The notes below the pieces were generated by a model. It had not been told where the DNA came from, made no database searches, and was given only the letters and a program-made list of their open reading frames with translations. 64,000 nucleotides of DNA from Cohnella rhizosphaerae (GTDB lineage Bacteria > Bacillota > Bacilli > Paenibacillales > Paenibacillaceae): NCBI RefSeq assembly GCF_029525575.1, contig NZ_JAPDIA010000003.1, positions 736,214-800,213 of the forward strand, read 5' to 3'. The position numbers and the translations under genes were made by a program. Below, piece after piece: positions 1 through 64,000 of the stretch (positions are counted from its first letter, which is position 1; every line of letters starts with the position of its first letter).

Positions 1-1
1 G

Positions 2-1207
2 AAGGTCAAGCTGCTGGAGCTGGACGCCGAGTCCGTCCGCAGGCTGCGCTATTGCGCCCGCCACCGCATCAACTATATCTCGGGCACGATGTCGCCGGCG
101 GACAAGGACCTGGATGCGGGCGAACTCGAATCGCTGCGCAAGGGGCTCGCCTACTTCGCGGAGCGCGGCGTGAGCGAGGTCGTGTTGCAGCCGAAGTACA
201 TGGGCTCCAGATGCAACGTGTATTTGCATCGCGATATCGAGCAGTGCCGCGCGGTCAGCCGCAACGGCTATCAGGTCAAGGCCGTGGACATGCTGCCGAT
301 TTACGAGCGCTTGCAGCGGAAGTTCGGACCGTATATGTCGGAGCGGGGAATCGCCATGCTGGTGCTCGACGGAGAGCTGCTGCCGTGGAAGGCGCTGGGC
401 GAAGGGCTGATCGAACGGCAGTTCCGGCCGATCGGGAAGGCGCTGGAGACGGAGCTGGATTTCCTGAAAACGCACGGGTTCGAAAAGGCGCTGGGCGAGC
501 TGGTGGAGACCTGGGAGAACAGCGGGTTCGAGCAGGATCAGCATCACGCGACCAAGGAAGCGCTGAACGAAAAATACGGCACGCATCAGTATCAGACGTA
601 CAAGTTCGTTCGCGGCATTCGGGATACGCGTGTACCTTTGGCGCAGCATGAAGCGGCCTTCGAAGTGTACAGGCGCCAGCTTGAGCTGTATGCGGGAGAT
701 GCCGAGATCGTCTACAAGCCTTTTGCGCTGCTCAAGGAGGTCGGCGAGAACGGCGACGAGCGGCTACCCGATGACAAGACTTCGGTCAACTACCGCTTCG
801 TGTCGGACGACGAATACATGGTGCTGGACCTCGAGAATCCCGCCGCCTATGCGGACGCCGAAGCTTTTTTCTCCAGACTCACCGTCGAGAACGGCATGGA
901 AGGCATCGTCATCAAGCCCGAGCTTGAGCATCCCGGCACGGTCCCGTATATGAAGGTGCGCAATCCCGGCTATCTGTCGATCATCTACGGGTACGACTAC
1001 AAGTTTCCGCATAAATACGGCAAGCTGATCAAGCAGAAGAACATCGCGCCCAAGCTGCGAACCTCGCTGAGCGAGCACCGGCTGGGCAAGCAGATGCTGG
1101 CGATCAAGCTGTCGGATATCGAGCCGGAAAACGAGTCGTTTAATCAGATTGCGGCCAACCTGCTGTTCGAGGTCGCCAGGGAGAAGGAAATGGATCCGAG
1201 GCTTTAA
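2..1207 (+). CDS. Pnkp-type nucleic-acid ligase domain protein (5' end outside window)
   Basis: The reading frame is open from the window edge, so the N-terminus is missing; about 400 residues are visible. Nucleotidyltransferase ligase motifs appear in order: motif I PKYMGSR (window 190-212, with the AMP-accepting Lys), motif III LDGEL near 370, motif IV EGIVIKP near 900, and motif V MKVRNPGYLSIIYG near 950-990. The KxMGSR and KVRNPxYLxIIYG forms match the ligase module of bacterial polynucleotide kinase-phosphatase (Pnkp) RNA-repair enzymes. Whether kinase and phosphatase modules precede it cannot be seen. RNA end repair is inferred from the family. A strong terminator follows directly, so this is the last gene of its unit. 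Confidence 0.72.
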   Translation, partial: KVKLLELDAESVRRLRYCARHRINYISGTMSPADKDLDAGELESLRKGLAYFAERGVSEVVLQPKYMGSRCNVYLHRDIEQCRAVSRNGYQVKAVDMLPIYERLQRKFGPYMSERGIAMLVLDGELLPWKALGEGLIERQFRPIGKALETELDFLKTHGFEKALGELVETWENSGFEQDQHHATKEALNEKYGTHQYQTYKFVRGIRDTRVPLAQHEAAFEVYRRQLELYAGDAEIVYKPFALLKEVGENGDERLPDDKTSVNYRFVSDDEYMVLDLENPAAYADAEAFFSRLTVENGMEGIVIKPELEHPGTVPYMKVRNPGYLSIIYGYDYKFPHKYGKLIKQKNIAPKLRTSLSEHRLGKQMLAIKLSDIEPENESFNQIAANLLFEVAREKEMDPRL

Positions 1208-1223
1208 CCGCGCGCACGATTTT

Positions 1224-1257
1224 CAAAATCCGGCCCATCTGGCGCCGGATTTTTTTG
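1224..1257 (+). terminator. Rho-independent terminator after the ligase gene
   Basis: Stem AATCCGGC / GCCGGATT with a short loop, running into a seven-T tract, 17 bp after the stop codon. Confidence 0.85.
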
Positions 1258-1337
1258 TGCGTTTGCCCGGCGCACGCAGTCCCCAACTCCCCACATAACA
1301 TGATGCATCCGTAATTTAAGAAGGAGAGAAGCGGGCG

Positions 1338-2261
1338 ATGACAACCATCACGTTGGCTGCGGTCGGGGACTTGTTGATGAAAAAGAACATGATCGCTTCG
1401 GCCGCGCGAGAAGGCGGATTTTCGCCTATATTTTCACGGGTAAAGCCCTACCTGCGTAAAGCGGACCTCACGATCGGCAATCTGGAGACGACCTTCTCCG
1501 GCAGCGGGTTCAGAGGAAAGCCCGGCAAGCTGCTGTTCAGCTCGCCGGACGCATTCGCGGCTACGCTCCGCGGCCTCGGCTTCGATGTGCTGAGCACGGC
1601 CAACAATCATTGCATGGACGGGACGTCGGCCGGATTGAAGCGGACGCTGAATGTCCTCGATCGGCACGGCTTGCGGCATACGGGCACGTCCCGTTCCACG
1701 CAGGAATCCCGCCGGAGGCTTATCGTCAACGTGAAGGGAATCCGGATCGGCTTTTTGGCATATACGTACGGAACCAATGGTATACGCGTGCCGGCGCCCT
1801 GGATGGTCAACCGGATCGCGCGCAGTAAAATAACGGCGGACGTGCGCAGCCTAAAGCGCGCGGCCGATTTTATCGTCGTATGCCTGCATTTCGGCAAAGA
1901 ATTCCGTTCGCGGCCCGATCGGGGCCAGGTCCGCCTGATGCATCAATTGTTCCGAAATGGCGTAAACGTCGTGCTCGGCGCGCATCCCCACGTGCTGCAT
2001 CCGATCAAAATGTACAAGATGAAGGACCGGGACGGACGGGTCCTGAATCGGGTAGCGGCATCCTCCTTGGGGAACTTCGTCTCGACCGAGCTGCCGCGGC
2101 ATACGGCCAGATTAAGAGGCGCGATTCTGAGGCTGACCGTTACGAAAAACGCAAAAGGGATCGCGGATGTACGGAAAATATCTCGCGTGCCGACCCGTAT
2201 TTTGCAAAATGTCGGTCCTAAACGAGTGTATCGGGTCGTGCCGTCGGGAAAGGGAGGTTAA
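1338..2261 (+). CDS. CapA-family (PGA_cap) metallophosphatase-like protein
   Basis: A 307-residue protein with the hallmarks of the CapA/PgsA family: AAVGDLLM at the N-terminus (metal-binding Asp), IGNLETT near residue 50, STANNHCMDG near 90 (NNH motif), VVCLHFGKE near 185 and VVLGAHPHVLHPI near 215 (GxHxH). Family members take part in poly-gamma-glutamate capsule synthesis or act as calcineurin-like hydrolases. No capBC or pgsBC partner is nearby and no signal peptide is visible, so a capsule role is unproven. The start is supported by GGAGAG about 10 bp upstream. It stands alone between a terminator and the riboswitch region. Confidence 0.8.
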   Translation: MTTITLAAVGDLLMKKNMIASAAREGGFSPIFSRVKPYLRKADLTIGNLETTFSGSGFRGKPGKLLFSSPDAFAATLRGLGFDVLSTANNHCMDGTSAGLKRTLNVLDRHGLRHTGTSRSTQESRRRLIVNVKGIRIGFLAYTYGTNGIRVPAPWMVNRIARSKITADVRSLKRAADFIVVCLHFGKEFRSRPDRGQVRLMHQLFRNGVNVVLGAHPHVLHPIKMYKMKDRDGRVLNRVAASSLGNFVSTELPRHTARLRGAILRLTVTKNAKGIADVRKISRVPTRILQNVGPKRVYRVVPSGKGG

Positions 2262-2393
2262 AAACGTTCTACGGCCGGACTGCGTTGAGCGGCGTCTCGT
2301 GAGCATAAAGAACCGAAATGTATCGAAGCAAACATCAAAAGATTCAAAATGGCATTGGAATGTTCATTTTATTTCTTCAAAGCGGCATTTTTT

Positions 2394-2424
2394 TTGTCAC
2401 AGAATTCGTCGAAAAATGTAAAAT
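2394..2424 (+). promoter_or_regulatory. Possible promoter for the riboswitch-fapA transcript
   Basis: TTGTCA (2394-2399) and TAAAAT (2419-2424) lie about 30 bp upstream of the riboswitch. The spacer is 19 bp, longer than ideal (TGTAAA at 2417 gives 17), so the exact -10 is uncertain. The remainder of 2262-2450 is AT-rich with no other recognisable feature. Confidence 0.35.
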
Positions 2425-2452
2425 GGATTTTAAGTAAAGGTTCCCATAACAT

Positions 2453-2553
2453 CTGTCTCTAATTGCAAAGGCAAACCATTCGAAAGAGTGGGACGCAAAA
2501 TCACGGGTCTAAAGCACAAGTTGCCATGACAGCCGGATTGCCGAGTTGAGAGG
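2453..2553 (+). ncRNA. c-di-GMP-I (GEMM-I) riboswitch aptamer
   Basis: The conserved GEMM-I landmarks occur in order: GCAAACC (2471-2477), a P2 stem CCATTC/GAGTGG closed by a GAAA tetraloop, then GGGACGCAAA, ACGGGTCTAAAGC, and the tetraloop-receptor side GACAGCCGGATTGCCGA (2528-2544). P1 can form between TCTCT (2456-2460) and GAGAG with one bulge. The class binds cyclic di-GMP. It lies upstream of the fapA gene in the same orientation. Confidence 0.88.
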
Positions 2554-2593
2554 ATTTCCAATCCAGCCCTCTATTCGGACTGGATTTTTTTTT
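2549..2593 (+). terminator. Riboswitch expression platform: terminator with competing hairpin
   Basis: AATCCAG (2560-2566) pairs with CTGGATT (2580-2586) ahead of a run of nine T, forming an intrinsic terminator. The 3' strand of aptamer P1 (AGAGG, 2549-2553) can instead pair with CCTCT in the terminator loop (2568-2572), enclosing the terminator's left arm. That makes P1 and the terminator compatible and the alternative hairpin an antiterminator. I infer an OFF switch: ligand stabilises P1 and termination follows. Confidence 0.7.
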
Positions 2594-2748
2594 ATTTGCA
2601 TCATATTGCGTTATCCGGCGGGGATGTCCCGGACTTCAGCGATGCATCTTCTGCCTGTCTTATCCGAGGCGGCGGCGCATATCGCGGTTAATCGGCGAAA
2701 CGGCCGAGGGGCGGGGCTCCGCGCTCATAACTTAGGGGTGATCTGAAA

Positions 2749-4829
2749 GTGACCTACTCGAGGGAAAACATGACCTTCACGGGGCGAAATCTGGAAGAAG
2801 CGATTAAGTGCGCCATGGAAGCGATGAACGTCGATAAGGATCAAATGGAGCTTGAGGTCGTGGACCGCGGCAATGAAGGATTTTGGGGAATGCTGGCCAA
2901 GCCTTCTGTCATTCGCGTGTCGCTGAAGGCGAACCCGGGCATCGTGGCGGATGAAGCCGCGGCGGAAGCGGAATGGAACATATCCGATTTGGCCGATGAC
3001 TTGCGACTGCCCTTGAAGGCGGAGCTTCGCGACGTTGCGGTACAGGCGGACGAGCCGGAACAAGCAGGTAAAGTGTGGATCGAGAACGGCACGATCAGGT
3101 GCAAGGATGCTCCCGATCGTTTTCCGCTCGTCGGCCCGGGTCAAGACGTCCGGCTGTTCGTTAACGGCGAGCGCGTTCAGCAAGCGGTCATGGTTAGCGA
3201 GAAAGACGTGCTTGAGGCGGAGCTGGAGCAGGAGGCTGAGGAGCCGTCTTGGGAGCTGCGGGTGAGTCCGGACAAAATGGCAGCGACCCTGTCGGTCGTG
3301 CCGGGCTTTCGGATCGAGCGCTTTCTTAAGGACAAGCCGCCTTCCGACTTTTTGCTGGTCGAGATGGATGAAGTCAAAAAAACCGATCGTCGTCGATTAC
3401 GAGGTTGTCCTGAATGAACTGAGGGCAGCCGGCATCCATTACGGCATCGATTATTCGGAGATCGCCCGCGCCTGCACGACGCGCGAAAAAGGCGTCTTTA
3501 CGATCGCGAAGGGAACGCCGCCTTCCGTGGGCAAGCCGGGGTACTTCCTCCCTTTGACGGAGATCGATGTCCGCAAGCAATTTAAGGAGCGCGACAACGG
3601 CAGCGTCGATTACCGAGAGCGCACGTCGTTCCCGTCGGCGCAGCGCGGGCAAGTGCTGGGCACCGTTCAGCCTCCGACTCCCGGCATCTATGGGACGACG
3701 GTTACCGAGGAGGTGATCCTTCCCGCCGAGATCCCGCCGATCAGCATCCGGCAAGGAAAGGGGATTCTCTGGCTCGAAGAGGGGACGAAGGCAGTCGCCA
3801 TCGAGACCGGTCAACCCGTCGTCAAAAAAAATGGGAAACAGCTTGCAAATCTCTATCCTTCCCAAATTATCGATCGGCGACGACGTCAATCTCGAGACCG
3901 GCAATATCCGCTACGCCGGCGATGTGGAGATCGGCGGTTCGGTGCAGGATCAGATGTGCGTAGAGGCGCAAGGCAACATTCTCGTCCGGGGCAACGTGAA
4001 TTCGGCCAAAGTCGGCGCCGGCGCTTCGATCATCGTCCGCAGCAATATAATCGGAAGCGTCGTGACCGCGGGCGTCGGCAATCTTCTGCAATCCGAGATT
4101 CACGATATGCTTGGCGGCATCGTGCCGCAAATGAGGCAAATGGACGCTGCGATCCGTCAGTTGCAATCCTCTTCCGCCTTTAAGACGTCAACGTTGAGCC
4201 GAACGGGCTTGGGCCCGTTGATCAATATAATTTGCGAGAGCCGGTTCAAATCCTTTCCGGCCTTATGGAAGGCGTTCATGCAGAAGCTGGAAGAAGGAGA
4301 GGCGGCAAAAGAGGGGCTGCTGGAGCCTGATCTGCTGAACTTTGGAAGACGCATATCCAATGTGTTCCTGCACCCTCAGGCGGCAGGCTTCGATGACGTC
4401 GACGCCTTCGGCACGGCGGTCGATGAAGCCGAACAGCTTTATCGGCACACCGAGGCCGGCGATTACAACGAGCTTCATTTTATCCAGTCGGGCTTTATTC
4501 AGAACAGCGAAGTTTACTCGAGCGGAGACATCGTCGTCTCCGGACTCGGTATCTACCAATCCAAGCTGCGAGCCAGAGGAGGCGTCCGGGTGACGGGGTC
4601 CGTTCGCGGAGGGGAGATCGTCGCCGCAAAGAGCGTCACCGTCGGAGAAGCGGGATCCCGAGGCGCCGTACATACGAAAATAGCCGTGCCTGCGGAAGAG
4701 AGCATCCGCATCGTTAAAGCGATGGAGGATACGATCATCCAGGTCGGTGCCGCCGTTCACCGATTCTCTAAAACCTCGACCGACGTGCACGCCAGACTGG
4801 ATCGAACGGGCATGCTGATTTTCGAATGA
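2749..4829 (+). CDS. fapA: FapA (DUF342) family protein with N-terminal Jag_N domain; two frameshifts
   Basis: The GTG start gives a 692-residue product if two single-base insertions are removed, one A from the A7 run at 3376-3382 and one from the A8 run at 3824-3831. Residues about 8-60 (FTGRNLEEAIKCAMEAMN ... GFWGMLAKP) resemble the Jag N-terminal domain seen in KhpB/Jag and FapA proteins. The middle and C-terminal parts (PIVVDYEVVLNELRAAGI; LSIGDDVNLETGNIRYAGDV; YSSGDIVVSGLGIYQSKLRARGGV) are the repetitive beta-rich DUF342 polymer-like domain. FapA proteins are widespread in Firmicutes but poorly understood, with proposed envelope, flagellar or polymer-related roles. Its leader carries the c-di-GMP riboswitch, pointing to a surface-attachment or motility link. 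The breaks are probably sequencing errors. Confidence 0.8.
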
Positions 4830-4916
4830 AAGGTCGAACGGGAGCGAAGACTGCGGGGGGCCGTCGTCCGCATCGTCCGTCTGAAGCCGAAGATTCGGGA
4901 CAGGGGAATTATATTT

Positions 4917-4925
4917 TGTTAAAAT
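4917..4925 (+). promoter_or_regulatory. Possible extended -10 promoter for the Wadjet operon
   Basis: TGTTAAAAT gives an extended -10 (TGn + TAAAAT), 26 bp upstream of the jetA start; no convincing -35 is visible. The gap between fapA and jetA (4830-4950) has no other recognisable promoter. Confidence 0.35.
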
Positions 4926-4950
4926 AACAGGGTCAAAGGAGGTACTGAAC

Positions 4951-6457
4951 TTGGGCCCTTTTATTACGCCTGCGGGTTTGCGGGCAGTTCCGGAGCTTAG
5001 CTATCTGACGGCGACGAACGTCGCGCGTTATCGCGTCATTATGCGGTTCGTGTATGTGGAATATCAGCGGCTCCGGTATTGGCTGCGGCCGGAAGAGATC
5101 TACGAAGGCGCGAAGTCCTCGGGCGTGCTCGATAACTATACGCTGGAGATGTGTATGTCCGATCTGGAGAGTCTCAAAGGCTGGGGCAATCTGGCCTCCC
5201 GCCACGACGGCGGGCGAGCGCTCTCGCTTGAAGAATATATGCGCAAAAAGAGTCAGTATTTGCTGACGCCTTATTCGATAGAAATCGAACGGATGCTGGA
5301 GGCGCTGGAAAAGGTCAAAGGGTACGGCGGCTCGCTCGAGACGACGTACTTCGACCAGATCGCCGCCTGCGTCCACGAGATTCGGGAGAAAGCCGATACG
5401 TTCGCGCCGGGCGAGGCGCTGGGCAATTGGGAGAAGCTGTACGCGGCCTTCAAGACGATGCATGAAAATGCGGCCGACTTTATCGCGAGCATCCATTCGA
5501 TTCAAGCCGAGGAGATGATGGCGACCGACGGCTTCTTGATGCTGAAGGACAATCTCGTGAATTACCTTCAGCACTTCGTGAAGGGGCTGCAGCGCAGCGC
5601 CTACCGGATCGAGGGGCAGCTGCTGCGCGTGGGCGACGGGCTGCGGGATGCGTATCTGGCGCTTGCCGTATCGGACGAGCTGGCGCGTCCGCGTCTGGAA
5701 GAAGGCAAGTCCGAAGAAGAGATCCGCGAGGAGCTTCGTCAAGGTTGGACCAACCTGAAGCGCTGGTTCGTCGGCAGCGAGGCCGAGCCGAGCGAGCTGA
5801 CGCTGCTGGAGAAAGCGACCAAGGAGGCGATCGCCAAGGTCGTCCGCAGCGCGGTGCGGCTGCAGGAGCGAAGGCGCGGCGGAATGAGCCGGCGGGCCGA
5901 TCTCGAGCGGCTCGGACGCCGATTCGCGCAGCTGGATAGCCTGGAGGAGGCGCACAAGCTGGGGGGCCTATGTATTCGGTCTTTTCCCGAGCCGCCATCT
6001 TCAGGGCGAGGATGCGCGCGAGACGGAGCGGGCCGACGTCTCGACCTGGAGCGAGCCGCCCAACATACGGCTCATTCGAACGCGCAGCCGCAAGCGGGCG
6101 GCCCGCTCGGCGACGGAACCGATGCGTACGCATACGGCCAAGCGGGAGGCGTACCGCGAGCAGGTCGAGGCGCAGTTGGCGGAGGAGCGGGCGTTCGTCG
6201 AGCGGATGCAGGGCTACGGCGCCGTGCGGATCGGCGAGCTGCCGCTGCTCGGCGCGAAGGAGCGCATGCGCCTGCTTAACTGGATCGGACGCTGCACGGC
6301 TGCGAGCTCGCGTTCGTTCGTGACGGCGGACGGACATTCGATCGCGGTGCTCATGCCGGATGAGGAAGAGACCGCGCTGCTGCGCAGCGAGGACGGCGAG
6401 CTGGTCATGCCCGACTATTTAATCGAGGTCCAAATAGGAGGCATGCAGCATGGCTAG
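4951..6457 (+). CDS. jetA: Wadjet type I subunit JetA (DUF2397/TIGR02677, MukF-like); one frameshift
   Basis: The TTG start is chosen because AAAGGAGG sits at 4935-4942. The repaired protein is 501 residues; one G must be removed from the G6 run at 5961-5966, after which HKLGAYVFGLFPSRHLQGED continues in frame. Helical, charged sequence fits the kleisin-like (MukF-like) JetA of type I Wadjet, and the gene order jetA-jetB-jetC-jetD is diagnostic. JetABC is an SMC-type loop-extruding complex that detects small circular DNA and JetD cuts it. The last 8 bp overlap jetB, implying translational coupling. Confidence 0.85.
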
Positions 6458-7691
6458 GGGCGGGACGACATCCTATGCGCTTCGGCGCATGCGGGCCAAC
6501 AAGCGGGCGGACGCCGAGCAGTGGAACGAGCGCCGCCGCGTCTGCGCGCATGCGCTGCTGAACCGGCCCTGGATCGCCAAGGAGGAGGATCCGGAGCTTT
6601 TTTTACTGGGTGAAGGATCAATATACGGAGCTGCGGGACTGGTTTGCGGAGCATACCGGCTTCCTGCTGATTCTGACGCGGACGATGGCCAAGCTGGACA
6701 AGGCGCCGCTCGTCGCCGAGCCGTGGATGGGCTTCTCCGAGTTCCGCGAGCCGCGGGACTATGCTTTTTTTACGTATGCGCTATGGTATCTGGAGTCGAA
6801 GACCGAGCTGGACCAGTTCGTGCTGACCGATATCGTGGAGCAGGTGACGGAGCAGCTCGCCGCGTCCGGCATCGGTCTGGACTGGGAAAATTATCAGCAC
6901 CGGCTGTCGATGGTCCGCGCGCTCAAAAAAGCTCAGGGAGCTGGGCGTGCTTCGCCATATCGACGGCGAGGAGTCGGATTGGGCCCACGACACGCATAAA
7001 AACGTGCTGTACGAATGCGCGCCTTCTTCTCGCTATGTGCTTCGCCATTTTCCGCGGGATATGGGTGTCTATGAGCGGCTGGACGACTTCGCCGAGCAGG
7101 TCGTGTACCCGGAGACGGCGGACGGAGACATGCGGCGCAAGCGTCACGGCGTCTACCGCAGGCTTCTGCTGGAGCCCGCCGTGGCGGATCGGGAATGGAG
7201 CAAGGAGGAGCTGCACTACGTCGTGACGCAGCGGCGAGCCATTATGGACCAGCTTCAGTTCATGTTCGGGCTGGCGGGCAGCCGCTATCGGGAAGGCTTG
7301 TACTTCTTCTATCCCGAGCCGACGGCGGAGTGCGACCTGTTCCCGACGGCGGCCGGCATCTCCGATCTGGCGCTGTTGTTCGCGGGGGGAGCTGCGGAGG
7401 AAGCTCGGCGAGCAGGACTGGCATATCGAGGAGGACGGCACGCTTGAGCTGACGCGGACGGACGTCGAGGCGCTGCTCCACGGGCTGAAGCTGCGATACG
7501 GCGAGTATTGGAGCAAGGAGCACCGGGAGAAAAGCCTGGGCGAGCTGGCCGAAGCGCTGATGGCGCATATGGCCGAATGGAAGCTCGGCAAGCGCCGGTC
7601 CGAGGGCGAGGATCGGGAGCGCTTCGTCGTGTCGGCGGTCGTATCGCGGTGGAACGCGGACTATGCGCTTGACGAAGGGACCGAGGCGTGA
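6450..7691 (+). CDS. jetB: Wadjet type I subunit JetB (DUF2398/TIGR02678, MukE-like); three frameshifts
   Basis: The repaired length is 412 residues after removing one base each from T7 (6598-6604), A6 (6925-6930) and G6 (7384-7389). Rejoined segments read continuously: EEDPELFYWVKDQYTELRDW, ALKKLRELGVLRHIDGEESDW, and a C-terminal part ELRRKLGEQDWHIEEDGTLEL. Blocks such as PRDYAFFTYALWYLE and QHRLSMVRALKKLRELGVL fit the winged-helix MukE-like JetB. In the complex JetB binds JetA and helps bridge the JetC heads (family knowledge). ATG 6450 overlaps jetA, and the stop overlaps the region of the jetC ribosome site. Confidence 0.83.
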
Positions 7692-7714
7692 ACAAGGATC
7701 GGCAGGAGGCTACG

Positions 7715-10700
7715 ATGGAAAAACAATTGCGCGACCGCTGGCAGATGAACCGGGCGGGCATACTGAATTTCTGGTTTTACGAGGAGGAAGAGTTCGAGCT
7801 TGGAGACGGACGCCTCGTGCTGCGCGGCACGAACGGCGCGGGCAAGTCCGTCACGATGCAGAGCTTCGTGCCGCTCGTGCTGGACGGCGACAAGCGTCCG
7901 CACCGGCTGGATCCGTTCGGCTCGAAGGACCGCAAGATCGAATATTATTTGCTTGGCGATCAGGACGAGCATACGGACCGGACCGGCTACCTGTGGCTGG
8001 AGTTCGTGCATCCGGCCAAGGGACTGTATAAGACGATCGGCATCGGCCTTCGTGCGCGACGCGGCGTGGCGCAGGTCGGCTTCTGGGGATTCCTGCTGGA
8101 GGACGGCCGCCGCATGGGCGAGAACTTCTGGCTGTACGACCGCGTGTTGGAGCGGGAGGGCAGGGGGAAATATCCGCTCGACCGGCGGGCGCTGGAGGCG
8201 GAGATCGGCGCGGGCGGCCAGGTCGTGCAGGAGCAGCGGGCGTACCGCGAGCTCGTCAACCGGGCGCTGTTCGGCTATCACGACAAGGATGCTTATACGG
8301 ACCTGCTGCAGCTGCTCGTTCAACTGCGGAGCCCCAAGCTGTCCAAGGACGTCAAGCCGACCGCGATCTACGAGATTCTGGTGCAGGCGCTGCCGCCGCT
8401 GCACGAGGAGGAGCTGCGTCCGCTGTCCGAGGTGATGGAGGACATGGACCAACTGGCCGACCGGCTGGACGAGCTCAAGCTGCATCAGGCGGAGCTGGAC
8501 AAGCTGAGCCGCAGCTACGAGCAGTACAATCGCTATTTGCTCTACCGAAGCGGCGAGCAACTGCTGGACGTGCACCGGGACCGCGAGGCGTCCCGCCGGC
8601 AGCTATCGGCCTTGACGAAGGAGCTGCAGGAGGCGCAGCGTTCCCAGACGGAGGCGGATGCCGCGGGCGAAGCGAACCAGGCGGAGACGGTCGTCGTCGA
8701 GACGGAGCTGGATTTGCTCGGCCGCAGCGAAGCGATGGAGAAGCAGCAGGAGCTGGAGGCGGCGGAGCAGGGGTTGCAGGAGACGGAGCGGTACGCCGAC
8801 GAAGCGCAGCGGCGGCTGACGGACGCGCTCCGCAGCAGGGAGCGGGCGGAATCGGACGCCGAGAAGGCGCGCAGGGACCAGGCGGAGCAGCTTGGCAATC
8901 AGCGCGATACGCTGGCGGAGATGGACGAGCTGACGGCCGAGACGGAGTTCGCGCATCATGGCGTCTACGCGAGGTACTGGCAGCCGGAGCCGCCGGCTGA
9001 TACGGCGTTCCTCGGCGCGTGGCGCCGGGACGTCGAGGACCATCGCCGCACGCTGGGCGAAGCGATCGTCTTGGCGGAGCGCGAGCAGGAGGCCGGCCGT
9101 CTCGTCGCGGACTATGACAGGCAGCTTGGCGAGCTGCGCGCCGAGCGCGATCTGGCGGAGCGCGCAAGCCGTGAGGCGGAGGAAGCCGCCGACGACGCGC
9201 TGCGAAGCTGGAAGGAATCGCTGCTCATGTGGAAGCAGGGGCTTGCCGCGCTGCGGATCGGCGACGAAGCCGTGCAGGCGATGCTGCGCGCGAGCGCCGA
9301 GCTGTCGTACGAGCGGCAGTCGCTCGAGCCGGTGCTTGCGCCGGTGCGCAGTGAAGCGGATCGCCAGCGGCAGGCGCTGGTGGAAGCGAAGCTGGCGCTT
9401 GCGCAGGAGGCGAAGCTGGCGCAGGAGGAGCTGGACAGGCTGGCCGCGGACAAGCTGGCCTGGGAGCGGCAGCGCGAGCCGGAGCCGGCGCGCAGCGAAT
9501 CGCGGCGTCGGACGCGGAGCGGGTATGCGCCGGGCGAAGGCGCGCCGTTGTACGAGCTGTGCGAGTTCCAGGCGCACATCGGCGAAGAGCAGCGCGCGGG
9601 CATCGAGCGGGCGCTGCTGGACGGCGGCGTGCTGGACGCCTGGCTGCGCGCCGACGGCAGCTACGCGCTAGCGGACGGGGCGGCAGAGGAAGCGTGGATC
9701 GTCGCCCAGCCGCTGGAGTGGGGCTATACGCTGGCGGACGTGCTGAAGCCGACGCCCTCCGCCGAATCGGGTCTGTCCGAGGCGCAGGTCGAGGCGGCGC
9801 TTCGGTCGTTCGCCTGGGGCGAAGCGTTCGCGCCCGAGACGCTGGATCGGACCCAGAGCGCGGTCGTCGGCCGCGATTATTATCAGCTCGGGCCGATCGT
9901 GGGCAAGTCGGACGGATCGGCGCACCGGGCGCAGTACATCGGCAAGGAGGCGCGCAGGCAGTTCAAGCTGGCGGAGATCGCCCGGCTGTCGCAGGAGATG
10001 ACGCAGGTCGAGGCAACGCTGGCCGCGCTCGGCCTGGCGATCGGCGAAAAGGACGAGGCGATCGCGGCGATCGGGCGGGAGCTCGCGTCTTTCCCGGCGA
10101 ACGACGAAGCTCGCGGCGCGCTGCTGTCAGCCTGGGCGGTCCAGTACGAAGCGGCCATGCGATTCAAGCTGCTGCTCGAGCGGGAGCACAAGCTCGCCGA
10201 CCAGCTGCGCGCCAAACAGCAGCAGTGGGGCGAGCTGAAGCAGGCGTTTCTGGCGGCGGTGTCGGTCTGGTCGCGCCTGCGCACGCTCCGCGATCTGCGG
10301 GAGGCGCTGGATTCGCTCGCCGTCTACGGCGAGAAAATCTCGCAGCTGCATGCCGACTGGCGGGCGTACCGGCAGCGCAGCGCGGAGGCGGAGCGCAGCG
10401 AGGAGCAGGCCGCGGCGTACGGCGTGGCGGCAGAGCTCGAGGAGGAGCGGCGCGACGAGCTGCTCGATAAAAAGTTCGCGCTGCGGGTCAAGGTCGATCA
10501 GCTCCGCAAGCTGATGGAGGAGCTGGGCATCGCCGACCTGCATGCCCGGATCAGCGGACTGAGGGCGAGGCGGCAGACGCTGCTGGCGGACCGGAAGCGG
10601 CTGATCGAGGAGGCGAAGCAGGCGGCGACGCGCTTTGCGGTGCTCCTCGAGCGTCAGTCGGTTCTGGCGGGTCGGGAGCAGGAGGTGTCGGAACGGCTTG

Positions 10701-11848
10701 AGCGACGGCTCGCCGACTTCGCGGCCGAATGGCGGCTCGGGCTCGTGCCCGAGACGGAGGGGCTGGAGGCGCCGGCTGCCGGCGACGAACGACAATGGCT
10801 GCCCTCATGCAGGCGAATCGTCGAGCTGCTGGAGAGCCGGGTCGGCCGCGCCAACAAGGAGCGGCTGAGCGGCGTGCTCCAGGATCAGTACAACGCGTCG
10901 AAGCATCTGCTCGGCGAGTATGCGCTGGAGGCGGAGATCGCCGACACGGGGCGGATCACATTGTTGTCGATGCGGGACCGGACGCGACCGCAGAAGCCAT
11001 CGGCGCTGCTCGCGGAGATGGCCGCGATTCTCGCCGAGCAGGAGAGCCTGCTGAGCGACAAGGACCGGGAGCTGTTCGAGGAGATCATCCTGCGCAGCGT
11101 CGGCAAGTCGATCCGCAGCCGTATTCAGCGGGCCGAACTATGGATGAAGACGATGAACAAGCTGATGGCCGAGCGGGATACGTCGAGCGGCCTCAAGCTG
11201 CAGCTGCAGTGGCTGCCGAAGGCGGCGCAGTCGGAGAACGAGCTGAACAGCGACGAACTCGTCGCTCTGCTGCGCAAGGATGCGCATCTGCTGCACGACG
11301 ACGAGGTGGAGCGGCTCGTCGGACATTTCCGCTCGCGCATCCAGTGGGCCAAGCAAGGCGCCGCCGAGGAGCGCGAGACGCTGCGCAAGCATATTTACGA
11401 CATGCTCGATTACCGGTCCTGGTTCCAGTTCTCCCTGCGCTACAAAAAGGGCGAGGAATCGCAGTACCGCGAGCTGACGGATTCGAGGTTTAACGTGCTC
11501 AGCGGCGGCGAGAAGGCGATGTCCATGTACATCCCGCTGTTCGCGGCGACATATTCGCGCTATGCGGACGCAAGCCCCGAAGCGCCCAAGATCATCTCGC
11601 TCGACGAGGCGTTCGCGGGCGTCGACGACGAGAATATCCGGGATCTGTTCGGCCTGCTATCCGAGATGGACTTCGACTATATGATGACGTCCCAGGTGCT
11701 GTGGGGCTGCTACGACACCGTTCCCGAACTAGGCATCAGCGAGATTTACCGGCCGAAGGACGCGAACTACGTGACGGTATTCAGGTATCGCTGGAACGGC
11801 AGGCGTCTCGAGCCGCTCGGAGAGCGGGGAGACGAACGCCGTTCATGA
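7715..11848 (+). CDS. jetC: Wadjet type I SMC-like ATPase JetC (TIGR02680, MukB-like)
   Basis: An intact protein of 1377 residues from ATG 7715, preferred over GTG 7688 because AGGAGG lies at 7702-7707. Walker A is GTNGAGKS at residues 38-45. The ABC signature LSGGEKAM lies near 1262 and Walker B IISLDEAF near 1292, followed by the D-loop-like GVDDENIRDLFG. The long Glu/Arg/Ala/Leu-rich stretches in between (about 220-560 and 760-1180) are coiled-coil arms, with a less helical hinge-like part around 600-730. JetC powers loop extrusion on plasmid DNA in the Wadjet complex. It is one of the longest undamaged genes here. The ATGA overlap with jetD indicates coupling. Confidence 0.92.
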   Translation: MEKQLRDRWQMNRAGILNFWFYEEEEFELGDGRLVLRGTNGAGKSVTMQSFVPLVLDGDKRPHRLDPFGSKDRKIEYYLLGDQDEHTDRTGYLWLEFVHPAKGLYKTIGIGLRARRGVAQVGFWGFLLEDGRRMGENFWLYDRVLEREGRGKYPLDRRALEAEIGAGGQVVQEQRAYRELVNRALFGYHDKDAYTDLLQLLVQLRSPKLSKDVKPTAIYEILVQALPPLHEEELRPLSEVMEDMDQLADRLDELKLHQAELDKLSRSYEQYNRYLLYRSGEQLLDVHRDREASRRQLSALTKELQEAQRSQTEADAAGEANQAETVVVETELDLLGRSEAMEKQQELEAAEQGLQETERYADEAQRRLTDALRSRERAESDAEKARRDQAEQLGNQRDTLAEMDELTAETEFAHHGVYARYWQPEPPADTAFLGAWRRDVEDHRRTLGEAIVLAEREQEAGRLVADYDRQLGELRAERDLAERASREAEEAADDALRSWKESLLMWKQGLAALRIGDEAVQAMLRASAELSYERQSLEPVLAPVRSEADRQRQALVEAKLALAQEAKLAQEELDRLAADKLAWERQREPEPARSESRRRTRSGYAPGEGAPLYELCEFQAHIGEEQRAGIERALLDGGVLDAWLRADGSYALADGAAEEAWIVAQPLEWGYTLADVLKPTPSAESGLSEAQVEAALRSFAWGEAFAPETLDRTQSAVVGRDYYQLGPIVGKSDGSAHRAQYIGKEARRQFKLAEIARLSQEMTQVEATLAALGLAIGEKDEAIAAIGRELASFPANDEARGALLSAWAVQYEAAMRFKLLLEREHKLADQLRAKQQQWGELKQAFLAAVSVWSRLRTLRDLREALDSLAVYGEKISQLHADWRAYRQRSAEAERSEEQAAAYGVAAELEEERRDELLDKKFALRVKVDQLRKLMEELGIADLHARISGLRARRQTLLADRKRLIEEAKQAATRFAVLLERQSVLAGREQEVSERLERRLADFAAEWRLGLVPETEGLEAPAAGDERQWLPSCRRIVELLESRVGRANKERLSGVLQDQYNASKHLLGEYALEAEIADTGRITLLSMRDRTRPQKPSALLAEMAAILAEQESLLSDKDRELFEEIILRSVGKSIRSRIQRAELWMKTMNKLMAERDTSSGLKLQLQWLPKAAQSENELNSDELVALLRKDAHLLHDDEVERLVGHFRSRIQWAKQGAAEERETLRKHIYDMLDYRSWFQFSLRYKKGEESQYRELTDSRFNVLSGGEKAMSMYIPLFAATYSRYADASPEAPKIISLDEAFAGVDDENIRDLFGLLSEMDFDYMMTSQVLWGCYDTVPELGISEIYRPKDANYVTVFRYRWNGRRLEPLGERGDERRS

Positions 11849-13237
11849 GCAAGGAGACGGAAGTTCGCCGATATTTCGGGCAGGCTGGCTTTGCGCGATT
11901 TCTGGCGCAGCTGCGGAGGCAGTACCAGTCGTCGAAAAACGGCGCAAGGGGATACGTCACGCTGAACGACGTTTCGGCGGACGAGCGAGAGGCGCTGGAT
12001 GCGTTTTATGAGACCTACAGTCCGCCGCCCGCGGCCGGCGAGACGAGGCGCTATTCGATCCAAAAATTTGCGGCCTTGCTGCAAAAAAGCCGGTTCGGGC
12101 TGACGGTGCCGGAGCTGCTCGCGATGCTGGCCGGCGAGTCGGTGCTCACGCTCGGCGAGCGTCAGCAATTGATCGATGCGGAATGGAACCGCATGATTGA
12201 AGGCGAGCTTGCGGCGGCGATCCAGGACGCGGACGGCGACGGCCGCGCGATCGCGTGGGCCGAAGGGCTCGCGGCGGAGCGTTCGCCAGGAGCCCGCACG
12301 CTGCGACTGATCTTCGCGAAGTCGCCTCTGGATGCGCAGCTCGCGCTTCGGCATGCGCTGGCCGCGGTGTGCATGCTGCTGGCTGCGGAGCTTCCGCTGC
12401 GGCCCGTGAGATTGCCGATTCTGGCAGCTATGGCGACGGGAGACGCGCATGCGCTCGATTGGAAGCGGCCGGGCGGGCGTCTGTTCTGGTGGGGGCTGAC
12501 GTCGATCTTCGATCTCGAGCCGGCTTCGATGACGGAAGAGGAGACAGGCGGCGAGCCGAATGGGGCGGCGACGGATGCCGGCGTTACGCAAGCGATGCTG
12601 CTGCGCGACGTGTACCGCGCCTGCGGCGTCGCCGATGACGACCTGTCTTCGCAGGCGATGCTGTATGCGCCGGACCTGTACGGCTCGGAGGAACGGATCC
12701 TGACGCTGCGGCAGGTCGAGCGGCTGGACGCGGCGCAGCTCAGGCTGATTCGCGCCCCCGTGATTCACATGGTCGAGAATCCTGCCGTGTTCGCCGCGCT
12801 CGCGGACGCCGATGCGGCGCTCGCGGATCGTGCGGGGAAGGCTGCGATTGCGCCCGTGATCATCTGCGGCAACGGTCAACCGATGCTGGCCGTCATCCGG
12901 CTGCTGGAGCGGCTGCTCGCGGCGCTTCCCGATATCGCGCTTCGCTACTCGGGGGGACCTGGACTACGCGGGCCTGATGATCGCACAAAGCTTGCAGCGG
13001 CGCTTCGGCAGCCGGTTCCGCGCATGGCGGATGAATCGGGACGTCTATCGTCGGCATGCGCACATCGGCGTGCCGATCCAGGAGGCCGAGCGCCTGCGGC
13101 TGCAACGAAGCGTCTTCGAGTGGGACCCGGCGCTTGGTCGGGAGATCGCCGAGAAAGGCGCCAAGCTTCATCAGGAATTGTGGACGGACGAGTTGTTGGC
13201 AGACTTGACGGGCAGAGGAAGGGACTATGAAGCATAA
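11845..13237 (+). CDS. jetD: Wadjet type I nuclease subunit JetD (DUF2399/TIGR02679, Toprim); one frameshift
   Basis: The repaired length is 463 residues, with one G removed from the G6 run at 12951-12956. The C-terminal Toprim-type domain shows the catalytic Glu in HMVENPAVF (E311) and, after repair, the Asp pair in YSGDLDYAGLMIAQ. The extra base falls inside this motif, so the motif is only visible in the repaired frame. JetD is the topoisomerase-VI-like nuclease that cleaves DNA once the JetABC motor stalls on a small circle. The start overlaps the jetC stop by ATGA, and its end overlaps the next gene by 11 bp. Confidence 0.87.
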
Positions 13238-13663
13238 AGGCTTGACGAGGCCGGAGCGCTTGCCGCTCGGAAAGAGCTGGCTTGAACGATATAAGGGAAA
13301 AAAGCCGATTCGAGACTACCGCAAATCCTTCGATGTGCCGTCGGATTGCGCGGTTCAGGAACTTCAAATGCTCGGGTTAACGCTCACGAAAGAAGAGATT
13401 GCCAAGGGGCGCAATGGAGAGAAGGCAAGGGCCAGGAATCGAAAAGCCAAAGCGCAAAAAGCGGCCGAGAGACGACGATCGGCTGCGGCGCCTAAAAAAA
13501 GCAAACGACGATCAGCCTTGGCAGGATGAAAACTTCTTTATTATAGTCGGCTATACGGACTGGGGATTCCCTTATGGAATCACCTGGGAAGAGCAAGAGC
13601 AGATGAACAACGATGCCAGTCTTTTTTGCTACGGTGCCGCCGGAAGACATCATCGTCGATTAA
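13227..13663 (+). CDS. Small uncharacterised basic protein overlapping jetD; two frameshifts
   Basis: About 144 residues after removing one A from A7 (13494-13500) and one T from T6 (13622-13627). The N-terminal half contains VPSDCAVQELQMLGLTLTKEE, followed by a very basic Lys/Arg/Ala-rich linker. The C-terminal part, DENFFIIVGYTDWGFPYGITWEE, resembles a short conserved block (GYTxGGxPYGxxWEE) that I associate with small hypothetical proteins of Paenibacillaceae; this is from memory, not a search. No enzyme motif is visible. The 11-bp overlap with jetD suggests co-translation, so a link to the Wadjet operon is possible but unproven. Confidence 0.6.
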
Positions 13664-13695
13664 GCGGGAGCGCGCCTAAATTTACGGAGGAACCT

Positions 13696-14630
13696 ATGCC
13701 ATTTCCTATTGAAGAAAAATTCGTCGTCGCGGTCGCGTCCAGCGCCCTGTTCAATCTGGAGGCATCGGACAAGGTGTTCAAGGAAAAGGGGGAGGAGGAG
13801 TATCGTCAGTACCAGCATGCGCACGAGGAAGAGGTGCTGCATACCGGCGTCGCCTTCCCGCTGATCAAGCGGCTGCTCATGATCAACGGCAACGACCCGG
13901 ACGACCAGCCGGTCGAAGCCGTGCTGCTGTCGCGCAACGATCCGGATACGGGGCTGCGCGTGTTCAAGTCGATCCAGCATTACGGGCTGCCGATCACGCG
14001 CGCGGCGTTCGTCGCGGGGCGCAATCCCTTCACGTATATGGATGCTTTTAACGCGTCGCTCTTTCTCTCGGCGGATCCCGACGACGTCCGGTCGGCGATC
14101 CGGATGGGGCTGCCGGCGGCGCAGGTGTTCCCGACCGGGTTCGTCGACGACGACCGGGAGCAGGAGCTGCGAATCGCCTTCGACTTCGACGGCATCATCG
14201 CGGACGATTCGGCGGAGGGCATCTACCAGGCGCAAGGCATGCAGGGCTTCCACGAGAGCGAGCGGGTGAAGGCGGCGGAGGCGCTGCCGCCCGGACCGCT
14301 TTTTCGGTTCTTCAGCGAGCTGGCGCGGCTTCAGCGGCGGGAGTGGGACAAGAAGAAGAGAGACCCGGACTACTCGCCGCGCGTCCGGATCGCGATCGTG
14401 ACGGCTCGCAATGCGCCCGCGCACGAGCGCGTCGTGACGACGCTGCGGACGGCCGGCATTCGGGTGGACGATGCTTTTTCCTCGGCGGCATCGAGAAGGC
14501 GCGCGTGCTGAAGGTGTTCCGGCCGCATATTTTCATCGACGATCAGGTCGGCCACATCGAAGGCGTGTCGGGTTATTATCCGACGGCGCACGTGCCGTTC
14601 GGGGCGCTCAACAGCTCGGCATCCACGTAA
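13696..14630 (+). CDS. Cytosolic 5'-nucleotidase (PF06189 family); one frameshift
   Basis: ATG 13696 follows ACGGAGG by 6 bp. The repaired length is 311 residues; here one T is missing from the T5 run at 14475-14479, the only apparent deletion in the window. The sequence has LVVAVASSALFNL-like and KSIQHYGLPITRAAFVAGRNPFTYMDAFNASLFLSA-type blocks, then RIAFDFDGIIADDSAE (HAD-like DxDG near residue 160) and FIDDQVGHI near the C-terminus. This matches the cN-I-like 5'-nucleotidase family, which dephosphorylates nucleoside monophosphates such as AMP or IMP. It is separated from the upstream gene by 32 bp and probably shares its transcript. Confidence 0.8.
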
Positions 14631-14690
14631 ATAACGGTCCGAGGCCGAAGAGGCCGTCAATGAGCCGGACATGGAAGGAGTTCCCGACCC

Positions 14691-15598
14691 GTGAAAATAA
14701 ACAATCCGATCGTGCCCGGGTGGTACGCAGACCCCGAGGCCAGAACGTATGAGGGGAAGCACTGGATTTTCGCCACGCGCTCCTTCACGGAATATACGAT
14801 GCAGATGAATCTGGACGCGTTCAGCTCCGCCGATCTCATCCACTGGGACAAACACGAGGGCATCGTAGACATGACGGATTTCCCTTGGGTATGGCGAGCG
14901 GTCTGGGCGCCGACGCAGATCGAGCACCGGGGGCGATACTATCTCGTATTCGCTTCGAACGACATTCAGTCGGACGAGGAGACGGGGGGGCTTGGAGATC
15001 GCCGTGGCGGATCGTCCGGAAGGGCCGTACCGGGGCTGCCTCGGAAAGCCGTTGGTGGACAAGTTCATTCATCGGGCGCAGCCGATCGACGCGCATCTCT
15101 TCAAGGACGACGACGGAACCGTCTACCTGTACTACGGCGGCTGGGGACATTGCAACGTCGCGCGGATGAACGGGGAGATGACCGGTTTCGTTCCCTTGAC
15201 GGACGAAGGCGATGGGGAAGAAGTGTTCCGCTCCATTACGCCGGAGGGATATGTGGAAGGCCCTTGCATGATCAAAAAAGGACGGGCTTTATTACCTGAT
15301 GTGGTCCATGGGCGGATGGACGAACGGCACGTATCGCGTAGCGTACGGCGTGAGCGACAATCCGCTCGGTCCGTTCGGGAACGAGGGCACGATCCTGGAA
15401 AGGCAGGAGCCGATCGCGGAGGGCCCCGGGCACCATGGTTACCTGCACCTGGAGGCGTCGGACGAATGGCTGATCGTATACCATCGCCGAACGATCGGCG
15501 ACACGGAGCCGGGGAATCGCAGGTTGTGCATCGATCGCATGCGGATCGGCGGCGGCAGGATCGAGCCTGTCGTTATGACCGAATCGTGGGCGCGTTGA
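14691..15598 (+). CDS. Glycoside hydrolase family 43-type protein; two frameshifts
   Basis: GTG start with GGAG about 14 bp upstream. The repaired length is 301 residues after removing one G from G7 (14984-14990) and one A from A6 (15274-15279). Five-bladed beta-propeller GH43 signatures: NPIVPGWYADPEA at the N-terminus (catalytic base Asp), FSSADLIHWDKHEG, VWAPTQIEHRGRYYLVFAS, PIDAHLFKDDDGTVYLYYGG (transition-state Asp region), EGPCMIKKDGLYYLMWSMGGW (general acid Glu of EGP) and GYLHLE near the end. GH43 enzymes act on arabinose- or xylose-containing glycans; the substrate is not predictable here. There is no signal peptide, so it is probably cytoplasmic. Confidence 0.85.
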
Positions 15599-15633
15599 GG
15601 TCTCGGACTTAAGCGTGGACCGACGAGGACGGT

Positions 15634-15676
15634 AGACATCGGGCGTCCGCCTGTATCAGGGGGATGCCCGATGTCT
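15634..15676 (+). other. Inverted repeat after the GH43 gene
   Basis: AGACATCGGGC (15634-15644) and GCCCGATGTCT (15666-15676) form a perfect 11-bp stem with a 21-nt loop. There is no T tract, so it is not a standard intrinsic terminator; it may protect the 3' end of the mRNA. Confidence 0.6.
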
Positions 15677-15712
15677 ATTGACGGCCGGCGAAGCGCGTTG
15701 CCCGCATGCGGA

Positions 15713-15741
15713 TTGCTTTTCGCCAGTTGCTGTGATATAGT
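15713..15741 (+). promoter_or_regulatory. Sigma-A promoter of the cold-shock gene
   Basis: TTGCTT (15713-15718), 17-bp spacer, TATAGT (15736-15741), with an extended TGn immediately before the -10. Confidence 0.7.
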
Positions 15742-15749
15742 TGTCTTAT

Positions 15750-15877
15750 TGGAATCGTGACCTTAAATTCATCTATTGCAGAGGGTTATTATTTTAATGA
15801 CTAACCTTGTGCAATATATGAATTTTTTATTTTGTACCTTAAAATGAGAAGCTCATGTAAAAAATGGAGGTGTTTTC
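15750..15877 (+). promoter_or_regulatory. Long AT-rich 5' leader of the cold-shock mRNA
   Basis: About 130 nt separate the promoter from the start codon in a strikingly AT-rich stretch compared with its surroundings. Cold-shock genes typically carry long structured leaders acting as thermosensors, so this is the likely role. The ribosome site GGAGG lies at 15866-15870. Confidence 0.5.
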
Positions 15878-16078
15878 ATGCAAAACGGAACAGTGAAATG
15901 GTTTAACGCAGAAAAAGGATTCGGGTTTATCGAGGTCGAAGGCGGCGAGGACGTATTCGTACACTTCAGCGCGATCGTCGGCGAAGGCTTCAAGTCGCTG
16001 GACGAAGGCCAACGCGTCGAGTTCAACGTCGTCCAAGGCAATCGCGGCCAGCAAGCCGAGAACGTCATCAAACTGTAA
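15878..16078 (+). CDS. csp: Cold-shock protein (CspB/CspA family)
   Basis: A 66-residue single cold-shock domain, full length for the family. RNP1-like KGFGFIEV and RNP2-like DVFVHFSAI motifs are intact (residues about 13-20 and 26-34), with the usual start [16 protein letters not shown]. It binds single-stranded RNA/DNA as a chaperone, notably after cold shock. It is followed by a terminator and then a YdjO-type gene, a pairing also seen in other Bacilli. Confidence 0.95.
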
Positions 16079-16085
16079 ATGAAGA

Positions 16086-16121
16086 ATGAATCCCCGAACG
16101 ACTCGTTTTGGGGATTTTTTA
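16086..16121 (+). terminator. Terminator between csp and the ydjO-like gene
   Basis: Stem AATCCCC / GGGGATT with a 14-nt loop followed by TTTTTATTT. No promoter is evident before the next gene, so partial read-through is likely. Confidence 0.8.
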
Positions 16122-16140
16122 TTTGAAGGGGGACGATCCA

Positions 16141-16380
16141 TTGAATTATTCTTGGAATAAACCGTTGGAAAATTTACCCGAAGAAATGACGACGATCTGG
16201 TCCTGCACCAAAGACGGCTGCAAAGGTTGGATCCGCGACAACTTCTCGTTCGAGGACGTGCCTACGTGCATGATCTGCAAGTCGGTCATGGTCCGCAGCG
16301 AAAAGGTGCTGCCGATTCTGATCTCGTCGGACCACCAGCTTAAGCAGCATCGGAAAAACCAGCGGAAAGCGGCGCTGTAA
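16141..16380 (+). CDS. YdjO-like cold-inducible zinc-ribbon protein
   Basis: TTG 16141 is chosen as the start because GAAGGGGG lies about 8-13 bp upstream; the product is 79 residues. The body TIWSCTKDGCKGWIRDNF ... VPTCMICKSVMV holds two Cys pairs (CxxxxC and CxxC) of a small zinc ribbon and matches the YdjO family, including the final VLPIL segment. The function is unknown; its association with cold-shock genes suggests RNA- or stress-related work. The C-terminus is basic (KQHRKNQRK). Confidence 0.8.
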   Translation: MNYSWNKPLENLPEEMTTIWSCTKDGCKGWIRDNFSFEDVPTCMICKSVMVRSEKVLPILISSDHQLKQHRKNQRKAAL

Positions 16381-16541
16381 GCCGTTCTCCGGCGCAAGCA
16401 GGCGTTTTTCCCCCATATGCGATCCCTGTCCGCAGCCTGCCGAGGTTGTGGATTTTTCTTTTTGCCACTAGAATAGGACCCGCAGGTATAACGTTTGCAA
16501 AGGTTGCGAAGCAACGATTATCCGGGAAAAGAAGTGATAAG

Positions 16542-17930
16542 GTGAGACCGCTTCAACTCAAGGCGCGGACGCACGCTTATCTGGACAGGCGTTTGACCGG
16601 GTCGTCCATGGATTACCGCAAAGTGATCGCTTTATTTATCCCGATCCTGATCGACCAGGCCTTTATCGTCGGTCTCAACCTCGTGAATACCGCCATGATC
16701 AGCTCGTCCGGCGTCGCGGCGGTCGGCGCGGTCAGCACCGTCGATTCGCTGAACATTTTCCTGATCAACGTCTTCGTCGCCGTGGCCACCGGGGGCACGG
16801 TCGTCGTCGCGCAGTACAAGGGCAGCGGCAAGGAAGAGATGATCTCCAAAGCCGCAGCGGGGACGGTCGCCTCGGTCGCGCTGCTGTCGCTGGGCATCGG
16901 CCTGCTGGTAGCGTTGCTGCATGCGCCGGTGCTTCAGGTGCTGTTCGGCAGGGCGTCGCCCGACGTGTTGGACCACGCTCGCGTGTATTTGATCGGCAGC
17001 TGCGCGTCCTACCTCGGCATCGGCGTCGTCCAGGCCGTATGCGGGGCGATGCGGGGCATCGGGAGGTCCCGGGTGTCGTTGATCCTGTCGCTCATTATGA
17101 ATCTGCTGTACGTCATTCTGAATTTCGTCTTCATCAACGGGCTGGACATGGGCGTGCTCGGCATGACGATCGCGGTCAACATTGCGCGATACGCGGCGGC
17201 AGTCTGCGCGATCGTGTACATTTTGCGGATCGATACGTCGCTGCGGCTGCGCGTCGGACAGCTGGTCCGCGTGCCGTGGGACATGCTGAAGCGGATCATG
17301 ACGATCGGCGTGCCGTTCGCGGCGGAGCAGATGTTTTTTAACGGGGGCAAAATGCTGACCCAGGTGTTCATCGTCAGCATGGGCACCTATGCGCTCGCGG
17401 CGAACGCCATCAGCGGCACGATCGCGATGGTGTACCAGATACCGGCCGGCGCGATGTCGCTGACGATCGTCACGGTCGTGGGCCAATGCATCGGCGGCCG
17501 CAACGTCGGGGACGCCCGCAAGTTCATCAAGTCGTTTATCTGGCTCTCCTCCTGCTCGTTCGTGGTGATGACCGCCATCCTGATGCCGCTTTTCCATCCG
17601 CTGGTGAGCCTGTTCCATCCGCCGGCCGACATCGTGGACGATATTTTCTGGCTGACGCTCATCAACGCGATCGCGCAGATCCCGCTCTGGTCGATCAGCT
17701 TCATCCTGCCCGCGGGACTAAGAGCAGCCGGGGACGCCCGCTTCACCTCGATAGCGTCGATGCTGTCCATGTGGCTGTTCCGGATCGTGCTCGGCTACAT
17801 CCTGGGGATCACGCTCGGGTTCGGCATTATCGGAGTCTGGCTCGCGATGAACTGCGAATGGGGCGTGCGGGGCATCCTGTTCCTGAAGCGGTTCCGCGGG
17901 GACAGGTGGTATGCGAAAAAGTTGATTTAA
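16542..17930 (+). CDS. MATE-family multidrug/toxin efflux protein
   Basis: The GTG start at 16542 (after AAAGAAGTGATAAG) gives 462 residues; ATG 16611 is an alternative. Twelve hydrophobic segments are evident, with the two-fold MATE arrangement: PILIDQAFIVGLNLVNTAMISSSG near the start and GVPFAAEQMFFNGGKMLTQVFIVSMG at about residue 250, plus AGLRAAGDARFTS near 390. MATE proteins export cationic compounds using Na+ or H+ gradients. It is a stand-alone gene between the cold-shock pair and a strong terminator. The substrate is unknown. Confidence 0.88.
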   Translation: MRPLQLKARTHAYLDRRLTGSSMDYRKVIALFIPILIDQAFIVGLNLVNTAMISSSGVAAVGAVSTVDSLNIFLINVFVAVATGGTVVVAQYKGSGKEEMISKAAAGTVASVALLSLGIGLLVALLHAPVLQVLFGRASPDVLDHARVYLIGSCASYLGIGVVQAVCGAMRGIGRSRVSLILSLIMNLLYVILNFVFINGLDMGVLGMTIAVNIARYAAAVCAIVYILRIDTSLRLRVGQLVRVPWDMLKRIMTIGVPFAAEQMFFNGGKMLTQVFIVSMGTYALAANAISGTIAMVYQIPAGAMSLTIVTVVGQCIGGRNVGDARKFIKSFIWLSSCSFVVMTAILMPLFHPLVSLFHPPADIVDDIFWLTLINAIAQIPLWSISFILPAGLRAAGDARFTSIASMLSMWLFRIVLGYILGITLGFGIIGVWLAMNCEWGVRGILFLKRFRGDRWYAKKLI

Positions 17931-17945
17931 GGACTTTGATGAATG

Positions 17946-17990
17946 CAAAAAAAGGATGAGGCAGCATGGGGCTGCTTCATCCTTTTTTTG
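17946..17990 (+). terminator. Strong, nearly symmetric terminator after the MATE gene
   Basis: AAAAAAAGGATGAGGCAGC pairs with GCTGCTTCATCCTTTTTTT around a short loop; A and T tracts on opposite sides would let it work on either strand. Confidence 0.92.
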
Positions 17991-18154
17991 AGGTGCATCC
18001 TATTTTGTGGTGCATGACGCATCTCCGCCATCAATCGCGCAAAAGTCCGGCATTTTCTCCCGTCACACATTCGATTTTGCCAAAAACGACCGGCTACCGT
18101 GGATTTTTGCGTTGGCACTAGGATCACCCAAGCGCTTCCCCGAGTCGTGAGCCG

Positions 18155-18960
18155 GCGTTGTTCCTAACCGGGAACAACGGGGCGCATCGCTTGAGCCGTG
18201 AGCCGGCGTTGTTCCTAACCGGGAACAACGGGGCGCATCGCGCGAGCCGAGAGCTGGCGTTGTTCCTAACCGGGAACAACGGGGCGCATCGCGCGAGCCG
18301 AGAGCTGGCGTTGTTCCTAACCAGGAACAACGGGGCGCATCGCGCGAGCCGAGAGCTGGCGTTGTTCCTAACCAAGAACAACGGGGCGCATCGCGCGAGT
18401 CGTGAGCCGGCGCTGTTCCTAACCGGGAACAACGGAGCGCATCGCGCGAGTCGTGAGCTGGCGTTGTTCCTAACCAGGAACAATGGGGCGCATCGCGCGA
18501 GTCGTGAGCCGGCGTTGTTCCTAACCGGGAACAACGGGGCGCATCGCGCGAGCCGAGAGCTGGCGTTGTTCCTAACCGGGAACAACGGGGTGCAGCGCCC
18601 GGGCCGAGAGCTGGCGTTGTTCCTAACCAGGAACAACGGGGCGCATCGCGCGAGTCGTGAGCTGGCGTTGTTCCTAACCAGGAACAACGGGGCGCATCGC
18701 GCGAGCCGATGGCTGGCGTTGTTCCTAACCGTGAACAACGTGGCGCATCGCTTGAGCCGAGAGCTGGCGTTGTTCCTAACCAGGAACAACGTGGCGCATC
18801 GCCCGGGCCGAGAGCTGGCGTTGTTCCTAACCAGGAACAACGGGGCGCATCGCCCGGGCCGAGAGCTGGCGTTGTTCCTAACCAGGAACAACGGGGCGCA
18901 TCGCGCGAGCCGAGAGCCGGCGTTGTTCCTGATCAGGACAAACGGGGCGATTATCACTTG
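18155..18960. repeat. 51-bp tandem array A, 15 full units plus one degenerate
   Basis: Units begin at 18155 and recur every 51 bp exactly (18206, 18257 ... 18869); a degraded copy starts at 18920. Each unit has an 8-bp perfect inverted repeat, GTTGTTCC and GGAACAAC, around a 6-nt centre (TAACCG or variants), then a GC-rich part with GGGGCGCATCGCGCGAG. Because 51 is a multiple of three and the unit lacks stops, long open frames exist on both strands; they are not credible genes. Units differ by scattered substitutions but not in length. The array lies between the MATE terminator and the convergent isomerase gene. Confidence 0.95.
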
Positions 18961-19018
18961 TAGCCAGCTGCAGGTTGCGCCAAGTCAGGAGCATGTGCGC
19001 TGCGCCGCCCATGGTTTA

Positions 19019-19108
19019 AACGCGTCAGCCCGCGCCACCGCGTCAGCTCGCGCTCACCGCGTCAGCCCGCGCCACCGCATCAGCTCGCGCTCACCGCGTC
19101 AGCCACCG
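19019..19108. repeat. Short GC-rich tandem repeat at the isomerase 3' end
   Basis: CGCGTCAGCCCGCGCCAC and CGCGTCAGCTCGCGCTCAC alternate with a period of about 37 bp, a little over two periods in all, running into the stop region of the minus-strand isomerase gene. Confidence 0.7.
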
Positions 19109-19941
19109 CTTAATCCTCGGCGTGCCGTCTCGCGTCCCTCGCGCACGAAGCGCGCCGCGGCTTCCATCTGCGCCGCCGCGACGGCCTCCAGCGTGACGAA
19201 GCCGTGGGGCTTCTGCGCTTCAAGCTTCTCCCAGAAGCGGCCATAGTGCAGCTGGCCCAGCCCCGCGGCCGTCTCTTGGACGCCGCCGTCTGCGACGCGC
19301 ACCAGATCCTTGGCATGGGCGCTGACGATACGCGTGCCCAGAAGCCGAAACGCTTCGTCGACGACCTGATCCTGGTCGTCCAGCGTGCGGCCGTCGAGCA
19401 AATTGCACGGATCGAGGACGACGCCGACGCACGACGAAGGGAACCGTTCGATCGCGGCCGCCAGCGTCTCGGGCGTGTCGATCAAGTGCCCCTGGGCCGC
19501 CTCCAGTCCGATGACGGCCCCCCATCGGTCGGCTTCATCGACGAGCTCCTCAAGCGCGCGGTCGAGCAGCGCCGCGTGCTGCGCAAGGCGGCCGGGGTCC
19601 TGGGGCACGCCGACCTCGGTCGCCACGATCGGCGCGCCGAAATGCCGCGCGTGACGCAGATGTTCCTTGAACCGATCGACGTTATAGCGAAAGTTGTCCT
19701 CGTCTAGATCGATCAGGCTGGCGTAGCACCCGAGCACCGCGATCCGGACGCCTCGGTCCGCGAACGCGCCGCCGATCTCGCTCGCGAGTCCCGGGCTGAG
19801 CTTGCCGAGGGAAAAGTCGATGCCGGCAATGGCCTTGGACAGCGCCAGCTGCACGTACGAAAACCGATGCTCGGCCACCTTGTCGGCCAGTTGCGCGTAG
19901 GGCAGCGTACCGAGCAAATGCGCCAAAATGCCAACGGTCAT
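19099..19941 (-). CDS. Sugar phosphate isomerase/epimerase (xylose-isomerase-like TIM barrel)
   Basis: 280 residues of the AP-endonuclease-2-like TIM-barrel family. Visible metal/substrate features include ATEVGVPQD (Glu near residue 108), VIGLEAAQGHL (Glu near 150), VLDPCNLLD (Asp near 183), SAHAKDL (His near 215) and FVTLEAV (Glu near 255), the typical ring of acidic and His ligands. The substrate may be an inositol, ketose or related sugar and cannot be fixed. The gene is monocistronic and convergent with the MATE gene across array A. The C-terminal Arg-rich tail overlaps the short GC-rich repeat. Confidence 0.82.
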   Translation of the reverse strand: MTVGILAHLLGTLPYAQLADKVAEHRFSYVQLALSKAIAGIDFSLGKLSPGLASEIGGAFADRGVRIAVLGCYASLIDLDEDNFRYNVDRFKEHLRHARHFGAPIVATEVGVPQDPGRLAQHAALLDRALEELVDEADRWGAVIGLEAAQGHLIDTPETLAAAIERFPSSCVGVVLDPCNLLDGRTLDDQDQVVDEAFRLLGTRIVSAHAKDLVRVADGGVQETAAGLGQLHYGRFWEKLEAQKPHGFVTLEAVAAAQMEAAARFVREGRETARRGLSGG

Positions 19942-19995
19942 GGAATGCTCCTTTCGTGCGCGTACGATCGCGCTCGCCGTTTATGGCGTTCGTCT

Positions 19996-20112
19996 GATTT
20001 CGACTGTTTGACTATTCGAAGATTGACTGTTACTATCCGTCTCGACTGTGCGACTGTGCGACTGTGCGACTGTGCGACTGTTCAATGCTCGACTATTCGA
20101 CTATTCGACGCC
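19996..20112. repeat. Short-period CGACTGT/CGACTAT repeat
   Basis: A 9-bp unit GACTGTGCG occurs four times at about 20045-20080, flanked on both sides by degenerate TCGACTRTTYG copies. It sits between the divergently oriented isomerase and thioesterase genes, in front of both. Confidence 0.8.
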
Positions 20113-20269
20113 GGAGCGCGCCTTCCTTCATCCCTCGCTCTTCCTTCCGCACGCTTCCTCCCGCACTGTCCCCCCGCACCCTTCCGACCGCTCCCGGGGC
20201 ATAAGGTCCGCCAGGCTGGGGACAATGAGCCAAGCAGACCATTTACGGGATAAAGGGAGGCGAGCCGAG

Positions 20270-20782
20270 TTGGAAAAAAAGTTCGTTAAAGAGACCCGCT
20301 GCGTCAAAACCTCCCGCGTATTCCCGACCGACGTTAACAATCACGAGACGCTGTTCGGCGGCAGGCTGATGTCCCACATCGACGACATCGCGTCGATCTC
20401 CGCGTCCAAGCTGTGCAGGGTCACCGCTGTCACGGCTTCGACCGATTCGGTGGACTTTTTGCTCCCGATCCGGCAGACGGACTCGGTATCGCTCGAGGCC
20501 TTCGTATCGTGGACGGGCAAACGTTCGATGGAGGTGTTCGTCAAAGTGATCCGCGAGGATCTCCGAACCGGAGAGCGCCGGATCGCGGCGACTTCGTTTC
20601 TCACCTTCGTCGGGCTCGGCGACGACAATAAGCCTGTCTACGTGCCGCAGGTCATTCCCGAGACGGACGAGGAGAAGAAGCTGTTCGAGACCGCGGTGCA
20701 CCGCAAGGAGATGCGCGCCATCCGGCGGGAACAAAGCAAGGCGTTCGCGGATTTTCTGCTGGCGAAATACCCTTGGGAGTAA
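20270..20782 (+). CDS. Acyl-CoA thioesterase (hotdog fold, YkhA-like)
   Basis: TTG 20270 is preferred because AAAGGGAGG sits 9 bp upstream, giving 170 residues; ATG 20225 is possible. The core RVFPTDVNNHETLFGGRLMSHIDDIASISASKLC is the signature of the YciA/YkhA/BACH hotdog thioesterases, with the catalytic Asp in PTDVNNHxTLFGG. The later part, VDFLLPIRQTDSVSLEAFVSWTGKRSMEVFVKV, is also typical. It hydrolyses medium- or long-chain acyl-CoAs in the cytoplasm. It is a single gene ended by a strong terminator. Confidence 0.88.
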   Translation: MEKKFVKETRCVKTSRVFPTDVNNHETLFGGRLMSHIDDIASISASKLCRVTAVTASTDSVDFLLPIRQTDSVSLEAFVSWTGKRSMEVFVKVIREDLRTGERRIAATSFLTFVGLGDDNKPVYVPQVIPETDEEKKLFETAVHRKEMRAIRREQSKAFADFLLAKYPWE

Positions 20783-20789
20783 CGCGCGC

Positions 20790-20813
20790 GCCGATTCCGG
20801 CGCTTTTTTTGTT
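20790..20813 (+). terminator. Terminator after the thioesterase gene
   Basis: GCGCCG-ATTC-CGGCGC stem followed by seven T. Confidence 0.9.
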
Positions 20814-20834
20814 ATTTCGGGTCACAAAGACCCC

Positions 20835-20863
20835 TTGACATTCTTTAATATTGTCATTATGAT
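20835..20863 (+). promoter_or_regulatory. Strong sigma-A promoter of the NAD/ADP-ribose operon
   Basis: Consensus TTGACA (20835-20840), 17-bp spacer, TATGAT (20858-20863), 36 bp upstream of the first start codon. Confidence 0.85.
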
Positions 20864-20867
20864 AATA
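20849..20867. promoter_or_regulatory. Palindromic operator covering the -10
   Basis: TATTGTCATTATGATAATA is a 19-bp near-perfect palindrome (one mismatched pair besides the centre) over the -10 box, placed for repression. The operon encodes an NrtR-type regulator, the natural candidate to bind here, but the site also loosely resembles metal-regulator boxes. Confidence 0.6.
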
Positions 20868-20898
20868 TAAAAATGAGATATAAAGCGAGGCGATCCCG

Positions 20899-21304
20899 AT
20901 GGACTACTATCTGGAGGATGATCATGTCGTGTCCCGGCTCGTGGCGGAGTGGCGCAAGTACGGCCGGCTCGTCGTCGCGTACGACTTCGACAACACCGTG
21001 TTCGATTACCATCGCGCGGGCCTCTCGTTCGACGACGTGCCGCGGTTGCTCAGGGAATGCCGGGCGCTGGGCGCCTACCTGATCGTCTTTACCGCCTGCG
21101 CAGCGCAGCAATATCCGGCAATCCAAGATTACCTGACGGACAACGGCATTCCGTTCGACGCCATCAACGAAGATCCGCCGTTCGTGCCTTCCGCGGGCGG
21201 CAGGAAGATTTATTTTAACGTACTGCTCGACGACCGGGCGGGACTCGGCTCGGCTTACCTGTGCCTGCAGTCGGCCCTGGACATCATGAAGCGGGGGAGC
21301 GTGA
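20899..21304 (+). CDS. Small HAD-like hydrolase, first gene of NAD operon; one frameshift
   Basis: 134 residues once one G is removed from G5 (21293-21297), which creates a TGA at 21302-21304 just before the next start. VVAYDFDNTVFDYH (residues about 25-38) is the DxDxT motif of HAD phosphatases, LIVFTACAAQQY supplies motif II (Thr), and FNVLLDDRAGL the C-terminal Asp pair. Small HAD proteins of this type occur beside NAD-salvage genes. Dephosphorylation of a nucleotide or sugar phosphate is likely, with unknown substrate. Without the correction the frame runs into the PRPP-synthetase-like gene, a false fusion. Confidence 0.75.
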
Positions 21305-21309
21305 ATGAC

Positions 21310-22140
21310 ATGATTCGGTTAAACGGACAGACGCTGGACTTCGAGACGTATCCAAACGGGGGAGACGCGGGTGAATGGGGAATGGATCCTTGCGCTGGCC
21401 CGCGAGACGGACGGCAATCGGGTCGCCTTCAAGTACGAGACGGACGCCGACCTGATCAAGCTGATGTTCGTAAAAAACTATCTGGACGAACGCGGTCTCG
21501 GGCAACGGACGACGCTGGACATCTATTACATGCCGTACAGCCGGATGGACCGGACGGAAGGTGCGTCGGTCTTTACGCTAAGGTACGCGGCGCGAATGAT
21601 TAACGCCATGAACTTCGCGCGCGTGACCGTCGTCGAGCCACATTCGGACGTCACCCCCGCGCTGCTCGACCGCAGCGAAGCGGTGTACCCGACGCTTGAA
21701 CTGCTGAGCCGGGTGACGGCGGAGACGGGATTCGATCCGGCGGCGGATTACCTGTTCTTCCCGGACGCGGGGGCGCAGAAGCGGTACGGCCAGGTGGACG
21801 GCTTCAGGCAACTGGTCGGACACAAGGGAAAGGGACTTCCGCACGGGGCGCATTCAGAAGCTGGACGTCGCCGGGAGCGTCGATCGAACGGGTTTCAAAG
21901 CGATCATTATCGACGATCTTTGCTCGTACGGCGGCACGTTCCTGCTGAGCGCGGAGCGGCTTCGGGAGCTGGGCGCTTCGCGGATCTACCTGCTCGTGAC
22001 CCATTGCGAGAACGCGATCCGCCAAGGCAAGCTCCCCCGCTTCGGGATTGATCGAACGCGTCTATACGACGGACACGATCCTTGACGGTCCAAGCACGGA
22101 ATTCATCCAAATTTATCCGATCGGAGGCATGCTGCCATGA
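21310..22140 (+). CDS. Ribose-phosphate pyrophosphokinase-like protein; three frameshifts
   Basis: 275 residues after removing single bases from G5 (21358-21362), a G run near 21826-21836 and C5 (22034-22038). The repaired start MIRLNGQTLDFETYPNGETR matches short PRPP-synthetase-like proteins found next to nicotinamide phosphoribosyltransferase genes. The C-terminal phosphoribosyltransferase-fold motif FKAIIIDDLCSYGGTF is the PRPP-binding DDxxxxGGT-type loop. It is shorter than housekeeping Prs (about 315 residues) and divergent, so the acceptor (ribose-5-phosphate or a larger ADP-ribose-type substrate) is open. ATGA overlap with the NAMPT gene strongly suggests that it supplies that enzyme. 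Confidence 0.78.
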
Positions 22141-23642
22141 CCGCGACGAACACGAACAACTACGTTTACCCGGCTACGCTATTGTGCGACTTCTACAAGG
22201 TGAGCCACAAAAATCAATACCCGCAAGGCACGGAGCGCGTCTACTCGACCTGGACGGCGCGCACGAGCCGGATCGCCGAGATCGACAGCATCGTAGCTTT
22301 CGGCTTCCAGGCTTTTATCAAGGAATACTTGATCGATTACTTCAATTTACACTTCTTCGGCCGGACAAAAGCGGAGGTGGCGGACGAGTACAAGCGCGTC
22401 ATCCGATATGCGCTCGGCACGGCGGATCCCGATGCCGCCCACATCGAAGCGCTGCACGATCTCGGCTACCTGCCGATCAAGATTAAGGCCGTTAAGGAAG
22501 GCAGCCTCGTGCCGGTCAAGGTGCCGATGCTCACGATCGAGAACACGCAGCCCGCGTTTTTCTGGCTCACGAACTACCTGGAGACGCTCATGTCGTGCCA
22601 GCTGTGGGGGCCTGCCACGAGCGCGAAGCTCGCCTTCGAATACCGGAAGCTGCTCGAGCACTTCGCGCTGAAGACGAACGGAGACGCTTCGGGCGTGCCT
22701 TTCCAGGGACACGATTTCTCGATGCGGGGCATGGGCTCGCTGGAGGCGGCCAAGGCGAGCGGCGCGGGGCACCTGCTCTCGTTTACCGGTACGGATACGA
22801 TTCCTGCGATTTTGTATCTGGAGGACCACTACGGCGCCGATATGGAAAAGGAGCTCGTCGGCACCTCGATCCCGGCGACCGAGCATAGCGTCATGTGCGC
22901 GCACGGACGGGACGAAGCCGCTTCGTACCGCTATCTGATCAAGGACGTGTACCCGAGCGGCTTCGTATCGATCGTGTCGGATACTTGGGATCTGTGGACC
23001 GTCCTCGACGTCGTCATCCGCGGGCTGAAGGACGATATTTTGAGCAGGGACGGCAAGGTCGTCATTCGGCCGGACAGCGGCGATCCGGTCAAGATCATCT
23101 GCGGCGACCCCGACGCGGAGGAGCCGCTGGCGCGGCGCGGCGTCATCGAGATTCTGTGGGACATCTTCGGCGGCACGACGACCGACTGCGGCTACAAGCA
23201 GCTCGACAGCCACATCGGCGCGATCTACGGGGACGCGATCACGATCGCGCGCTGCCGGGAGATTTGCGAGCGGCTCGCGGCCAAGGGCTTCGCGTCGACC
23301 AACATGGTGTTCGGCATCGGGTCGTTCACGTACCAGTACAATACGCGCGACACATTCGGCTACGCGCTCAAGTCGACGTACGCGGTCGTGGACGGCGAGG
23401 AACGCAAAATTTACAAAGACCCGAAGACGGACGCGGGCAAGGTCAAAAAGTCGCAAACGGGGCTCGTTCGCGTCGTCCCGCAGGACGGTACGATGATCTG
23501 TGTTGATAATCTGAACAAGGAAGAATACGATCGATACAGCGGGACCGATCTCTTGGAGGACGTGTTCGTCGACGGGCGCCTCGTGCGCGCGCACACGCTC
23601 GGCGACATCAGAGCCAGGCTCCTCGGGAACCTGCAGGACTAA
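22137..23642 (+). CDS. nadV: Nicotinamide phosphoribosyltransferase (NAMPT/NadV)
   Basis: An intact 501-residue protein, full length for bacterial NAMPT. Conserved segments include LLCDFYKVSHKNQYPQGTE, FHDFSMRG-type GHDFSMRGMGS (near residue 200), IPATEHSVMCAHG with the auto-phosphorylated His at about 250, VVIRPDSGDP near 310 and FGIGSFTYQYNTRDTFGYALK near 400. It joins nicotinamide and PRPP to form NMN. The neighbours suggest a dedicated salvage or NAD-rebuilding unit; no nicotinamidase or NMN adenylyltransferase is in the window, so NMN must be adenylylated by an enzyme elsewhere, unless the route differs. Confidence 0.93.
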   Translation: MTATNTNNYVYPATLLCDFYKVSHKNQYPQGTERVYSTWTARTSRIAEIDSIVAFGFQAFIKEYLIDYFNLHFFGRTKAEVADEYKRVIRYALGTADPDAAHIEALHDLGYLPIKIKAVKEGSLVPVKVPMLTIENTQPAFFWLTNYLETLMSCQLWGPATSAKLAFEYRKLLEHFALKTNGDASGVPFQGHDFSMRGMGSLEAAKASGAGHLLSFTGTDTIPAILYLEDHYGADMEKELVGTSIPATEHSVMCAHGRDEAASYRYLIKDVYPSGFVSIVSDTWDLWTVLDVVIRGLKDDILSRDGKVVIRPDSGDPVKIICGDPDAEEPLARRGVIEILWDIFGGTTTDCGYKQLDSHIGAIYGDAITIARCREICERLAAKGFASTNMVFGIGSFTYQYNTRDTFGYALKSTYAVVDGEERKIYKDPKTDAGKVKKSQTGLVRVVPQDGTMICVDNLNKEEYDRYSGTDLLEDVFVDGRLVRAHTLGDIRARLLGNLQD

Positions 23643-23663
23643 GCGACAGGGGTCATATTCCAA

Positions 23664-24431
23664 ATGAACGATAACCATGCAGGATCATACTCCGCCGCGG
23701 GATTCCGCACGCCCGACGGCGCGCCGACGGACATCGTCGTGTTCACGATCACCAAGACCGAGCGGACGGGGGCCAAGAAGGCGCTGCCGCTACGAAGGCT
23801 GGAAGTGATGCTGATCAAGCGCAAGCAGTGGCCGTGCGAAGGCATGTGGGCGCTGCCGGGCGGATTTACCCGCGAGGCGGAGACTGTCGAGGCGTGCGCG
23901 CGGCGGGAGCTGATGGAGGAGACGGGCGTTGCGGACGTGCACCTTGCGTACTTCAACGTCTACAGCGAGCCGGGTCGCGACCCGCGCGGCTGGATGATCT
24001 CCCACGCTTTCTTCGCGCTCGTCGAGGAGCGGTACGTGGCAAGCCGCAGAACGTCGGACGAAGCGTCGGACGTGTCGCTGTGGCCGATCGAGGAGGCGCT
24101 TAAGATGGAGCTGGCGTTCGACCACCGGACCATTTTGCGGGATGCCGTAGCGCGGATACGCCGGGAGATGCTGACGACGACGATCGCCAGGGAATTTTTG
24201 CCCGAGACGTTCACGATTGCGGAGCTGTACCAGGTAATCACGGCCGTCGTGCCGTCGTTCGAGGAAAAAAACTTTATCCGCAAGGTGACTTCTACGCAGA
24301 GCCGCAGAGGCATTCTGGAGGAAGTGCGCGACGCGGAAGGCCGGCCGGCGATGTCCAACCGGTACTCGCAGCGGCCGGCGCAGCTGTACCGGTTCACCGA
24401 ATATGCGCCGGAGCTGTCGATTTACGGCTAA
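23664..24431 (+). CDS. nrtR: NrtR-type Nudix regulator (ADP-ribose sensing)
   Basis: 255 residues. The N-terminal Nudix domain carries a complete Nudix box at residues 67-89 (GGFTREAETVEACARR, then ELMEETG), so the hydrolytic residues are present; in several NrtR repressors the box is degenerate. The C-terminal part after about residue 165 (FTIAELYQVITAVV ... NFIRKVTSTQSRRGILEEV) matches the winged-helix domain of NrtR. NrtR proteins repress NAD-metabolism genes and respond to ADP-ribose. The position inside the operon, with a palindrome over its promoter, suggests autoregulation. Confidence 0.87.
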   Translation: MNDNHAGSYSAAGFRTPDGAPTDIVVFTITKTERTGAKKALPLRRLEVMLIKRKQWPCEGMWALPGGFTREAETVEACARRELMEETGVADVHLAYFNVYSEPGRDPRGWMISHAFFALVEERYVASRRTSDEASDVSLWPIEEALKMELAFDHRTILRDAVARIRREMLTTTIAREFLPETFTIAELYQVITAVVPSFEEKNFIRKVTSTQSRRGILEEVRDAEGRPAMSNRYSQRPAQLYRFTEYAPELSIYG

Positions 24432-24520
24432 GATGAACGCGCTTCGGATTCGCGGATCATGGCGTCCTGCGGACGGAATCGGGATGAAGCTGGGATAGAG
24501 ACGGAGCGGGAGGCGACAAA

Positions 24521-25418
24521 ATGAAACTGGCTGAACGGATACGAGGCGGCTTGTACGGCGTGGCCGTCGGGGATGCGCTGGGCGGCACGACGGAGTTCAT
24601 GTCTCCGCGGGAGATCGCGGCCCGTCACGGTTATCTGACGGAGATCGTCGGGGGGCGGCGTATGGCGCCTCGAACCCGGCGAGGTGACCGACGACACCAT
24701 GATGACGCTGTGCGTCGCGGACGGCATTCTGGCGTCACCGGACGATCCGATCCGGGCGATCGGGGAGCGCTTCTTGCAATGGTATGCGTCCAAGCCAAAG
24801 GATATCGGGAACATCATCCGAACCGTGCTCGCTACGTACGAAGGCAATTGGTTCGAGGCCGCGCTGCTCGCGGATTTGAATCTCGGGCAAAGCGCGGGCA
24901 ACGGCTCGCTGATGCGATGCCTGCCCGTGGCGCTGTGCTATCCGGATTGGTCCGACGTGTCGCGCGTGTCGCGGATGCAGTCGAAGATGACGCATTACGA
25001 CGAGCTGTGCAACGAGGCGTGCGAGATATATAACCGGATCGCGTTCGCCATGCTGAACGCAGACGCCGGACTTCGCGAAGCGATCGCAGCCGCCGTCGCG
25101 GGCACCGCTTATGAAGAGAGGCTCGCCAGGGAGCCGAACTGCGAGTCCAGCGGCTATGTCGTGCACACGTTCCGCTGGGTGCTGCATCTGCTGCTGACGT
25201 CGGATTCCTTTGAAGAAGTGGTGCAGCGGGCCGCGAATCAGGGCGGGGACTCCGATACGATCGGCGCGATCGCAGGCGGGCTGGCCGGCGTGCATTGGGG
25301 CTTCGCCGGCATCCCCGAGCGCTATTCCTCGCGCATCCTGGTCAAAGAGCGGCTGGATCGGACCGTCGCGGCGACGCTTGCGTTGAGATCGAAGGACGGC
25401 TTGGCGCCGCAGCGCTAA
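24521..25418 (+). CDS. ADP-ribosylglycohydrolase (DraG/ARH family); one frameshift
   Basis: 298 residues after removing one G from G6 (24650-24655), which restores TEIVGGGVWRLEPGEVTDDTMMTL. Family metal-binding motifs are GVAVGDALGGTTEF (residues about 12-25), EVTDDTMM (about 55) and NQGGDSDTIGAIAGGLAG (about 238-255), so the binuclear Mg site looks complete. ARH enzymes remove ADP-ribose from proteins or nucleic acids, or act on related O-acetyl-ADP-ribose compounds. The stop overlaps the convergent ArsR gene by 4 bp. Last gene of the operon. Confidence 0.87.
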
Positions 25419-26329
25419 TAAGCGACGGTCGCCTCGATATCGTGGGCATAGTTGCCGAAGCGGCTTCCGAACAGGCTGACGCCACCCGGATAGCGGGCTT
25501 CTTCGGCCGAAGCGATGCGCAGCCGGATGTCGCTGCCGGCCGTCAGGCCCAGCGTTCCCGTCGTGATGTCCGACATCCGCACCCCGTCGATGTAGCTTCC
25601 TTCCTCGTTCACCAGCAGCGTCTTCAGCACGCCGTGCTGCGAATTGCTGGAGCCCCACCATGCCGGATTAAGCCTTCCGCGCTGGCTCCCAAAGTCGCCG
25701 GGACAGGTCCATACGCCGAGCTCGACGCCGTTCACCGAAAAAGCAATGTCCGACGGCCAATCCTCCCTGTAGCCGGGCGCTTCCGAGCCGATCTCAAGGG
25801 TAACGCGGAGCTCTCTGGCCCGCGCGTCGCCGATCAAATAGTTGGGCACCCGATACTCCACGTAACCGCTGGCGAACCAGAGATGATGCGCTTCGACGCG
25901 CTCGGGCGCATCGAAGTAGCGGGGATCGTCCAGCAGGCCGATGAGCTTGCGTGGCGAGGCCAGTCCACATGTCGGCTTGACCTGGTAAGCGGAATAGTGT
26001 CCGATCGGAATGGAGACGGCGTAGCTGGACGGATCGCGTGCTTCCGGCTTCCGGGCGTCCGCCTGGAAGAGGAGAACAAGCCGTTCCAGGCTGAGCGTGC
26101 ATATTTTCTGTTTGCCGCGGGTGCCAGCGGCCATATGGGTGGACACGATGCCGGCCTGCTCGAGCTTTTGCATATGCTTCGTTACGATCGCCGACGAGAG
26201 CGAGAGCTCGTCCGCGATCTCTTTGACGTACATCGGTTTGTCCCGCAGCATCTCGATGATGCGCACCCGCGTCTCAGACGACAGGCATTCCAGCAGCGGC
26301 ATATGCCGCGTACCGACTTCGATCTCCAT
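25415..26329 (-). CDS. ArsR-family regulator with large C-terminal domain
   Basis: 304 residues. Residues about 10-80 form an ArsR-type winged helix (LSSETRVRIIEMLRDKPMYVKEIADELSLSSAIVTKHMQKLEQAGIV). The remaining 220 residues are predicted to be beta-rich (HHLWFASGYVEYRVPNYLIGD, RELRVTLEIGSEAPGY, DWPSDIAFSVNGVELGVWTCPGDFG) and read like a carbohydrate-binding jelly-roll rather than a metal site; no Cys cluster is seen. It is divergent from the GH2 gene with shared inverted repeats in between, so it probably controls that enzyme in response to a glycan-derived signal (inference). Confidence 0.78.
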   Translation of the reverse strand: MEIEVGTRHMPLLECLSSETRVRIIEMLRDKPMYVKEIADELSLSSAIVTKHMQKLEQAGIVSTHMAAGTRGKQKICTLSLERLVLLFQADARKPEARDPSSYAVSIPIGHYSAYQVKPTCGLASPRKLIGLLDDPRYFDAPERVEAHHLWFASGYVEYRVPNYLIGDARARELRVTLEIGSEAPGYREDWPSDIAFSVNGVELGVWTCPGDFGSQRGRLNPAWWGSSNSQHGVLKTLLVNEEGSYIDGVRMSDITTGTLGLTAGSDIRLRIASAEEARYPGGVSLFGSRFGNYAHDIEATVAY

Positions 26330-26350
26330 GTCGTTCCCTCCGTCTCTATG

Positions 26351-26394
26351 ATTAACCGTGGAGTTAATTATACTACATAAGAGTTGACAATCAA
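26351..26394 (-). promoter_or_regulatory. ArsR gene promoter with overlapping inverted repeat
   Basis: On the minus strand TTGATT, 16-bp spacer, TATAAT (plus-strand positions 26389-26394 and 26367-26372). The perfect inverted repeat ATTAAC-N6-GTTAAT at 26351-26368 overlaps the -10, placed for autoregulation. Confidence 0.6.
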
Positions 26395-26443
26395 GCCGGT
26401 CCGAGATAAGATGTGATCGAATATGCGCATTGATATATTAATT

Positions 26444-26461
26444 ATTAACTTTTCGATTAAC
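26444..26461 (+). promoter_or_regulatory. Repeated ATTAAC half-sites before the GH2 gene
   Basis: ATTAAC-N6-ATTAAC carries the same half-site and spacing as the repeat at 26351-26368 but in direct orientation, 19 bp ahead of the GH2 start. Probable second binding site for the ArsR-type regulator. Confidence 0.5.
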
Positions 26462-26480
26462 TAATTAGGAGGGTAAATCG

Positions 26481-28253
26481 ATGTCCGAATTCCAAAAGTC
26501 CGCCCCCAGACAGGACTACCCCAGACCGCAGTTCGTTCGGGACAGCTGGGTCAATTTGAATGGAGAATGGGAATTCGAGTTCGACGATGCCGCGGTCGGC
26601 ATCGGGCAGCAGTGGCAAGGCGGCGCTCGCGAATTCAGCCGTCGCATCCAGGTGCCGTTCGCTTTTCAAAGCAAGCTGAGCGGCATCGGCGAGCCGGACT
26701 TCCACGATATCGTCTGGTACCGCCGCGCCCTCTCCCTGCCGGCAGACTTTAAGGGCAAGCGCGTCATTTTGCACTTCGGGGCCGTCGACTACGAAGCCTC
26801 CGTATGGGTCAACGGCACGCTTATCGCCACGCACGAAGGCGGACATACGCCTTTCTTTGCCGACATCACGGACGCGCTGCGCCCGGAAGGCGAAGGCGAT
26901 ACGCTCGTCGTTCGCGCCGTCGACTACAGCCGCGACGTTACGCTGCCGCGGGGCAAGCAGTACTGGCTGTCCGACTCCGCGAGCATTTTCTACACCCGTA
27001 CGACGGGCATCTGGCAGACCGTATGGGCGGAGGCTGTGTCGTCCGCGCATCTGGCCTCGGTTCGCTGGGCACCGGACATCGACCGCAACGACATCGGCCT
27101 GCAACTGGCGGTGGCGGGATGGGCCGGTCAGACAGACCTGAAGGTCAAGGTCGACATCACGTTCGAAGGCGAGCCGGTATCGAGCGATATCTACGCGATC
27201 CGTTCCGCGAACGAAGCCCGCACGATTCATTTGCAGGGGCTGAACGACCATGGCCAAGGACGCTGGTGGTCGCCGGAGAAGCCGAACCTGTACGACGTCA
27301 GCCTGACCTTGTACGAGGGGGAAACGAAGATCGACGAGGTGTCCAGCTATTTTGGGATGCGCAAGGTGTCGATCGAAGACGGCAGATTCAATCTCAATAA
27401 CCGCCCTTATTTTCAGAAGCTTGTCCTCGACCAGGGCTACTTTCCCGACGGCAACCTGACGCCGCCGAGCGACGAGGCGATCCGCAGGGACGTCGAGCTG
27501 ACGAAGGAGATGGGCTTCAACGGCGCGCGCAAGCACCAGAAGCTGGAGGATCCGCGCTATCTTTATTGGTGCGACCGGCTGGGGCTCCTCTTGTGGAGCG
27601 AAGCGGCCAACGCCTACCAGTACTCGAACGACTATGTGCGCCGCTTCGTCGGCGAATGGCAGGCTTCGATCGCGCGCGACTACAACCACCCTTGCATCGT
27701 CGTCTGGGTACCGCTCAACGAGAGCTGGGGCGTGCCGAACATTCAGATCGACGAGCGGCAGCAGCACCATGCGCTCACGATGTACCACTTGACCAAGTCG
27801 CTGGACGCGACGCGTCTGGTCGTCTCGAACGACGGCTGGGAAATGGTAAAGACGGACCTGCTCAACATCCACGACTACGAGTATCGGCGCGAGGTGCTGG
27901 AGACGCGCTATGCCGAAGCGGATCGCGCGGCGAACGGCATGCCGTCCGGCCGACGCTTGACCGTCGGCGGTTATGCGTACGAGGGCCAGCCGATTCTCGT
28001 CACCGAATTCGGCGGCATCGCCTACAAGAAGAGCGAGTGGGAAGGCTGGGGCTATTCCGGCGCGGAAGACGACGAGGACTTCGCGGAGCGGCTGCGCGCG
28101 GTCATTCAGCCGCTGCTCGGCTCGGGCGTCGTCCAGGGCTATTGCTATACGCAGCTCACCGACGTCGAGCAGGAGATCAACGGATTGCTGACGTACGACC
28201 GCGTTCCGAAGCTGCCTGTCGAGGCGATTAAAGCGATTAACGAAGGGAAGTAA
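26481..28253 (+). CDS. Glycoside hydrolase family 2 enzyme (beta-galactosidase/beta-glucuronidase type)
   Basis: 590 residues, intact, with AGGAGGG before the ATG. The N-terminal sugar-binding jelly-roll is seen in VNLNGEWEFEFDD, IVWYRRALSLP and VDYEASVWVNGTLIATHEGGHTPF; an immunoglobulin-like domain follows, then the TIM barrel. The general acid/base is E414 in VPLNESWG and the nucleophile E509 in LVTEFGG. No signal peptide, so it acts on imported oligosaccharides. It is shorter than LacZ (about 1000 residues) and closer in size to beta-glucuronidase/beta-mannosidase-like members; substrate undetermined. Divergent ArsR-type regulator upstream. Confidence 0.9.
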   Translation: MSEFQKSAPRQDYPRPQFVRDSWVNLNGEWEFEFDDAAVGIGQQWQGGAREFSRRIQVPFAFQSKLSGIGEPDFHDIVWYRRALSLPADFKGKRVILHFGAVDYEASVWVNGTLIATHEGGHTPFFADITDALRPEGEGDTLVVRAVDYSRDVTLPRGKQYWLSDSASIFYTRTTGIWQTVWAEAVSSAHLASVRWAPDIDRNDIGLQLAVAGWAGQTDLKVKVDITFEGEPVSSDIYAIRSANEARTIHLQGLNDHGQGRWWSPEKPNLYDVSLTLYEGETKIDEVSSYFGMRKVSIEDGRFNLNNRPYFQKLVLDQGYFPDGNLTPPSDEAIRRDVELTKEMGFNGARKHQKLEDPRYLYWCDRLGLLLWSEAANAYQYSNDYVRRFVGEWQASIARDYNHPCIVVWVPLNESWGVPNIQIDERQQHHALTMYHLTKSLDATRLVVSNDGWEMVKTDLLNIHDYEYRREVLETRYAEADRAANGMPSGRRLTVGGYAYEGQPILVTEFGGIAYKKSEWEGWGYSGAEDDEDFAERLRAVIQPLLGSGVVQGYCYTQLTDVEQEINGLLTYDRVPKLPVEAIKAINEGK

Positions 28254-28414
28254 AGACAGTGGCGGCTTCGCTTGGCACGCCGCGTGCGACTCCGGCCTAT
28301 CAAACTCGCAAGAAAATAGGTTCCAAAAATAGACGGTCTAATAGTTAAACGGACAATCCCTCGGGTGCTCGTCTCCATAGATTGGAGTATCACCGATCAA
28401 GGAGGGATTTGTAG

Positions 28415-28880
28415 ATGATCAACAAGAGAAAGCCAATGGCAAAAACGGCGCCCAGGCGTGCCGGAGCCAAAGTGCTCTACCCGCTGCTGGAGGTGTACGC
28501 TGGCACCAACTTCACGGGCGCTTCCAAGCGATTCCGTGGCAACATCGGCGTGCAGCGACTGGCATCGGTCAACCTGGACGACGATCTTCAAAGCCTGAAG
28601 CTCTCTTCGCCGACGAGCACCGGAACCGTGGTGCTGTTCGAGAACAACAATTACAAGGGCGAATACGTCAGATTCGGCACCGGCAACGTCGACGATCTCG
28701 CGGATTATAACTTCGCCGACCGGGCATCGTCGCTCGTAGCGACTTCGCTCACGCTGTCCGACGCCGACATTCAGGAGATTCAACAGAACGGATTGAAGAG
28801 CAGCTTCGGCGAAATTTTGAAAATCGTGCTGGCCGCGAGAATTCGGCGCGCAGCCAAGCGCAGAGGCGGCAAAAAAATAA
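28415..28880 (+). CDS. Betagamma-crystallin domain protein with basic tail; 3' end frameshifted
   Basis: RBS AAGGAGGG before ATG 28415. One betagamma-crystallin domain spans about residues 20-110: LLEVYAGTNFTGASKRFRGNI and VVLFENNNYKGEYVRFGTGNVDDL are the two Greek-key motifs with the Y/FxxxxFxG-type pattern, followed by ASSLVAT (D/N-x-x-S calcium site region). If one A of the A7 run 28871-28877 is extra, the protein ends RRGGKK at 28880 (154 residues) just before the terminator; otherwise it reads on through the terminator. The tail RIRRAAKRRGGKK is strongly basic. No signal peptide. A calcium-binding stress or spore protein is plausible. Confidence 0.75.
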
Positions 28881-28888
28881 TCAGATCC

Positions 28889-28922
28889 AACCGCGCCCGG
28901 TCCCGGGGGGCGGTTTTTTTTG
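28889..28922 (+). terminator. Terminator after the crystallin gene
   Basis: AACCGC...CCGG / CCGG...GCGGTT stem followed by eight T. Confidence 0.82.
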
Positions 28923-29281
28923 GACGATTCAGCACATAAAATCATGGGAAAATCAAGGAACCACACGCTAACCTTAAGAAAAGAAAGACGAGAAGGCAGG
29001 CGGGTGGTTCGAATCAGAACGGCGGGCAGCCGCTGAAGGCAGTCAGGCAAAAAATATCGGACCCAGGAGACGTTATATCTTAAAAACCTGTCCAAATGGC
29101 GATGGTTTCGGACTGGAGGGCCGTTATTCATCCGGATCACGACAAAAAAAAGGCCGGCAAACCCGAAATAGCGGCGCCTGGGTCCGCGAGCAGACCGCCA
29201 ATCGCGACTTGAATAAAAATAAGGGCTCCTCAGTCCGTCAGCCACGTGCGAATATACAAACACAAAGGCCGCCGGGGCTCT

Positions 29282-29455
29282 AAGTATGCACGTAGATCAA
29301 CAGTTGGCGGGTCAGCGAGGAATAACCATCCCAAGTATGCACGGATCAACAGTTGGCGGGCCAGCGAGGAGTAACCATTCCAAGTATGCGTGGATCAACA
29401 GTTAGCGTGCGAAGAGGCGACGACCGGCGGTCGAAGTATGCCATGTAGTTGACGT
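29282..29455. repeat. Tandem array D, about 3.5 units of 49-52 bp
   Basis: AAGTATGC recurs at 29282, 29333, 29382 and 29434 (spacings 51, 49 and 52). The first three units share GATCAACAGTTGGCGGG-type and CAGCGAGGARTAACCATYCC segments; the fourth is degenerate. No protein-coding sense. Confidence 0.85.
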
Positions 29456-29467
29456 GCAATGAGGCGG

Positions 29468-29496
29468 CCGCTGGGACGATCCAGCGGTTTTTTTTA
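29468..29496 (+). terminator. Orphan intrinsic terminator
   Basis: CCGCTGG-GACGAT-CCAGCGG stem followed by eight T, just after array D, with no gene upstream within 600 bp. Confidence 0.85.
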
Positions 29497-29893
29497 GGAA
29501 TGTCAGAACGTAAAAATCAGCACATTTTTTAAACTGGAAGCTGCGTTTGGAGGAGGGGGATCAAGCGCAATTACGCTAATCTCGATACAGTGGGGCTAAG
29601 GGCCGAGAGCTTAGAGTTGAGAGCAGGGAGCGATAAGTGCTCAAAAGCAGTTAATAAGCGCGGTGATCCGGCTGCGGAGGAAATAATGGTTAAAACGCAT
29701 TTATTTTGGTTTAAAACAACGATCGGATAGGCGGCGAGCGGAAGGACGACATACCTGAGAGGGCCGGTAGAGTGATACGCGTTGCTGTCTGTTATCGACG
29801 ATCGATCGCCATTTTCGAAGAATTCGGGACAAGCAAGCGCTTACCCAGGATGAAAAATCACTCATTTTTAAATTTTTCCTTTTTTAATGTCTG

Positions 29894-29899
29894 TATAAT
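29894..29899 (+). promoter_or_regulatory. -10 element upstream of the LysM hydrolase gene
   Basis: Consensus TATAAT in an AT-rich stretch, about 40 bp before the start codon. No good -35 is visible. Confidence 0.5.
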
Positions 29900-29941
29900 A
29901 GCGAACAGTGCTGATCATGGATTTCATTTCGTAAAAGGGAG

Positions 29942-30959
29942 ATGAAGCTCATTCAACGGCTGACCAGAATCGCGATCCTGGCCCTTGCGCTTGTCCTGGC
30001 GCTTGGCACGGGCGCGGCATTCGCAAGCGCGAATAGCGCGAATAGTACGAATAGCACGATCAGCGCCCTATACATAGCAGACATGAAGGTCGAACTGAAC
30101 CAAAACTTATGGACGATCGGCGGGTGGACCTATGCGCCGGTCAAGGAGCTGGCGGATCTCATGCGCTGGACGCTCGAGTACGACGGAGAGTCCGGACGCA
30201 CGACGATACGCAACGACCTCGGAGACGCGCTCGCATTCAAGGCGGGATCGTCCGATGTCGCGCTGAACGGCCGCACTTACGATATCGGCGGCACGGTCCG
30301 GCTGAAGGACGGCGTCACGTATGCGCCGCTGCGCGTCGTCGCGGAGTCGATGCACGCCAGCGTTGGCTGGAAGGATCAGGAGAAGATCGCGGTCCTCCGG
30401 CAAGAAGCGCTGTACACGGTCGCCGCCGGCGATACGCTCTGGCGCATCGCGGAAGCGCACGATACGACCGCGACCGCGCTGAAGGTTCGCAACGGGCTCT
30501 CGAGCGAAGCGCTGGCCGTCGGACAGCAGCTCAAGGTCGTCGCGCCGACGTTCCTCGATCCGGACGTCACCGAGCAGAAGTCAAGCGCCGCCGCTGCGGA
30601 AGCGATCGATCCCGCCGAGCTGACGTTGCTCGCGAAGCTGGTGGAGGCCGAGGCGGGCAGCGAGCCGTACGCGGGCAAGCTCGCCGTCGCGAGCGTCGTC
30701 ATGAACCGTCTGCACAACGACAGGTATCCAGACACGTTGCGGGGCGTGATTTACGCGCCGGGGCAGTTTTCCCCGGCCGGCAACGGCAGCCTGGAGCGGG
30801 AGACGCCTTCCAAGGACAGCCTGAAGGCGGCCAAGGCCGCCCTGTCCGGCGAGAACAATGTTCCGGGCGCCTTGTCCTTTTTTAACCCGCAGCTTGAGCC
30901 TGCCAAGGCCAAGCGGCTGAAGGCGATCAAAAAAAATCGGCCATCATGTGTTCGTCTAG
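29942..30959 (+). CDS. Secreted cell-wall hydrolase: copper-amine-oxidase-N, LysM, SleB/CwlJ-like; one frameshift
   Basis: 338 residues when one A of A8 (30929-30936) is dropped, giving a C-terminus AIKKIGHHVFV. Residues 1-30 form a signal peptide (basic start, LALALVLALGTGAAFASA). Residues about 45-155 match the copper amine oxidase N-terminal-like domain (NLWTIGGWTYAPVKELADLM; VTYAPLRVVAESM). One LysM repeat follows (YTVAAGDTLWRIAEAHDTTATALKVRNGL, about 160-200). The C-terminal hydrolase domain (LLAKLVEAEAGSEPYAGKLAVASVVMNRL ... YPDTLRGVIYAPGQFSP) is SleB/CwlJ-like, with the catalytic Glu in EAEAGSEPY. It degrades peptidoglycan during growth, sporulation or germination. GGGAG overlaps the start. 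Confidence 0.88.
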
Positions 30960-30983
30960 CGAACGGAAGCGGGAAGTACGTGG

Positions 30984-31024
30984 AGCGGGAGCGGGGCAGA
31001 TGCCCCGCTCTTTGCCGTTTCGGG
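30984..31024 (+). terminator. Two mutually exclusive hairpins between hydrolase and reductase genes
   Basis: GAGCGGGG / CCCCGCTC followed by TTT can form a short terminator-like hairpin. The right arm can instead join a longer perfect 12-bp stem GCAGATGCCCCG / CGGGGCATCTGC. Only one can exist at a time, as in an attenuator. Confidence 0.6.
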
Positions 31025-31082
31025 GCATCTGCGTTTGATTGGGTAAACTGTTTATAGATTCTATGGAAAGAGGCGAATGTTC

Positions 31083-31984
31083 ATGGAAAAAAAGAGCGTA
31101 CGGCAAGACGGGCATGCAAGTAAGCGTACTGGGGTTCGGCGGCGCGGAGATCGGGTTCAGCGGCGCCGATCAGCGGGATGTCGATCGGCTGCTGGGCAGC
31201 GCGCTGGACGCGGGGCTCAACCTGATCGATACGGCGGAATGCTATAAAAACAGCGAAGAGCTCATCGGCCGAGCCGTATCGGGCAGACGCGACGACTATT
31301 TTCTTTTTACCAAATGCGGACATGCGGCTGGTCTCGATCTGCCCGACTGGGATCCCCGCATGCTGGCGCAGAGCATCGACCGCAGCCTCGAACGGCTCCG
31401 GACGGACTATGTCGACGTGATCCATCTCCACAGCTGCTCCGAGGAGGTGCTGAGGCAGGGCGACGTCATCGACGTGCTGAAGCGCGCCAAGGAGCAGGGC
31501 AAAACGCGGTTCATCGGCTATAGCGGAGACCATACGAACGCGCTGTATGCCGTTCGCACGGGGGGCGTTCGACTCGCTGATGACGTCTTTGAACATCGCG
31601 GACCAGGAATCGGCCGATCTGACGCTAAAAGAAGCGGCCGAGCGCGGCATGGGCGTCGTCATCAAGCGTCCCGTCGCCAACGTGGCATGGCGGCATACCG
31701 AAGCGCCGGATCCGAAGGCTTACGAATATCCTTACTGGCAGCGGCTGCAGAAGCTGAAGTACGATTTCTTGCAAAACGATCTGGAAGAAGCGGTCGGCAA
31801 AGCGCTCCGCTTCACGCTCTCGACGCCCGGCGTGCATTCGGCGATCGTCGGCACCGCGAATCCGCACCGCTGGACGACCAATGCGAGACTGCTGGCGCAA
31901 GGCGCGCTGCCGGCAGACGAGTACGAAGCGATTCGCGCGCGCTGGCGTCAGGCGGCCGAGAGCGATTGGATCGGCTTGGAATAA
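31083..31984 (+). CDS. Aldo/keto reductase; two frameshifts
   Basis: 299 residues from ATG 31083 after removing one A from A7 (31087-31093) and one G from G6 (31560-31565). The repaired start is MEKRAYGKTGMQVSVLGFGGAEIGF. The catalytic tetrad is visible: Asp and Tyr in LIDTAECYKNSEELIG, Lys in FLFTKCG and His in DVIHLHSC. The C-terminal NADPH-binding part has LRFTLSTPGVHSAIVGTANPHRW. It reduces carbonyl compounds or sugars with NAD(P)H; substrate unknown. It lacks a clear promoter of its own and may be reached by read-through past the upstream hairpins. Confidence 0.87.
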
Positions 31985-32055
31985 AATTCGCGAACATGCA
32001 TTCCCTTTTTTGCTTCGATTATGGTTTAATAAAAGCATTACGTTAGCGGTGAAGC

Positions 32056-32097
32056 ACACCCCGACGGTCGTCCATGACGGCTTGGTCGGGGTTTTTG
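32056..32097 (+). terminator. Terminator after the aldo/keto reductase
   Basis: CCCCGAC / GTCGGGG stem with a 19-nt loop followed by five T. Confidence 0.8.
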
Positions 32098-32141
32098 CTT
32101 TTTCCGGTCGGAGGGGGGAGCATTGGTGAGTCTGATCATGC

Positions 32142-32170
32142 TTTTACGGCGGAGAGCGGTGCATTATAAT
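32142..32170 (+). promoter_or_regulatory. Promoter of the Rpn-type nuclease gene
   Basis: TTTTAC (32142-32147), 17-bp spacer, TATAAT (32165-32170), 26 bp before the GTG start. Confidence 0.55.
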
Positions 32171-32196
32171 GGACGTATGACACGGAGGGACCGCGC

Positions 32197-33180
32197 GTGA
32201 GCGGCGGGAAGAAGACCGCAAGCTTTTCGTTTCCCCACGATACGTCTTACCGTTACTTGCTATCGAGCAAGAAGCTGTTCGTCGAATTGATTCGCTCCTT
32301 CGTCGCCCGCGAATGGGCGGAAGCGATCGACGAGACCGAGCTGGAAGCGATCGATCACTCCTTTGTTTTGCCGGACTTCGGCCGCAGAGAAGCGGACTTG
32401 GTGTATCGGCTCCGCATGAAGGGCAGGGACATTATTTTTTATGTTCTGCTGGAGCTTCAATCCACCGTCGATAGGTCCATGCCCTACCGCCTGCTTCAGT
32501 ACCAGACGGAGATTTGGCGGTATCTGCTTCGCAACCGGCCGTTCAAGGAAGGCGGTCACTTTACGCTCCCCGCTATCGTGCCGATCGTGCTGTACAACGG
32601 CCAGCGTCCATGGACGGCGCCAAGGCAGCTTCGCGCGCTCGTAGAGGGACAGTCTGCGTTCGGCTCCGAGCTGCTCGACTTCGAATACGTGCTTATCGAT
32701 GTCGAACGTTATACCGAGCGAGAGCTGCTGGAGCTGTCGAATACGATCGGCGCCGTATTTCTGCTCGATCAGTCGGCGGACCGCCGGCAGCTGCACGATC
32801 GGCTTGCGAAGCTGATGGGGACCGTGCGAGCGATGCCCGAAGAGCTGAAGAACCAGTTTCTCAACTGGCTGGCGAACATGGTCGCCAGGCAGCTGCCGGA
32901 CCCGAGCAAGGCCATTGACGATATGATTAACCACTTTAAGGAAGAGGGGGAGATCGTCATGGGATTGCAGCAGAACCTGGAGGCGATTCGGAACAGCGGC
33001 GTGGAGGAAGGACGCGAGCAGGGCCTGAGAGAAGGATTGGAGCAAGGACTGGAGCAAGGTCTGGAGCAGGCCGCGCTTCGCATGCTCAGGCTGGGACTGG
33101 ATCTCGATGTCATCGGCGAAGCGACGGGTTTATCCTTGGATAAGCTTCAGAGACTTCGCGACCGGAAGAGACAAGTTTAA
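32197..33180 (+). CDS. Rpn/YhgA-like PD-(D/E)XK nuclease family protein
   Basis: The GTG start with CGGAGGG upstream gives 327 residues, intact. The N-terminal part (FPHDTSYRYLLSSKKLFVELIRSFV) and the core READLVYRLRMKGRDIIFYVLLELQSTVDRSMPYRLLQYQTEIW match the transposase_31/Rpn family, with catalytic Asp in READLVY and the ExQ pair in LLELQS. A C-terminal repeat of EQGLxEGLEQGLEQGLEQ forms a Gln/Glu/Gly/Leu low-complexity helix, common in this family and prone to copy-number change. Rpn proteins are DNA endonucleases that promote recombination; the name transposase is historical. No terminal repeats are present, so it is not an insertion sequence. Confidence 0.85.
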   Translation: MSGGKKTASFSFPHDTSYRYLLSSKKLFVELIRSFVAREWAEAIDETELEAIDHSFVLPDFGRREADLVYRLRMKGRDIIFYVLLELQSTVDRSMPYRLLQYQTEIWRYLLRNRPFKEGGHFTLPAIVPIVLYNGQRPWTAPRQLRALVEGQSAFGSELLDFEYVLIDVERYTERELLELSNTIGAVFLLDQSADRRQLHDRLAKLMGTVRAMPEELKNQFLNWLANMVARQLPDPSKAIDDMINHFKEEGEIVMGLQQNLEAIRNSGVEEGREQGLREGLEQGLEQGLEQAALRMLRLGLDLDVIGEATGLSLDKLQRLRDRKRQV

Positions 33181-33182
33181 TC

Positions 33183-33218
33183 GCCTCTGCGACATAGAGC
33201 ATTTTTTCGCCGCAGAGG
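33183..33218. terminator. Hairpin between convergent nuclease and yheC-like genes
   Basis: CCTCTGCG / CGCAGAGG inverted repeat spanning 33184-33218, with a T6 run inside the loop; probable weak shared terminator. Confidence 0.45.
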
Positions 33219-33242
33219 ACGACGGTTAGCCGGTTGCGTTAC

Positions 33243-34031
33243 TCACGTTCCTGTTTTAGCCTTGCCGCACTTCAAGCAGTATCGTCTGCCGTACCTCCGG
33301 CCGTAGCGGACGATCCGGCGTATAGCCGTCCGGTCCTCAAGCTTGGCGAACGGACAAGGGTCCGGGCGGGTATTCACCTCCAGAATCCAGGGCTTCATTC
33401 CGCGATCGACGGCGATGTCGATGCCCAGCTCGTTCATGGCCGGATATTCGCTTCCGAAGCGGCCGGCGGTCAGCAGCGCCAATCTTCGCATCGCCCCGAT
33501 CGCGCGGACGGCTCCCGTGCGGCCCGCTGCGGGTCCGAGCAGCCGCATGGCTTCGAAGATCGAACCGCCCTGGCTGCCGTTCGAGACGATCTTGCCCGGA
33601 TGGGCGACGCGGCCCGCGATGCCGGTGACGTCCCACCGGCCCGCAGCGTTTTTTTGCGCCATGACGCGAAAATCGAATGGCCGGCCTTCGTGCCGCAGCA
33701 CGCGCACGCCTTGTTGAATCAAGTGGCGTCTTTTTCCCATGCCGCGACGCAAGGATCGATACATTCCCGCGTAAGTGTCAAACTCAAACCGCTCCAAGCC
33801 GGCTTGATATCGATAACGGCCCTTCGCCCTCCGCTCGACCCGCATGATGCCCACGCCCTGCGAACCGGTGTCCGGTTTTACATACACCATCCCGTATTTC
33901 CCCAACATTTCCTTCAGCCCGGCCCCGGAGAACGGCGCGGCGGCCGGCACATGAATCGCCAGCTTGCCGCCGAGAAGCAGCCTCGTTTTGATGAGCTTGC
34001 TGGACACGGTCTGTATATCGCGATTTTTCAC
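33243..34031 (-). CDS. YheC/YheD-family ATP-grasp protein (endospore coat-associated type)
   Basis: GTG at 34031 is chosen because AGGGGG lies 7 bp upstream; 262 residues. ATP-grasp features are YVKPDTGSQGVGIMRV (residues about 50-65), RPFDFRVMAQKNAAGRWDVTG (about 115-135), GIAGRVA and the metal-binding end GIDIAVDRGMKPWILEVNTRPDP (Asp, Glu and Asn near residue 210-235). The C-terminal extension with RYCLKCGK is basic. Members are known as YheC/YheD, spore-coat associated in Bacillus, but their ligase substrate is unknown. It is divergent from the adenylate-forming ligase gene, so a shared pathway is possible. Confidence 0.82.
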   Translation of the reverse strand: MKNRDIQTVSSKLIKTRLLLGGKLAIHVPAAAPFSGAGLKEMLGKYGMVYVKPDTGSQGVGIMRVERRAKGRYRYQAGLERFEFDTYAGMYRSLRRGMGKRRHLIQQGVRVLRHEGRPFDFRVMAQKNAAGRWDVTGIAGRVAHPGKIVSNGSQGGSIFEAMRLLGPAAGRTGAVRAIGAMRRLALLTAGRFGSEYPAMNELGIDIAVDRGMKPWILEVNTRPDPCPFAKLEDRTAIRRIVRYGRRYGRRYCLKCGKAKTGT

Positions 34032-34204
34032 GTCATTTCCCCCTGCCCTGTGCTGATCTATCATACGAACGCCAAGGGACTTTTGCGATTGCCGCTGGCT
34101 GGGGACGACCGACAGCGCGGATTTTGAACGTCGGACCGCCCGGCGACATATGTTGATAGCATCCCGGAATAGGCTTCGACCTCGACGGGCAGGGAGTGAA
34201 TCGA

Positions 34205-35439
34205 ATGTCCGAGTCCGCGGGCCGCAAGGTCCTTGCCGAACGGATGGCGCAGCGATTTCCGTGGTATCGCGGACTTCCTGGCTGGAACGCGGCGCCGAAG
34301 GCGCCTTTGCCCCTGATCACGGCTTCCGTGCTGGAGGCTTTTTTATTATACGGATCACAATCCGCTCGCGCTCCGCGACGATTTGCACCGCTATCGGACT
34401 TCGGGCACGAGCTCCGGCATCCGCAAGACGATCTACTATTCCGAGCGGGACGAAGCGGCGTATTTGCGCATTAAGGAAGCTGTCTTTCGCGAAATACTCG
34501 GGAACCGAGGCTACCGGACGGCGGTATCGGATATGGGGACAGGACATGCCGAAGCGACGGCGGCAAGCGTGTTTCGCAGCCTGGGCATGGAAGTCCATAC
34601 GCTGTCGTATCGGGATCCGGTAGGGCGGCACGTCGAACAGCTTGCGGCGCATCCGCCCCGAGGTGCTCTATACGATGCCCTCGATTTTGGACCGGATTCT
34701 GCTCGCGGCGGAAGATTCGCGCGCATTCGGCGTGCGTCAGGTCGTCCTGGTCGGCGAGATCGCGGCGCCGGGCTGGATAGAGCGAGCCGCCGGCCGTCTT
34801 GGCATCGAACCGGACGCGATCGTCGATACGTACGGCTCGATCGAGATCGGCACGATCGCCTATTACGATCATCGGCACGGTCGGTACTTGCTGGCCGAAG
34901 GAATCGAAGCGGAAGGGATCGGCGCCGAGACGTTGGGCGAGGCGTATGAGCCCCTGCCGGCGGGAGAGCAGGTGCTCGTGCTCACGTCGACCGTCCGCGA
35001 GGCGTTTCCGGCGCTTCGCTACGTCACGTACGACGTCGTCCGCGATTTGCGCGACATCGTCGCAGGCGGCGTACGGAGGCAGAGCTTTAGCGGCATCGTG
35101 AAGCGTATCGGCCCCGAGCTCAAGCACGGGGAAAAAATCAGCGTTTACGACATTGAAAACGCGGTTTATCGGCATATTCGCGACGCGGGCGTGCGCGTCA
35201 ACGTGTCGGGCAACGCCCTGCGCGTACATCTGTACGGCGTGCCGGAAGCGGACGAAGCGCTGCTCGGCCGGGTGCGCGAGGAGCTGCAGGACCGCATTCC
35301 CGAGATCGGCGCCATGATCCGGGGCGGCATGCTGGCCGGCATCGACGTCGTCGCCGAAGCCGGCTTCGACGACGAGCAAAGCCGCGCCGCCGTAAAAAAC
35401 AAAAAAAATATTTTACACGTAAAGGTCGGGTTCGCATGA
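34205..35439 (+). CDS. Adenylate-forming ligase (phenylacetate-CoA ligase-like); two frameshifts
   Basis: ATG 34205 with AGGGAG 8 bp upstream. 410 residues after removing one T from T6 (34340-34345) and one T near 34642-34643. The repaired sequence holds the P-loop-like A3 motif YRTSGTSSGIRKTIYYS (residues about 60-76), VDTYGSIEIGTIAYYD (A5-like) and a C-terminal small domain. It is shorter and more divergent than typical PaaK (about 430-440 residues), with a normal fold order. It would activate a carboxylic acid as an acyl-adenylate and pass it to CoA or an amine. Overlap with the sbnA-like start (ATGA) makes a three-gene operon with the diaminopropionate enzymes. Confidence 0.75.
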
Positions 35440-36460
35440 GACTCGAAGGTGGCATCGCGGAAGCGATCGGGCGTACGCCGCTGATCCGGTTGGGGCGGCT
35501 GTTCGCCGGCGAACCGTTCGAGGCGTACGGCAAGCTGGAATGGATGAATCCCGGCGGCAGCGCCAAGGATCGCCCGGCGCTGTACATGCTGCGCGAAGCG
35601 ATCGGGCGCGGAGAAGTGACCGAAGGCAGCGTGATCGTGGAGTCCAGCTCGGGCAATCTGGGCATCAGCCTTGCGCAGCTGTGCGCATATCTGGGACTTC
35701 GGTTCATCTGCGTGGCGGATCCCCGGACGACCCGGCGGCACCTGCAGATCATCCGGAGCTTCGGCGGCGAGATCGAGCTGGTAACCGAGCCGGACGCGCG
35801 CACGGGCGAATATTTGCCCGCCCGCATTCGCCGGGTGCAGCAGCTGGTGCGAGAGATCCCCGGCGCGTATTGGACCAACCAATACGGCAATCCGGACAAC
35901 GCGCTGGCGCATGCGGAGACGACGATGCGCGAGATCGGGGGAGCGGCTCGGGGCGATCGACTATTTGTTTTGCGGCGTCAGCTCGTGCGGCACGATCCGC
36001 GGCTGCCGCGATTATATCCGACGACGGGGCTGGTCGACGAAGATCGTCGCGGTCGACGCGGAGGGCAGCGCGCTGTTCGGCGGATCGGACGGCCGGCGGC
36101 GATTCCCGGGGCTTGGCGCCGCGAAGGTGCCCGACCTGCACGAAGAGGCGCTGGCCGACCTCGTCGTGCGCGTATCGGACGCCGATTGCGTGAGCGGCTG
36201 CCGGTCGCTCGTCCGGCGCGAGGCCATCCTCGCCGGCGCGTCATCGGGAGGCGTCGTCGCGGCGATCCGGCGGATCGGGCCCGACCTTCCGCGGGGAGCG
36301 GCGTGCGTCGCGATTCTGCCCGACCGGGGGGGAGCGCTACATGGACACGGTGTACGACGACGACTGGGTTCGGCGGGAGCTCGGTCTTGCGCCCGCGCCA
36401 GAAACGGGTTCGGAGCAGGCGCGTCCCGCCCGGGCGGAGAGCGAAGGTGGCGAGGAATGA
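35436..36460 (+). CDS. SbnA-like N-(2-amino-2-carboxyethyl)-glutamate synthase; two frameshifts
   Basis: 340 residues after removing one G from G5 (35937-35941) and one from G7 (36326-36332). A cysteine-synthase-fold PLP enzyme: GRTPLIRL, the PLP-binding Lys44 in NPGGSAKDRPALYM, VESSSGNLGISLAQ (phosphate/substrate loop), CGVSSCGTIRG (PLP phosphate loop) and GASSGGVVAAI. In the SbnA reaction O-phosphoserine and glutamate form ACEGA, the precursor of L-2,3-diaminopropionate. Distinguishing it from plain cysteine synthase rests on the SbnB-type partner, whose start overlaps by ATGA. Confidence 0.83.
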
Positions 36461-37429
36461 TCTATTTGCACGACGGGCATATCCGGACGCTCGGCATCGA
36501 CTGGCGCCGGTTGATCGGCATCGTAGAGTCGGTCGTCCGCGAACGGGACCGCGGCGCGTGCGTCAGTCCGGTCAAAACGTATCTTCGCTACGGCGACATG
36601 CGCAACCGCATCATCGCGATGCCGGCCTACGTCGGCGGGCCGTTCGAGCTGGCCGGCATCAAGTGGGTGGCGGGCTTCCCCGGCAATATCGATCGGGATT
36701 TGCCGCGCGCGAGCAATGCGATCGTTCTCAACGACGCGCGGACGGGCATTCCCTCGGCCTTTATTCGGAGCTCGCTGCTGAACGGCTTGCGCGCGGCGGC
36801 GGTCAGCGGCCTGATGCTGCAGGCGTACTTGGCGGCGCGGCAGCCGAAGGACGTGCGTCTCGGCATCGTCGGCTGGGGGCCGATCGGCCGCCTGCACCTC
36901 GACATGTGCGCGGACCTGCTCGGCGATCGGCTGAAGCGTGCGACGCTATTCGATCTGCGGCCGATCGATCCGGAGACGGTTCCCGCGGACCTGAGGGACG
37001 TCGTGGACATCGCGAACGATTGGCGGGAGCTTTACGATGCGTCGAACGTATTCGCGACGTGCACCGTGTCCGCCGAGCGGTACGTCGACGCGGCGCCGCC
37101 GGCCGGCGCGCTGCTCCTTAACGTCTCGCTGCGCGACTACGAGCCAGGCAGCGTATTCGGCAAAGCGATGCCGGTCGTGGACGATTGGTCCGAGGTATGC
37201 AGGGAAAACACGGATATCGAGCGGCTCCACGCGGCATGCGGACTCTCGGAAGCGGATGCGCGCACGCTCGCGGACGTCGTATGCCGGGATGCGCTGCTGG
37301 CCGTGCCCGAAGAAATGCCGGTTTTTTTTAACCCGATGGGACTGGGCGTCTTCGACATCGCGATCGCGGGCGATTATGCGAAGCGCGCCGCGGAGCGGGG
37401 GGATCGGGATCGCGCTGGAGGAATGCTGA
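36457..37429 (+). CDS. SbnB-like ACEGA dehydrogenase (ornithine cyclodeaminase family); one frameshift
   Basis: 323 residues; removing one G from G6 (37397-37402) gives the end ERGIGIALEEC at 37429. Ornithine cyclodeaminase/mu-crystallin family: the substrate-binding Lys/Arg region SPVKTYLRYGDMRNRIIAMPAYVGG, then GIKWVAGFPGN, NDARTGIPSAFIRSSLLNGLRAAAVSGL and the Rossmann motif LGIVGWGPIGRLHLDM (residues about 135-150). SbnB oxidatively hydrolyses ACEGA to L-2,3-diaminopropionate and 2-oxoglutarate using NAD. Together with SbnA it makes a building block for siderophores or peptide antibiotics. No NIS synthetase, NRPS or exporter is adjacent. Confidence 0.83.
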
Positions 37430-37449
37430 GCGAAATGAGTCCAAAGACT

Positions 37450-37490
37450 TAAGGTCGACGCCGGATTTTCATGGCGTCGGCTTTTTTAAA
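37450..37490 (+). terminator. Terminator after the diaminopropionate cassette
   Basis: CGACGCC / GGCGTCG stem with a short loop followed by CTTTTTT. Confidence 0.78.
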
Positions 37491-37545
37491 CAAATCAGAA
37501 TGTATAACTTTCGGGGTGAAGCTCAGACTTCACCCTTTTCTTAAT

Positions 37546-37850
37546 TACATGGGACTGCCGAGACGCAGCGACGCTCGGAGCGAGTGGATTTGTTCCTACA
37601 TGGGACTGCCGAGACGCAGCGACGCCCGGCCGAGCGGATTTGTTCCTACATGGGACTGCCGAGACGCAGCGACGTCCGGAGCGAGCGGATTTGTTCCTAC
37701 ATGGGACTGCCGAGACGCAGCGACGCTTGGCCCGAGCGGATTTGTTCCTACATGGGACGACCGAGACGCAGCGACGCCCGGCCGAGCGGATTTGTTCCTA
37801 CATGGGACGACCGGGACGCAGCGACGCCCGGCCCGAGCGGATTTTTTCTG
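37546..37850. repeat. 50-51-bp tandem array B, six units
   Basis: TACATGGGA recurs at 37546, 37597, 37647, 37698, 37749 and 37799 (spacings 51, 50, 51, 51, 50). The unit runs TTTGTTCCTACATGGGAC, GAGACGCAGCGACG and a variable GC-rich segment ending GAGCGGA. The core TTGTTCCTANNNGGGA is shared with array A. It lies between a terminator and the chemotaxis promoter. Confidence 0.92.
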
Positions 37851-37886
37851 GACAGACGCAGCCATCCCTCTATCGTCCCGTAGCTT

Positions 37887-37939
37887 CCCATTGCGGGCAT
37901 CCGCAATGGGCAGCTGCCGTATTCCGCAAAAATTTGCGG
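37887..37939. other. Two adjacent perfect hairpins
   Basis: CCCATTGCGG-GCAT-CCGCAATGGG (37887-37910) and CCGCAAA-AA-TTTGCGG (37924-37939) lie between array B and the chemotaxis promoter. Neither has a T tract in the plus direction. Confidence 0.75.
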
Positions 37940-37960
37940 TACCGCGCAATGGATTTTCGG

Positions 37961-37988
37961 TTACAGGGAAAAACCAGGACTTTATGAT
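37961..37988 (+). promoter_or_regulatory. Promoter of the chemosensory operon
   Basis: TTACAG (37961-37966), 16-bp spacer, TATGAT (37983-37988), 35 bp before the cheX start. Confidence 0.6.
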
Positions 37989-38023
37989 TAATGTAGTTCG
38001 AAATAACCGGTCAGGAGGCCGCC

Positions 38024-38522
38024 ATGAATATACGATCGTACACGTCGGCAAGCGAAACGGGCTGGAACGAAAGACGCTCGGACGAGCTGCTGCAGGACAT
38101 TTTGCAGGCGCTGCGCCAGGTCGTGCCGCTCCCGCTTGACGTTACGGATCCTCGCTCGGAGGAGGCGCAAGGGCAGGAAAAATGGGGCGTTCTTATCGGC
38201 GTGACGGGGGGACGTGTACGGACGCGTCGTCATCCTGGGCGAGGGCGAGGTGTTCGGGAAGCTCGGCGAAACGATGTTCGGGATGCGGCTTGAGGGCGAG
38301 ATGCTTCATTCCTTCGTCGGAGAGCTGGCCAATATGGTCGCAGGACAAGCGGCGACGATCGTTGCCGGAAGGGGTTGCAGGATCGACATCACGCCGCCTA
38401 CGGTCATCGCCGGCCGCATGCACTTTTACGGTTTGAACAACGTCGTGCGGATGTCGGTCGCGTTCGAGCGCGCGGGCGAGCTTCATTTCATCATATCCAG
38501 AGATACGGAAGGGAAGGTGTGA
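38024..38522 (+). CDS. cheX: CheX-type CheY-P phosphatase; one frameshift
   Basis: 165 residues after removing one G from G6 (38205-38210), restoring IGVTGDVYGRVVILGEGEVFGKLGETMFG. CheX/CheC-family features are the central beta-strand WGVLIGVTGDVYGRV and the catalytic helix SFVGELANMVAGQAAT (ExxN: Glu and Asn of GELANM), followed by DITPPTVIAG. CheX dephosphorylates CheY-P. RBS AGGAGG precedes the ATG. First gene of the operon. Confidence 0.82.
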
Positions 38523-38526
38523 CGCC

Positions 38527-38907
38527 ATGGCCACGATATTGGTCGTAGACGATGCGGCGTTCATGCGAATGATGCTCAAATCGATCTTGCAAAAAGGCGG
38601 GCACGAGGTCGTCGGCGAAGCCGAAAACGGCGCGGTCGCGGTGGAGAAATACGCCATGCTGAAGCCGGATCTCGTCACGATGGACATTACGATGCCGGTC
38701 ATGGAAGGGATCGAGGCGGTGCGGCTGATCAGGGCGGGCCACCCGGAGGCGCGGATCGTCATGTGCTCGGCGATGGGCCAGCAGGGCATGATCATCCAGG
38801 CCGTGCAAGCCGGCGCCAAGGACTTCATCGTCAAGCCTTTTCAGGAGGATCGCGTCATCGAGGCCGTCAACAAGCTGCTCAAAGCGGAAGGGAAGGCGGT
38901 AACGTGA
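38527..38907 (+). CDS. cheY: CheY response regulator
   Basis: 126 residues, a single receiver domain. Acidic pocket D8/D9, phospho-acceptor D53 (VTMDITMP), Ser81 in the switch position (VMCSAMG) and K103 (IVKPF). There is no output domain. It carries the signal from CheA to a motor or other target and is dephosphorylated by CheX. The stop overlaps the next start (GTGA). Confidence 0.93.
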   Translation: MATILVVDDAAFMRMMLKSILQKGGHEVVGEAENGAVAVEKYAMLKPDLVTMDITMPVMEGIEAVRLIRAGHPEARIVMCSAMGQQGMIIQAVQAGAKDFIVKPFQEDRVIEAVNKLLKAEGKAVT

Positions 38908-40743
38908 ACAATCTATCCGTCAAAAATCGGCTGGCGATCGTGCTGGCGCTCCTGCTGCTGCTGCCGAGCTCGGCGATCGGCTGGTTCTCCTACCGCAGCG
39001 CGGCTGGAGAAGTCAAATCGCAGATTCAGGGTGCCGCGAGGGAAAACGTGCAGGCCGCAGAGAGAAAAATCCAGGACCAGATCTCATCCGGCATACAGGA
39101 CGTCGATTATCTTGCGGGGCTCATGAGCGCAAAGCTGCTCGCGGGAGGCGATCCGACTAGAGCGGAGACGCTGCTCGCGCCTTTCCAGGCAGCCAAGCCC
39201 ATTTACGGAAACGTCGTCTTCGGCACGACGGAGGGACTGGCGGCGTTCGTGCCGCCCTCCGAAAAGCCCGCGGGTTACGACCCGCGCGAGCGGGACTGGT
39301 ACAAGGAGGCGATGGAACATCCGGGCGCCGCGGTCGTCTCCAGCCCGATGGTATCGGCCTCGAACGGCGAGATGATCGTCGTCATTGCCAAGACCGTCCC
39401 CGACGGCTCGGGCGTCGTAGGCGCGATGGTCGGGCTGAAAGGGTTCAGCGAGCAGATGAAGCAGTTCACCGTCGGAGAGCGGGGGTATGTGTTCGTCCTC
39501 GACGAGAACGGCAATTACCTCGCCCATCCTACCCAAAAGCTTGGGAGCAAGAACACGAACAGCTACGTCGAGCAGGTGTACGGCACCGATAGCGGCGTCG
39601 TGGACTATACGCTGGAAGGCGTAAAAAAAAGAAGCGGCATACGCGACGAACGAGCTCACGGGATGGAAAATCATGGGCGCGATCGAGCTGTCGGAGATTT
39701 CGGACGCGACGCGCGGCATTTTGTATACGACGATCATCGTCATCGCGGTTACGGCGCTCATCGGTTTTCTGCTGGCGTACGGGCTGATCCGTTCGATCAG
39801 CGCGCCGCTGAAGCGGCTGATGCAGGCGACGGAGCGGATCGCGGACGGCGACCTGACGGAGGAAGTGCCGGTTCGGAGCAAGGACGAGCTCGGCCAGCTC
39901 TCGTCGGCCGTCAATCGCATGATTGCCAAGCTCAGAACGCTGATCGGCGACGTGGTGCGTTCCTCCGAGAGCGTCGCGGCTTCGTCGGAGCAGATCTCGG
40001 CGAGCACGTACGAGATTGCCAGCGGCACGAACGTGCAGTCCGAGGCGGCCGTGGACATTCGGGAGCGATTCGGCGAGCTGTCGGCCGCGATCGCGGCCGT
40101 CGCCGAAGGCGCGGAGGCGGCAGCGCTGCTGGCGTCGCAAACTTCGGTCATCGCCCGGGACGGCGGGACCGTCGTCAACCGGTCCGTGGCCAGCATGGGA
40201 CAGGTCAGCAAGCAGGTTGCGCATCTGGCCGAGGATAGCGCCAAGATCGGCGAGATCCTCGAGGTGATCGGCGACATTGCCGAGCAGACGAACCTGCTGG
40301 CGCTGAACGCGGCGATCGAGGCCGCGCGCGCCGGCGACCAGGGACGCGGCTTCGCCGTCGTCGCCGACGAAGTCCGCAAGCTTGCGGAGCGCAGCGGCGA
40401 AGCGACCAAGCAAATCTCGGCGATCATCAAGGCCATGCAGCGGAATACCGAGCGCAGCGTAGAGGCTGTTGCCGAGGGCGTGAGCCATTCGAAGGAGACG
40501 GGCGAAGCGTTCGAACGCATTCTGTCGATGGTGTCCGCCACGGAGGGCAAGGTCGGGGAGATCGCGGCCGCCAGCGAAGAGCAGGCCGCGCAGTCCGACG
40601 AAGTCAGACGCTCGATCGAGAGCATCTCCGCCGCCAGCGAGGAGGCCGCGGCCGCTTCGGAGGAGACCGCGTCGACTTCCCGGTCGCTCGCGCAGCTCGC
40701 CGAACGGCTGCACGAGTCCGCTTCCGTCTTTAAGGTCGACTGA
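38904..40743 (+). CDS. Methyl-accepting chemotaxis protein with Cache sensor; one frameshift
   Basis: 612 residues after removing one A from A8 (39623-39630), which joins [20 protein letters not shown]. The N-terminal membrane helix ([20 protein letters not shown]) and a second one near residue 265 ([24 protein letters not shown]) flank an extracellular Cache domain, recognisable by [12 protein letters not shown] and [20 protein letters not shown] follows (about 285-340), then the signalling domain with the hairpin tip [38 protein letters not shown]. Cache domains bind small molecules such as amino or organic acids; the ligand is unknown. Confidence 0.9.
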
Positions 40744-40791
40744 CATGCCGCCGCGATTCGCGGAAGCCAACATAGAGGGGAGCATCGGGCC

Positions 40792-41214
40792 ATGACGGCA
40801 CAAGAACAGTACGTGGAGTTCGGCATCGAACGCGAGCAGTACGCCATTCGCATTCAGGACATCCACGAGATCATCAAAATGCAGGATATTACGCATATCC
40901 CCGGCGTTATGCCGTACGTCAAAGGGGTCATCAACCTGCGGGGCAAGATCGTGCCGGTGCTCAGCCTGCGCGACCTGTTCGGGATGGAGGAGCAGCCTTA
41001 TACGAAGCAGACGCGCATCGTCGTCGTGAACCATGCCGTCGACACGGTCGGCATCATCGTCGACCGCGTGAGCAAAGTGACGACGTTTAACGACATTCAG
41101 GCGCCGCAGGGGCGCTTCGGCGGACTCGACGGACGGCTTTTCACGGGGATCGGGCTGACGAGCGGCGGGTTGGTCGGCATCCTGCAGCTGGAGGAAGTTC
41201 TGCTTCAAGACTAG
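40792..41214 (+). CDS. cheW: CheW coupling protein
   Basis: 140 residues, single CheW domain. YVEFGIEREQYAIRIQDIHEIIKMQDITHIPG and VKGVINLRGKIVPVLSLRDLFGM are the standard CheW motifs. It couples the receptors to CheA. Just upstream of cheA. Confidence 0.94.
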   Translation: MTAQEQYVEFGIEREQYAIRIQDIHEIIKMQDITHIPGVMPYVKGVINLRGKIVPVLSLRDLFGMEEQPYTKQTRIVVVNHAVDTVGIIVDRVSKVTTFNDIQAPQGRFGGLDGRLFTGIGLTSGGLVGILQLEEVLLQD

Positions 41215-41228
41215 GGGGGATGCCGAGC

Positions 41229-43394
41229 ATGCTGTCTGAATACAAAGAAGTATTTCTGGAAGAGCTGGACGAGCAGCTTCAACTGATGGACGAGGTGATC
41301 ATGCAGCTGGAGCGGGATTGCGAATCCCGCGAGGTGATCCAAAGCCTGTTCCGCGCGGCGCATACGCTGAAGGGCTCGTCGGCCGCCATGGGCTTCGAGG
41401 AGATGAAGCGCCTGACGCACCGGATGGAGCACCTGCTCGATCTGGTCCGTTCCAAGGAAAAAACGGTGACGCCGCCGTTGATCGACCTGCTGTTCCGGGC
41501 GCTCGACAGCCTGAAGCTGATGAAGGAAGACATCGTGACGCAGGACTGCATCACCGTGGACGTCTCCGCATGCTTGCAGGCGCTCGAACGGTTCGGTTCG
41601 GAGGAAGCGGGCGGCGGCGTCCCCGTTACGGCGCCGTCGGCGGAGCAGGATGCGGGGCGTACCGCTTACGGGACGTCCGCCGCGGCCGCCGCCGCCGCCT
41701 CCGGATTCAAGTGGCCTGAGCTGTCCCTGTCGATCCGTCTTCATATGAAAAACGCGATCGGGCAGGGCCTTCGCCTTTATTGGGTGAGCGTCCGGCTCTC
41801 GCCGGATTGTTTCATTCAGGGCGCGAGGGCCTACGTCATACAGACGATGCTCGCGGAGTGGGGCGAAGTGCTCCTGGCCGCGCCCGATTACGAGAGCATC
41901 GGCGAGAGCGGGATGGAGACGCCGGAGCTGACGTATTTGTACGCGGGAACGCAGGAGTCGTCCGAGCTGGCCGCGATGACGGCTAATCTGGCCGACGTCG
42001 CGGGCGCGGATGCCGAGCCCGTGTCTCCCGAAGAGGCGGAGATGGACTATCGCGCGCACGGGGACGAGGAAGCCTCGCCCGAGCCGGAGCGGGAGCCGGT
42101 GTTGGTGTTGGTGCCGCCCGCGGCCGAGACGGCCGCGGCAGCCGAGTCCTTGATCCGGCAGCCCGCGTCGCCTCCGACCGCGCAGCAGCCAGCCGCGGCC
42201 GTCAAGTCCAAGGCGCAGACGATCCGCGTGAGCGTCGAGCGGCTCGACGATCTGATGAACCTCGTCGGAGAGCTCGTGATCGACCAGACGCGCATCCAGC
42301 AGGTGGCCCGCACGCAGCGCCGCCGTTTCCAGGACGACTCGGTCGGCGAGCTCGGACATATCGCGGACCATCTGTCGCGGATTATCGGCGATCTTCAGGA
42401 GAGCGTCATGAAGGCGAGGATGCTGCCGATCGAGCAACTGATGGGCCGATTCCCGCGAATGATCCGGGATCTCTCCCGGGATCTGGGCAAGGAGCTCGAG
42501 CTTGTCATGGAGGGACAGGACACCGAGCTTGACCGAACGCTCATCGAGGAGATCGCCGATCCGCTCATTCATCTGATCCGCAACGCCGTCGACCACGGCC
42601 TGGAGCTGCCCGAGGTCCGGGAGCGGGCGGGCAAATCCCGACAGGGTATCCTTCGCATCAAAGCCGCGCACGAGGACAATCAGGTCGTCATCTACGTCGA
42701 AGACGACGGCGCGGGCATCGATCCGGCCAAAATGCGGTCTTCCGCGGTCGGCAAAGGAATCATCTCGCAGGAGGAAGCGGACGCTCTGGGCGACCGGGAG
42801 GCGATCGATCTGATCTTCCGCCCCGGATTCTCCACGGCGCAGCGGGTGAGCGACGTCTCCGGACGCGGCGTCGGGATGGACATCGTCGCCAGCCATATCG
42901 AAAAGCTGAACGGCATGATCGATATCCGTTCGGAGCTCGGCCGCGGGACGTCGTTCAAGATCAAGCTGCCGCTGACGCTGGCGATCATCGTCGGGCTGCT
43001 GGTCAAATGCAACGGCCAGACGTTGATCGTGCCGATGAGCAACATCGCGGAGATCGTGCGCGTCCCCGCGGAAGAGATCCGCTCGGTCCGCGGCCAGCCC
43101 GTCGTCCTGATCCGCAACCAGGTCATTCCGGTCGCGGATATTCGCGACAGGTTCGGCGTTTCCGGAACGAACGACGGCCGGAAGCATATCCCGCTGGTCA
43201 TCATCGGCTCCGCAGAGAAGCGCCTTGCCTTGACGGTGGACGAGCTCATCGGCAATCAGGAGATCGTCATCAAATCGCTCGGCGCCTATATCGGCAAAGT
43301 GGAGGGCATCGCCGGGGCGACGATCCTGGGCGACGGCAGCGTGGCCCTGATCCTGGAGGTATCGTCCCTGTTCGGCAAGGCGGCGGTTCGATGA
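41229..43394 (+). CDS. cheA: CheA histidine kinase
   Basis: ATG 41229 is preferred because the AGGGGGG site directly abuts ATG 41220; 721 residues, intact. P1 HPt domain with phospho-His45 ([14 protein letters not shown]), a variable Pro/Ala/Glu-rich linker and a diverged P2 region (about 140-330), P3 dimerisation ([23 protein letters not shown]), P4 kinase ([13 protein letters not shown]-box; GVGMDIV and [13 protein letters not shown]-boxes) and P5 CheW-like regulatory domain ([13 protein letters not shown]). All catalytic motifs appear complete. Phosphorylates CheY and CheB. Confidence 0.95.
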
Positions 43395-43422
43395 AAGGTT
43401 AACGAAAACGGAGGGAACACCT

Positions 43423-45021
43423 ATGAGATGGTTCGGACATTTGAACATATCCTTCAAGCTGGGCATCGCCTTCGCGCTGATGGCCGTGCTGTTGGTCTTT
43501 ACCGGAACGACGGGGCTGAGTCAGCTCGGCAAAATGAACGACGCGCTCGGCAACCTGTACGATAACAACCTGGTCCCGATTGCAAACTTATCCGGGGCCC
43601 AGGCGAAGTACGAGCTGATCGCCGTCAATATTCGCGACTATCGTACATTCGGCGATAACGCCCAGAAAAAGAAGCAATACGAAAACAATATAACGGACGC
43701 CGAGGCGGAGGTCATTCGCCAGGTCGATGTATATCGCGGGACAAAAATAACGCCTCCGGAGGTTGAGCTTCTCGCTCAATTCGATTCGGTCTGGCAGGCT
43801 TACCAGAACAAGCTGCAGGAAGCGCTGCAGCTGGCAAGCAGCGAGCAATCCGAAGCATTTGAGACGCTGCTGCAAGGTGATCTGAAGAATCAAGGCGACG
43901 CGGTGTCTCAAAAACTCAAGGACCTTGTCGCGCTGAATACCAAGATCGCGAACGATACGAGCGACAGCGGCGATCGCATGTACGCGTCGTCCCGCCGGGC
44001 GACGCTCGCCGTGATCGCGGCCGCGCTGCTGCTGAGCGTGGCGCTCGGCTTCTATATCTCGCGGCACATCTCCCGTCCGCTTCGCCGTACGGTCGAGCTT
44101 GTCGGCCGCGTGGCGCAGGGCGACCTGCGGGAGACCTCGGACATCGATACGCGGGACGAGGTAGGCAGGCTGGCCGCTTCGGTCAATCGGATGATCGAGG
44201 ATCTGCGGGGGACGGTCGGGCGCATTCAGTACTCCGCCGAAAACGTCTCCTCGGCCACGCAGCAAATATCCGCGAGCACGGAAGAGATCGCGGGCGGCAG
44301 CTCCAGCCAGGCGAACTCCGCGCAGACGATGACCGAGCTGTTCAAGGAGCTGTCGGAGGCGATCGGCTCGGTCGCGAGAAGCGCCGAGCACGCTTCGGAT
44401 CTGTCCAACGCGGCGATGGCGATCGCGCAGGACGGCAGCCGCGTCGTCGAAGCTTCGATCCAGGGCATGAACGAAGTGAACGAGCAGATGGCCCGGCTGG
44501 CGCAAGATTCAGAGCAGGTCGGCGAGATCGTATCGGTCATCGACGATATCGCCGAGCAGACCAATCTGCTCGCGTTGAATGCGGCGATCGAAGCTGCGCG
44601 CGCGGGCGATCAAGGCCGCGGCTTCGCCGTCGTGGCGGACGAGGTGCGCAAGCTCGCCGAGCGAAGCGGGGAAGCGACCAAGCAGATCGCGCAGATCGTC
44701 AAGGGCATGCAGGCGAATACCCGGCGCAGCGAAGAGGCGGTGGCGAACGGGCTGGCGGGATCCCGGCGATCGGGCGAAGCGTTCGGCGACATTCTCGCCA
44801 AAGTAAGCGAATCGGCTGGCCGGGTCGCGGAGATCGCGGCGGCGAGCGAGCAGCAGGCGGCGCAGTCGTCGGACATGATGGCGTCGATCGAGAGCATCTC
44901 CGCCGCCGCCGAGGAAGCCGCGGCGAGCAGTCAGGAGACGGCGGCGACCGCGCAGACGCTCGCAGGGCTCGCGGAAGAGCTGAATGCGTCGGTCGCGATG
45001 TTCCGCACGGACAAAGTTTAG
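43423..45021 (+). CDS. Methyl-accepting chemotaxis protein, four-helix-bundle sensor type
   Basis: 532 residues, intact. Membrane helix 1 at residues about 10-32, a helical periplasmic-type sensor (4HB_MCP-like: [23 protein letters not shown]), membrane helix 2 near 190-208 ([20 protein letters not shown]), HAMP, and the highly conserved [38 protein letters not shown] tip. It is the second receptor of this operon and shares its signalling half closely with the first, so it probably signals to the same CheA. Confidence 0.93.
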
Positions 45022-45037
45022 AAAGGCGGGATGAACG

Positions 45038-45831
45038 ATGGCGGCAGCGAAGGCCGACGATCTCGATTTTGCGCAGTTCGTCGCGAAGCTGAAGGGCAAG
45101 ACCGGCATTGATTTGCTGCAGTATAAAGAGGACCAGATGCGCAGGCGGCTCGCCACGTTCAGGGACCGGCGGGGCTGCCGCACGTTTGGCGAGCTGTTCG
45201 AAGGCATGCTGCGCGACGCCGAGCTGTACGAGGAATTTCTCGACCGCATGACGATCAACGTCTCCGAGTTTTACCGCAATGCCAAACGCTGGGAGGCGCT
45301 GGAGAAAAAAATCATACCCGACCTGGCGGCGAGCCGCGGCAAGCTCCGCTGCTGGAGCGCGGCTTGTTCGACCGGCGACGAGCCCTATACGCTGTCGATC
45401 GTGCTCTCGGGCCTGCTCAAGCGGCATGAATACGAACTCCTGGCGACCGACATCGACAAGACGGCGATCAAAAGGGCGCGGGAAGGCCTGTATGGGCCTT
45501 CCTCGGTCCGGGAGGTGCCGAAGCCGGTCCTGAGCCGGCATTTCAAACTGACAGGGGAAACGTATGCGATATCCGACGAGATCAAGCGGAGCGTCACGTT
45601 CAAGCAGCACAATCTGCTGGCAGATCCGTACGAGCAGGGCTTCGACCTCATCGTGTGCCGCAACGTGCTCATTTATTTTACCGATGCCGCCAAGGAGAAC
45701 GTTTTCAAAAATTTTGCCAAGTCGCTGAACAAAGGCGGGTATTTATTTATAGGGGGGGACCGAACAGGTCTTCCAGCCGGAACGCTACGGGCTCGAGACG
45801 ACGGACGCCTTTTTTTTATCGCAAGACGTAA
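45038..45831 (+). CDS. cheR: CheR protein-glutamate methyltransferase; two frameshifts
   Basis: 263 residues after removing one G from G7 (45752-45758) and one T from T8 (45810-45817), giving the end ETTDAFFYRKT. The N-terminal helical domain (KTGIDLLQYKEDQMRRRLATFRDRRG) contacts receptors; the SAM-binding domain has WSAACSTGDEPYTLSIVL, LLATDIDKTAIKRAREG and FDLIVCRNVLIYF. Methylates receptor glutamates for adaptation. Left uncorrected, the sequence reads into cheB and mimics a CheR-CheB fusion. Confidence 0.9.
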
Positions 45832-45868
45832 GGACCGCTCCGGCGGGGAAGGAAAGGAGAGAGGGGCC

Positions 45869-46945
45869 ATGGCTGCGATCCGGGTGCTGGTGGTCGACGA
45901 TTCGATCTTTATGCGCAAGCTGATCAAGCGCCTGCTCGAGGAAGACCCGGAGTTGTCCGTGCCGGGGGTGGCGACGAACGGCGCGGAAGCGGTGCGCATG
46001 ACCCAGGAGCTCGTGCCGGACGTCGTCACGATGGACGTCGAGATGCCCGGCATGAACGGTCTGGACGCGGTATCCGCCATTATGAGGTCGCGTCCGGTGC
46101 CCATCGTCATGCTCAGCTCGCAGACGCAGGAGGGCGCGGCCGCGACGATCGACGCGCTGCGGCGGGGCGCCGTAGACTTCGTCGGCAAGCCTTCGGGCTC
46201 CACCTCATTCGACTTGTACAAAGTGAGGACGGAGCTGGTCGCAAAAGTCAAAGCGGCGTCCAAAACGCGAAAGACGGCGCTTAAGCTTCCGTCGGCGGCG
46301 GTGAATCCCGCCCCCAGAGGCGCAGCCGCCGGGGCGGTGCGCGAGGATGCGCCCGGCTTCAGGTCGTTCGGTCAGATCGTCGCGATCGGCACTTCGACCG
46401 GGGGGCCTCGCGCGCTGGATGCCGTTCTAACGGCTTTGCCGCCCGATTTCCGGTGCCCGGTGCTTGTCGTGCAGCACATGCCGCCTCGCTTCACCAAGTC
46501 GCTCGCCGAGCGCTTGAACGCCATTTGCGAGGTGCGCGTATCCGAAGCGGAGGATGGGGAGTCTTTGCGAGGAGGCCGGGTCTACATCGCGCCGGGCGAC
46601 AAGCATCTGACGATCGCGGAGAAGGGCGGCGCGTATGTCGTGAAGCTCACGGAGGAGCCGCTGCGCAGCGGCCACCGTCCTTCCGTGGACGTGCTGTTCG
46701 AATCGGTAGCCCGCCTGTCCAGGTTGAAGCGTCATTACGTCATCATGACGGGCATGGGGCAGGATGGCGCGAAGGGCATGCTGCTGGCCAAGGAGCTCGG
46801 CGCGGCTTCGACGATCGCGGAGTCGCAGGAGACCTGCGTCGTGTACGGCATGCCCCGGTCCGCGGTCGAGCTAGGCTGCGTGGAGCATATCGTGCCGCTC
46901 GGGCGCATCGCCGACAAGATCGTTCAAGTCACAGGGAAGGACTGA
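45869..46945 (+). CDS. cheB: CheB receptor methylesterase
   Basis: 358 residues, intact; start after GGAAAGGAGAGAGG. Receiver domain with D10/D11, phospho-acceptor D56 (VVTMDVEMPG), linker, and methylesterase domain with catalytic Ser near 174 (GTSTGGPRAL), His near 203 (VVQHMPPRF) and Asp near 298 (MTGMGQDGAKGM). Demethylates or deamidates receptor glutamates. Last gene of the operon. Confidence 0.94.
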   Translation: MAAIRVLVVDDSIFMRKLIKRLLEEDPELSVPGVATNGAEAVRMTQELVPDVVTMDVEMPGMNGLDAVSAIMRSRPVPIVMLSSQTQEGAAATIDALRRGAVDFVGKPSGSTSFDLYKVRTELVAKVKAASKTRKTALKLPSAAVNPAPRGAAAGAVREDAPGFRSFGQIVAIGTSTGGPRALDAVLTALPPDFRCPVLVVQHMPPRFTKSLAERLNAICEVRVSEAEDGESLRGGRVYIAPGDKHLTIAEKGGAYVVKLTEEPLRSGHRPSVDVLFESVARLSRLKRHYVIMTGMGQDGAKGMLLAKELGAASTIAESQETCVVYGMPRSAVELGCVEHIVPLGRIADKIVQVTGKD

Positions 46946-46979
46946 GCGCGGCGGATGCCGACATGGAAGACTCGGGGAA

Positions 46980-47026
46980 CAGGGCAGTGCGCGTCATGAA
47001 AAATGGCGCTGCACCGCCCTTTTTTC
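46980..47026 (+). terminator. Probable terminator after cheB
   Basis: An imperfect GC-rich hairpin (GGGCAGTGCGC ... GGCGCTGCACCGCCC) followed by six T. Confidence 0.55.
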
Positions 47027-47280
47027 ATGGCATGCAGGGCTCGTCCGAGGCTGGCCGACGGCATCGAGCGTTTGCGTTTTGAATCGTGGAAAAAAAAAGG
47101 ATTACGATTTTTGTCGACTTTAAGCAAATGTTTAGCGCTACGGACTAAAATAATGTTCCCGGGATATCGAAATATAAAGAATAGTGTCGAAATTTGTTGT
47201 AAAAGAATTTGGTCCATATTACCAATGAGAATTTTACCATCCTGCTTTAGAATGTAGAAATATGGCGAGCGAGGAAGGGA

Positions 47281-49293
47281 ATGCTTGTGAAAAAATCGCC
47301 TATCGTCTCTCATCGAGCGTCGGCCGCCCATCGGAATCGGTCCTACAGAAAAACGCCTCCGGCTGCGCAGGATATGGAACGAGTCAAAATGCGCCGCATC
47401 ATGGACTCGTTAGGCGTGGCGATGTGTTCGTACGAGGCAGAGACGGGGCGCTGCGATTGTTTGTCCGATTCCGTGCTGTCGGTGACGGGATACGCCAAGG
47501 AACAGCTCCAAGACATGCGCGCGTGGGAACGAATCGTGCATCCGGACGATTTTGCCGTTTTTCTGGCGCTGGACATGACGGGCGCCGGGGCGAACGACCT
47601 GGAGTGCCGCATCTATCGTTCGGACGGAGAAATGCGTTGGCTTAACGTGTGCGTATCCTTTCCGACGGACGCAACGGGCCGCAAATTGATTAACGCGATC
47701 ATTCGCGACGTGACCGGGGCCAAACTAGCGGGACGCGGTTCTTCGGCTGAACCGCCCCGTGCCGGCGCGAACGCGAGGGAAGCGCATGCCGTCGGAGGGA
47801 TAGACCTTCGATTGATCGACCAGAGCCCGGACGCCATCATTTTGCATCGCGATTATCGGATCGAATACGCCAATCCTGCGGCGATGGCGCTGTTCGGCGC
47901 CAAGGGCGAACTGACGGAGGCCAGGCTTCTCGGGATGATTCATCCCGAAGGTTTGGACGAGGCGATCTCCCGTCTGTCGCAGGTATATCGCTCCGCCAGC
48001 ACGAGCGCGCCGGCGGAGCAGCGGCTCGTGCGGATGGACGGTTCGTTCGTGGACGTCGAGGTTGTCACCGGTCCCGTGTCTTATAAGGGAAGCGTCGTTG
48101 CGATCTCGATCCTGCGCGACATTACCGAACTCAAGCAGGCGGAGCGTCAACGGCTGGAGACCGAGCGTCTGGTCCACGAGACCGGGGAGCTTTACAAGCG
48201 ATTGCAAAATAGCCTGGACGTTTTCTCGAGCGCCCTGTTCGGTATGGTTAAAGTGTCCGAGATGGAAGGGCGCCTCATCGAAGTCGTGCGGGACGTGTTG
48301 ACGACCGAGGCTGTCACCCTGGTGGAGGTTCGCCCCGACCGCCGCGGCGTCCTGCGCGCGGGCGCGCGGATTCCCCGCTGGCTTGCGGGGGCGCCCCGGG
48401 AGTGGAGCGCCGACTTGCCGCTGTGCCGCGTCGTCGATCGGTCGGAGGGCTACCTTATCCGGATCGGGGATATCCGCAGATCGGTCTACGTGCTGTGCGT
48501 GGGAGAGCGTCCCGAGCCGCTTCGGCTCGAGCAGGTCCGCATCTGGCTCGAGACGATCTGCCGTTATGTCAGCGTATTGTACGACAACTTCCTGGTCATC
48601 GAGGATTTGACCCGGGAGGTGGAGTCGGCATCGACGCAGGCGGCCGTACCGTCCAGACTGCTTCGGCTGCTGTTCCAGCTGAACGAGCACGAGCGCAAGC
48701 GGTTCGCCCAGGATCTGCACGACTCGGTGCTGCAGGAGCAGATCGTCTGGTATCGCAAGGCGGAGCAGATGATCGCGGAGCCCGCGCTGGATCCGGACAC
48801 GCGGGACAAGCTTCAGTCGATCGCGGAGGGCATGCTCGACGTCATGTATCAGATACGCATGACGTGCATCGATCTGCGTCCGCCCATGCTGAAGGAAGCC
48901 GGTCTGTCTTCTTCGCTGGCGTCGCTGTTCGAGCTGACGCAGCTGCGCGCCGATTATGCGATCGACTACCAGCTCGGCGATATCGGGCAAGCGTTGTGCG
49001 AGGATCAGATGCTCGGCATTTACCGCGTCGTGCAAGAGCTGCTGGCGAACGCGTCCAAGCACTCGCGGGCGACGCGGGTGAAGATCTCGCTCGCGGCGTC
49101 GGCAGGCTTGATTCATTTGCACTACGAGGACAACGGCGTTGGCATGGACATCGAGAAAGCGGAGAGCGCGTTCGCGAGCATGGGCGTATACGGCATGAAG
49201 GAGCGCGTGCACAGCATGCGCGGCCAGATCGTCTTCTGCTCGGCCCCGAACGACGGGCTCTCCATCAGCATCCGCATTCCGGCTGCCGTCTAG
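47281..49293 (+). CDS. Cytoplasmic PAS-containing NarL-type sensor histidine kinase
   Basis: 670 residues, intact, without membrane segments. PAS domain 1 spans about residues 38-148 (ETGRCDCLSDSVLSVTGYAKEQL ... ERIVHPDD) and PAS 2 about 173-285 (IDQSPDAIILHRDYRIEYANPAAMALFG). A GAF-like region follows, then HisKA_3 with phospho-His480 in RFAQDLHDSVLQEQ and a DLRPPML motif, then HATPase_c (ELLANASKHSRATRVKI; YEDNGVGMD; GVYGMKERV). It is a DegS/ComP-like kinase that should phosphorylate the regulator encoded 27 bp downstream. Signal unknown, probably intracellular or redox. Confidence 0.9.
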   Translation: MLVKKSPIVSHRASAAHRNRSYRKTPPAAQDMERVKMRRIMDSLGVAMCSYEAETGRCDCLSDSVLSVTGYAKEQLQDMRAWERIVHPDDFAVFLALDMTGAGANDLECRIYRSDGEMRWLNVCVSFPTDATGRKLINAIIRDVTGAKLAGRGSSAEPPRAGANAREAHAVGGIDLRLIDQSPDAIILHRDYRIEYANPAAMALFGAKGELTEARLLGMIHPEGLDEAISRLSQVYRSASTSAPAEQRLVRMDGSFVDVEVVTGPVSYKGSVVAISILRDITELKQAERQRLETERLVHETGELYKRLQNSLDVFSSALFGMVKVSEMEGRLIEVVRDVLTTEAVTLVEVRPDRRGVLRAGARIPRWLAGAPREWSADLPLCRVVDRSEGYLIRIGDIRRSVYVLCVGERPEPLRLEQVRIWLETICRYVSVLYDNFLVIEDLTREVESASTQAAVPSRLLRLLFQLNEHERKRFAQDLHDSVLQEQIVWYRKAEQMIAEPALDPDTRDKLQSIAEGMLDVMYQIRMTCIDLRPPMLKEAGLSSSLASLFELTQLRADYAIDYQLGDIGQALCEDQMLGIYRVVQELLANASKHSRATRVKISLAASAGLIHLHYEDNGVGMDIEKAESAFASMGVYGMKERVHSMRGQIVFCSAPNDGLSISIRIPAAV

Positions 49294-49320
49294 ACCGGGC
49301 TGCGACGGGAGGGCATTCAT

Positions 49321-50028
49321 ATGATAGAAGTGCTGACGGTAGACGACCATCCCTCGGTCATGGAAGGCACGAAGCTGCTGCTCGAGCAGGAAGGGGACAT
49401 CCGGGTGCGCTTCGCGAATACGGCCGCCGCAGCGATCGATCTGCTGCAGCGGCTCCGGTTCGACGTGATCCTCGTCGATCTGCAGATGCCCGATATGAAC
49501 GGGCTCGAGCTGTCGAAGCGCATGCTCGGCGTCCGGCCGGACGCGACGATCCTCATCTACACGGGTTTCGATTTCAAAAATCAATTTAACGTGATGGTCG
49601 AGTCGGGACTTTCCGGCTTCCTGCCCAAGACGGTGAACCGGGAGCAGCTCGTGACTGCCGTTCGTTGCGCGGCGCGCGGAGAGGCCGTACTCCCGCTCGA
49701 ACTGCTCAGGCAGCTGAGACGCGCGAGCGAACCGCGGCCCGAGCCCCGCGTCGACCAGACGTGCGCGTCCGTGTCCGATAGGGATCGGCAGATTCTGACG
49801 GAGATCGCCAGGGGCAGGAGCAACAAAGAAATCGCGCAAGCGCTGCTGATCAGCCAGCGGTCGCTCGAATACGCGCTGACGGATCTTTTTCACAAGCTGA
49901 AGGTCAAATCGAGAGTCGAGGCCGTCATCAAGGCGGGCCAGCTTGGCATCGTGGACGAGGGAGAGCGCGGCGCGCAGCGACGGGCCGATCATTCTTTCGT
50001 CGCGCAAACCGGCCTGGATGCGATATAA
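49321..50028 (+). CDS. NarL/ComA-type response regulator
   Basis: 235 residues. Receiver domain with D8/D9 and phospho-acceptor D53 (ILVDLQMPD), the ThrGly switch in LIYTGFD and Lys in LPKTV; LuxR-type helix-turn-helix at about 148-205 (VSDRDRQILTEIARGRSNKEIAQALLISQRSLEYALTDLFHKLKVKSR). The C-terminal tail is longer than usual. Partner of the kinase just upstream; target genes unknown. Confidence 0.92.
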   Translation: MIEVLTVDDHPSVMEGTKLLLEQEGDIRVRFANTAAAAIDLLQRLRFDVILVDLQMPDMNGLELSKRMLGVRPDATILIYTGFDFKNQFNVMVESGLSGFLPKTVNREQLVTAVRCAARGEAVLPLELLRQLRRASEPRPEPRVDQTCASVSDRDRQILTEIARGRSNKEIAQALLISQRSLEYALTDLFHKLKVKSRVEAVIKAGQLGIVDEGERGAQRRADHSFVAQTGLDAI

Positions 50029-50044
50029 AGATCGCCTCGCTCAA

Positions 50045-50069
50045 ATCCCCGCTTGCAATCGCGGGGGAT
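50045..50069 (+). terminator. Hairpin after the response regulator gene
   Basis: ATCCCCGC-TTGCAATC-GCGGGG stem without a clear T tract; weak terminator or mRNA end stabiliser. Confidence 0.45.
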
Positions 50070-50070
50070 G

Positions 50071-50115
50071 TTGCTGTATATTTATCTTAAATTAAAGATA
50101 AATAATTTAAAGATA
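50071..50115 (+). promoter_or_regulatory. AT-rich promoter/operator region of the dioxygenase gene
   Basis: ATCTTAAATTAAAGAT (50084-50099) has matching ends ATCTT/AAGAT, and TTAAAGATA occurs twice (50092 and 50107). This is the only AT-rich stretch near this gene. In Bacillus, related dioxygenase genes are repressed by the MarR-type MhqR; such a regulator may bind here, but no such gene is in the window. Confidence 0.45.
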
Positions 50116-50150
50116 TAAGGAATCGCCGACAGGCGAAGGAGACGATAGCG

Positions 50151-51101
50151 ATGACCCAGAAAACGGCAGGCATTCACCACATTACCGCATTCGTTCGCAA
50201 CGCGCAGGAAAACGTCGACTTTTACGCAGGCGTACTCGGGCTTAGACTCGTGAAGAAGACGGTTAACTTCGACGGCCCGGAGGTCTATCACCTTTATTTC
50301 GGCAATGAGAGCGGGAGTCCCGGCACGGCGATTACGTTTTTTCCGTTCGAGCACGGCCGCAAGGGGCTGATCGGCGGCGGCCAGGTCGGTTGGTCGACGT
50401 TCGCGGTGCCGGTCGGCGCGCTCGCCTTCTGGGAAGAACGCCTGACGAAGCTTGGGATCGCCTTCGAACGGACGACGCGGTTCGGAGAGACCTTCCTGCG
50501 ATTCCGCGACCGCGACGAGCTGCAGCTCGAACTGGTCGAGCGCGAGCGGGGCGCGCCGAGCAAGTGGTCGTTCGGCGGGGTGCCGGCGGATAAGGCGATC
50601 AAGGGACTTGGCGGCGCCGTCCTGTTCAGCCTTGCGCCCGACAAGACGATGACGGCGCTGCAGGAGCTGCTCGGGCTCGAAAAGGTCGGCTCGGAAGGCG
50701 GCCTCGCCCGGTTTCGCGCGTACGGGGAGCTGGGCAATATCGTCGAGGTGCGGGAGGAGGCGGTGCCGGGCGGTCACGGCGGCGCAGGCACGGTGCACCA
50801 TATCGCCTGGCGCGCGAAGAACGACGAGGATCACCGCGTTTGGCGCGAGCGCGCGCTCGTGCACGGCTTTCAGCCGACGCCCTTTACCGATCGACAGTAC
50901 TTCAACGCTATTTACTTCCGCGAGAGCGGGGGCATTCTGTTCGAGATCGCGACCGATCCGCCAGGCTTCGCCCGCGACGAGCCGATCGAGGGACTCGGCG
51001 AGCGGCTGATGCTGCCCGAATGGTTCGAGCCAAGACGCGCCGAGCTTGCAGCCGTGCTGCCGCCGATCGAGGTTCGCGTGCTGGATGCCGATCGGGCATA
51101 A
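50151..51101 (+). CDS. Ring-cleaving dioxygenase, MhqO/MhqA-like (VOC family)
   Basis: 316 residues made of two vicinal-oxygen-chelate units (residues about 6-140 and 150-285). Metal-ligand motifs: AGIHHITAFV (His), EDRDELQLEL-type RDRDELQLELVE (Glu), TVHHIAWRA (His) and GGILFEIATDPPGF (Glu). Close in layout to the Bacillus MhqO/MhqE proteins involved in resistance to quinones and hydroquinones. AAGGAG precedes the ATG. Probably in an operon with the flavin reductase 75 bp downstream. Confidence 0.88.
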   Translation: MTQKTAGIHHITAFVRNAQENVDFYAGVLGLRLVKKTVNFDGPEVYHLYFGNESGSPGTAITFFPFEHGRKGLIGGGQVGWSTFAVPVGALAFWEERLTKLGIAFERTTRFGETFLRFRDRDELQLELVERERGAPSKWSFGGVPADKAIKGLGGAVLFSLAPDKTMTALQELLGLEKVGSEGGLARFRAYGELGNIVEVREEAVPGGHGGAGTVHHIAWRAKNDEDHRVWRERALVHGFQPTPFTDRQYFNAIYFRESGGILFEIATDPPGFARDEPIEGLGERLMLPEWFEPRRAELAAVLPPIEVRVLDADRA

Positions 51102-51176
51102 TGATGGATGCCAATGCTACGTAAGGGATGCCGCGCAGGCCGCGCATGACGGCCGCGGCGAAGGGAGAGAACAAGC

Positions 51177-51788
51177 ATGATCGCGATCGATCCGTCCGAA
51201 CAAACCGAACGGGACAACTACAAGCTTATGATCGGAAGCATCGTGCCGCGCCCGATCGCGCTAATGACGACGCTGTCGGCAGACGGGGTCGTGAACGCGG
51301 CGCCGTTCAGCTACTTCAACATCGTGACCGCGAATCCGCCGATGGTGTCGATATCGGTCCAGCGCAAGGGCGGGGTTCAAAAGGACAGCGCGCGCAACGC
51401 CGTGGCGACCGGCAGCTTCGTCGTTCACGTCACCGACGAGTCGAACGTGCGCGCGGCGAACCTGGCGGCTGCGAATCTGCCGCCGGAGGCGAGCGAGCTG
51501 GACTTTGCCGGCTTCACCGCCGTGCCGAGCAGCGCCGTGCCCGTGCCGGGGCTCGCCGAGGCGAAGATCCGGATGGAGTGCGTGCTTGAGCGCGCCTATC
51601 CGTTGGGCGGAACGGACGACGCGCCGGCCTGCGACCTGCTGATCGGACGCGTCGTCCGCTTCCACGTCGCCGACGAGCTGCTCAGCGACGGCAGAATCGA
51701 CGCGCAGCGGCTCCAGCCGGTCAGCCGGCTGGCCGGCAACGCGTACGCGAAGCTGGGCGAGGCGTTCTCGCTGGATCGGCCGGAGTAA
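51177..51788 (+). CDS. Flavin reductase-like (FMN-binding split-barrel) protein
   Basis: 203 residues. GSIVPRPIALMTTLSADGVVNAAPFSYFNIVTANPPMVSISVQ is the signature of the flavin reductase-like domain family, with the FMN-binding NxAPFSYF motif near residue 40, and VVHVTDESNVRAANLAAA near 82. It may reduce flavin or quinone substrates together with the neighbouring dioxygenase. GGGAGAG precedes the start. Confidence 0.88.
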   Translation: MIAIDPSEQTERDNYKLMIGSIVPRPIALMTTLSADGVVNAAPFSYFNIVTANPPMVSISVQRKGGVQKDSARNAVATGSFVVHVTDESNVRAANLAAANLPPEASELDFAGFTAVPSSAVPVPGLAEAKIRMECVLERAYPLGGTDDAPACDLLIGRVVRFHVADELLSDGRIDAQRLQPVSRLAGNAYAKLGEAFSLDRPE

Positions 51789-51825
51789 GGGAGCGAGCAG
51801 GCGAGATTGCCGCGGCTAGGTGAGC

Positions 51826-53397
51826 GAAGTGCTGCCGAGGGAAAGCACATGCGGGAGTAGGCGCGGCTGAGGATGCGAAGTGCTGTCGAGGGAAAGCACA
51901 TGCGGGAGTAGGCGCGGCTGAGGATGCGAAGTGCTGCCGAGGGAGAGCACACGCGGGCGTAGGCGCGGCCGAGGATGCGAAGTGCTGTCGATGGAAAGCA
52001 CATGCGGGTGTAGGCGCGACTGAGGACGCGAAGTGCTGTCGAGGGAAAGCACATGCGGGTGTAGGTGCGGCGGAGGATGCGAAGTGCTGTCGAGGGAAAG
52101 CACATGCGGGTGTAGGTGCGGGTGAGGATGCGAAGTGCTGTCGAGGGAAAGCACATGCGGGTGTAGGTGCGGGTGAGGATGCGAAGTGCTGTCGAGGGAA
52201 AGCACATGCGTGCGTAGGCGCGGCTGAGGATGCGAAGTGCTGCCGAGGGAAAGCACATGCGGGCGTAGGCGCGGGTGAGGATGCGAAGTGCTGCCGAGGG
52301 AAAGCACATGCGGGAGTAAGCGCGGCCGAGGATGCGAAGTGCTGTCGAGGGAAAGCACATGCGTGCGTAGGCGCGGCGGAGGACGCGAAGTGCTGTCGAT
52401 GGAAAGCACATGCGGGCATTGGCGCGGCTGAGGATGCGAAGTGCTGTCGATGGAAAGCACATGCGGGTGTAGGCGCGGCTGAGGATGCGAAGTGCTGTCG
52501 AGGGAAAGCACATGCGGGAGTAGGCGCGGCTGAGGATGCGAAGTGCTGTCGATGGAAAGCACATTCGGGAGTAGGCGCGGCGGAGGACGCGAAGTGCTGT
52601 CGATGGAAAGCACATGCGGGTGTAGGCGCGGCTGAGGATGCGAAGTGCTGCCGAGGAAAGCACATGCGGGAGTAGGCGCGGCTGAGGATGCGAAGTGCTG
52701 TCGATGGAAAGCACATGCGGGCGTAGGCGCGGCTGAGGATGCGAAGTGCTGTCGAGGGAAAGCACATGCGTGCGTAGGCGCGGCCGAGGATGCGAAGTGC
52801 TGCCGAGGGAAAGCACATGCGGGAGTAGGCGCGGCTGAGGATGCGAAGTGCTGTCGAGGGAAAGCACATGCGGGTGTAGGCGTGGCTGAGGATGCGAAGT
52901 GCTGCCGAGGGAAAGCACATGCGGGCGTAGGCGCGGCGGAGGATGCGAAGTGCTGTCGAGGGAAAGCACATGCGGGCGTAGGCGCGGCTGAGGATGCGAA
53001 GTGCTGTCGAGGGAAAGCACATGCGGGAGTAGGCGCGGCTGAGGATGCGAAGTGCTGTCGATGGAAAGCACATGCGGGAGTAGGCGCGGCGGAGGATGCG
53101 AAGTGCTGTCGATGGAAAGCACATGCGGGAGTAGGCGCGGCTGAGGATGCGAAGTGCTGCCGATGGAAAGCACATGCGGGTGTAGGCGCGGCTGAGGATG
53201 CGAAGTGCTGTCGAGGGAAAGCACACGCGGGCGTAGGCGCGGCGGAGGATGCGAAGTGCTGTCGAGGGAAAGCACATGCGGGCGTAGGCGCGGCCGAGGA
53301 TGCGAAGTGCTGTCGAGGGAAAGCACATGCGGGCATTGGCGCGGCTGAGGATGCGAAATGCTGCCGATGGAAAGCACATGCGGGCATCTATGCGTGA
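51826..53397. repeat. 51-bp tandem array C, 31 units
   Basis: GAAGTGCTG (last copy GAAATGCTG) starts at 51826 and recurs every 51 bp to 53355. One unit near 52650 lacks a single G, making the total 30 x 51 minus 1. Each unit has the short inverted repeat GTGCT / AGCAC around TCGAGGGA-like sequence, then ATGCGGG, GTAGGCGCGGC and GAGGATGC. Variation is confined to a few positions, mostly T/C or G/A exchanges, implying recent homogenisation. Open frames across it on both strands are by-products of the 17-codon period. It begins 38 bp after the flavin reductase stop and ends 100 bp before the DUF4917 gene. Confidence 0.97.
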
Positions 53398-53496
53398 TCG
53401 TCCGGAAAGCATGGCGTCTCCCTGTCTGGTATACTCGAATCGAAGCCCGGCATCGCCGGGAACCTAGATTCCGAGGATGCCGGGGGGAGGCGCCAT

Positions 53497-54543
53497 ATGT
53501 CTTTTCGCTACGAGATGTATGCTTATCGGGATATCCAGGAAGCGCATACAGATGGGCTGCTGGCGGGCAACGGGCTGTCGATCTCCTATTCGCCGCGGTT
53601 CAGCTACGGCTCGCTCTTCCAGGCCGCGACGCCATTCATGGAGGAGACCGTGTCCGCGATCTTCCGGGCGCTCGGCACGACCAACTTCGAACTGGCGCTG
53701 CGCGAGATCAACCAGGCGATCAGCCTGAACGGGCTCGTGGGCAACGCCAGCGGCAGACTGCCGGACCTCTACGCGGATATCCGGCACGCGCTCGTCCGGG
53801 TCGTGCAGCAGGTGCATCCCGAGAAGACGGACATCGACACGCCCGCAGGCGCGCAGGCTGCGGAGGGCCGCAGGCATGGCAGACTCGCCGAGCTGGGCGT
53901 GCAGCTTGCCCGGTTCAAGGCGATTTTCACCACTTCCTACGACCTGATTCCGTACTGGGCCATCATGACCGCGCCGTCTTCCTTCAAGGATTACTTCTTC
54001 GACTGCCTCTTCTCGTCCGAGGTGCCGGAGAAGTACCTGGAGCGCATTCCGCTTCATTTCCTGCACGGCGCGCTGCACCTGTACACGGAGGACAAGCGCA
54101 CGCGCAAGATCGTGGCCGAGAGCCGCCACCTCACGCTGCCGCGCACGCTCGACCAGCTGTACCGGAGCGGGGACGCGGTGCCGCTTTTCGTATCCGAAGG
54201 GCTGAGCCGCCACAAGATGTCGCGCATTTTGGAAAACGAGTACCTCTCGTTTTGTTACGACAGCCTGAAGCGCCAGTCCGGCGGGCTCACGGTATTCGGC
54301 CTGTCGTTCGACGGGGACGAGCATATCGTCCAGGCCGTCCGGGAGTCGGCGCTAAGACGCATTGCAATAGGCATTTATACGCCGGGAATGAGCCCCGAAG
54401 CGATCATGCTCGAGCAGGCGAGGTATGCAGGCAAGTTCGGAAGCGACCGCGAGCTGGTGTTTTTCGACTCGGCCACGTTCGGGGGAGGCGGGAGAGGATC
54501 GCGCCGGCGGCGCTTAAGGGCGCCGCCGGCAAGTTCTAAATGA
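53497..54543 (+). CDS. DUF4917-type protein with SIR2-like features
   Basis: 348 residues as read. FKAIFTTSYDLIPYWAIM (about residue 145) and LHFLHGALHLY (about 190) resemble the TTNYD and HG motifs of SIR2-like NAD-binding folds, and the general layout fits DUF4917. GVFGLS-type LTVFGLSFDGDEHIVQAV near 270 matches the C-terminal sir2-like segment. If G5 at 54481-54485 has one extra base the end becomes FGEAGEDRAGGA at 54517. Function unknown; an NAD-related enzymatic or defence role is only suggested by fold resemblance. Confidence 0.7.
   Translation: MSFRYEMYAYRDIQEAHTDGLLAGNGLSISYSPRFSYGSLFQAATPFMEETVSAIFRALGTTNFELALREINQAISLNGLVGNASGRLPDLYADIRHALVRVVQQVHPEKTDIDTPAGAQAAEGRRHGRLAELGVQLARFKAIFTTSYDLIPYWAIMTAPSSFKDYFFDCLFSSEVPEKYLERIPLHFLHGALHLYTEDKRTRKIVAESRHLTLPRTLDQLYRSGDAVPLFVSEGLSRHKMSRILENEYLSFCYDSLKRQSGGLTVFGLSFDGDEHIVQAVRESALRRIAIGIYTPGMSPEAIMLEQARYAGKFGSDRELVFFDSATFGGGGRGSRRRRLRAPPASSK
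54504..54529. other. Perfect 10-bp hairpin at the DUF4917 gene end
   Basis: CCGGCGGCGC-TTAAGG-GCGCCGCCGG. The loop contains the TAA that would end the gene in the corrected frame. Not followed by a T tract. Confidence 0.7.
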
Positions 54544-54569
54544 ACGGAAAGCGCGTATAAATGAAAGCG

Positions 54570-54598
54570 TTGACACCTTGGCGGACGGGTGATAAGAT
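54570..54598 (+). promoter_or_regulatory. Promoter of the glycan operon
   Basis: TTGACA (54570-54575), 17-bp spacer, TAAGAT (54593-54598). Confidence 0.75.
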
Positions 54599-54603
54599 CA
54601 ATG

Positions 54604-54615
54604 TGAAACGGTTCA
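54604..54615. promoter_or_regulatory. LacI-type operator 1
   Basis: TGAAACGGTTCA, a CG-centred palindrome just downstream of the -10; member of a set of five similar sites (consensus TGAATCGDTTCA) in this locus. Confidence 0.7.
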
Positions 54616-54666
54616 TTATTTATTCTGTTCATCGCTATTCGGAGAATATTTTTTTTATGTAAATAA

Positions 54667-54678
54667 TGAATCGGTTCA
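54667..54678. promoter_or_regulatory. LacI-type operator 2
   Basis: TGAATCGGTTCA in the leader, 63 bp after operator 1 (about six helical turns), 34 bp before the WbsX-like start. The spacing suits looping by a LacI-family tetramer or dimer pair. Confidence 0.7.
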
Positions 54679-54711
54679 TTTTCAAAAACGAAGATTCAAG
54701 GGGTTGTTTGA

Positions 54712-55911
54712 ATGAGCGACCGAAACGCGCGGTTCGACGTGGCGGCCATTTATTTTCCAAGCTGGCACGTCGATCCCCGTAACGAAAAGCTGCACGGCAA
54801 AGGCTGGACGGAATGGGAGCTGGTCGAAAAAGCCCGTCCGTTGTACGAGGGCCATCGTCAGCCCAGGGTTCCGGCCTGGGGCCGCTTCGACGAGGCGAGC
54901 GTCGAATACGCCGAGCGCCAGATCGACCTCGCGGCCGATTACGGGATTACCGTTTTCCATGTCGACTGGTACTGGTACGAAGGCGGCCCTTACCTGAACC
55001 GTCCGCTGGACGAAGCGCTCCTGCGCGCCTCCAATAACCATCGCATGAAGTTCGGCATCATGTGGGCCAATCACGACTGGAAGCATATTTTCCCCATGCC
55101 GCGTTCCAAGGAAAAAGCGATGATCTTCCCGAGCGAATACGACGACAAGGCGATGGAGGGGCTTGTCGACGAGTGGATCGAGAAGTACTTGAGCCATCCG
55201 CGCATTTGGACGATCGAGGGCAAGCCCGTCGTCTCGATCTTCGATCTGAACGACATGGTCGGCAAGATCGGCATCGAAGGCGCCAAGCGGCTGCTGGACC
55301 GGTTCGATGAGAGGATGAGCCGCGCCGGACTGCCAGGCTTGCACTGGAATGTCATGGGCTTTTACCACGAGGCGGAAGATCGGCTGGAGGAGCTCGGCAT
55401 CGCCAGCGCGACGAACTATCAGACGATCTGGGACGAGAAGTACGGCGCGAACATCGGCGATCCGGAAAACGTGTTCGATCCCCGCGCGCCAAAGCGGCAG
55501 AACTTCGCGGACAGCTTGCCGAGGGCGGAGGCGCATTGGGAAAAGATGGCGGGCAAGCTGCGCATTCCGTACTATCCGATCCTGACGCAAGGGTGGGACT
55601 CCTCGCCCCGGGGAGAGCCATTCGCGGGTGCAGGCGCGATCATGGAGGGCTACCCTTGGTACCCGGTCGTGGAGAACAACACGCCGGAGAATTTCGAGCG
55701 GGCCGCCCGGCTGGCGCGGGACTTTGCTCTGCGCCAGCCGTACGCGCACAAGATCGTCTACGTGAACGCCTGGAACGAATGGACCGAGGGCAGCTACCTG
55801 CTGCCGGATACCGAGTACGGCCATGCGTATCTGGAAGCGATCAAGCGGGTGTTCGGAGCGCCGGCGACAGTCGGGTCGGCGACGAAGGGAGGCGCGGCAA
55901 GCGATGCGTAA
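54712..55911 (+). CDS. WbsX/GH99-like protein (Glyco_tran_WbsX family)
   Basis: 399 residues. VAAIYFPSWHVDPRNEKLHGKGWTEWELV at the N-terminus, ITVFHVDWYWYEGGPYLNRPLDEAL near 85, FGIMWANHDWKHIFP near 110 and KIVYVNAWNEWTEGSYLLPD near 350 are typical of the WbsX/GH99-like TIM-barrel family; the last carries the conserved NEWxEG. GH99 proper are endo-alpha-mannanases; WbsX-type members are poorly defined. No signal peptide. First gene of the locus; the stop overlaps the next start. Confidence 0.83.
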   Translation: MSDRNARFDVAAIYFPSWHVDPRNEKLHGKGWTEWELVEKARPLYEGHRQPRVPAWGRFDEASVEYAERQIDLAADYGITVFHVDWYWYEGGPYLNRPLDEALLRASNNHRMKFGIMWANHDWKHIFPMPRSKEKAMIFPSEYDDKAMEGLVDEWIEKYLSHPRIWTIEGKPVVSIFDLNDMVGKIGIEGAKRLLDRFDERMSRAGLPGLHWNVMGFYHEAEDRLEELGIASATNYQTIWDEKYGANIGDPENVFDPRAPKRQNFADSLPRAEAHWEKMAGKLRIPYYPILTQGWDSSPRGEPFAGAGAIMEGYPWYPVVENNTPENFERAARLARDFALRQPYAHKIVYVNAWNEWTEGSYLLPDTEYGHAYLEAIKRVFGAPATVGSATKGGAASDA

Positions 55912-57521
55912 AAACAAGCTCGACTGTATCGGCGGGATCGTCGGCAATCCGGAAGCGCTGGAGAACGAGTGGAACGACGAGCAGATGGCGGCCCTGCAAG
56001 GGCTCGGCATCAATCTGCTTCAGCTGAATCTGGGCTGGGGAGGCCGTCCCGGCGGCGAAGTGCTGAACATGGAGGACATCGACGACGAAAAGCGGGCGCA
56101 GTTCCGGTTCCGCATCGCACAGGCGAAGAATCACGGGATGCGCGTTATGCCTCACTTCGGCGTTCCGCAGCTGAGGAACGTCAAGGAAGGCTACTCCGTC
56201 ATCACGCCGGCGTGCATCCAGGACTCGCAGGTCATCGCCAATTATACGGAGCGGCTGATCGCGTTTTTGCGGGAGTTTCCCGAGATCGCCGACGTGATGA
56301 TTTACACCTTTGACCAGGATTCTTGGCTGTGCAGCGAATTCGGCGATTGCCCGCTGTGCGCCGGCGTACCGTTGCACGAACGGCTTGCCGCACTTCCTGA
56401 ACGCGATGCAGGACGCGCTTCAGCAGGGCAGGGAAGAGGCGCGGCTCTGGTGGCAGCCCTGGGAGATCTCGGCGGGCCAGACCTATCGGATCATGCAGGC
56501 GGTTCGTCCCGAACGCTTTGGCATTATCATCAACAATTCGATCGCGGAGACGTATCCGACCAACAACTCGGATCTGTGGGTGCGCAACACGATTCGCATC
56601 GCGGCCGAGCGAGGCATCCCGGTCATCGGGGAAATACAGTTCACCGGCTGCCAGATCGGCTGCCATTCGGTGCAGAAGCTGCCTTGTCCGGAGCTGGTCT
56701 ACGAGCAGGCCGAAGCGTTCCGCGGGATTGACGGCGTGGTCGGCATCAGGGAGCACTTCGGCATCGCGGTGTCCAGGATGTCGGTCAACACCGACCTGTT
56801 CAGGGAGTACGTGAAAAATCCCGAGGCTCCGCTGTCGGATCTGCTTGCCGCGGTGGCTGCCGGATACGGGCCGAACGCGACGGATGAACTGCTGGCGGCC
56901 TGGAATCTATCCTCGAGGGCCGTGAGGTACATCCCTTTCGACGCAAGCTACAGCTTCTGCAACCTGACGCACAAGCCGGCCAAGCACGACTGGGATGCCG
57001 CGACCGTACCCGCCTGGCACTGGGATACGCCCGCCTGGGAAGCCAACCGACGCGCCTTTTACATGATAACGCATGCGACGGCGATCCACCCGTGGATGCT
57101 CGAAGACCTGGGGCTGCGAATGGGCGAGGCTGCGAATTATTTCCGTGAGGCCGTGAAGCTGTTGGAGCGCGCGCTGGACAAAGGCGTAGAGAAGGCGGAC
57201 GACGTCCGCGACCAGATCGCGGACCTGAACAAGCTGGCGTCTTCGCTCCGCGGATCGTCGCTGCATTATCTTGAGACGATCGCCGCCTACGACGTGCGGG
57301 TAGCGCTGAAGCAAGGGGATCGCGAGAAATACGGAAAAGCCTGCGAACGACTCGGACGCCTGCTCGACGAAGATCTGGCCAATCAGGACGGCGACGAGGA
57401 GATGCGAGAGGTCAGGGAACGGTTCGCCGCGGACCCCGAGACCTGGGTCCGGCTGAATCTGCAGCAGCCTTACCGCTATGACAATCCGGTGAAGCTGGAG
57501 ACGTTCGATCAACGATGGTAA
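55904..57521 (+). CDS. Uncharacterised CxxC protein, paralogue 1 (putative TIM-barrel glycosidase); one frameshift
   Basis: 538 residues after removing one T near 56385-56386, restoring LHERLPHFLNAMQDALQQ. The N-terminal half alternates beta/alpha (LGINLLQLNLGWGG; GMRVMPHFGVPQ; DVMIYTFDQDSWLCSEFGDCPLCAG), with Cys residues at the tip of a strand (C-x7-CxxC). Then LWWQPWEISAGQTYRI and PVIGEIQFTGCQIGCHS provide carboxylates typical of retaining glycosidases. The C-terminal 200 residues are helical. It is clearly homologous to the protein at 62016-63750. I cannot assign a CAZy family. Start overlaps the WbsX-like gene by 8 bp. Confidence 0.7.
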
Positions 57522-58519
57522 TGGAGGCGCGCGCGACTCGGATTCACGGCAGCGCGGTCGTCACGCTCGCGAACGATCGGCTGTCGGTTACGATCGTCCC
57601 GGGCAAAGGCGCGGATATCGTGAGCCTGATCCACCTGGCGAGCGGCACCGAGCTGCTCTGGCGATCGCCCGCCGGGCTGGATGCGCTCTCGGCGCCGAAT
57701 GCGGCAGGCAGCGTTCGCTATGTCGGAGGCTGGATCGAGGCGTTCCCGAACGCTTGGAGCGGCTGCACGCACCGCGGCCGAGCGCTGTCCGGGTACGGCG
57801 ACGTTTGGCAGCTGCCTTGGGAATATCGCATCGAGCGTATTGGCGCTGGCGATGACGCGGGCGCTGTCGAGGAGATTCGGGCGGTATGCGCCGTACAGAG
57901 CCGGGAGCTGCCGCTTCGACTGATCCGGACGGTCTCCCTGCGGAGCGGCTGCTCCGTCGTTAGGATCGACGAGACAGTTTTGAATACCGGCGATGAGACC
58001 GTCGATTTTACGTGGGGCCATCATCCGAATCTGGGGCGTCCGTTTCTGGACGAGAGCTGCGTCATTGACCTGCCGCCGTGCGAGATCTGGAGGGACGGCC
58101 GCAAGACGGGCGCATGGCCTTACCTGCAAGGACCGGAAGGGCCGGAGGATCTGCGCCTCGTGCCGCCGTACGGGACTTCGAGGGAGAACAGGCAGATCCT
58201 TCTGCGCCGCTTGGCAGCGAGCGAGGCGACAGTGCGGAATACGGCGAGCGGCTTATCCTTCAGGCTATCGTGGGACGGCGCGACCTTCCCCGACCTGCTG
58301 CTCTGGCGGGCGTTCGATATCGGACCGTCGGAGACGTTCGGGGACGGCCAGATCGTCTGTCTGTTCCCCAAGCGAAGCCATAGCAACGTGGCGGAGGCGG
58401 CTGCCGCAGGCGAAGCGTTGACGCTGGCGCCCGGCGAGACCAAGAGCGTCTGGATCGAAGCGGGGGTGATGCGGGAGCAGGTCTGCCTCGGTAGTGAACC
58501 GATTCATAAAATCGATTGA
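57521..58519 (+). CDS. Aldose 1-epimerase-like (galactose mutarotase fold) protein
   Basis: 332 residues from the TAATG overlap at 57521 (ATG 57515 is also possible). Beta-sandwich sequence with VTIVPGKGADIVSLIHLASGTELLW at the start, YVGGWIEAFPN near 65, the WGHHPNLG motif near 167 (His, family catalytic region) and HSNVAEAAAAGEALTLAPGETKSVWI near the end. Resembles the aldose epimerase/DUF4432 group. It would interconvert anomers of the sugar released by the neighbouring enzymes. Operator 3 lies inside its last codons. Confidence 0.8.
   Translation: MEARATRIHGSAVVTLANDRLSVTIVPGKGADIVSLIHLASGTELLWRSPAGLDALSAPNAAGSVRYVGGWIEAFPNAWSGCTHRGRALSGYGDVWQLPWEYRIERIGAGDDAGAVEEIRAVCAVQSRELPLRLIRTVSLRSGCSVVRIDETVLNTGDETVDFTWGHHPNLGRPFLDESCVIDLPPCEIWRDGRKTGAWPYLQGPEGPEDLRLVPPYGTSRENRQILLRRLAASEATVRNTASGLSFRLSWDGATFPDLLLWRAFDIGPSETFGDGQIVCLFPKRSHSNVAEAAAAGEALTLAPGETKSVWIEAGVMREQVCLGSEPIHKID
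58495..58506. promoter_or_regulatory. LacI-type operator 3
   Basis: TGAACCGATTCA, within the 3' end of the epimerase gene and 9 bp upstream of the -35 of the transporter promoter. Confidence 0.65.
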
Positions 58520-58545
58520 CAGGCATCGAGGGCCGATGCTAGTAT
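58516..58545 (+). promoter_or_regulatory. Internal promoter for the ABC importer genes
   Basis: TTGACA (58516-58521), 18-bp spacer, TAGTAT (58540-58545). Confidence 0.7.
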
Positions 58546-58603
58546 GTTCACATCTTGGCGAGTCGCTCGCATCTTTAAACAAGAGCAGCGTATTGGAAAA
58601 AAA

Positions 58604-58615
58604 TGAATCGTTTCA
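58604..58615. promoter_or_regulatory. LacI-type operator 4
   Basis: TGAATCGTTTCA in the long leader of the binding-protein gene, 98 bp after operator 3's end. Confidence 0.68.
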
Positions 58616-58631
58616 CCATTTTCCGGTGAAG

Positions 58632-58645
58632 TGTAAGCGGTTACG
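58632..58645. promoter_or_regulatory. Candidate cre site (CcpA)
   Basis: TGTAAGCGGTTACG matches 13 of 14 positions of the catabolite-responsive element consensus TGWAANCGNTNWCA. Downstream of the promoter, it would act as a roadblock in glucose-rich conditions. The following leader (to 58784) holds an imperfect direct repeat CTTCCGCTnnTGGCCC and no gene. Confidence 0.6.
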
Positions 58646-58784
58646 GATCCACCTCTCTTCCGCTAATGGCCCAGAGATTGGCGTGTTGCCCGCCATAGCG
58701 GAATTTCTTCCGCTTTTGGCCCGGAGCGTGTTCGGCACCCGCCCACAAGGAACAACCATTTTAAATCCACGGGGGGAATCGAAA

Positions 58785-60149
58785 ATGAGAAAAACACGTT
58801 CGACCGCCTTTTTCGTATTGACCGCTCTATTGTCGCTGTCGCTCGCCGCATGCAGCGGCTCGAACAACGGCAACGGCAACGCCGGCGCCAGCTCCTCCGC
58901 CCACGCCTCGAGCGCGGCTCCGTCTGCCGGTGGCAGCGCAAACCCGAGCGAAGCGCCGATCGAAGCCGACATCACCGTGATGCATTTCTGGTCCAACGCG
59001 GACGATACGATCAAGGAGATCGCCAAAAATTTCGAGCAAGAAAACCCCGGCATCCACGTGAAGGTAAACCTGTCGTCGGTCGCCAACCACTACACGGACC
59101 TGACCCAGCGCATCCAGTCCAACGATACCCCCGAGATCTTCACGGTATGGCCGGGCGCATCGGTCAACCCGTACTACGACAGCGGCGTGTTGGCCGACCT
59201 GTCCGACCTGCCTTGGGCAGGCGAGATCAACGATACTGCGAAGAAGATCTCCACCTACGACGGCAAGCTGGTGCTGGCGCCGGTCAATACGGCGATCATG
59301 GCGCTCGCCTACAACAAGGACGTGTTCGACCGCCTGGGCCTGCAGCCGCCGCAGAATTACGCCGACTTCGAGCATATTCTGCAGACGCTGAAGGACGATC
59401 CAGGCATCAAGACGCCTTTCATTAACGGCGCAGACTTCCTGCTCAACATCGCTTCCTTGCAGGCCGTCACCGACGTCTACGCCAAGCAGCCCGACTTCGA
59501 CGCCAAGGTCAGCGTAGGCGAGGAAAAATTCAACAACGAGGCCTTCACCAACCTCTTCAAGCGCATGCTGATCGACTGGCCCGACAAAGGCTACGTGAAC
59601 GGCAGCACGATGCTGAGCACGGACAGAATGTCCAAGGCCGTCCTGCAATTTATCGATGGGCAGGCGGGAATCATGGAGCTGGGCGGCTGGGATATTCCCG
59701 TGCTGAACCAGCTGGCGGACGGCAAGAAGATCAATGTCGGCATGTTCCCGTTCCCGGCGCAGGACGGCAAGGGCTCCGTGCTGGCGGCGGCGGGCGAAGC
59801 GTTCGCGATGAGCGCGAATGCGGCCGGCGCCAAGAAAGAAGCCGCCGTGAAATTTCTGAATTACCTGATGAACGACGAGAACAACGCCAAGATCTGCGCC
59901 GCTATCAACAGCCTGTCGGCCAAGCAGAACGTGAAGGCGGAGGTCGATCCGATCCTCGCCACCTTGTCGAATTATATGAACGCCGCGCCTACCTATGGCT
60001 TCATGACCTGGCCGATGGAAGTGCAGAACAATCTCAAAAATCTCGGCAACGTCATGCTGGAAAAGAAGGATGCGGACGCCAAGCTGAAGGTGCTGAACGC
60101 CGAGCTGCAGAACCTGCAAACCGCCTGGATGAGCGACGCGCAAAAGTAA
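58785..60149 (+). CDS. Sugar ABC transporter substrate-binding lipoprotein
   Basis: ATG 58785 after a GGGGGG-type site; 454 residues. Lipoprotein signal with lipobox LSLAAC (Cys23), then a Ser/Ala/Gly/Asn-rich tether. The mature part is an extracellular solute-binding protein family 1 (ITVMHFWSNADDTIKEIAKNFEQENPGIHVKV; LVLAPVNTAIMALAYNKDVFDRLGLQPPQNYADF; AGIMELGGWDIPVL). Captures an oligosaccharide for the two permeases downstream. Confidence 0.92.
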   Translation: MRKTRSTAFFVLTALLSLSLAACSGSNNGNGNAGASSSAHASSAAPSAGGSANPSEAPIEADITVMHFWSNADDTIKEIAKNFEQENPGIHVKVNLSSVANHYTDLTQRIQSNDTPEIFTVWPGASVNPYYDSGVLADLSDLPWAGEINDTAKKISTYDGKLVLAPVNTAIMALAYNKDVFDRLGLQPPQNYADFEHILQTLKDDPGIKTPFINGADFLLNIASLQAVTDVYAKQPDFDAKVSVGEEKFNNEAFTNLFKRMLIDWPDKGYVNGSTMLSTDRMSKAVLQFIDGQAGIMELGGWDIPVLNQLADGKKINVGMFPFPAQDGKGSVLAAAGEAFAMSANAAGAKKEAAVKFLNYLMNDENNAKICAAINSLSAKQNVKAEVDPILATLSNYMNAAPTYGFMTWPMEVQNNLKNLGNVMLEKKDADAKLKVLNAELQNLQTAWMSDAQK

Positions 60150-60159
60150 CCCGCTCCCG

Positions 60160-60217
60160 CCCTCTGCGCGCGCAGTCCGGCTTCGCGTCCGATTCCGGCC
60201 CGCGCGCGCTTTTTTCC
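60160..60217 (+). terminator. Intercistronic GC-rich hairpin with T6
   Basis: GCGCGCG ... CGCGCGC stem with CCGG/CCGG inside, then TTTTTT. Typical attenuating hairpin that keeps binding-protein mRNA in excess over permease mRNA. Confidence 0.65.
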
Positions 60218-60243
60218 ATCACGCTTGCAAAGGAAGATTCAGG

Positions 60244-61168
60244 ATGGGCACAAGAACGCGCCACAACCGCAAAGAAAAAATCGTAGAGCTGCTCTTTCTT
60301 TTGCCGGCCTTTCTTATCTTTACGGTCTTTTTTTGTCTATCCCAGCGGGACGTCGCTCTTCTATTCGTTCACCGACTGGAACGGCATCTCCAAAACCTTT
60401 CATTTCGTCGGCTTCGACAACTATGCGAAGATGTTCCGCACCCGCGACATCTTTTCCACCATACCGGTCACCCTGTATTACGCGCTGCTCAACACGATCT
60501 TTATGAACGTCGCGGGTTTTCTCCTCGCGCTGGCGCTCAACCGCAAGTCTCGCTTCACGAGCACGATGCGGGTGTCCTTTTTCCTGCCCATGCTGATCGC
60601 CGGCATTATCGTCGGCTTCGTGTTCATCGAGATCTATTCGCCGGTGCTGGATGCGCAGGAAGGCAACATGGGCACGCTTAACGCTTTTCTGTATTTGTTC
60701 GGCATGGACGGCCTGGCGCAGAACTGGCTGGGCAATCCGGCGCTGACGATGGTCGTGGTCGTGCTGACCGGCGTGTGGAACTCCGTCGGCTACACCGCGC
60801 TCATCTACCTGGCCAACATGCAGATCATCCCGAAGGAGCTGTACGAATCGGCCGAGATCGACGGAGCGGGTTACTGGCGCAAGACGTTCACGGTCACCTG
60901 GCGGATGGTGGCGCCCGCCTTCTCCATCAATATGACGCTGCTGCTGATCAACTCGCTCAAGCAGTACGACATGATCGCCATCCTGACCCAGGGCGGTCCG
61001 GGCACGACGACCCGCGTCATCAACATCGCCATTCTCGATTACTCCGTCTCCTCCTACAAGGTCGGACTCGGCTGCGCGATGGGCGTCGTCGTCACCCTCT
61101 TCGTCTTCGCGCTCGTCGGGACGACCAACACGATGCTGCGAAGGAGGGAGCGCGAGACCAATGATTAG
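60244..61168 (+). CDS. Sugar ABC transporter permease (MalF-type); one frameshift
   Basis: 307 residues after removing one T from T7 (60328-60334), giving FTVFFVYPSGTSLFYSFTDWNGISKTFHFVGFDNYAKMF, the standard start of this family. Six membrane helices; EAA loop ELYESAEIDGAGYWRKTFTVTW near residue 200. Partners the next permease. The ATPase must come from elsewhere (MsmX/MsmK-type shared ATPase), as usual for such operons. Confidence 0.9.
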
Positions 61169-62012
61169 AGCCCGCAGACGCTTGTCTCCCGCAGCCGTCA
61201 GAGGCGGGATCGTCACCTTCCTGCTCATGCTGCTGACGGCGATGGAGCTGTACCCGATCTTCTCGATCGTCTCCAACTCGTTCAAGCGGCTGCCCGACTT
61301 TTTCCGGTCGCCGATCGAGCTGCCCCGCCGCCTGTACTTCGGCAATTATATCGTCGCGTTCGACAAGCTCCATTATTTCCGGTCGCTGCTGAACACGTCG
61401 ATCATTCTCGTTTTCTCCATGCTCGTGCTCATCGTGGCGGGCTCGATGGCGGCCTTTATCATCGCAAGGCGTCCGGGCAAGTGGAGCCATCTCGTGTACT
61501 TGTTTTTCGTCTTCGGGATCGTGCTGCCCACGTTCACCATGCTGGTGCCGCAGATCAAGCTGATCGGCGACCTGGGCCTCAAGAACAACTATATTTCCCT
61601 GATCCTGCTATACGGCGCCATGGGGATGCCGATGTCCCTGTTTTTGTACACCGGCTTTTTCGGGTCGATCCCGCGGGAGCTGGAGGAGGCGGCGAAAATG
61701 GACGGCAGCGGGCTGTTCCAGACGTACTTCCGCATCTTTATGCCGCTCGCGGCCGCAACGACGACCACGCTCGTCATGCTCCAGTCGATCGGCATCTGGA
61801 ACGACTTCGTCCTGCCCGATTTGATCATGACGCAACCGGAGTACAAGACGCTGATGCCGGCGCTGAACGGCTTCTACGGACGGATGCTGGGGCAGGGCAC
61901 GCGCTGGGATTATATTTACGCGGCGATCGTGCTGTGCATCCTGCCGATGATTTTCATTTTCTTTTTTGGCCAACAGATATCTAATACGAGGCGTAGTCGA
62001 AGGAGCGATTAA
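61161..62012 (+). CDS. Sugar ABC transporter permease (MalG-type)
   Basis: 283 residues, intact, overlapping the first permease by 8 bp. Six membrane helices; ELYPIFSIVSNSFKRLPDFF near the start and EAA loop ELEEAAKMDGSGLFQTYFRIFMP near residue 175. Forms the channel with the upstream permease. Confidence 0.93.
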   Translation: MIRARRRLSPAAVRGGIVTFLLMLLTAMELYPIFSIVSNSFKRLPDFFRSPIELPRRLYFGNYIVAFDKLHYFRSLLNTSIILVFSMLVLIVAGSMAAFIIARRPGKWSHLVYLFFVFGIVLPTFTMLVPQIKLIGDLGLKNNYISLILLYGAMGMPMSLFLYTGFFGSIPRELEEAAKMDGSGLFQTYFRIFMPLAAATTTTLVMLQSIGIWNDFVLPDLIMTQPEYKTLMPALNGFYGRMLGQGTRWDYIYAAIVLCILPMIFIFFFGQQISNTRRSRRSD

Positions 62013-62015
62013 AGG

Positions 62016-63750
62016 TTGAGATTCACTAACGTATGCGGCATGCTCGGCAACCCCAACTTCTACGGCGATCCCTACCAGGAGCATACCGCGGAAAAAATCG
62101 AACAGCTGAAGACGATGAATATCAACACGGTGTTCGTCAATATCGCTTGGTCCCGGCCGTGGATCGACGCGGTCAATTTGGAAAACGTCGCTGTATCCGC
62201 CAGCTTCCCGCTGCTGAGCGACATGGAGGAGGTGGAGCGGCATAGAAGGAGTCTCGCCGCAAGAGTCGATGCGGTCAAAGCGGCGGGGCTTCAGGCATTC
62301 GCGCTGTTCGGCATTCCCCGGTACTTTGACTTTGCCAATTATCCCGAGTCGTACGGCGTGCTCAAAGGGAGCACGCTCAGCACGATCTCGCCGGGCGACT
62401 CCGTCGCCTGCGTTCGCAGTCCCGAGGTGCGGCGGCTGTACCGGGAGCTGTTCGCGGACCTGCTGGCGCATATGCCGGAGCTGGACGGCATGCAGGTGTA
62501 CACGTACGACGAGCTGGCCGAGGTGTGCGACGAGGACAGCGATTGTCCCAGATGCCGGGGCATTCCGGCGGATGAGCGGATTCCGGCGTTTCTGAACGGC
62601 TTGCACGAGGACCTGCAGGCGCTGAAGCCGGGGTTCGAGCTGTGGTGGGAGCCGTGGGAGCTGTCCGCCGCACAGACTTACCGGATTACGGAACGGCTGG
62701 ATCCGGCGATCGGGCTGGCGCTCCATTCGACGCTGCACGAGGTGTACTTCGTCAACGAGACGGACCAGTGGTTCCGCAATCTCGCGGCGATCGCGAGCGA
62801 TCAGGGGCGGAAGGTCGTCGGCGAGATCTTCGCCGGCGGCTCCGGCGAGGATCTGGGCAATATCGCCGGTTATCCAAGCCCTCGCTTGGTTTACCAGCAG
62901 ATTCAGGCGCTCGCCCGGGTGCCCGGCGTGACCGGCATGAAGGAATACTTCGGCTTCCCGCTGGAGTACGCTTCGGTGAACGAAGAGACGATGCGGCTCG
63001 TCGCGCGGGACCCGTACCGTCCTTGGGACGGCGTGGAGGATGCGCTGGCCGAGGCTTATGCCGCAGATGAAGAAGGACGCCGCATCCGGCGGTTCTGGGA
63101 GTACGCCGCCCGCGCCGTCGAGTTCATCCCCTGGGAGCTCAGCTGGGTGCTGCGCTTCGGCAATCTGCCGCCTTACGCGGAATACTGGGGGGCGCGCTTC
63201 GTCGATCTCTTCAAGACGCCGTGGTCGACGCCGAGCTGGCTGAGCAACCGCCGTTCTTTTTATCTGGTCGTCGACGGCGAGACGAACTTCACGAAGCGCA
63301 TGCAACTGGATCTCATCGAACGGCTGCGGATGGCGGCGGATTGGCTGGATCGGGCGGCGGCTGAAGCCGGCGGGACGCGCGTGCGCGAGGCGAAGCGGGC
63401 CGGCTTCGGATTGCAGCGCGAAGCGGTGGCCATGCTCGGGCACATGGTGAAGTGCAGGCTCCATCACTTGGAGCTCAGCTACCTTGCAGATCGGCTGCGC
63501 GCCGGACAGGAGGAGCCGGAGGCAGGCACCGTCGTGCGCCGCATCGCTTCGCTGCTGGAGGCCGAGCTCGATAATGCCGTCGGTTGGATGCAACTGCTGC
63601 AGCGCTCGGACGTTCCCTACACGTTCCGCGGCGGCGACGGGAGCGCGCTGAAGCACGAGACGATTGCAGCGACGATCGGGCGGATCGAGGAGGCGAAGGG
63701 GGGTGTTGGAGCAGAAGGGTCTTGCGGCCTGGCGCGCGCGCTATTTTTGA
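62016..63750 (+). CDS. Uncharacterised CxxC protein, paralogue 2 (putative TIM-barrel glycosidase); 3' frameshift
   Basis: TTG start with GGAG upstream; 577 residues ending AAWRARYF if one G of G6 (63698-63703) is dropped, otherwise 594. Shares the order of blocks with the 55904-57521 protein: MQVYTYDELAEVCDEDSDCPRCRG (CxxC near residue 175), IPAFLNGLHEDLQ, LWWEPWELSAAQTYRI, KVVGEIFAGGSGED, LVYQQIQALARVPGVTGMKEYFGFP and ARAVEFIPWELSW. Conserved Glu/Asp in these blocks are candidates for catalysis. Last structural gene of the ABC operon, so it probably acts on the imported glycan. Confidence 0.7.
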
Positions 63751-63761
63751 CGGATTACCTT

Positions 63762-63790
63762 TTGACAGCGGGAAAGCGGTTGTTTACACT
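63762..63790 (+). promoter_or_regulatory. Promoter of the lacI-type gene
   Basis: TTGACA (63762-63767), 17-bp spacer, TACACT (63785-63790). Confidence 0.75.
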
Positions 63791-63800
63791 TACGGAATAA

Positions 63801-63812
63801 TGAATCGTTATC
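63801..63812. promoter_or_regulatory. LacI-type operator 5
   Basis: TGAATCGTTATC keeps the left half of the TGAATCGDTTCA site with two changes on the right; placed just after the -10, consistent with autoregulation. Confidence 0.55.
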
Positions 63813-63851
63813 GGTCCAAGTTGGGCCTGCGTTTATGGAGGAGTTGCGCGT

Positions 63852-64000
63852 ATGGTCAGAATCAAGGACGTCGCCGAACGGGCGGGCGTCTCCGTCGGTA
63901 CGGTGTCGAAGGTCATCAACAATACCGAGGGCGTGTCCCGGAAAACGAAGGCGGCCGTCCTCAAGGTGATCGCCGAGCTCAACTATCATCCCAACTTGTA
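63852..64000 (+). CDS. LacI-family regulator (3' end outside window)
   Basis: Only about 49 residues are visible: MVRIKDVAERAGVSVGTVSKVIN, then NTEGVSRKTKAAVLKVIAEL, a complete LacI-type helix-turn-helix and hinge approach (VSVGTVSKVINN is the recognition part). GGAGGAG precedes the ATG. It very probably binds the five TGAATCGDTTCA-like sites in this locus. Confidence 0.9.
   Translation, partial: MVRIKDVAERAGVSVGTVSKVINNTEGVSRKTKAAVLKVIAELNYHPNL

Follow-up and report, generated by a model that had tools for sequence, protein, structure and literature searches.

Extragenic tandem arrays of Cohnella with a period peak at 51-52 bp and a helical ladder of spacings: candidate phased sites for architectural proteins

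Iterons and phased operator arrays, known from plasmid origins and cooperative repressors, consist of direct repeats of protein sites placed at whole helical turns, one turn of B-DNA being 10.4-10.6 bp. REPs are extragenic palindromes that, according to the available part of the source, occupy gaps between tandem or convergent genes and seldom those between divergent ones (PMC3733652). The REP spacings given for P. fluorescens, in the portion of the source at hand, are 71, 110 and 184 bp (PMC3116915). In search listings of mainly open-licence literature, no description was found of the Cohnella arrays presented here or of helically quantised bacterial repeat periods. The arrays were recognized in a stretch of 64,000 nucleotides of a Cohnella genome, hereafter the window, in which a sequence-only reading had claimed four tandem arrays of ~51-bp period. 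All four were recovered by TRF (Table 1).

Table 1. Arrays and adjoining dispersed elements in the window.
Feature	Position	Strand	Description
Array A	18141..18949	+	TRF period 51, 15.9 copies; F2-like core GTTGTTCCTAACCAGGAACAAC
E1	29055..29276	+	adjoins array D; a 20-bp site (approximately CGGACTSRGGRGNCGYTATT) occurs in it four times
Array D	29282..29460	+	family F7 (AAGTATGCACGTAG...); 3 clear units and a degenerate fourth
E2	29602..29717	+	~80-120 bp, opposite side of array D; matches at several other sampled loci
Array B	37546..37848	+	TRF period 51, 6.0 copies; 50-51-bp unit; family F2 (GATTTGTTCCTACATGGGACT...)
Array C	51824..53385	-	TRF period 51, 30.6 copies; family F8 (GTGCTTTCCCTCGACAGCAC, - strand)

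The gene model, a home-made hexamer model with Pfam matches for several neighbours, placed all four arrays between predicted genes, in agreement with the claim that they lie outside genes. Array A occupies a convergent gap between a MatE gene (ending at 17930, + strand) and an AP_endonuc_2 gene (19099-19941, - strand), and array C is flanked by a Flavin_Reduct gene (51177-51788, + strand), matched in 26 of 37 genomes, and a DUF4917 gene (53497-54543, + strand). Long mechanical ORFs run across arrays A and C, 51 being a multiple of 3. The core-to-core spacing was 51 bp in 15/15 cases in array A and in 29/30 in array C, the remaining one being 50 bp. For array D, TRF reported 29282-29407 with a period of 49 and 2.5 copies; AAGTATG heads at 29282, 29333, 29382 and 29434 give spacings of 51, 49 and 52 bp, and the earlier estimate of about 3.5 units is therefore fair, given the degenerate fourth unit. 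Arrays of family F7 at three other sampled stretches (L018, L057 and L058) have a period of 51, while full-length relatives of array B were found at five (L038, L047, L049, L060 and L097) and relatives of array C at two (L061 and L083). The core said to be common to arrays A and B was identified in both as TTGTTCCTA-NNN-GGGA. The palindrome-like head described for A, B and C is strong in A and imperfect in C; in B it is weak.

The period was surveyed with TRF in 2.42 Mb (28%) of the 8.5-Mb genome, a sample with overlaps of ~5 kb between stretches (L042/L015, L049/L124) and in which two stretches (L123 and L124) were included because of a motif match. Non-coding arrays with periods of 36-130 numbered 94. 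The enrichment of 51 bp outside coding regions, on which the sequence-only reading had staked its case, withstood the survey of this 28%: 71 of the 94 non-coding arrays had a period of 49-54 (exactly 51 or 52 in 63), whereas among the 65 coding arrays with periods of at least 20 there was no such case. The sequences divide into at least 10 families, and some of these (F1 and a portion of F2, for example) have related full units at many loci; a true CRISPR is also present in one sampled stretch (L044). Genome-wide, we estimate ~240 arrays (230-250 loci). Positions and spacings were taken from a set of 85 arrays that includes low-copy arrays and one entry of period 54 (L041:2882) that is actually an 18-bp repeat; the loose F11 anchor used in family sorting also took in four non-F11 arrays of 51-53 bp. 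The array mode was matched by 509 of the 569 spacings counted, those of at least 1.7 times the mode being left out. The 85 arrays lie in 45 tandem, 27 convergent and 3 divergent gaps, with 10 at sample edges (75 placed). Thus the arrays are extragenic, avoid promoters and shun divergent gaps.

Other palindromic families have periods of 62, 72-73, 83, 93-94 and 105 bp. Together with 40-42, 51, 114 and 126 bp these constitute a ladder whose rungs are 10.4-10.6 bp apart, one turn of B-DNA; the palindromic families thus have the whole-turn spacing of helically phased site arrays. Among the matches listed, several Cohnella species showed the ladder in F10-F12: 27 arrays gave a best period of 10.45 with R 0.957, and when only class means of these matches were used p was 0.002. 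In one F11 array the units differ by indels in their spacers, and the lengths are still 93, 94, 104, 105, 114 and 126 bp. F4 and F10 hold their periods although their spacers look unrelated, and the longer palindromes of F11 have longer periods than the shorter ones of F10 and F4. Spacings of 37, 56-58, 80-81, 91 and 99 bp are also present, among the matches listed mostly close to array ends, and six non-coding arrays, with periods of 38, 45 and 48 bp, fit none of its rungs. For the 22 non-coding arrays outside 49-54 with at least 2.5 copies, R at 10.45 was 0.53 and the best period was 11.0 (0.62), because arrays of 38 (four), 43 (two), 45 and 48 bp are included. One 38-bp array is a derivative of F6 that has lost half its palindrome, yet has 8.9 copies. 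In many arrays of 51-bp period the palindrome is no more than weak. The arms are less variable than the spacers in 13 of 16 arrays with strong palindromes and in 29 of 43 arrays overall.

The F4 palindrome, TAGCGGAA-N5-TTCCGCTA, also forms short clusters in genera other than Cohnella, where 12 loci hold 40 sites versus 0.5 expected by chance. The spacings are 40/42, 50-52, 62 and 72 bp, with one of 111 bp, and these clusters are not head-to-tail copies of one unit. With the tandem locus L225 left out, spacer identity was 38.8% versus 38.1% for shuffled sequence. Outside L225, since the sites are phased and the spacers unrelated, the clusters are not products of duplication, and F4 is a family phased without amplification. 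Some flank and loop positions pair slightly above the independence expectation, and arm positions hardly covary. Among the matches listed in a literature search with the F4 arm letters, all were unrelated.

The dispersed element E1 beside array D was evaluated for MITE-type features, and inverted site pairs were present: two of its sites are forward and 51 bp apart, and two are inverted and likewise 51 bp apart. E1 has the orientation of the upstream gene in 18/18 tandem cases, and 4 of 25 predicted pairs have changed on both sides. A viral or plasmid origin of the arrays was rejected on searches of viral contigs and of plasmid and phage collections. The F1 core occurred in nine viral stretches and the F4 core in four (both strands read), with one site each, and the F10 pair in none; the plasmid collection contained no match to array B, and a search of the phage collection with part of array C was likewise negative. 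The RAYT transposase (Y1_Tnp) gave zero matches in the 91.5%-complete genome, on which mobilization by RAYT was rejected; the same search was positive in 5 of 14 control genomes. Identity with a known RNA family was likewise rejected, no Rfam match falling on the arrays in five sources.

The ~five-turn length constraint proposed in the sequence-only reading is supported by the peak at 51/52 bp, by the ladder of 10.4-10.6 bp and by the phased, unamplified clusters elsewhere. We consider it about an even chance that the arrays are helically phased sites for one or more putative dimeric DNA-binding proteins with an architectural role, amplified in Cohnella. Sequence-specific sites, in many cases imperfect palindromes, would be kept in rows at whole-turn spacings, most often five turns (51-52 bp), also four or six to ten and occasionally 11-12, so that each site would face the same side of the helix as the next. 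Each family would be bound by its own dimeric protein touching its neighbours along that face, such that a protein coat may cover the DNA behind genes. Its likely function would be to insulate or to buffer supercoiling, chiefly where genes converge. Unequal recombination would have lengthened and homogenized the rows in Cohnella, with core and phase kept by selection. Of what was suggested earlier, the helical constraint is supported; the protein, its cooperation along one face and its architectural role are what we infer. The many unrelated cores would require many proteins, which counts against phased protein sites. We propose more tentatively a class of bacterial nucleoprotein arrays, not encountered in the literature searched, in which several unrelated, mostly palindromic families, each with its own putative dimeric protein, would be arranged behind genes on a common helical ladder. 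Their filament- or chromatin-like patches would determine DNA topology at gene ends, and in Cohnella they would have expanded to hundreds of loci.

Alternatively, the ladder could record an enzyme and not selection, if SbcCD cut extruded palindrome hairpins at ~10-bp intervals and repair duplicated whole-turn lengths. Hairpin opening and cutting of both strands at ~10-bp intervals are described for SbcCD in the available part of the source (PMC6265447), and the longer periods accompanying the longer palindromes also speak for this bias. However, the F4 clusters of other genera are not duplication products, length changes within an existing F11 array remain on the ladder and the 38-bp array with a broken palindrome was amplified well; we regard this bias as unlikely. 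A common amplification mechanism, the alternative offered in the earlier reading, cannot alone account for phased sites with unrelated spacers. Ordinary minisatellites that inherited 51 bp from a few ancestral repeats, with no function, are consistent with the full-length units common to some arrays and with the VNTR-like homogenization of units within an array. This origin is largely disfavoured and scarcely probable, given the equal periods of families lacking common cores, the persistence of the F4 and F10 periods across unrelated-looking spacers and the recurrence of the ladder in other species and genera.

Selfish, REP-like mobile palindromes could have settled behind genes, where harm is least, and piled up in tandem, the spacing being a by-product of the transposition complex. 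The palindromes and their preference for extragenic tandem and convergent over divergent gaps agree with what is reported for REPs in the part of the source available (PMC3733652), as do the related full units of F1 and part of F2 with mobility. The lack of a Y1_Tnp match in the genome as far as it is complete, the direct head-to-tail order of the copies and the position off the ladder of the P. fluorescens spacings, as given in the available text (PMC3116915), nevertheless make such elements quite unlikely. Arrays transcribed as 3' extensions would supply repeated mRNA hairpins, a function suggested by their position behind genes and by the orientation and two-sided changes of the neighbouring E1. 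This function is very unlikely, since the A-form step of 11 bp was tried and rejected, fitting the ladder less well than 10.45-10.6 bp, the asymmetric families run with the upstream gene in 13 cases and against it in 4 (F3, with 5 and 7, left out), the F4 arms barely covary and Rfam matches were absent from the arrays in the five sources.

Helical phasing across many loci and several unrelated motifs points strongly, at the level of the genome, to cooperating DNA sites; it is here readable from sequence alone and offers a route toward a bacterial architectural protein not yet known. It also separates two matters usually confounded in minisatellites, the multiplication of a repeat and the reason its unit length persists. 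With CRISPR the arrays share regular repeats and a partly palindromic core, but the spacers inside an array are near-identical and not unique. Like REP elements, REPINs and BIMEs, they are many-copy, short extragenic palindromes lying mostly behind genes and in convergent gaps; unlike these, they are long, direct and head-to-tail, with many unrelated cores per genome, spacing on a helical ladder and no RAYT found in the 91.5%-complete genome. The inverted unit pairing of REPINs is replaced in the arrays by direct units, inverted site pairs occurring in E1. Head-to-tail units with substitutions between copies resemble minisatellites and VNTRs, whereas the unit length is concentrated at 51-52 bp and the rungs of the ladder and is set by the core family. 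Iterons and operator arrays likewise have direct repeats at whole turns, the sites here being putative, but the Cohnella arrays are chromosomal, occupy an estimated 230-250 loci in place of a single origin or promoter, have far longer spacings and would be served by a putative cognate protein.

The four tandem arrays of approximately 51-bp period (A, B, C and D) that the sequence-only reading had placed outside genes were all recovered by TRF, and each fell between genes predicted with a home-made hexamer model. The TRF sample totaled 2.42 Mb including the window, 28% of one 8.50-Mb genome in 9 contigs (window = G000:C5:736214-800213), and was comprised of 20-kb stretches taken every 84 kb (98 in all), contig ends, window neighbours and two motif-match stretches; relatives were sampled only in small amounts. 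With the coding call made by the same model, which is crude, 118 arrays of period at least 20 were non-coding and 65 were coding. The period was 49-54 bp in 71 of the 94 non-coding arrays of period 36-130, a set that leaves out the CRISPR locus L044, and exactly 51 or 52 bp in 63, while none of the 65 coding arrays was in the 49-54 bp class. The proposed enrichment of 51 bp and non-coding bias were thus borne out in the 28% of the genome scanned. The systematic stretches alone (98; 1.96 Mb) gave 54 of 77 non-coding arrays at 49-54 bp, and extrapolation to the whole genome suggests approximately 230-250 such arrays. Other Cohnella genomes also contained the class, with two arrays (51 and 52 bp) in 200 kb of G013 and three (50, 51 and 52 bp) in 200 kb of G012; 14.8 kb from JJ-181 yielded two, both of 51 bp.

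The sampled arrays sorted by shared core into at least ten families, nine of which were anchored by a core motif. Equal period without equal sequence, as claimed for the window, extends to the sample, and the core said to be common to arrays A and B places both in family F2. Further families were visible beyond the nine anchored, and 22 arrays of the set sorted in this way could be assigned to no family. In F4 and F10 the period was constant across loci although the spacers look unrelated. Entire units were related from locus to locus in F1 and part of F2; therefore, those arrays may have a common dispersed ancestor. Core-to-core spacings equaled the array mode in 509 of 569 cases; of the others, 36 fell short of it by one base, 12 exceeded it by one and 12 deviated by at least two. 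In one F11 array homologous units measured 93, 94, 104, 105, 114 and 126 bp, the differences being spacer indels. The arms of the best palindrome were less variable than the spacer in 29 of 43 arrays with enough units (p = 0.004) and in 13 of 16 strong-palindrome arrays (0.031 versus 0.083, p = 0.0013), a test weakened by choosing the palindrome from the same consensus.

Arrays, families and neighbouring features (window coordinates unless a stretch or contig is named).
Feature	Position	Description
Array A	18141-18949	F2; TRF
Array B	37546-37848	F2; TRF
Array C	51824-53385	F8; TRF
Array D	29282-29407	F7; TRF
E1	29055-29276	dispersed element, ~200 bp, immediately ahead of array D
E2	29602-29717	second dispersed sequence; matches at several other sampled loci
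37-bp unit x2.3	19021-19104	near array A; TRF
CGACTGTG x4.9	20043-20081	short tandem repeat near array A; TRF
c-di-GMP-I riboswitch aptamer	2460-2545	
CRISPR-like array	L044:1422-3486	same genome; repeat GTCGCTCCCCGCGGGGGGAGCGTGGATTGAAATA
Glycine riboswitch aptamers	L021:10520-10714	two, adjoining, near three phased arrays
204-bp tandem array	L080:15258-16837	7.7 copies; unit has E1-like sequence, judged by eye
38-bp array	L097:10975-11320	8.9 copies; looks like F6 minus half its palindrome
F11 array	C4:197488-198569	units of several lengths
F11 palindrome	L146:3869-3893	Tumebacillus avium; single, between A and T runs; resembles bidirectional terminator, from which the F11 core may derive
F1		AAAAGTTACTCTACAG within ~31-bp core
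F2		TTGTTCCTA
F3		GATAAGTGC; mostly 52 bp
F4		TAGCGGAA-N5-TTCCGCTA; 52 bp
F6		anchored family
F7		contains array D
F8		contains array C
F10		ATGCACA-N5-TGTGCAT; 62-63 bp
F11		GAACCGCACA-N5-TGTGCGGTTC; 72-105 bp

Among the matches listed for this genome, F11 spacings were 72-73, 83, 93-94, 104-105, 114 and 126 bp, with a single 58 and doubled gaps of 185 and 187 as the exceptions. In Cohnella sp. OV330 and GbtcB17 they were 72-73, 82-83 and 91.5-94, with a single 50.5 and a single 53 as outliers, both with mismatched sites. F10 spacings among the matches listed were 62-63 at every locus, apart from a 56, a 99 and a single doubled gap. The best-fitting step, in terms of the strength of fit R, was ~10.45 bp (R = 0.957) for 27 arrays of F10-F12 from this genome and relatives with one mean each, a set picked for palindromic-family membership in which same-family arrays are not independent. 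The p value of the fit was 0.002 with class means only, 0.0003 on adding the 51-bp class and 5e-5 with two in-array spacings also included. Regression over steps 4-12 gave a slope of 10.60±0.05 and an intercept of -1.6 (10.41 when forced through the origin), and a slope of 11 fitted more poorly. Counter-evidence came from the 22 non-coding arrays outside 49-54 bp with at least 2.5 copies, for which R at 10.45 was 0.53 and the best period 11.0 (R 0.62); restriction to at least 3.5 copies (16 arrays) raised R at 10.45 to 0.66. The low value is the result of including arrays of 38 (four), 43 (two), 45 (one) and 48 bp (one), the two 43-bp arrays lying at most 1.2 bp from a whole-turn value and the other six, among them the F6-derived 38-bp array at L097, farther off.

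Of 85 arrays, 45 were between tandem genes, 27 convergent, 3 divergent and 10 at sample edges, compared with 694 tandem, 112 convergent and 155 divergent predicted intergenic regions of at least 100 bp. Asymmetric arrays (F1, F2, F6, F7 and F8) in tandem context followed the direction of the upstream gene in 13 cases and opposed it in 4, a count that leaves out the loosely matched F3 (5 follow, 7 oppose). A simple scan revealed a terminator-like hairpin in 20 of 72 gaps between stop codon and array. The dispersed element E1, of which the sample has 22 copies aligning over 150 bases or more (window copy counted), contains a 20-bp site four times, as one forward pair and one inverted pair. The spacing within the forward pair was 50-52 bp in all 20 copies where it could be measured, and that within the inverted pair was 51 bp in 21 of 22. 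Matches of at least 90 bp (n = 26) were tandem in 18 cases, convergent in 7 and at an edge in 1, and orientation was that of the upstream gene in 18 of 18 tandem cases. A terminator-like hairpin comes after E1 in several copies, and support for RNA folding was weak. E1 was present in 5 of 60 genomes, all within the genus and one a weak match; it may be an RNA, a MITE-like element or a further phased site cluster.

Within the genus, 15 of 37 genomes carried family F4, and across the order 20 of 392 did; 12 of these 20 lie outside Cohnella. The 12 loci sampled from the latter, two with a single site only, contained 40 sites with at most three mismatches versus 0.5 expected from shuffles. Neighbour spacings (n = 27) were 40, 42, 50-52, 62 and 72, with one 111; R was 0.89 at 10.45, 0.85 at 11 and maximal (0.91) at 10.2, and the nine distinct spacings outside 49-53 give p = 0.002. 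No TRF-type array of period at least 36 was found in 22 non-Cohnella loci (168 kb). One F4 locus, L225, contains a true 50-bp tandem repeat, and a two-copy 50-bp repeat is near, yet outside, the cluster at L221. Spacer identity including L225 was 48.1% versus 37.3% shuffled (32 pairs), and without it 38.8% versus 38.1% (17 pairs, six loci). In those six loci no duplication was visible, and the spacing was nonetheless kept. Such phased sites constitute the strongest evidence for selection on phase. They also bear on the main rival explanation, that SbcCD-biased amplification yields whole-turn repeat lengths; SbcCD cuts DNA at ~10-bp intervals (PMC6265447), but amplification of this kind leaves phased sites with unrelated spacers unexplained and is considered improbable.

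The most likely explanation, to which about an even chance is given, is that each array is a platform for a DNA-binding protein. The grounds are that the sites lie on the same face of the helix, that the arms are conserved, that the spacing tolerates about one base of variation and that the arrays are located behind genes. Among 44 F4 sites, the arm position that varies most was paired in 26 versus 22.9 expected, with 10 A-C cases, and the pairing excess was somewhat greater at some flank and loop positions, a pattern that weakly points to separate reading of two half-sites rather than to a hairpin. The position of the arrays suggests a topological or insulating role at gene ends. BIMEs are linked to gyrase. 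The arrays have their genomic location in common with REP elements (PMC3116915, PMC3733652), but the RAYT transposase that REP elements need had no match in the genome by Y1_Tnp search (assembly 91.5% complete).
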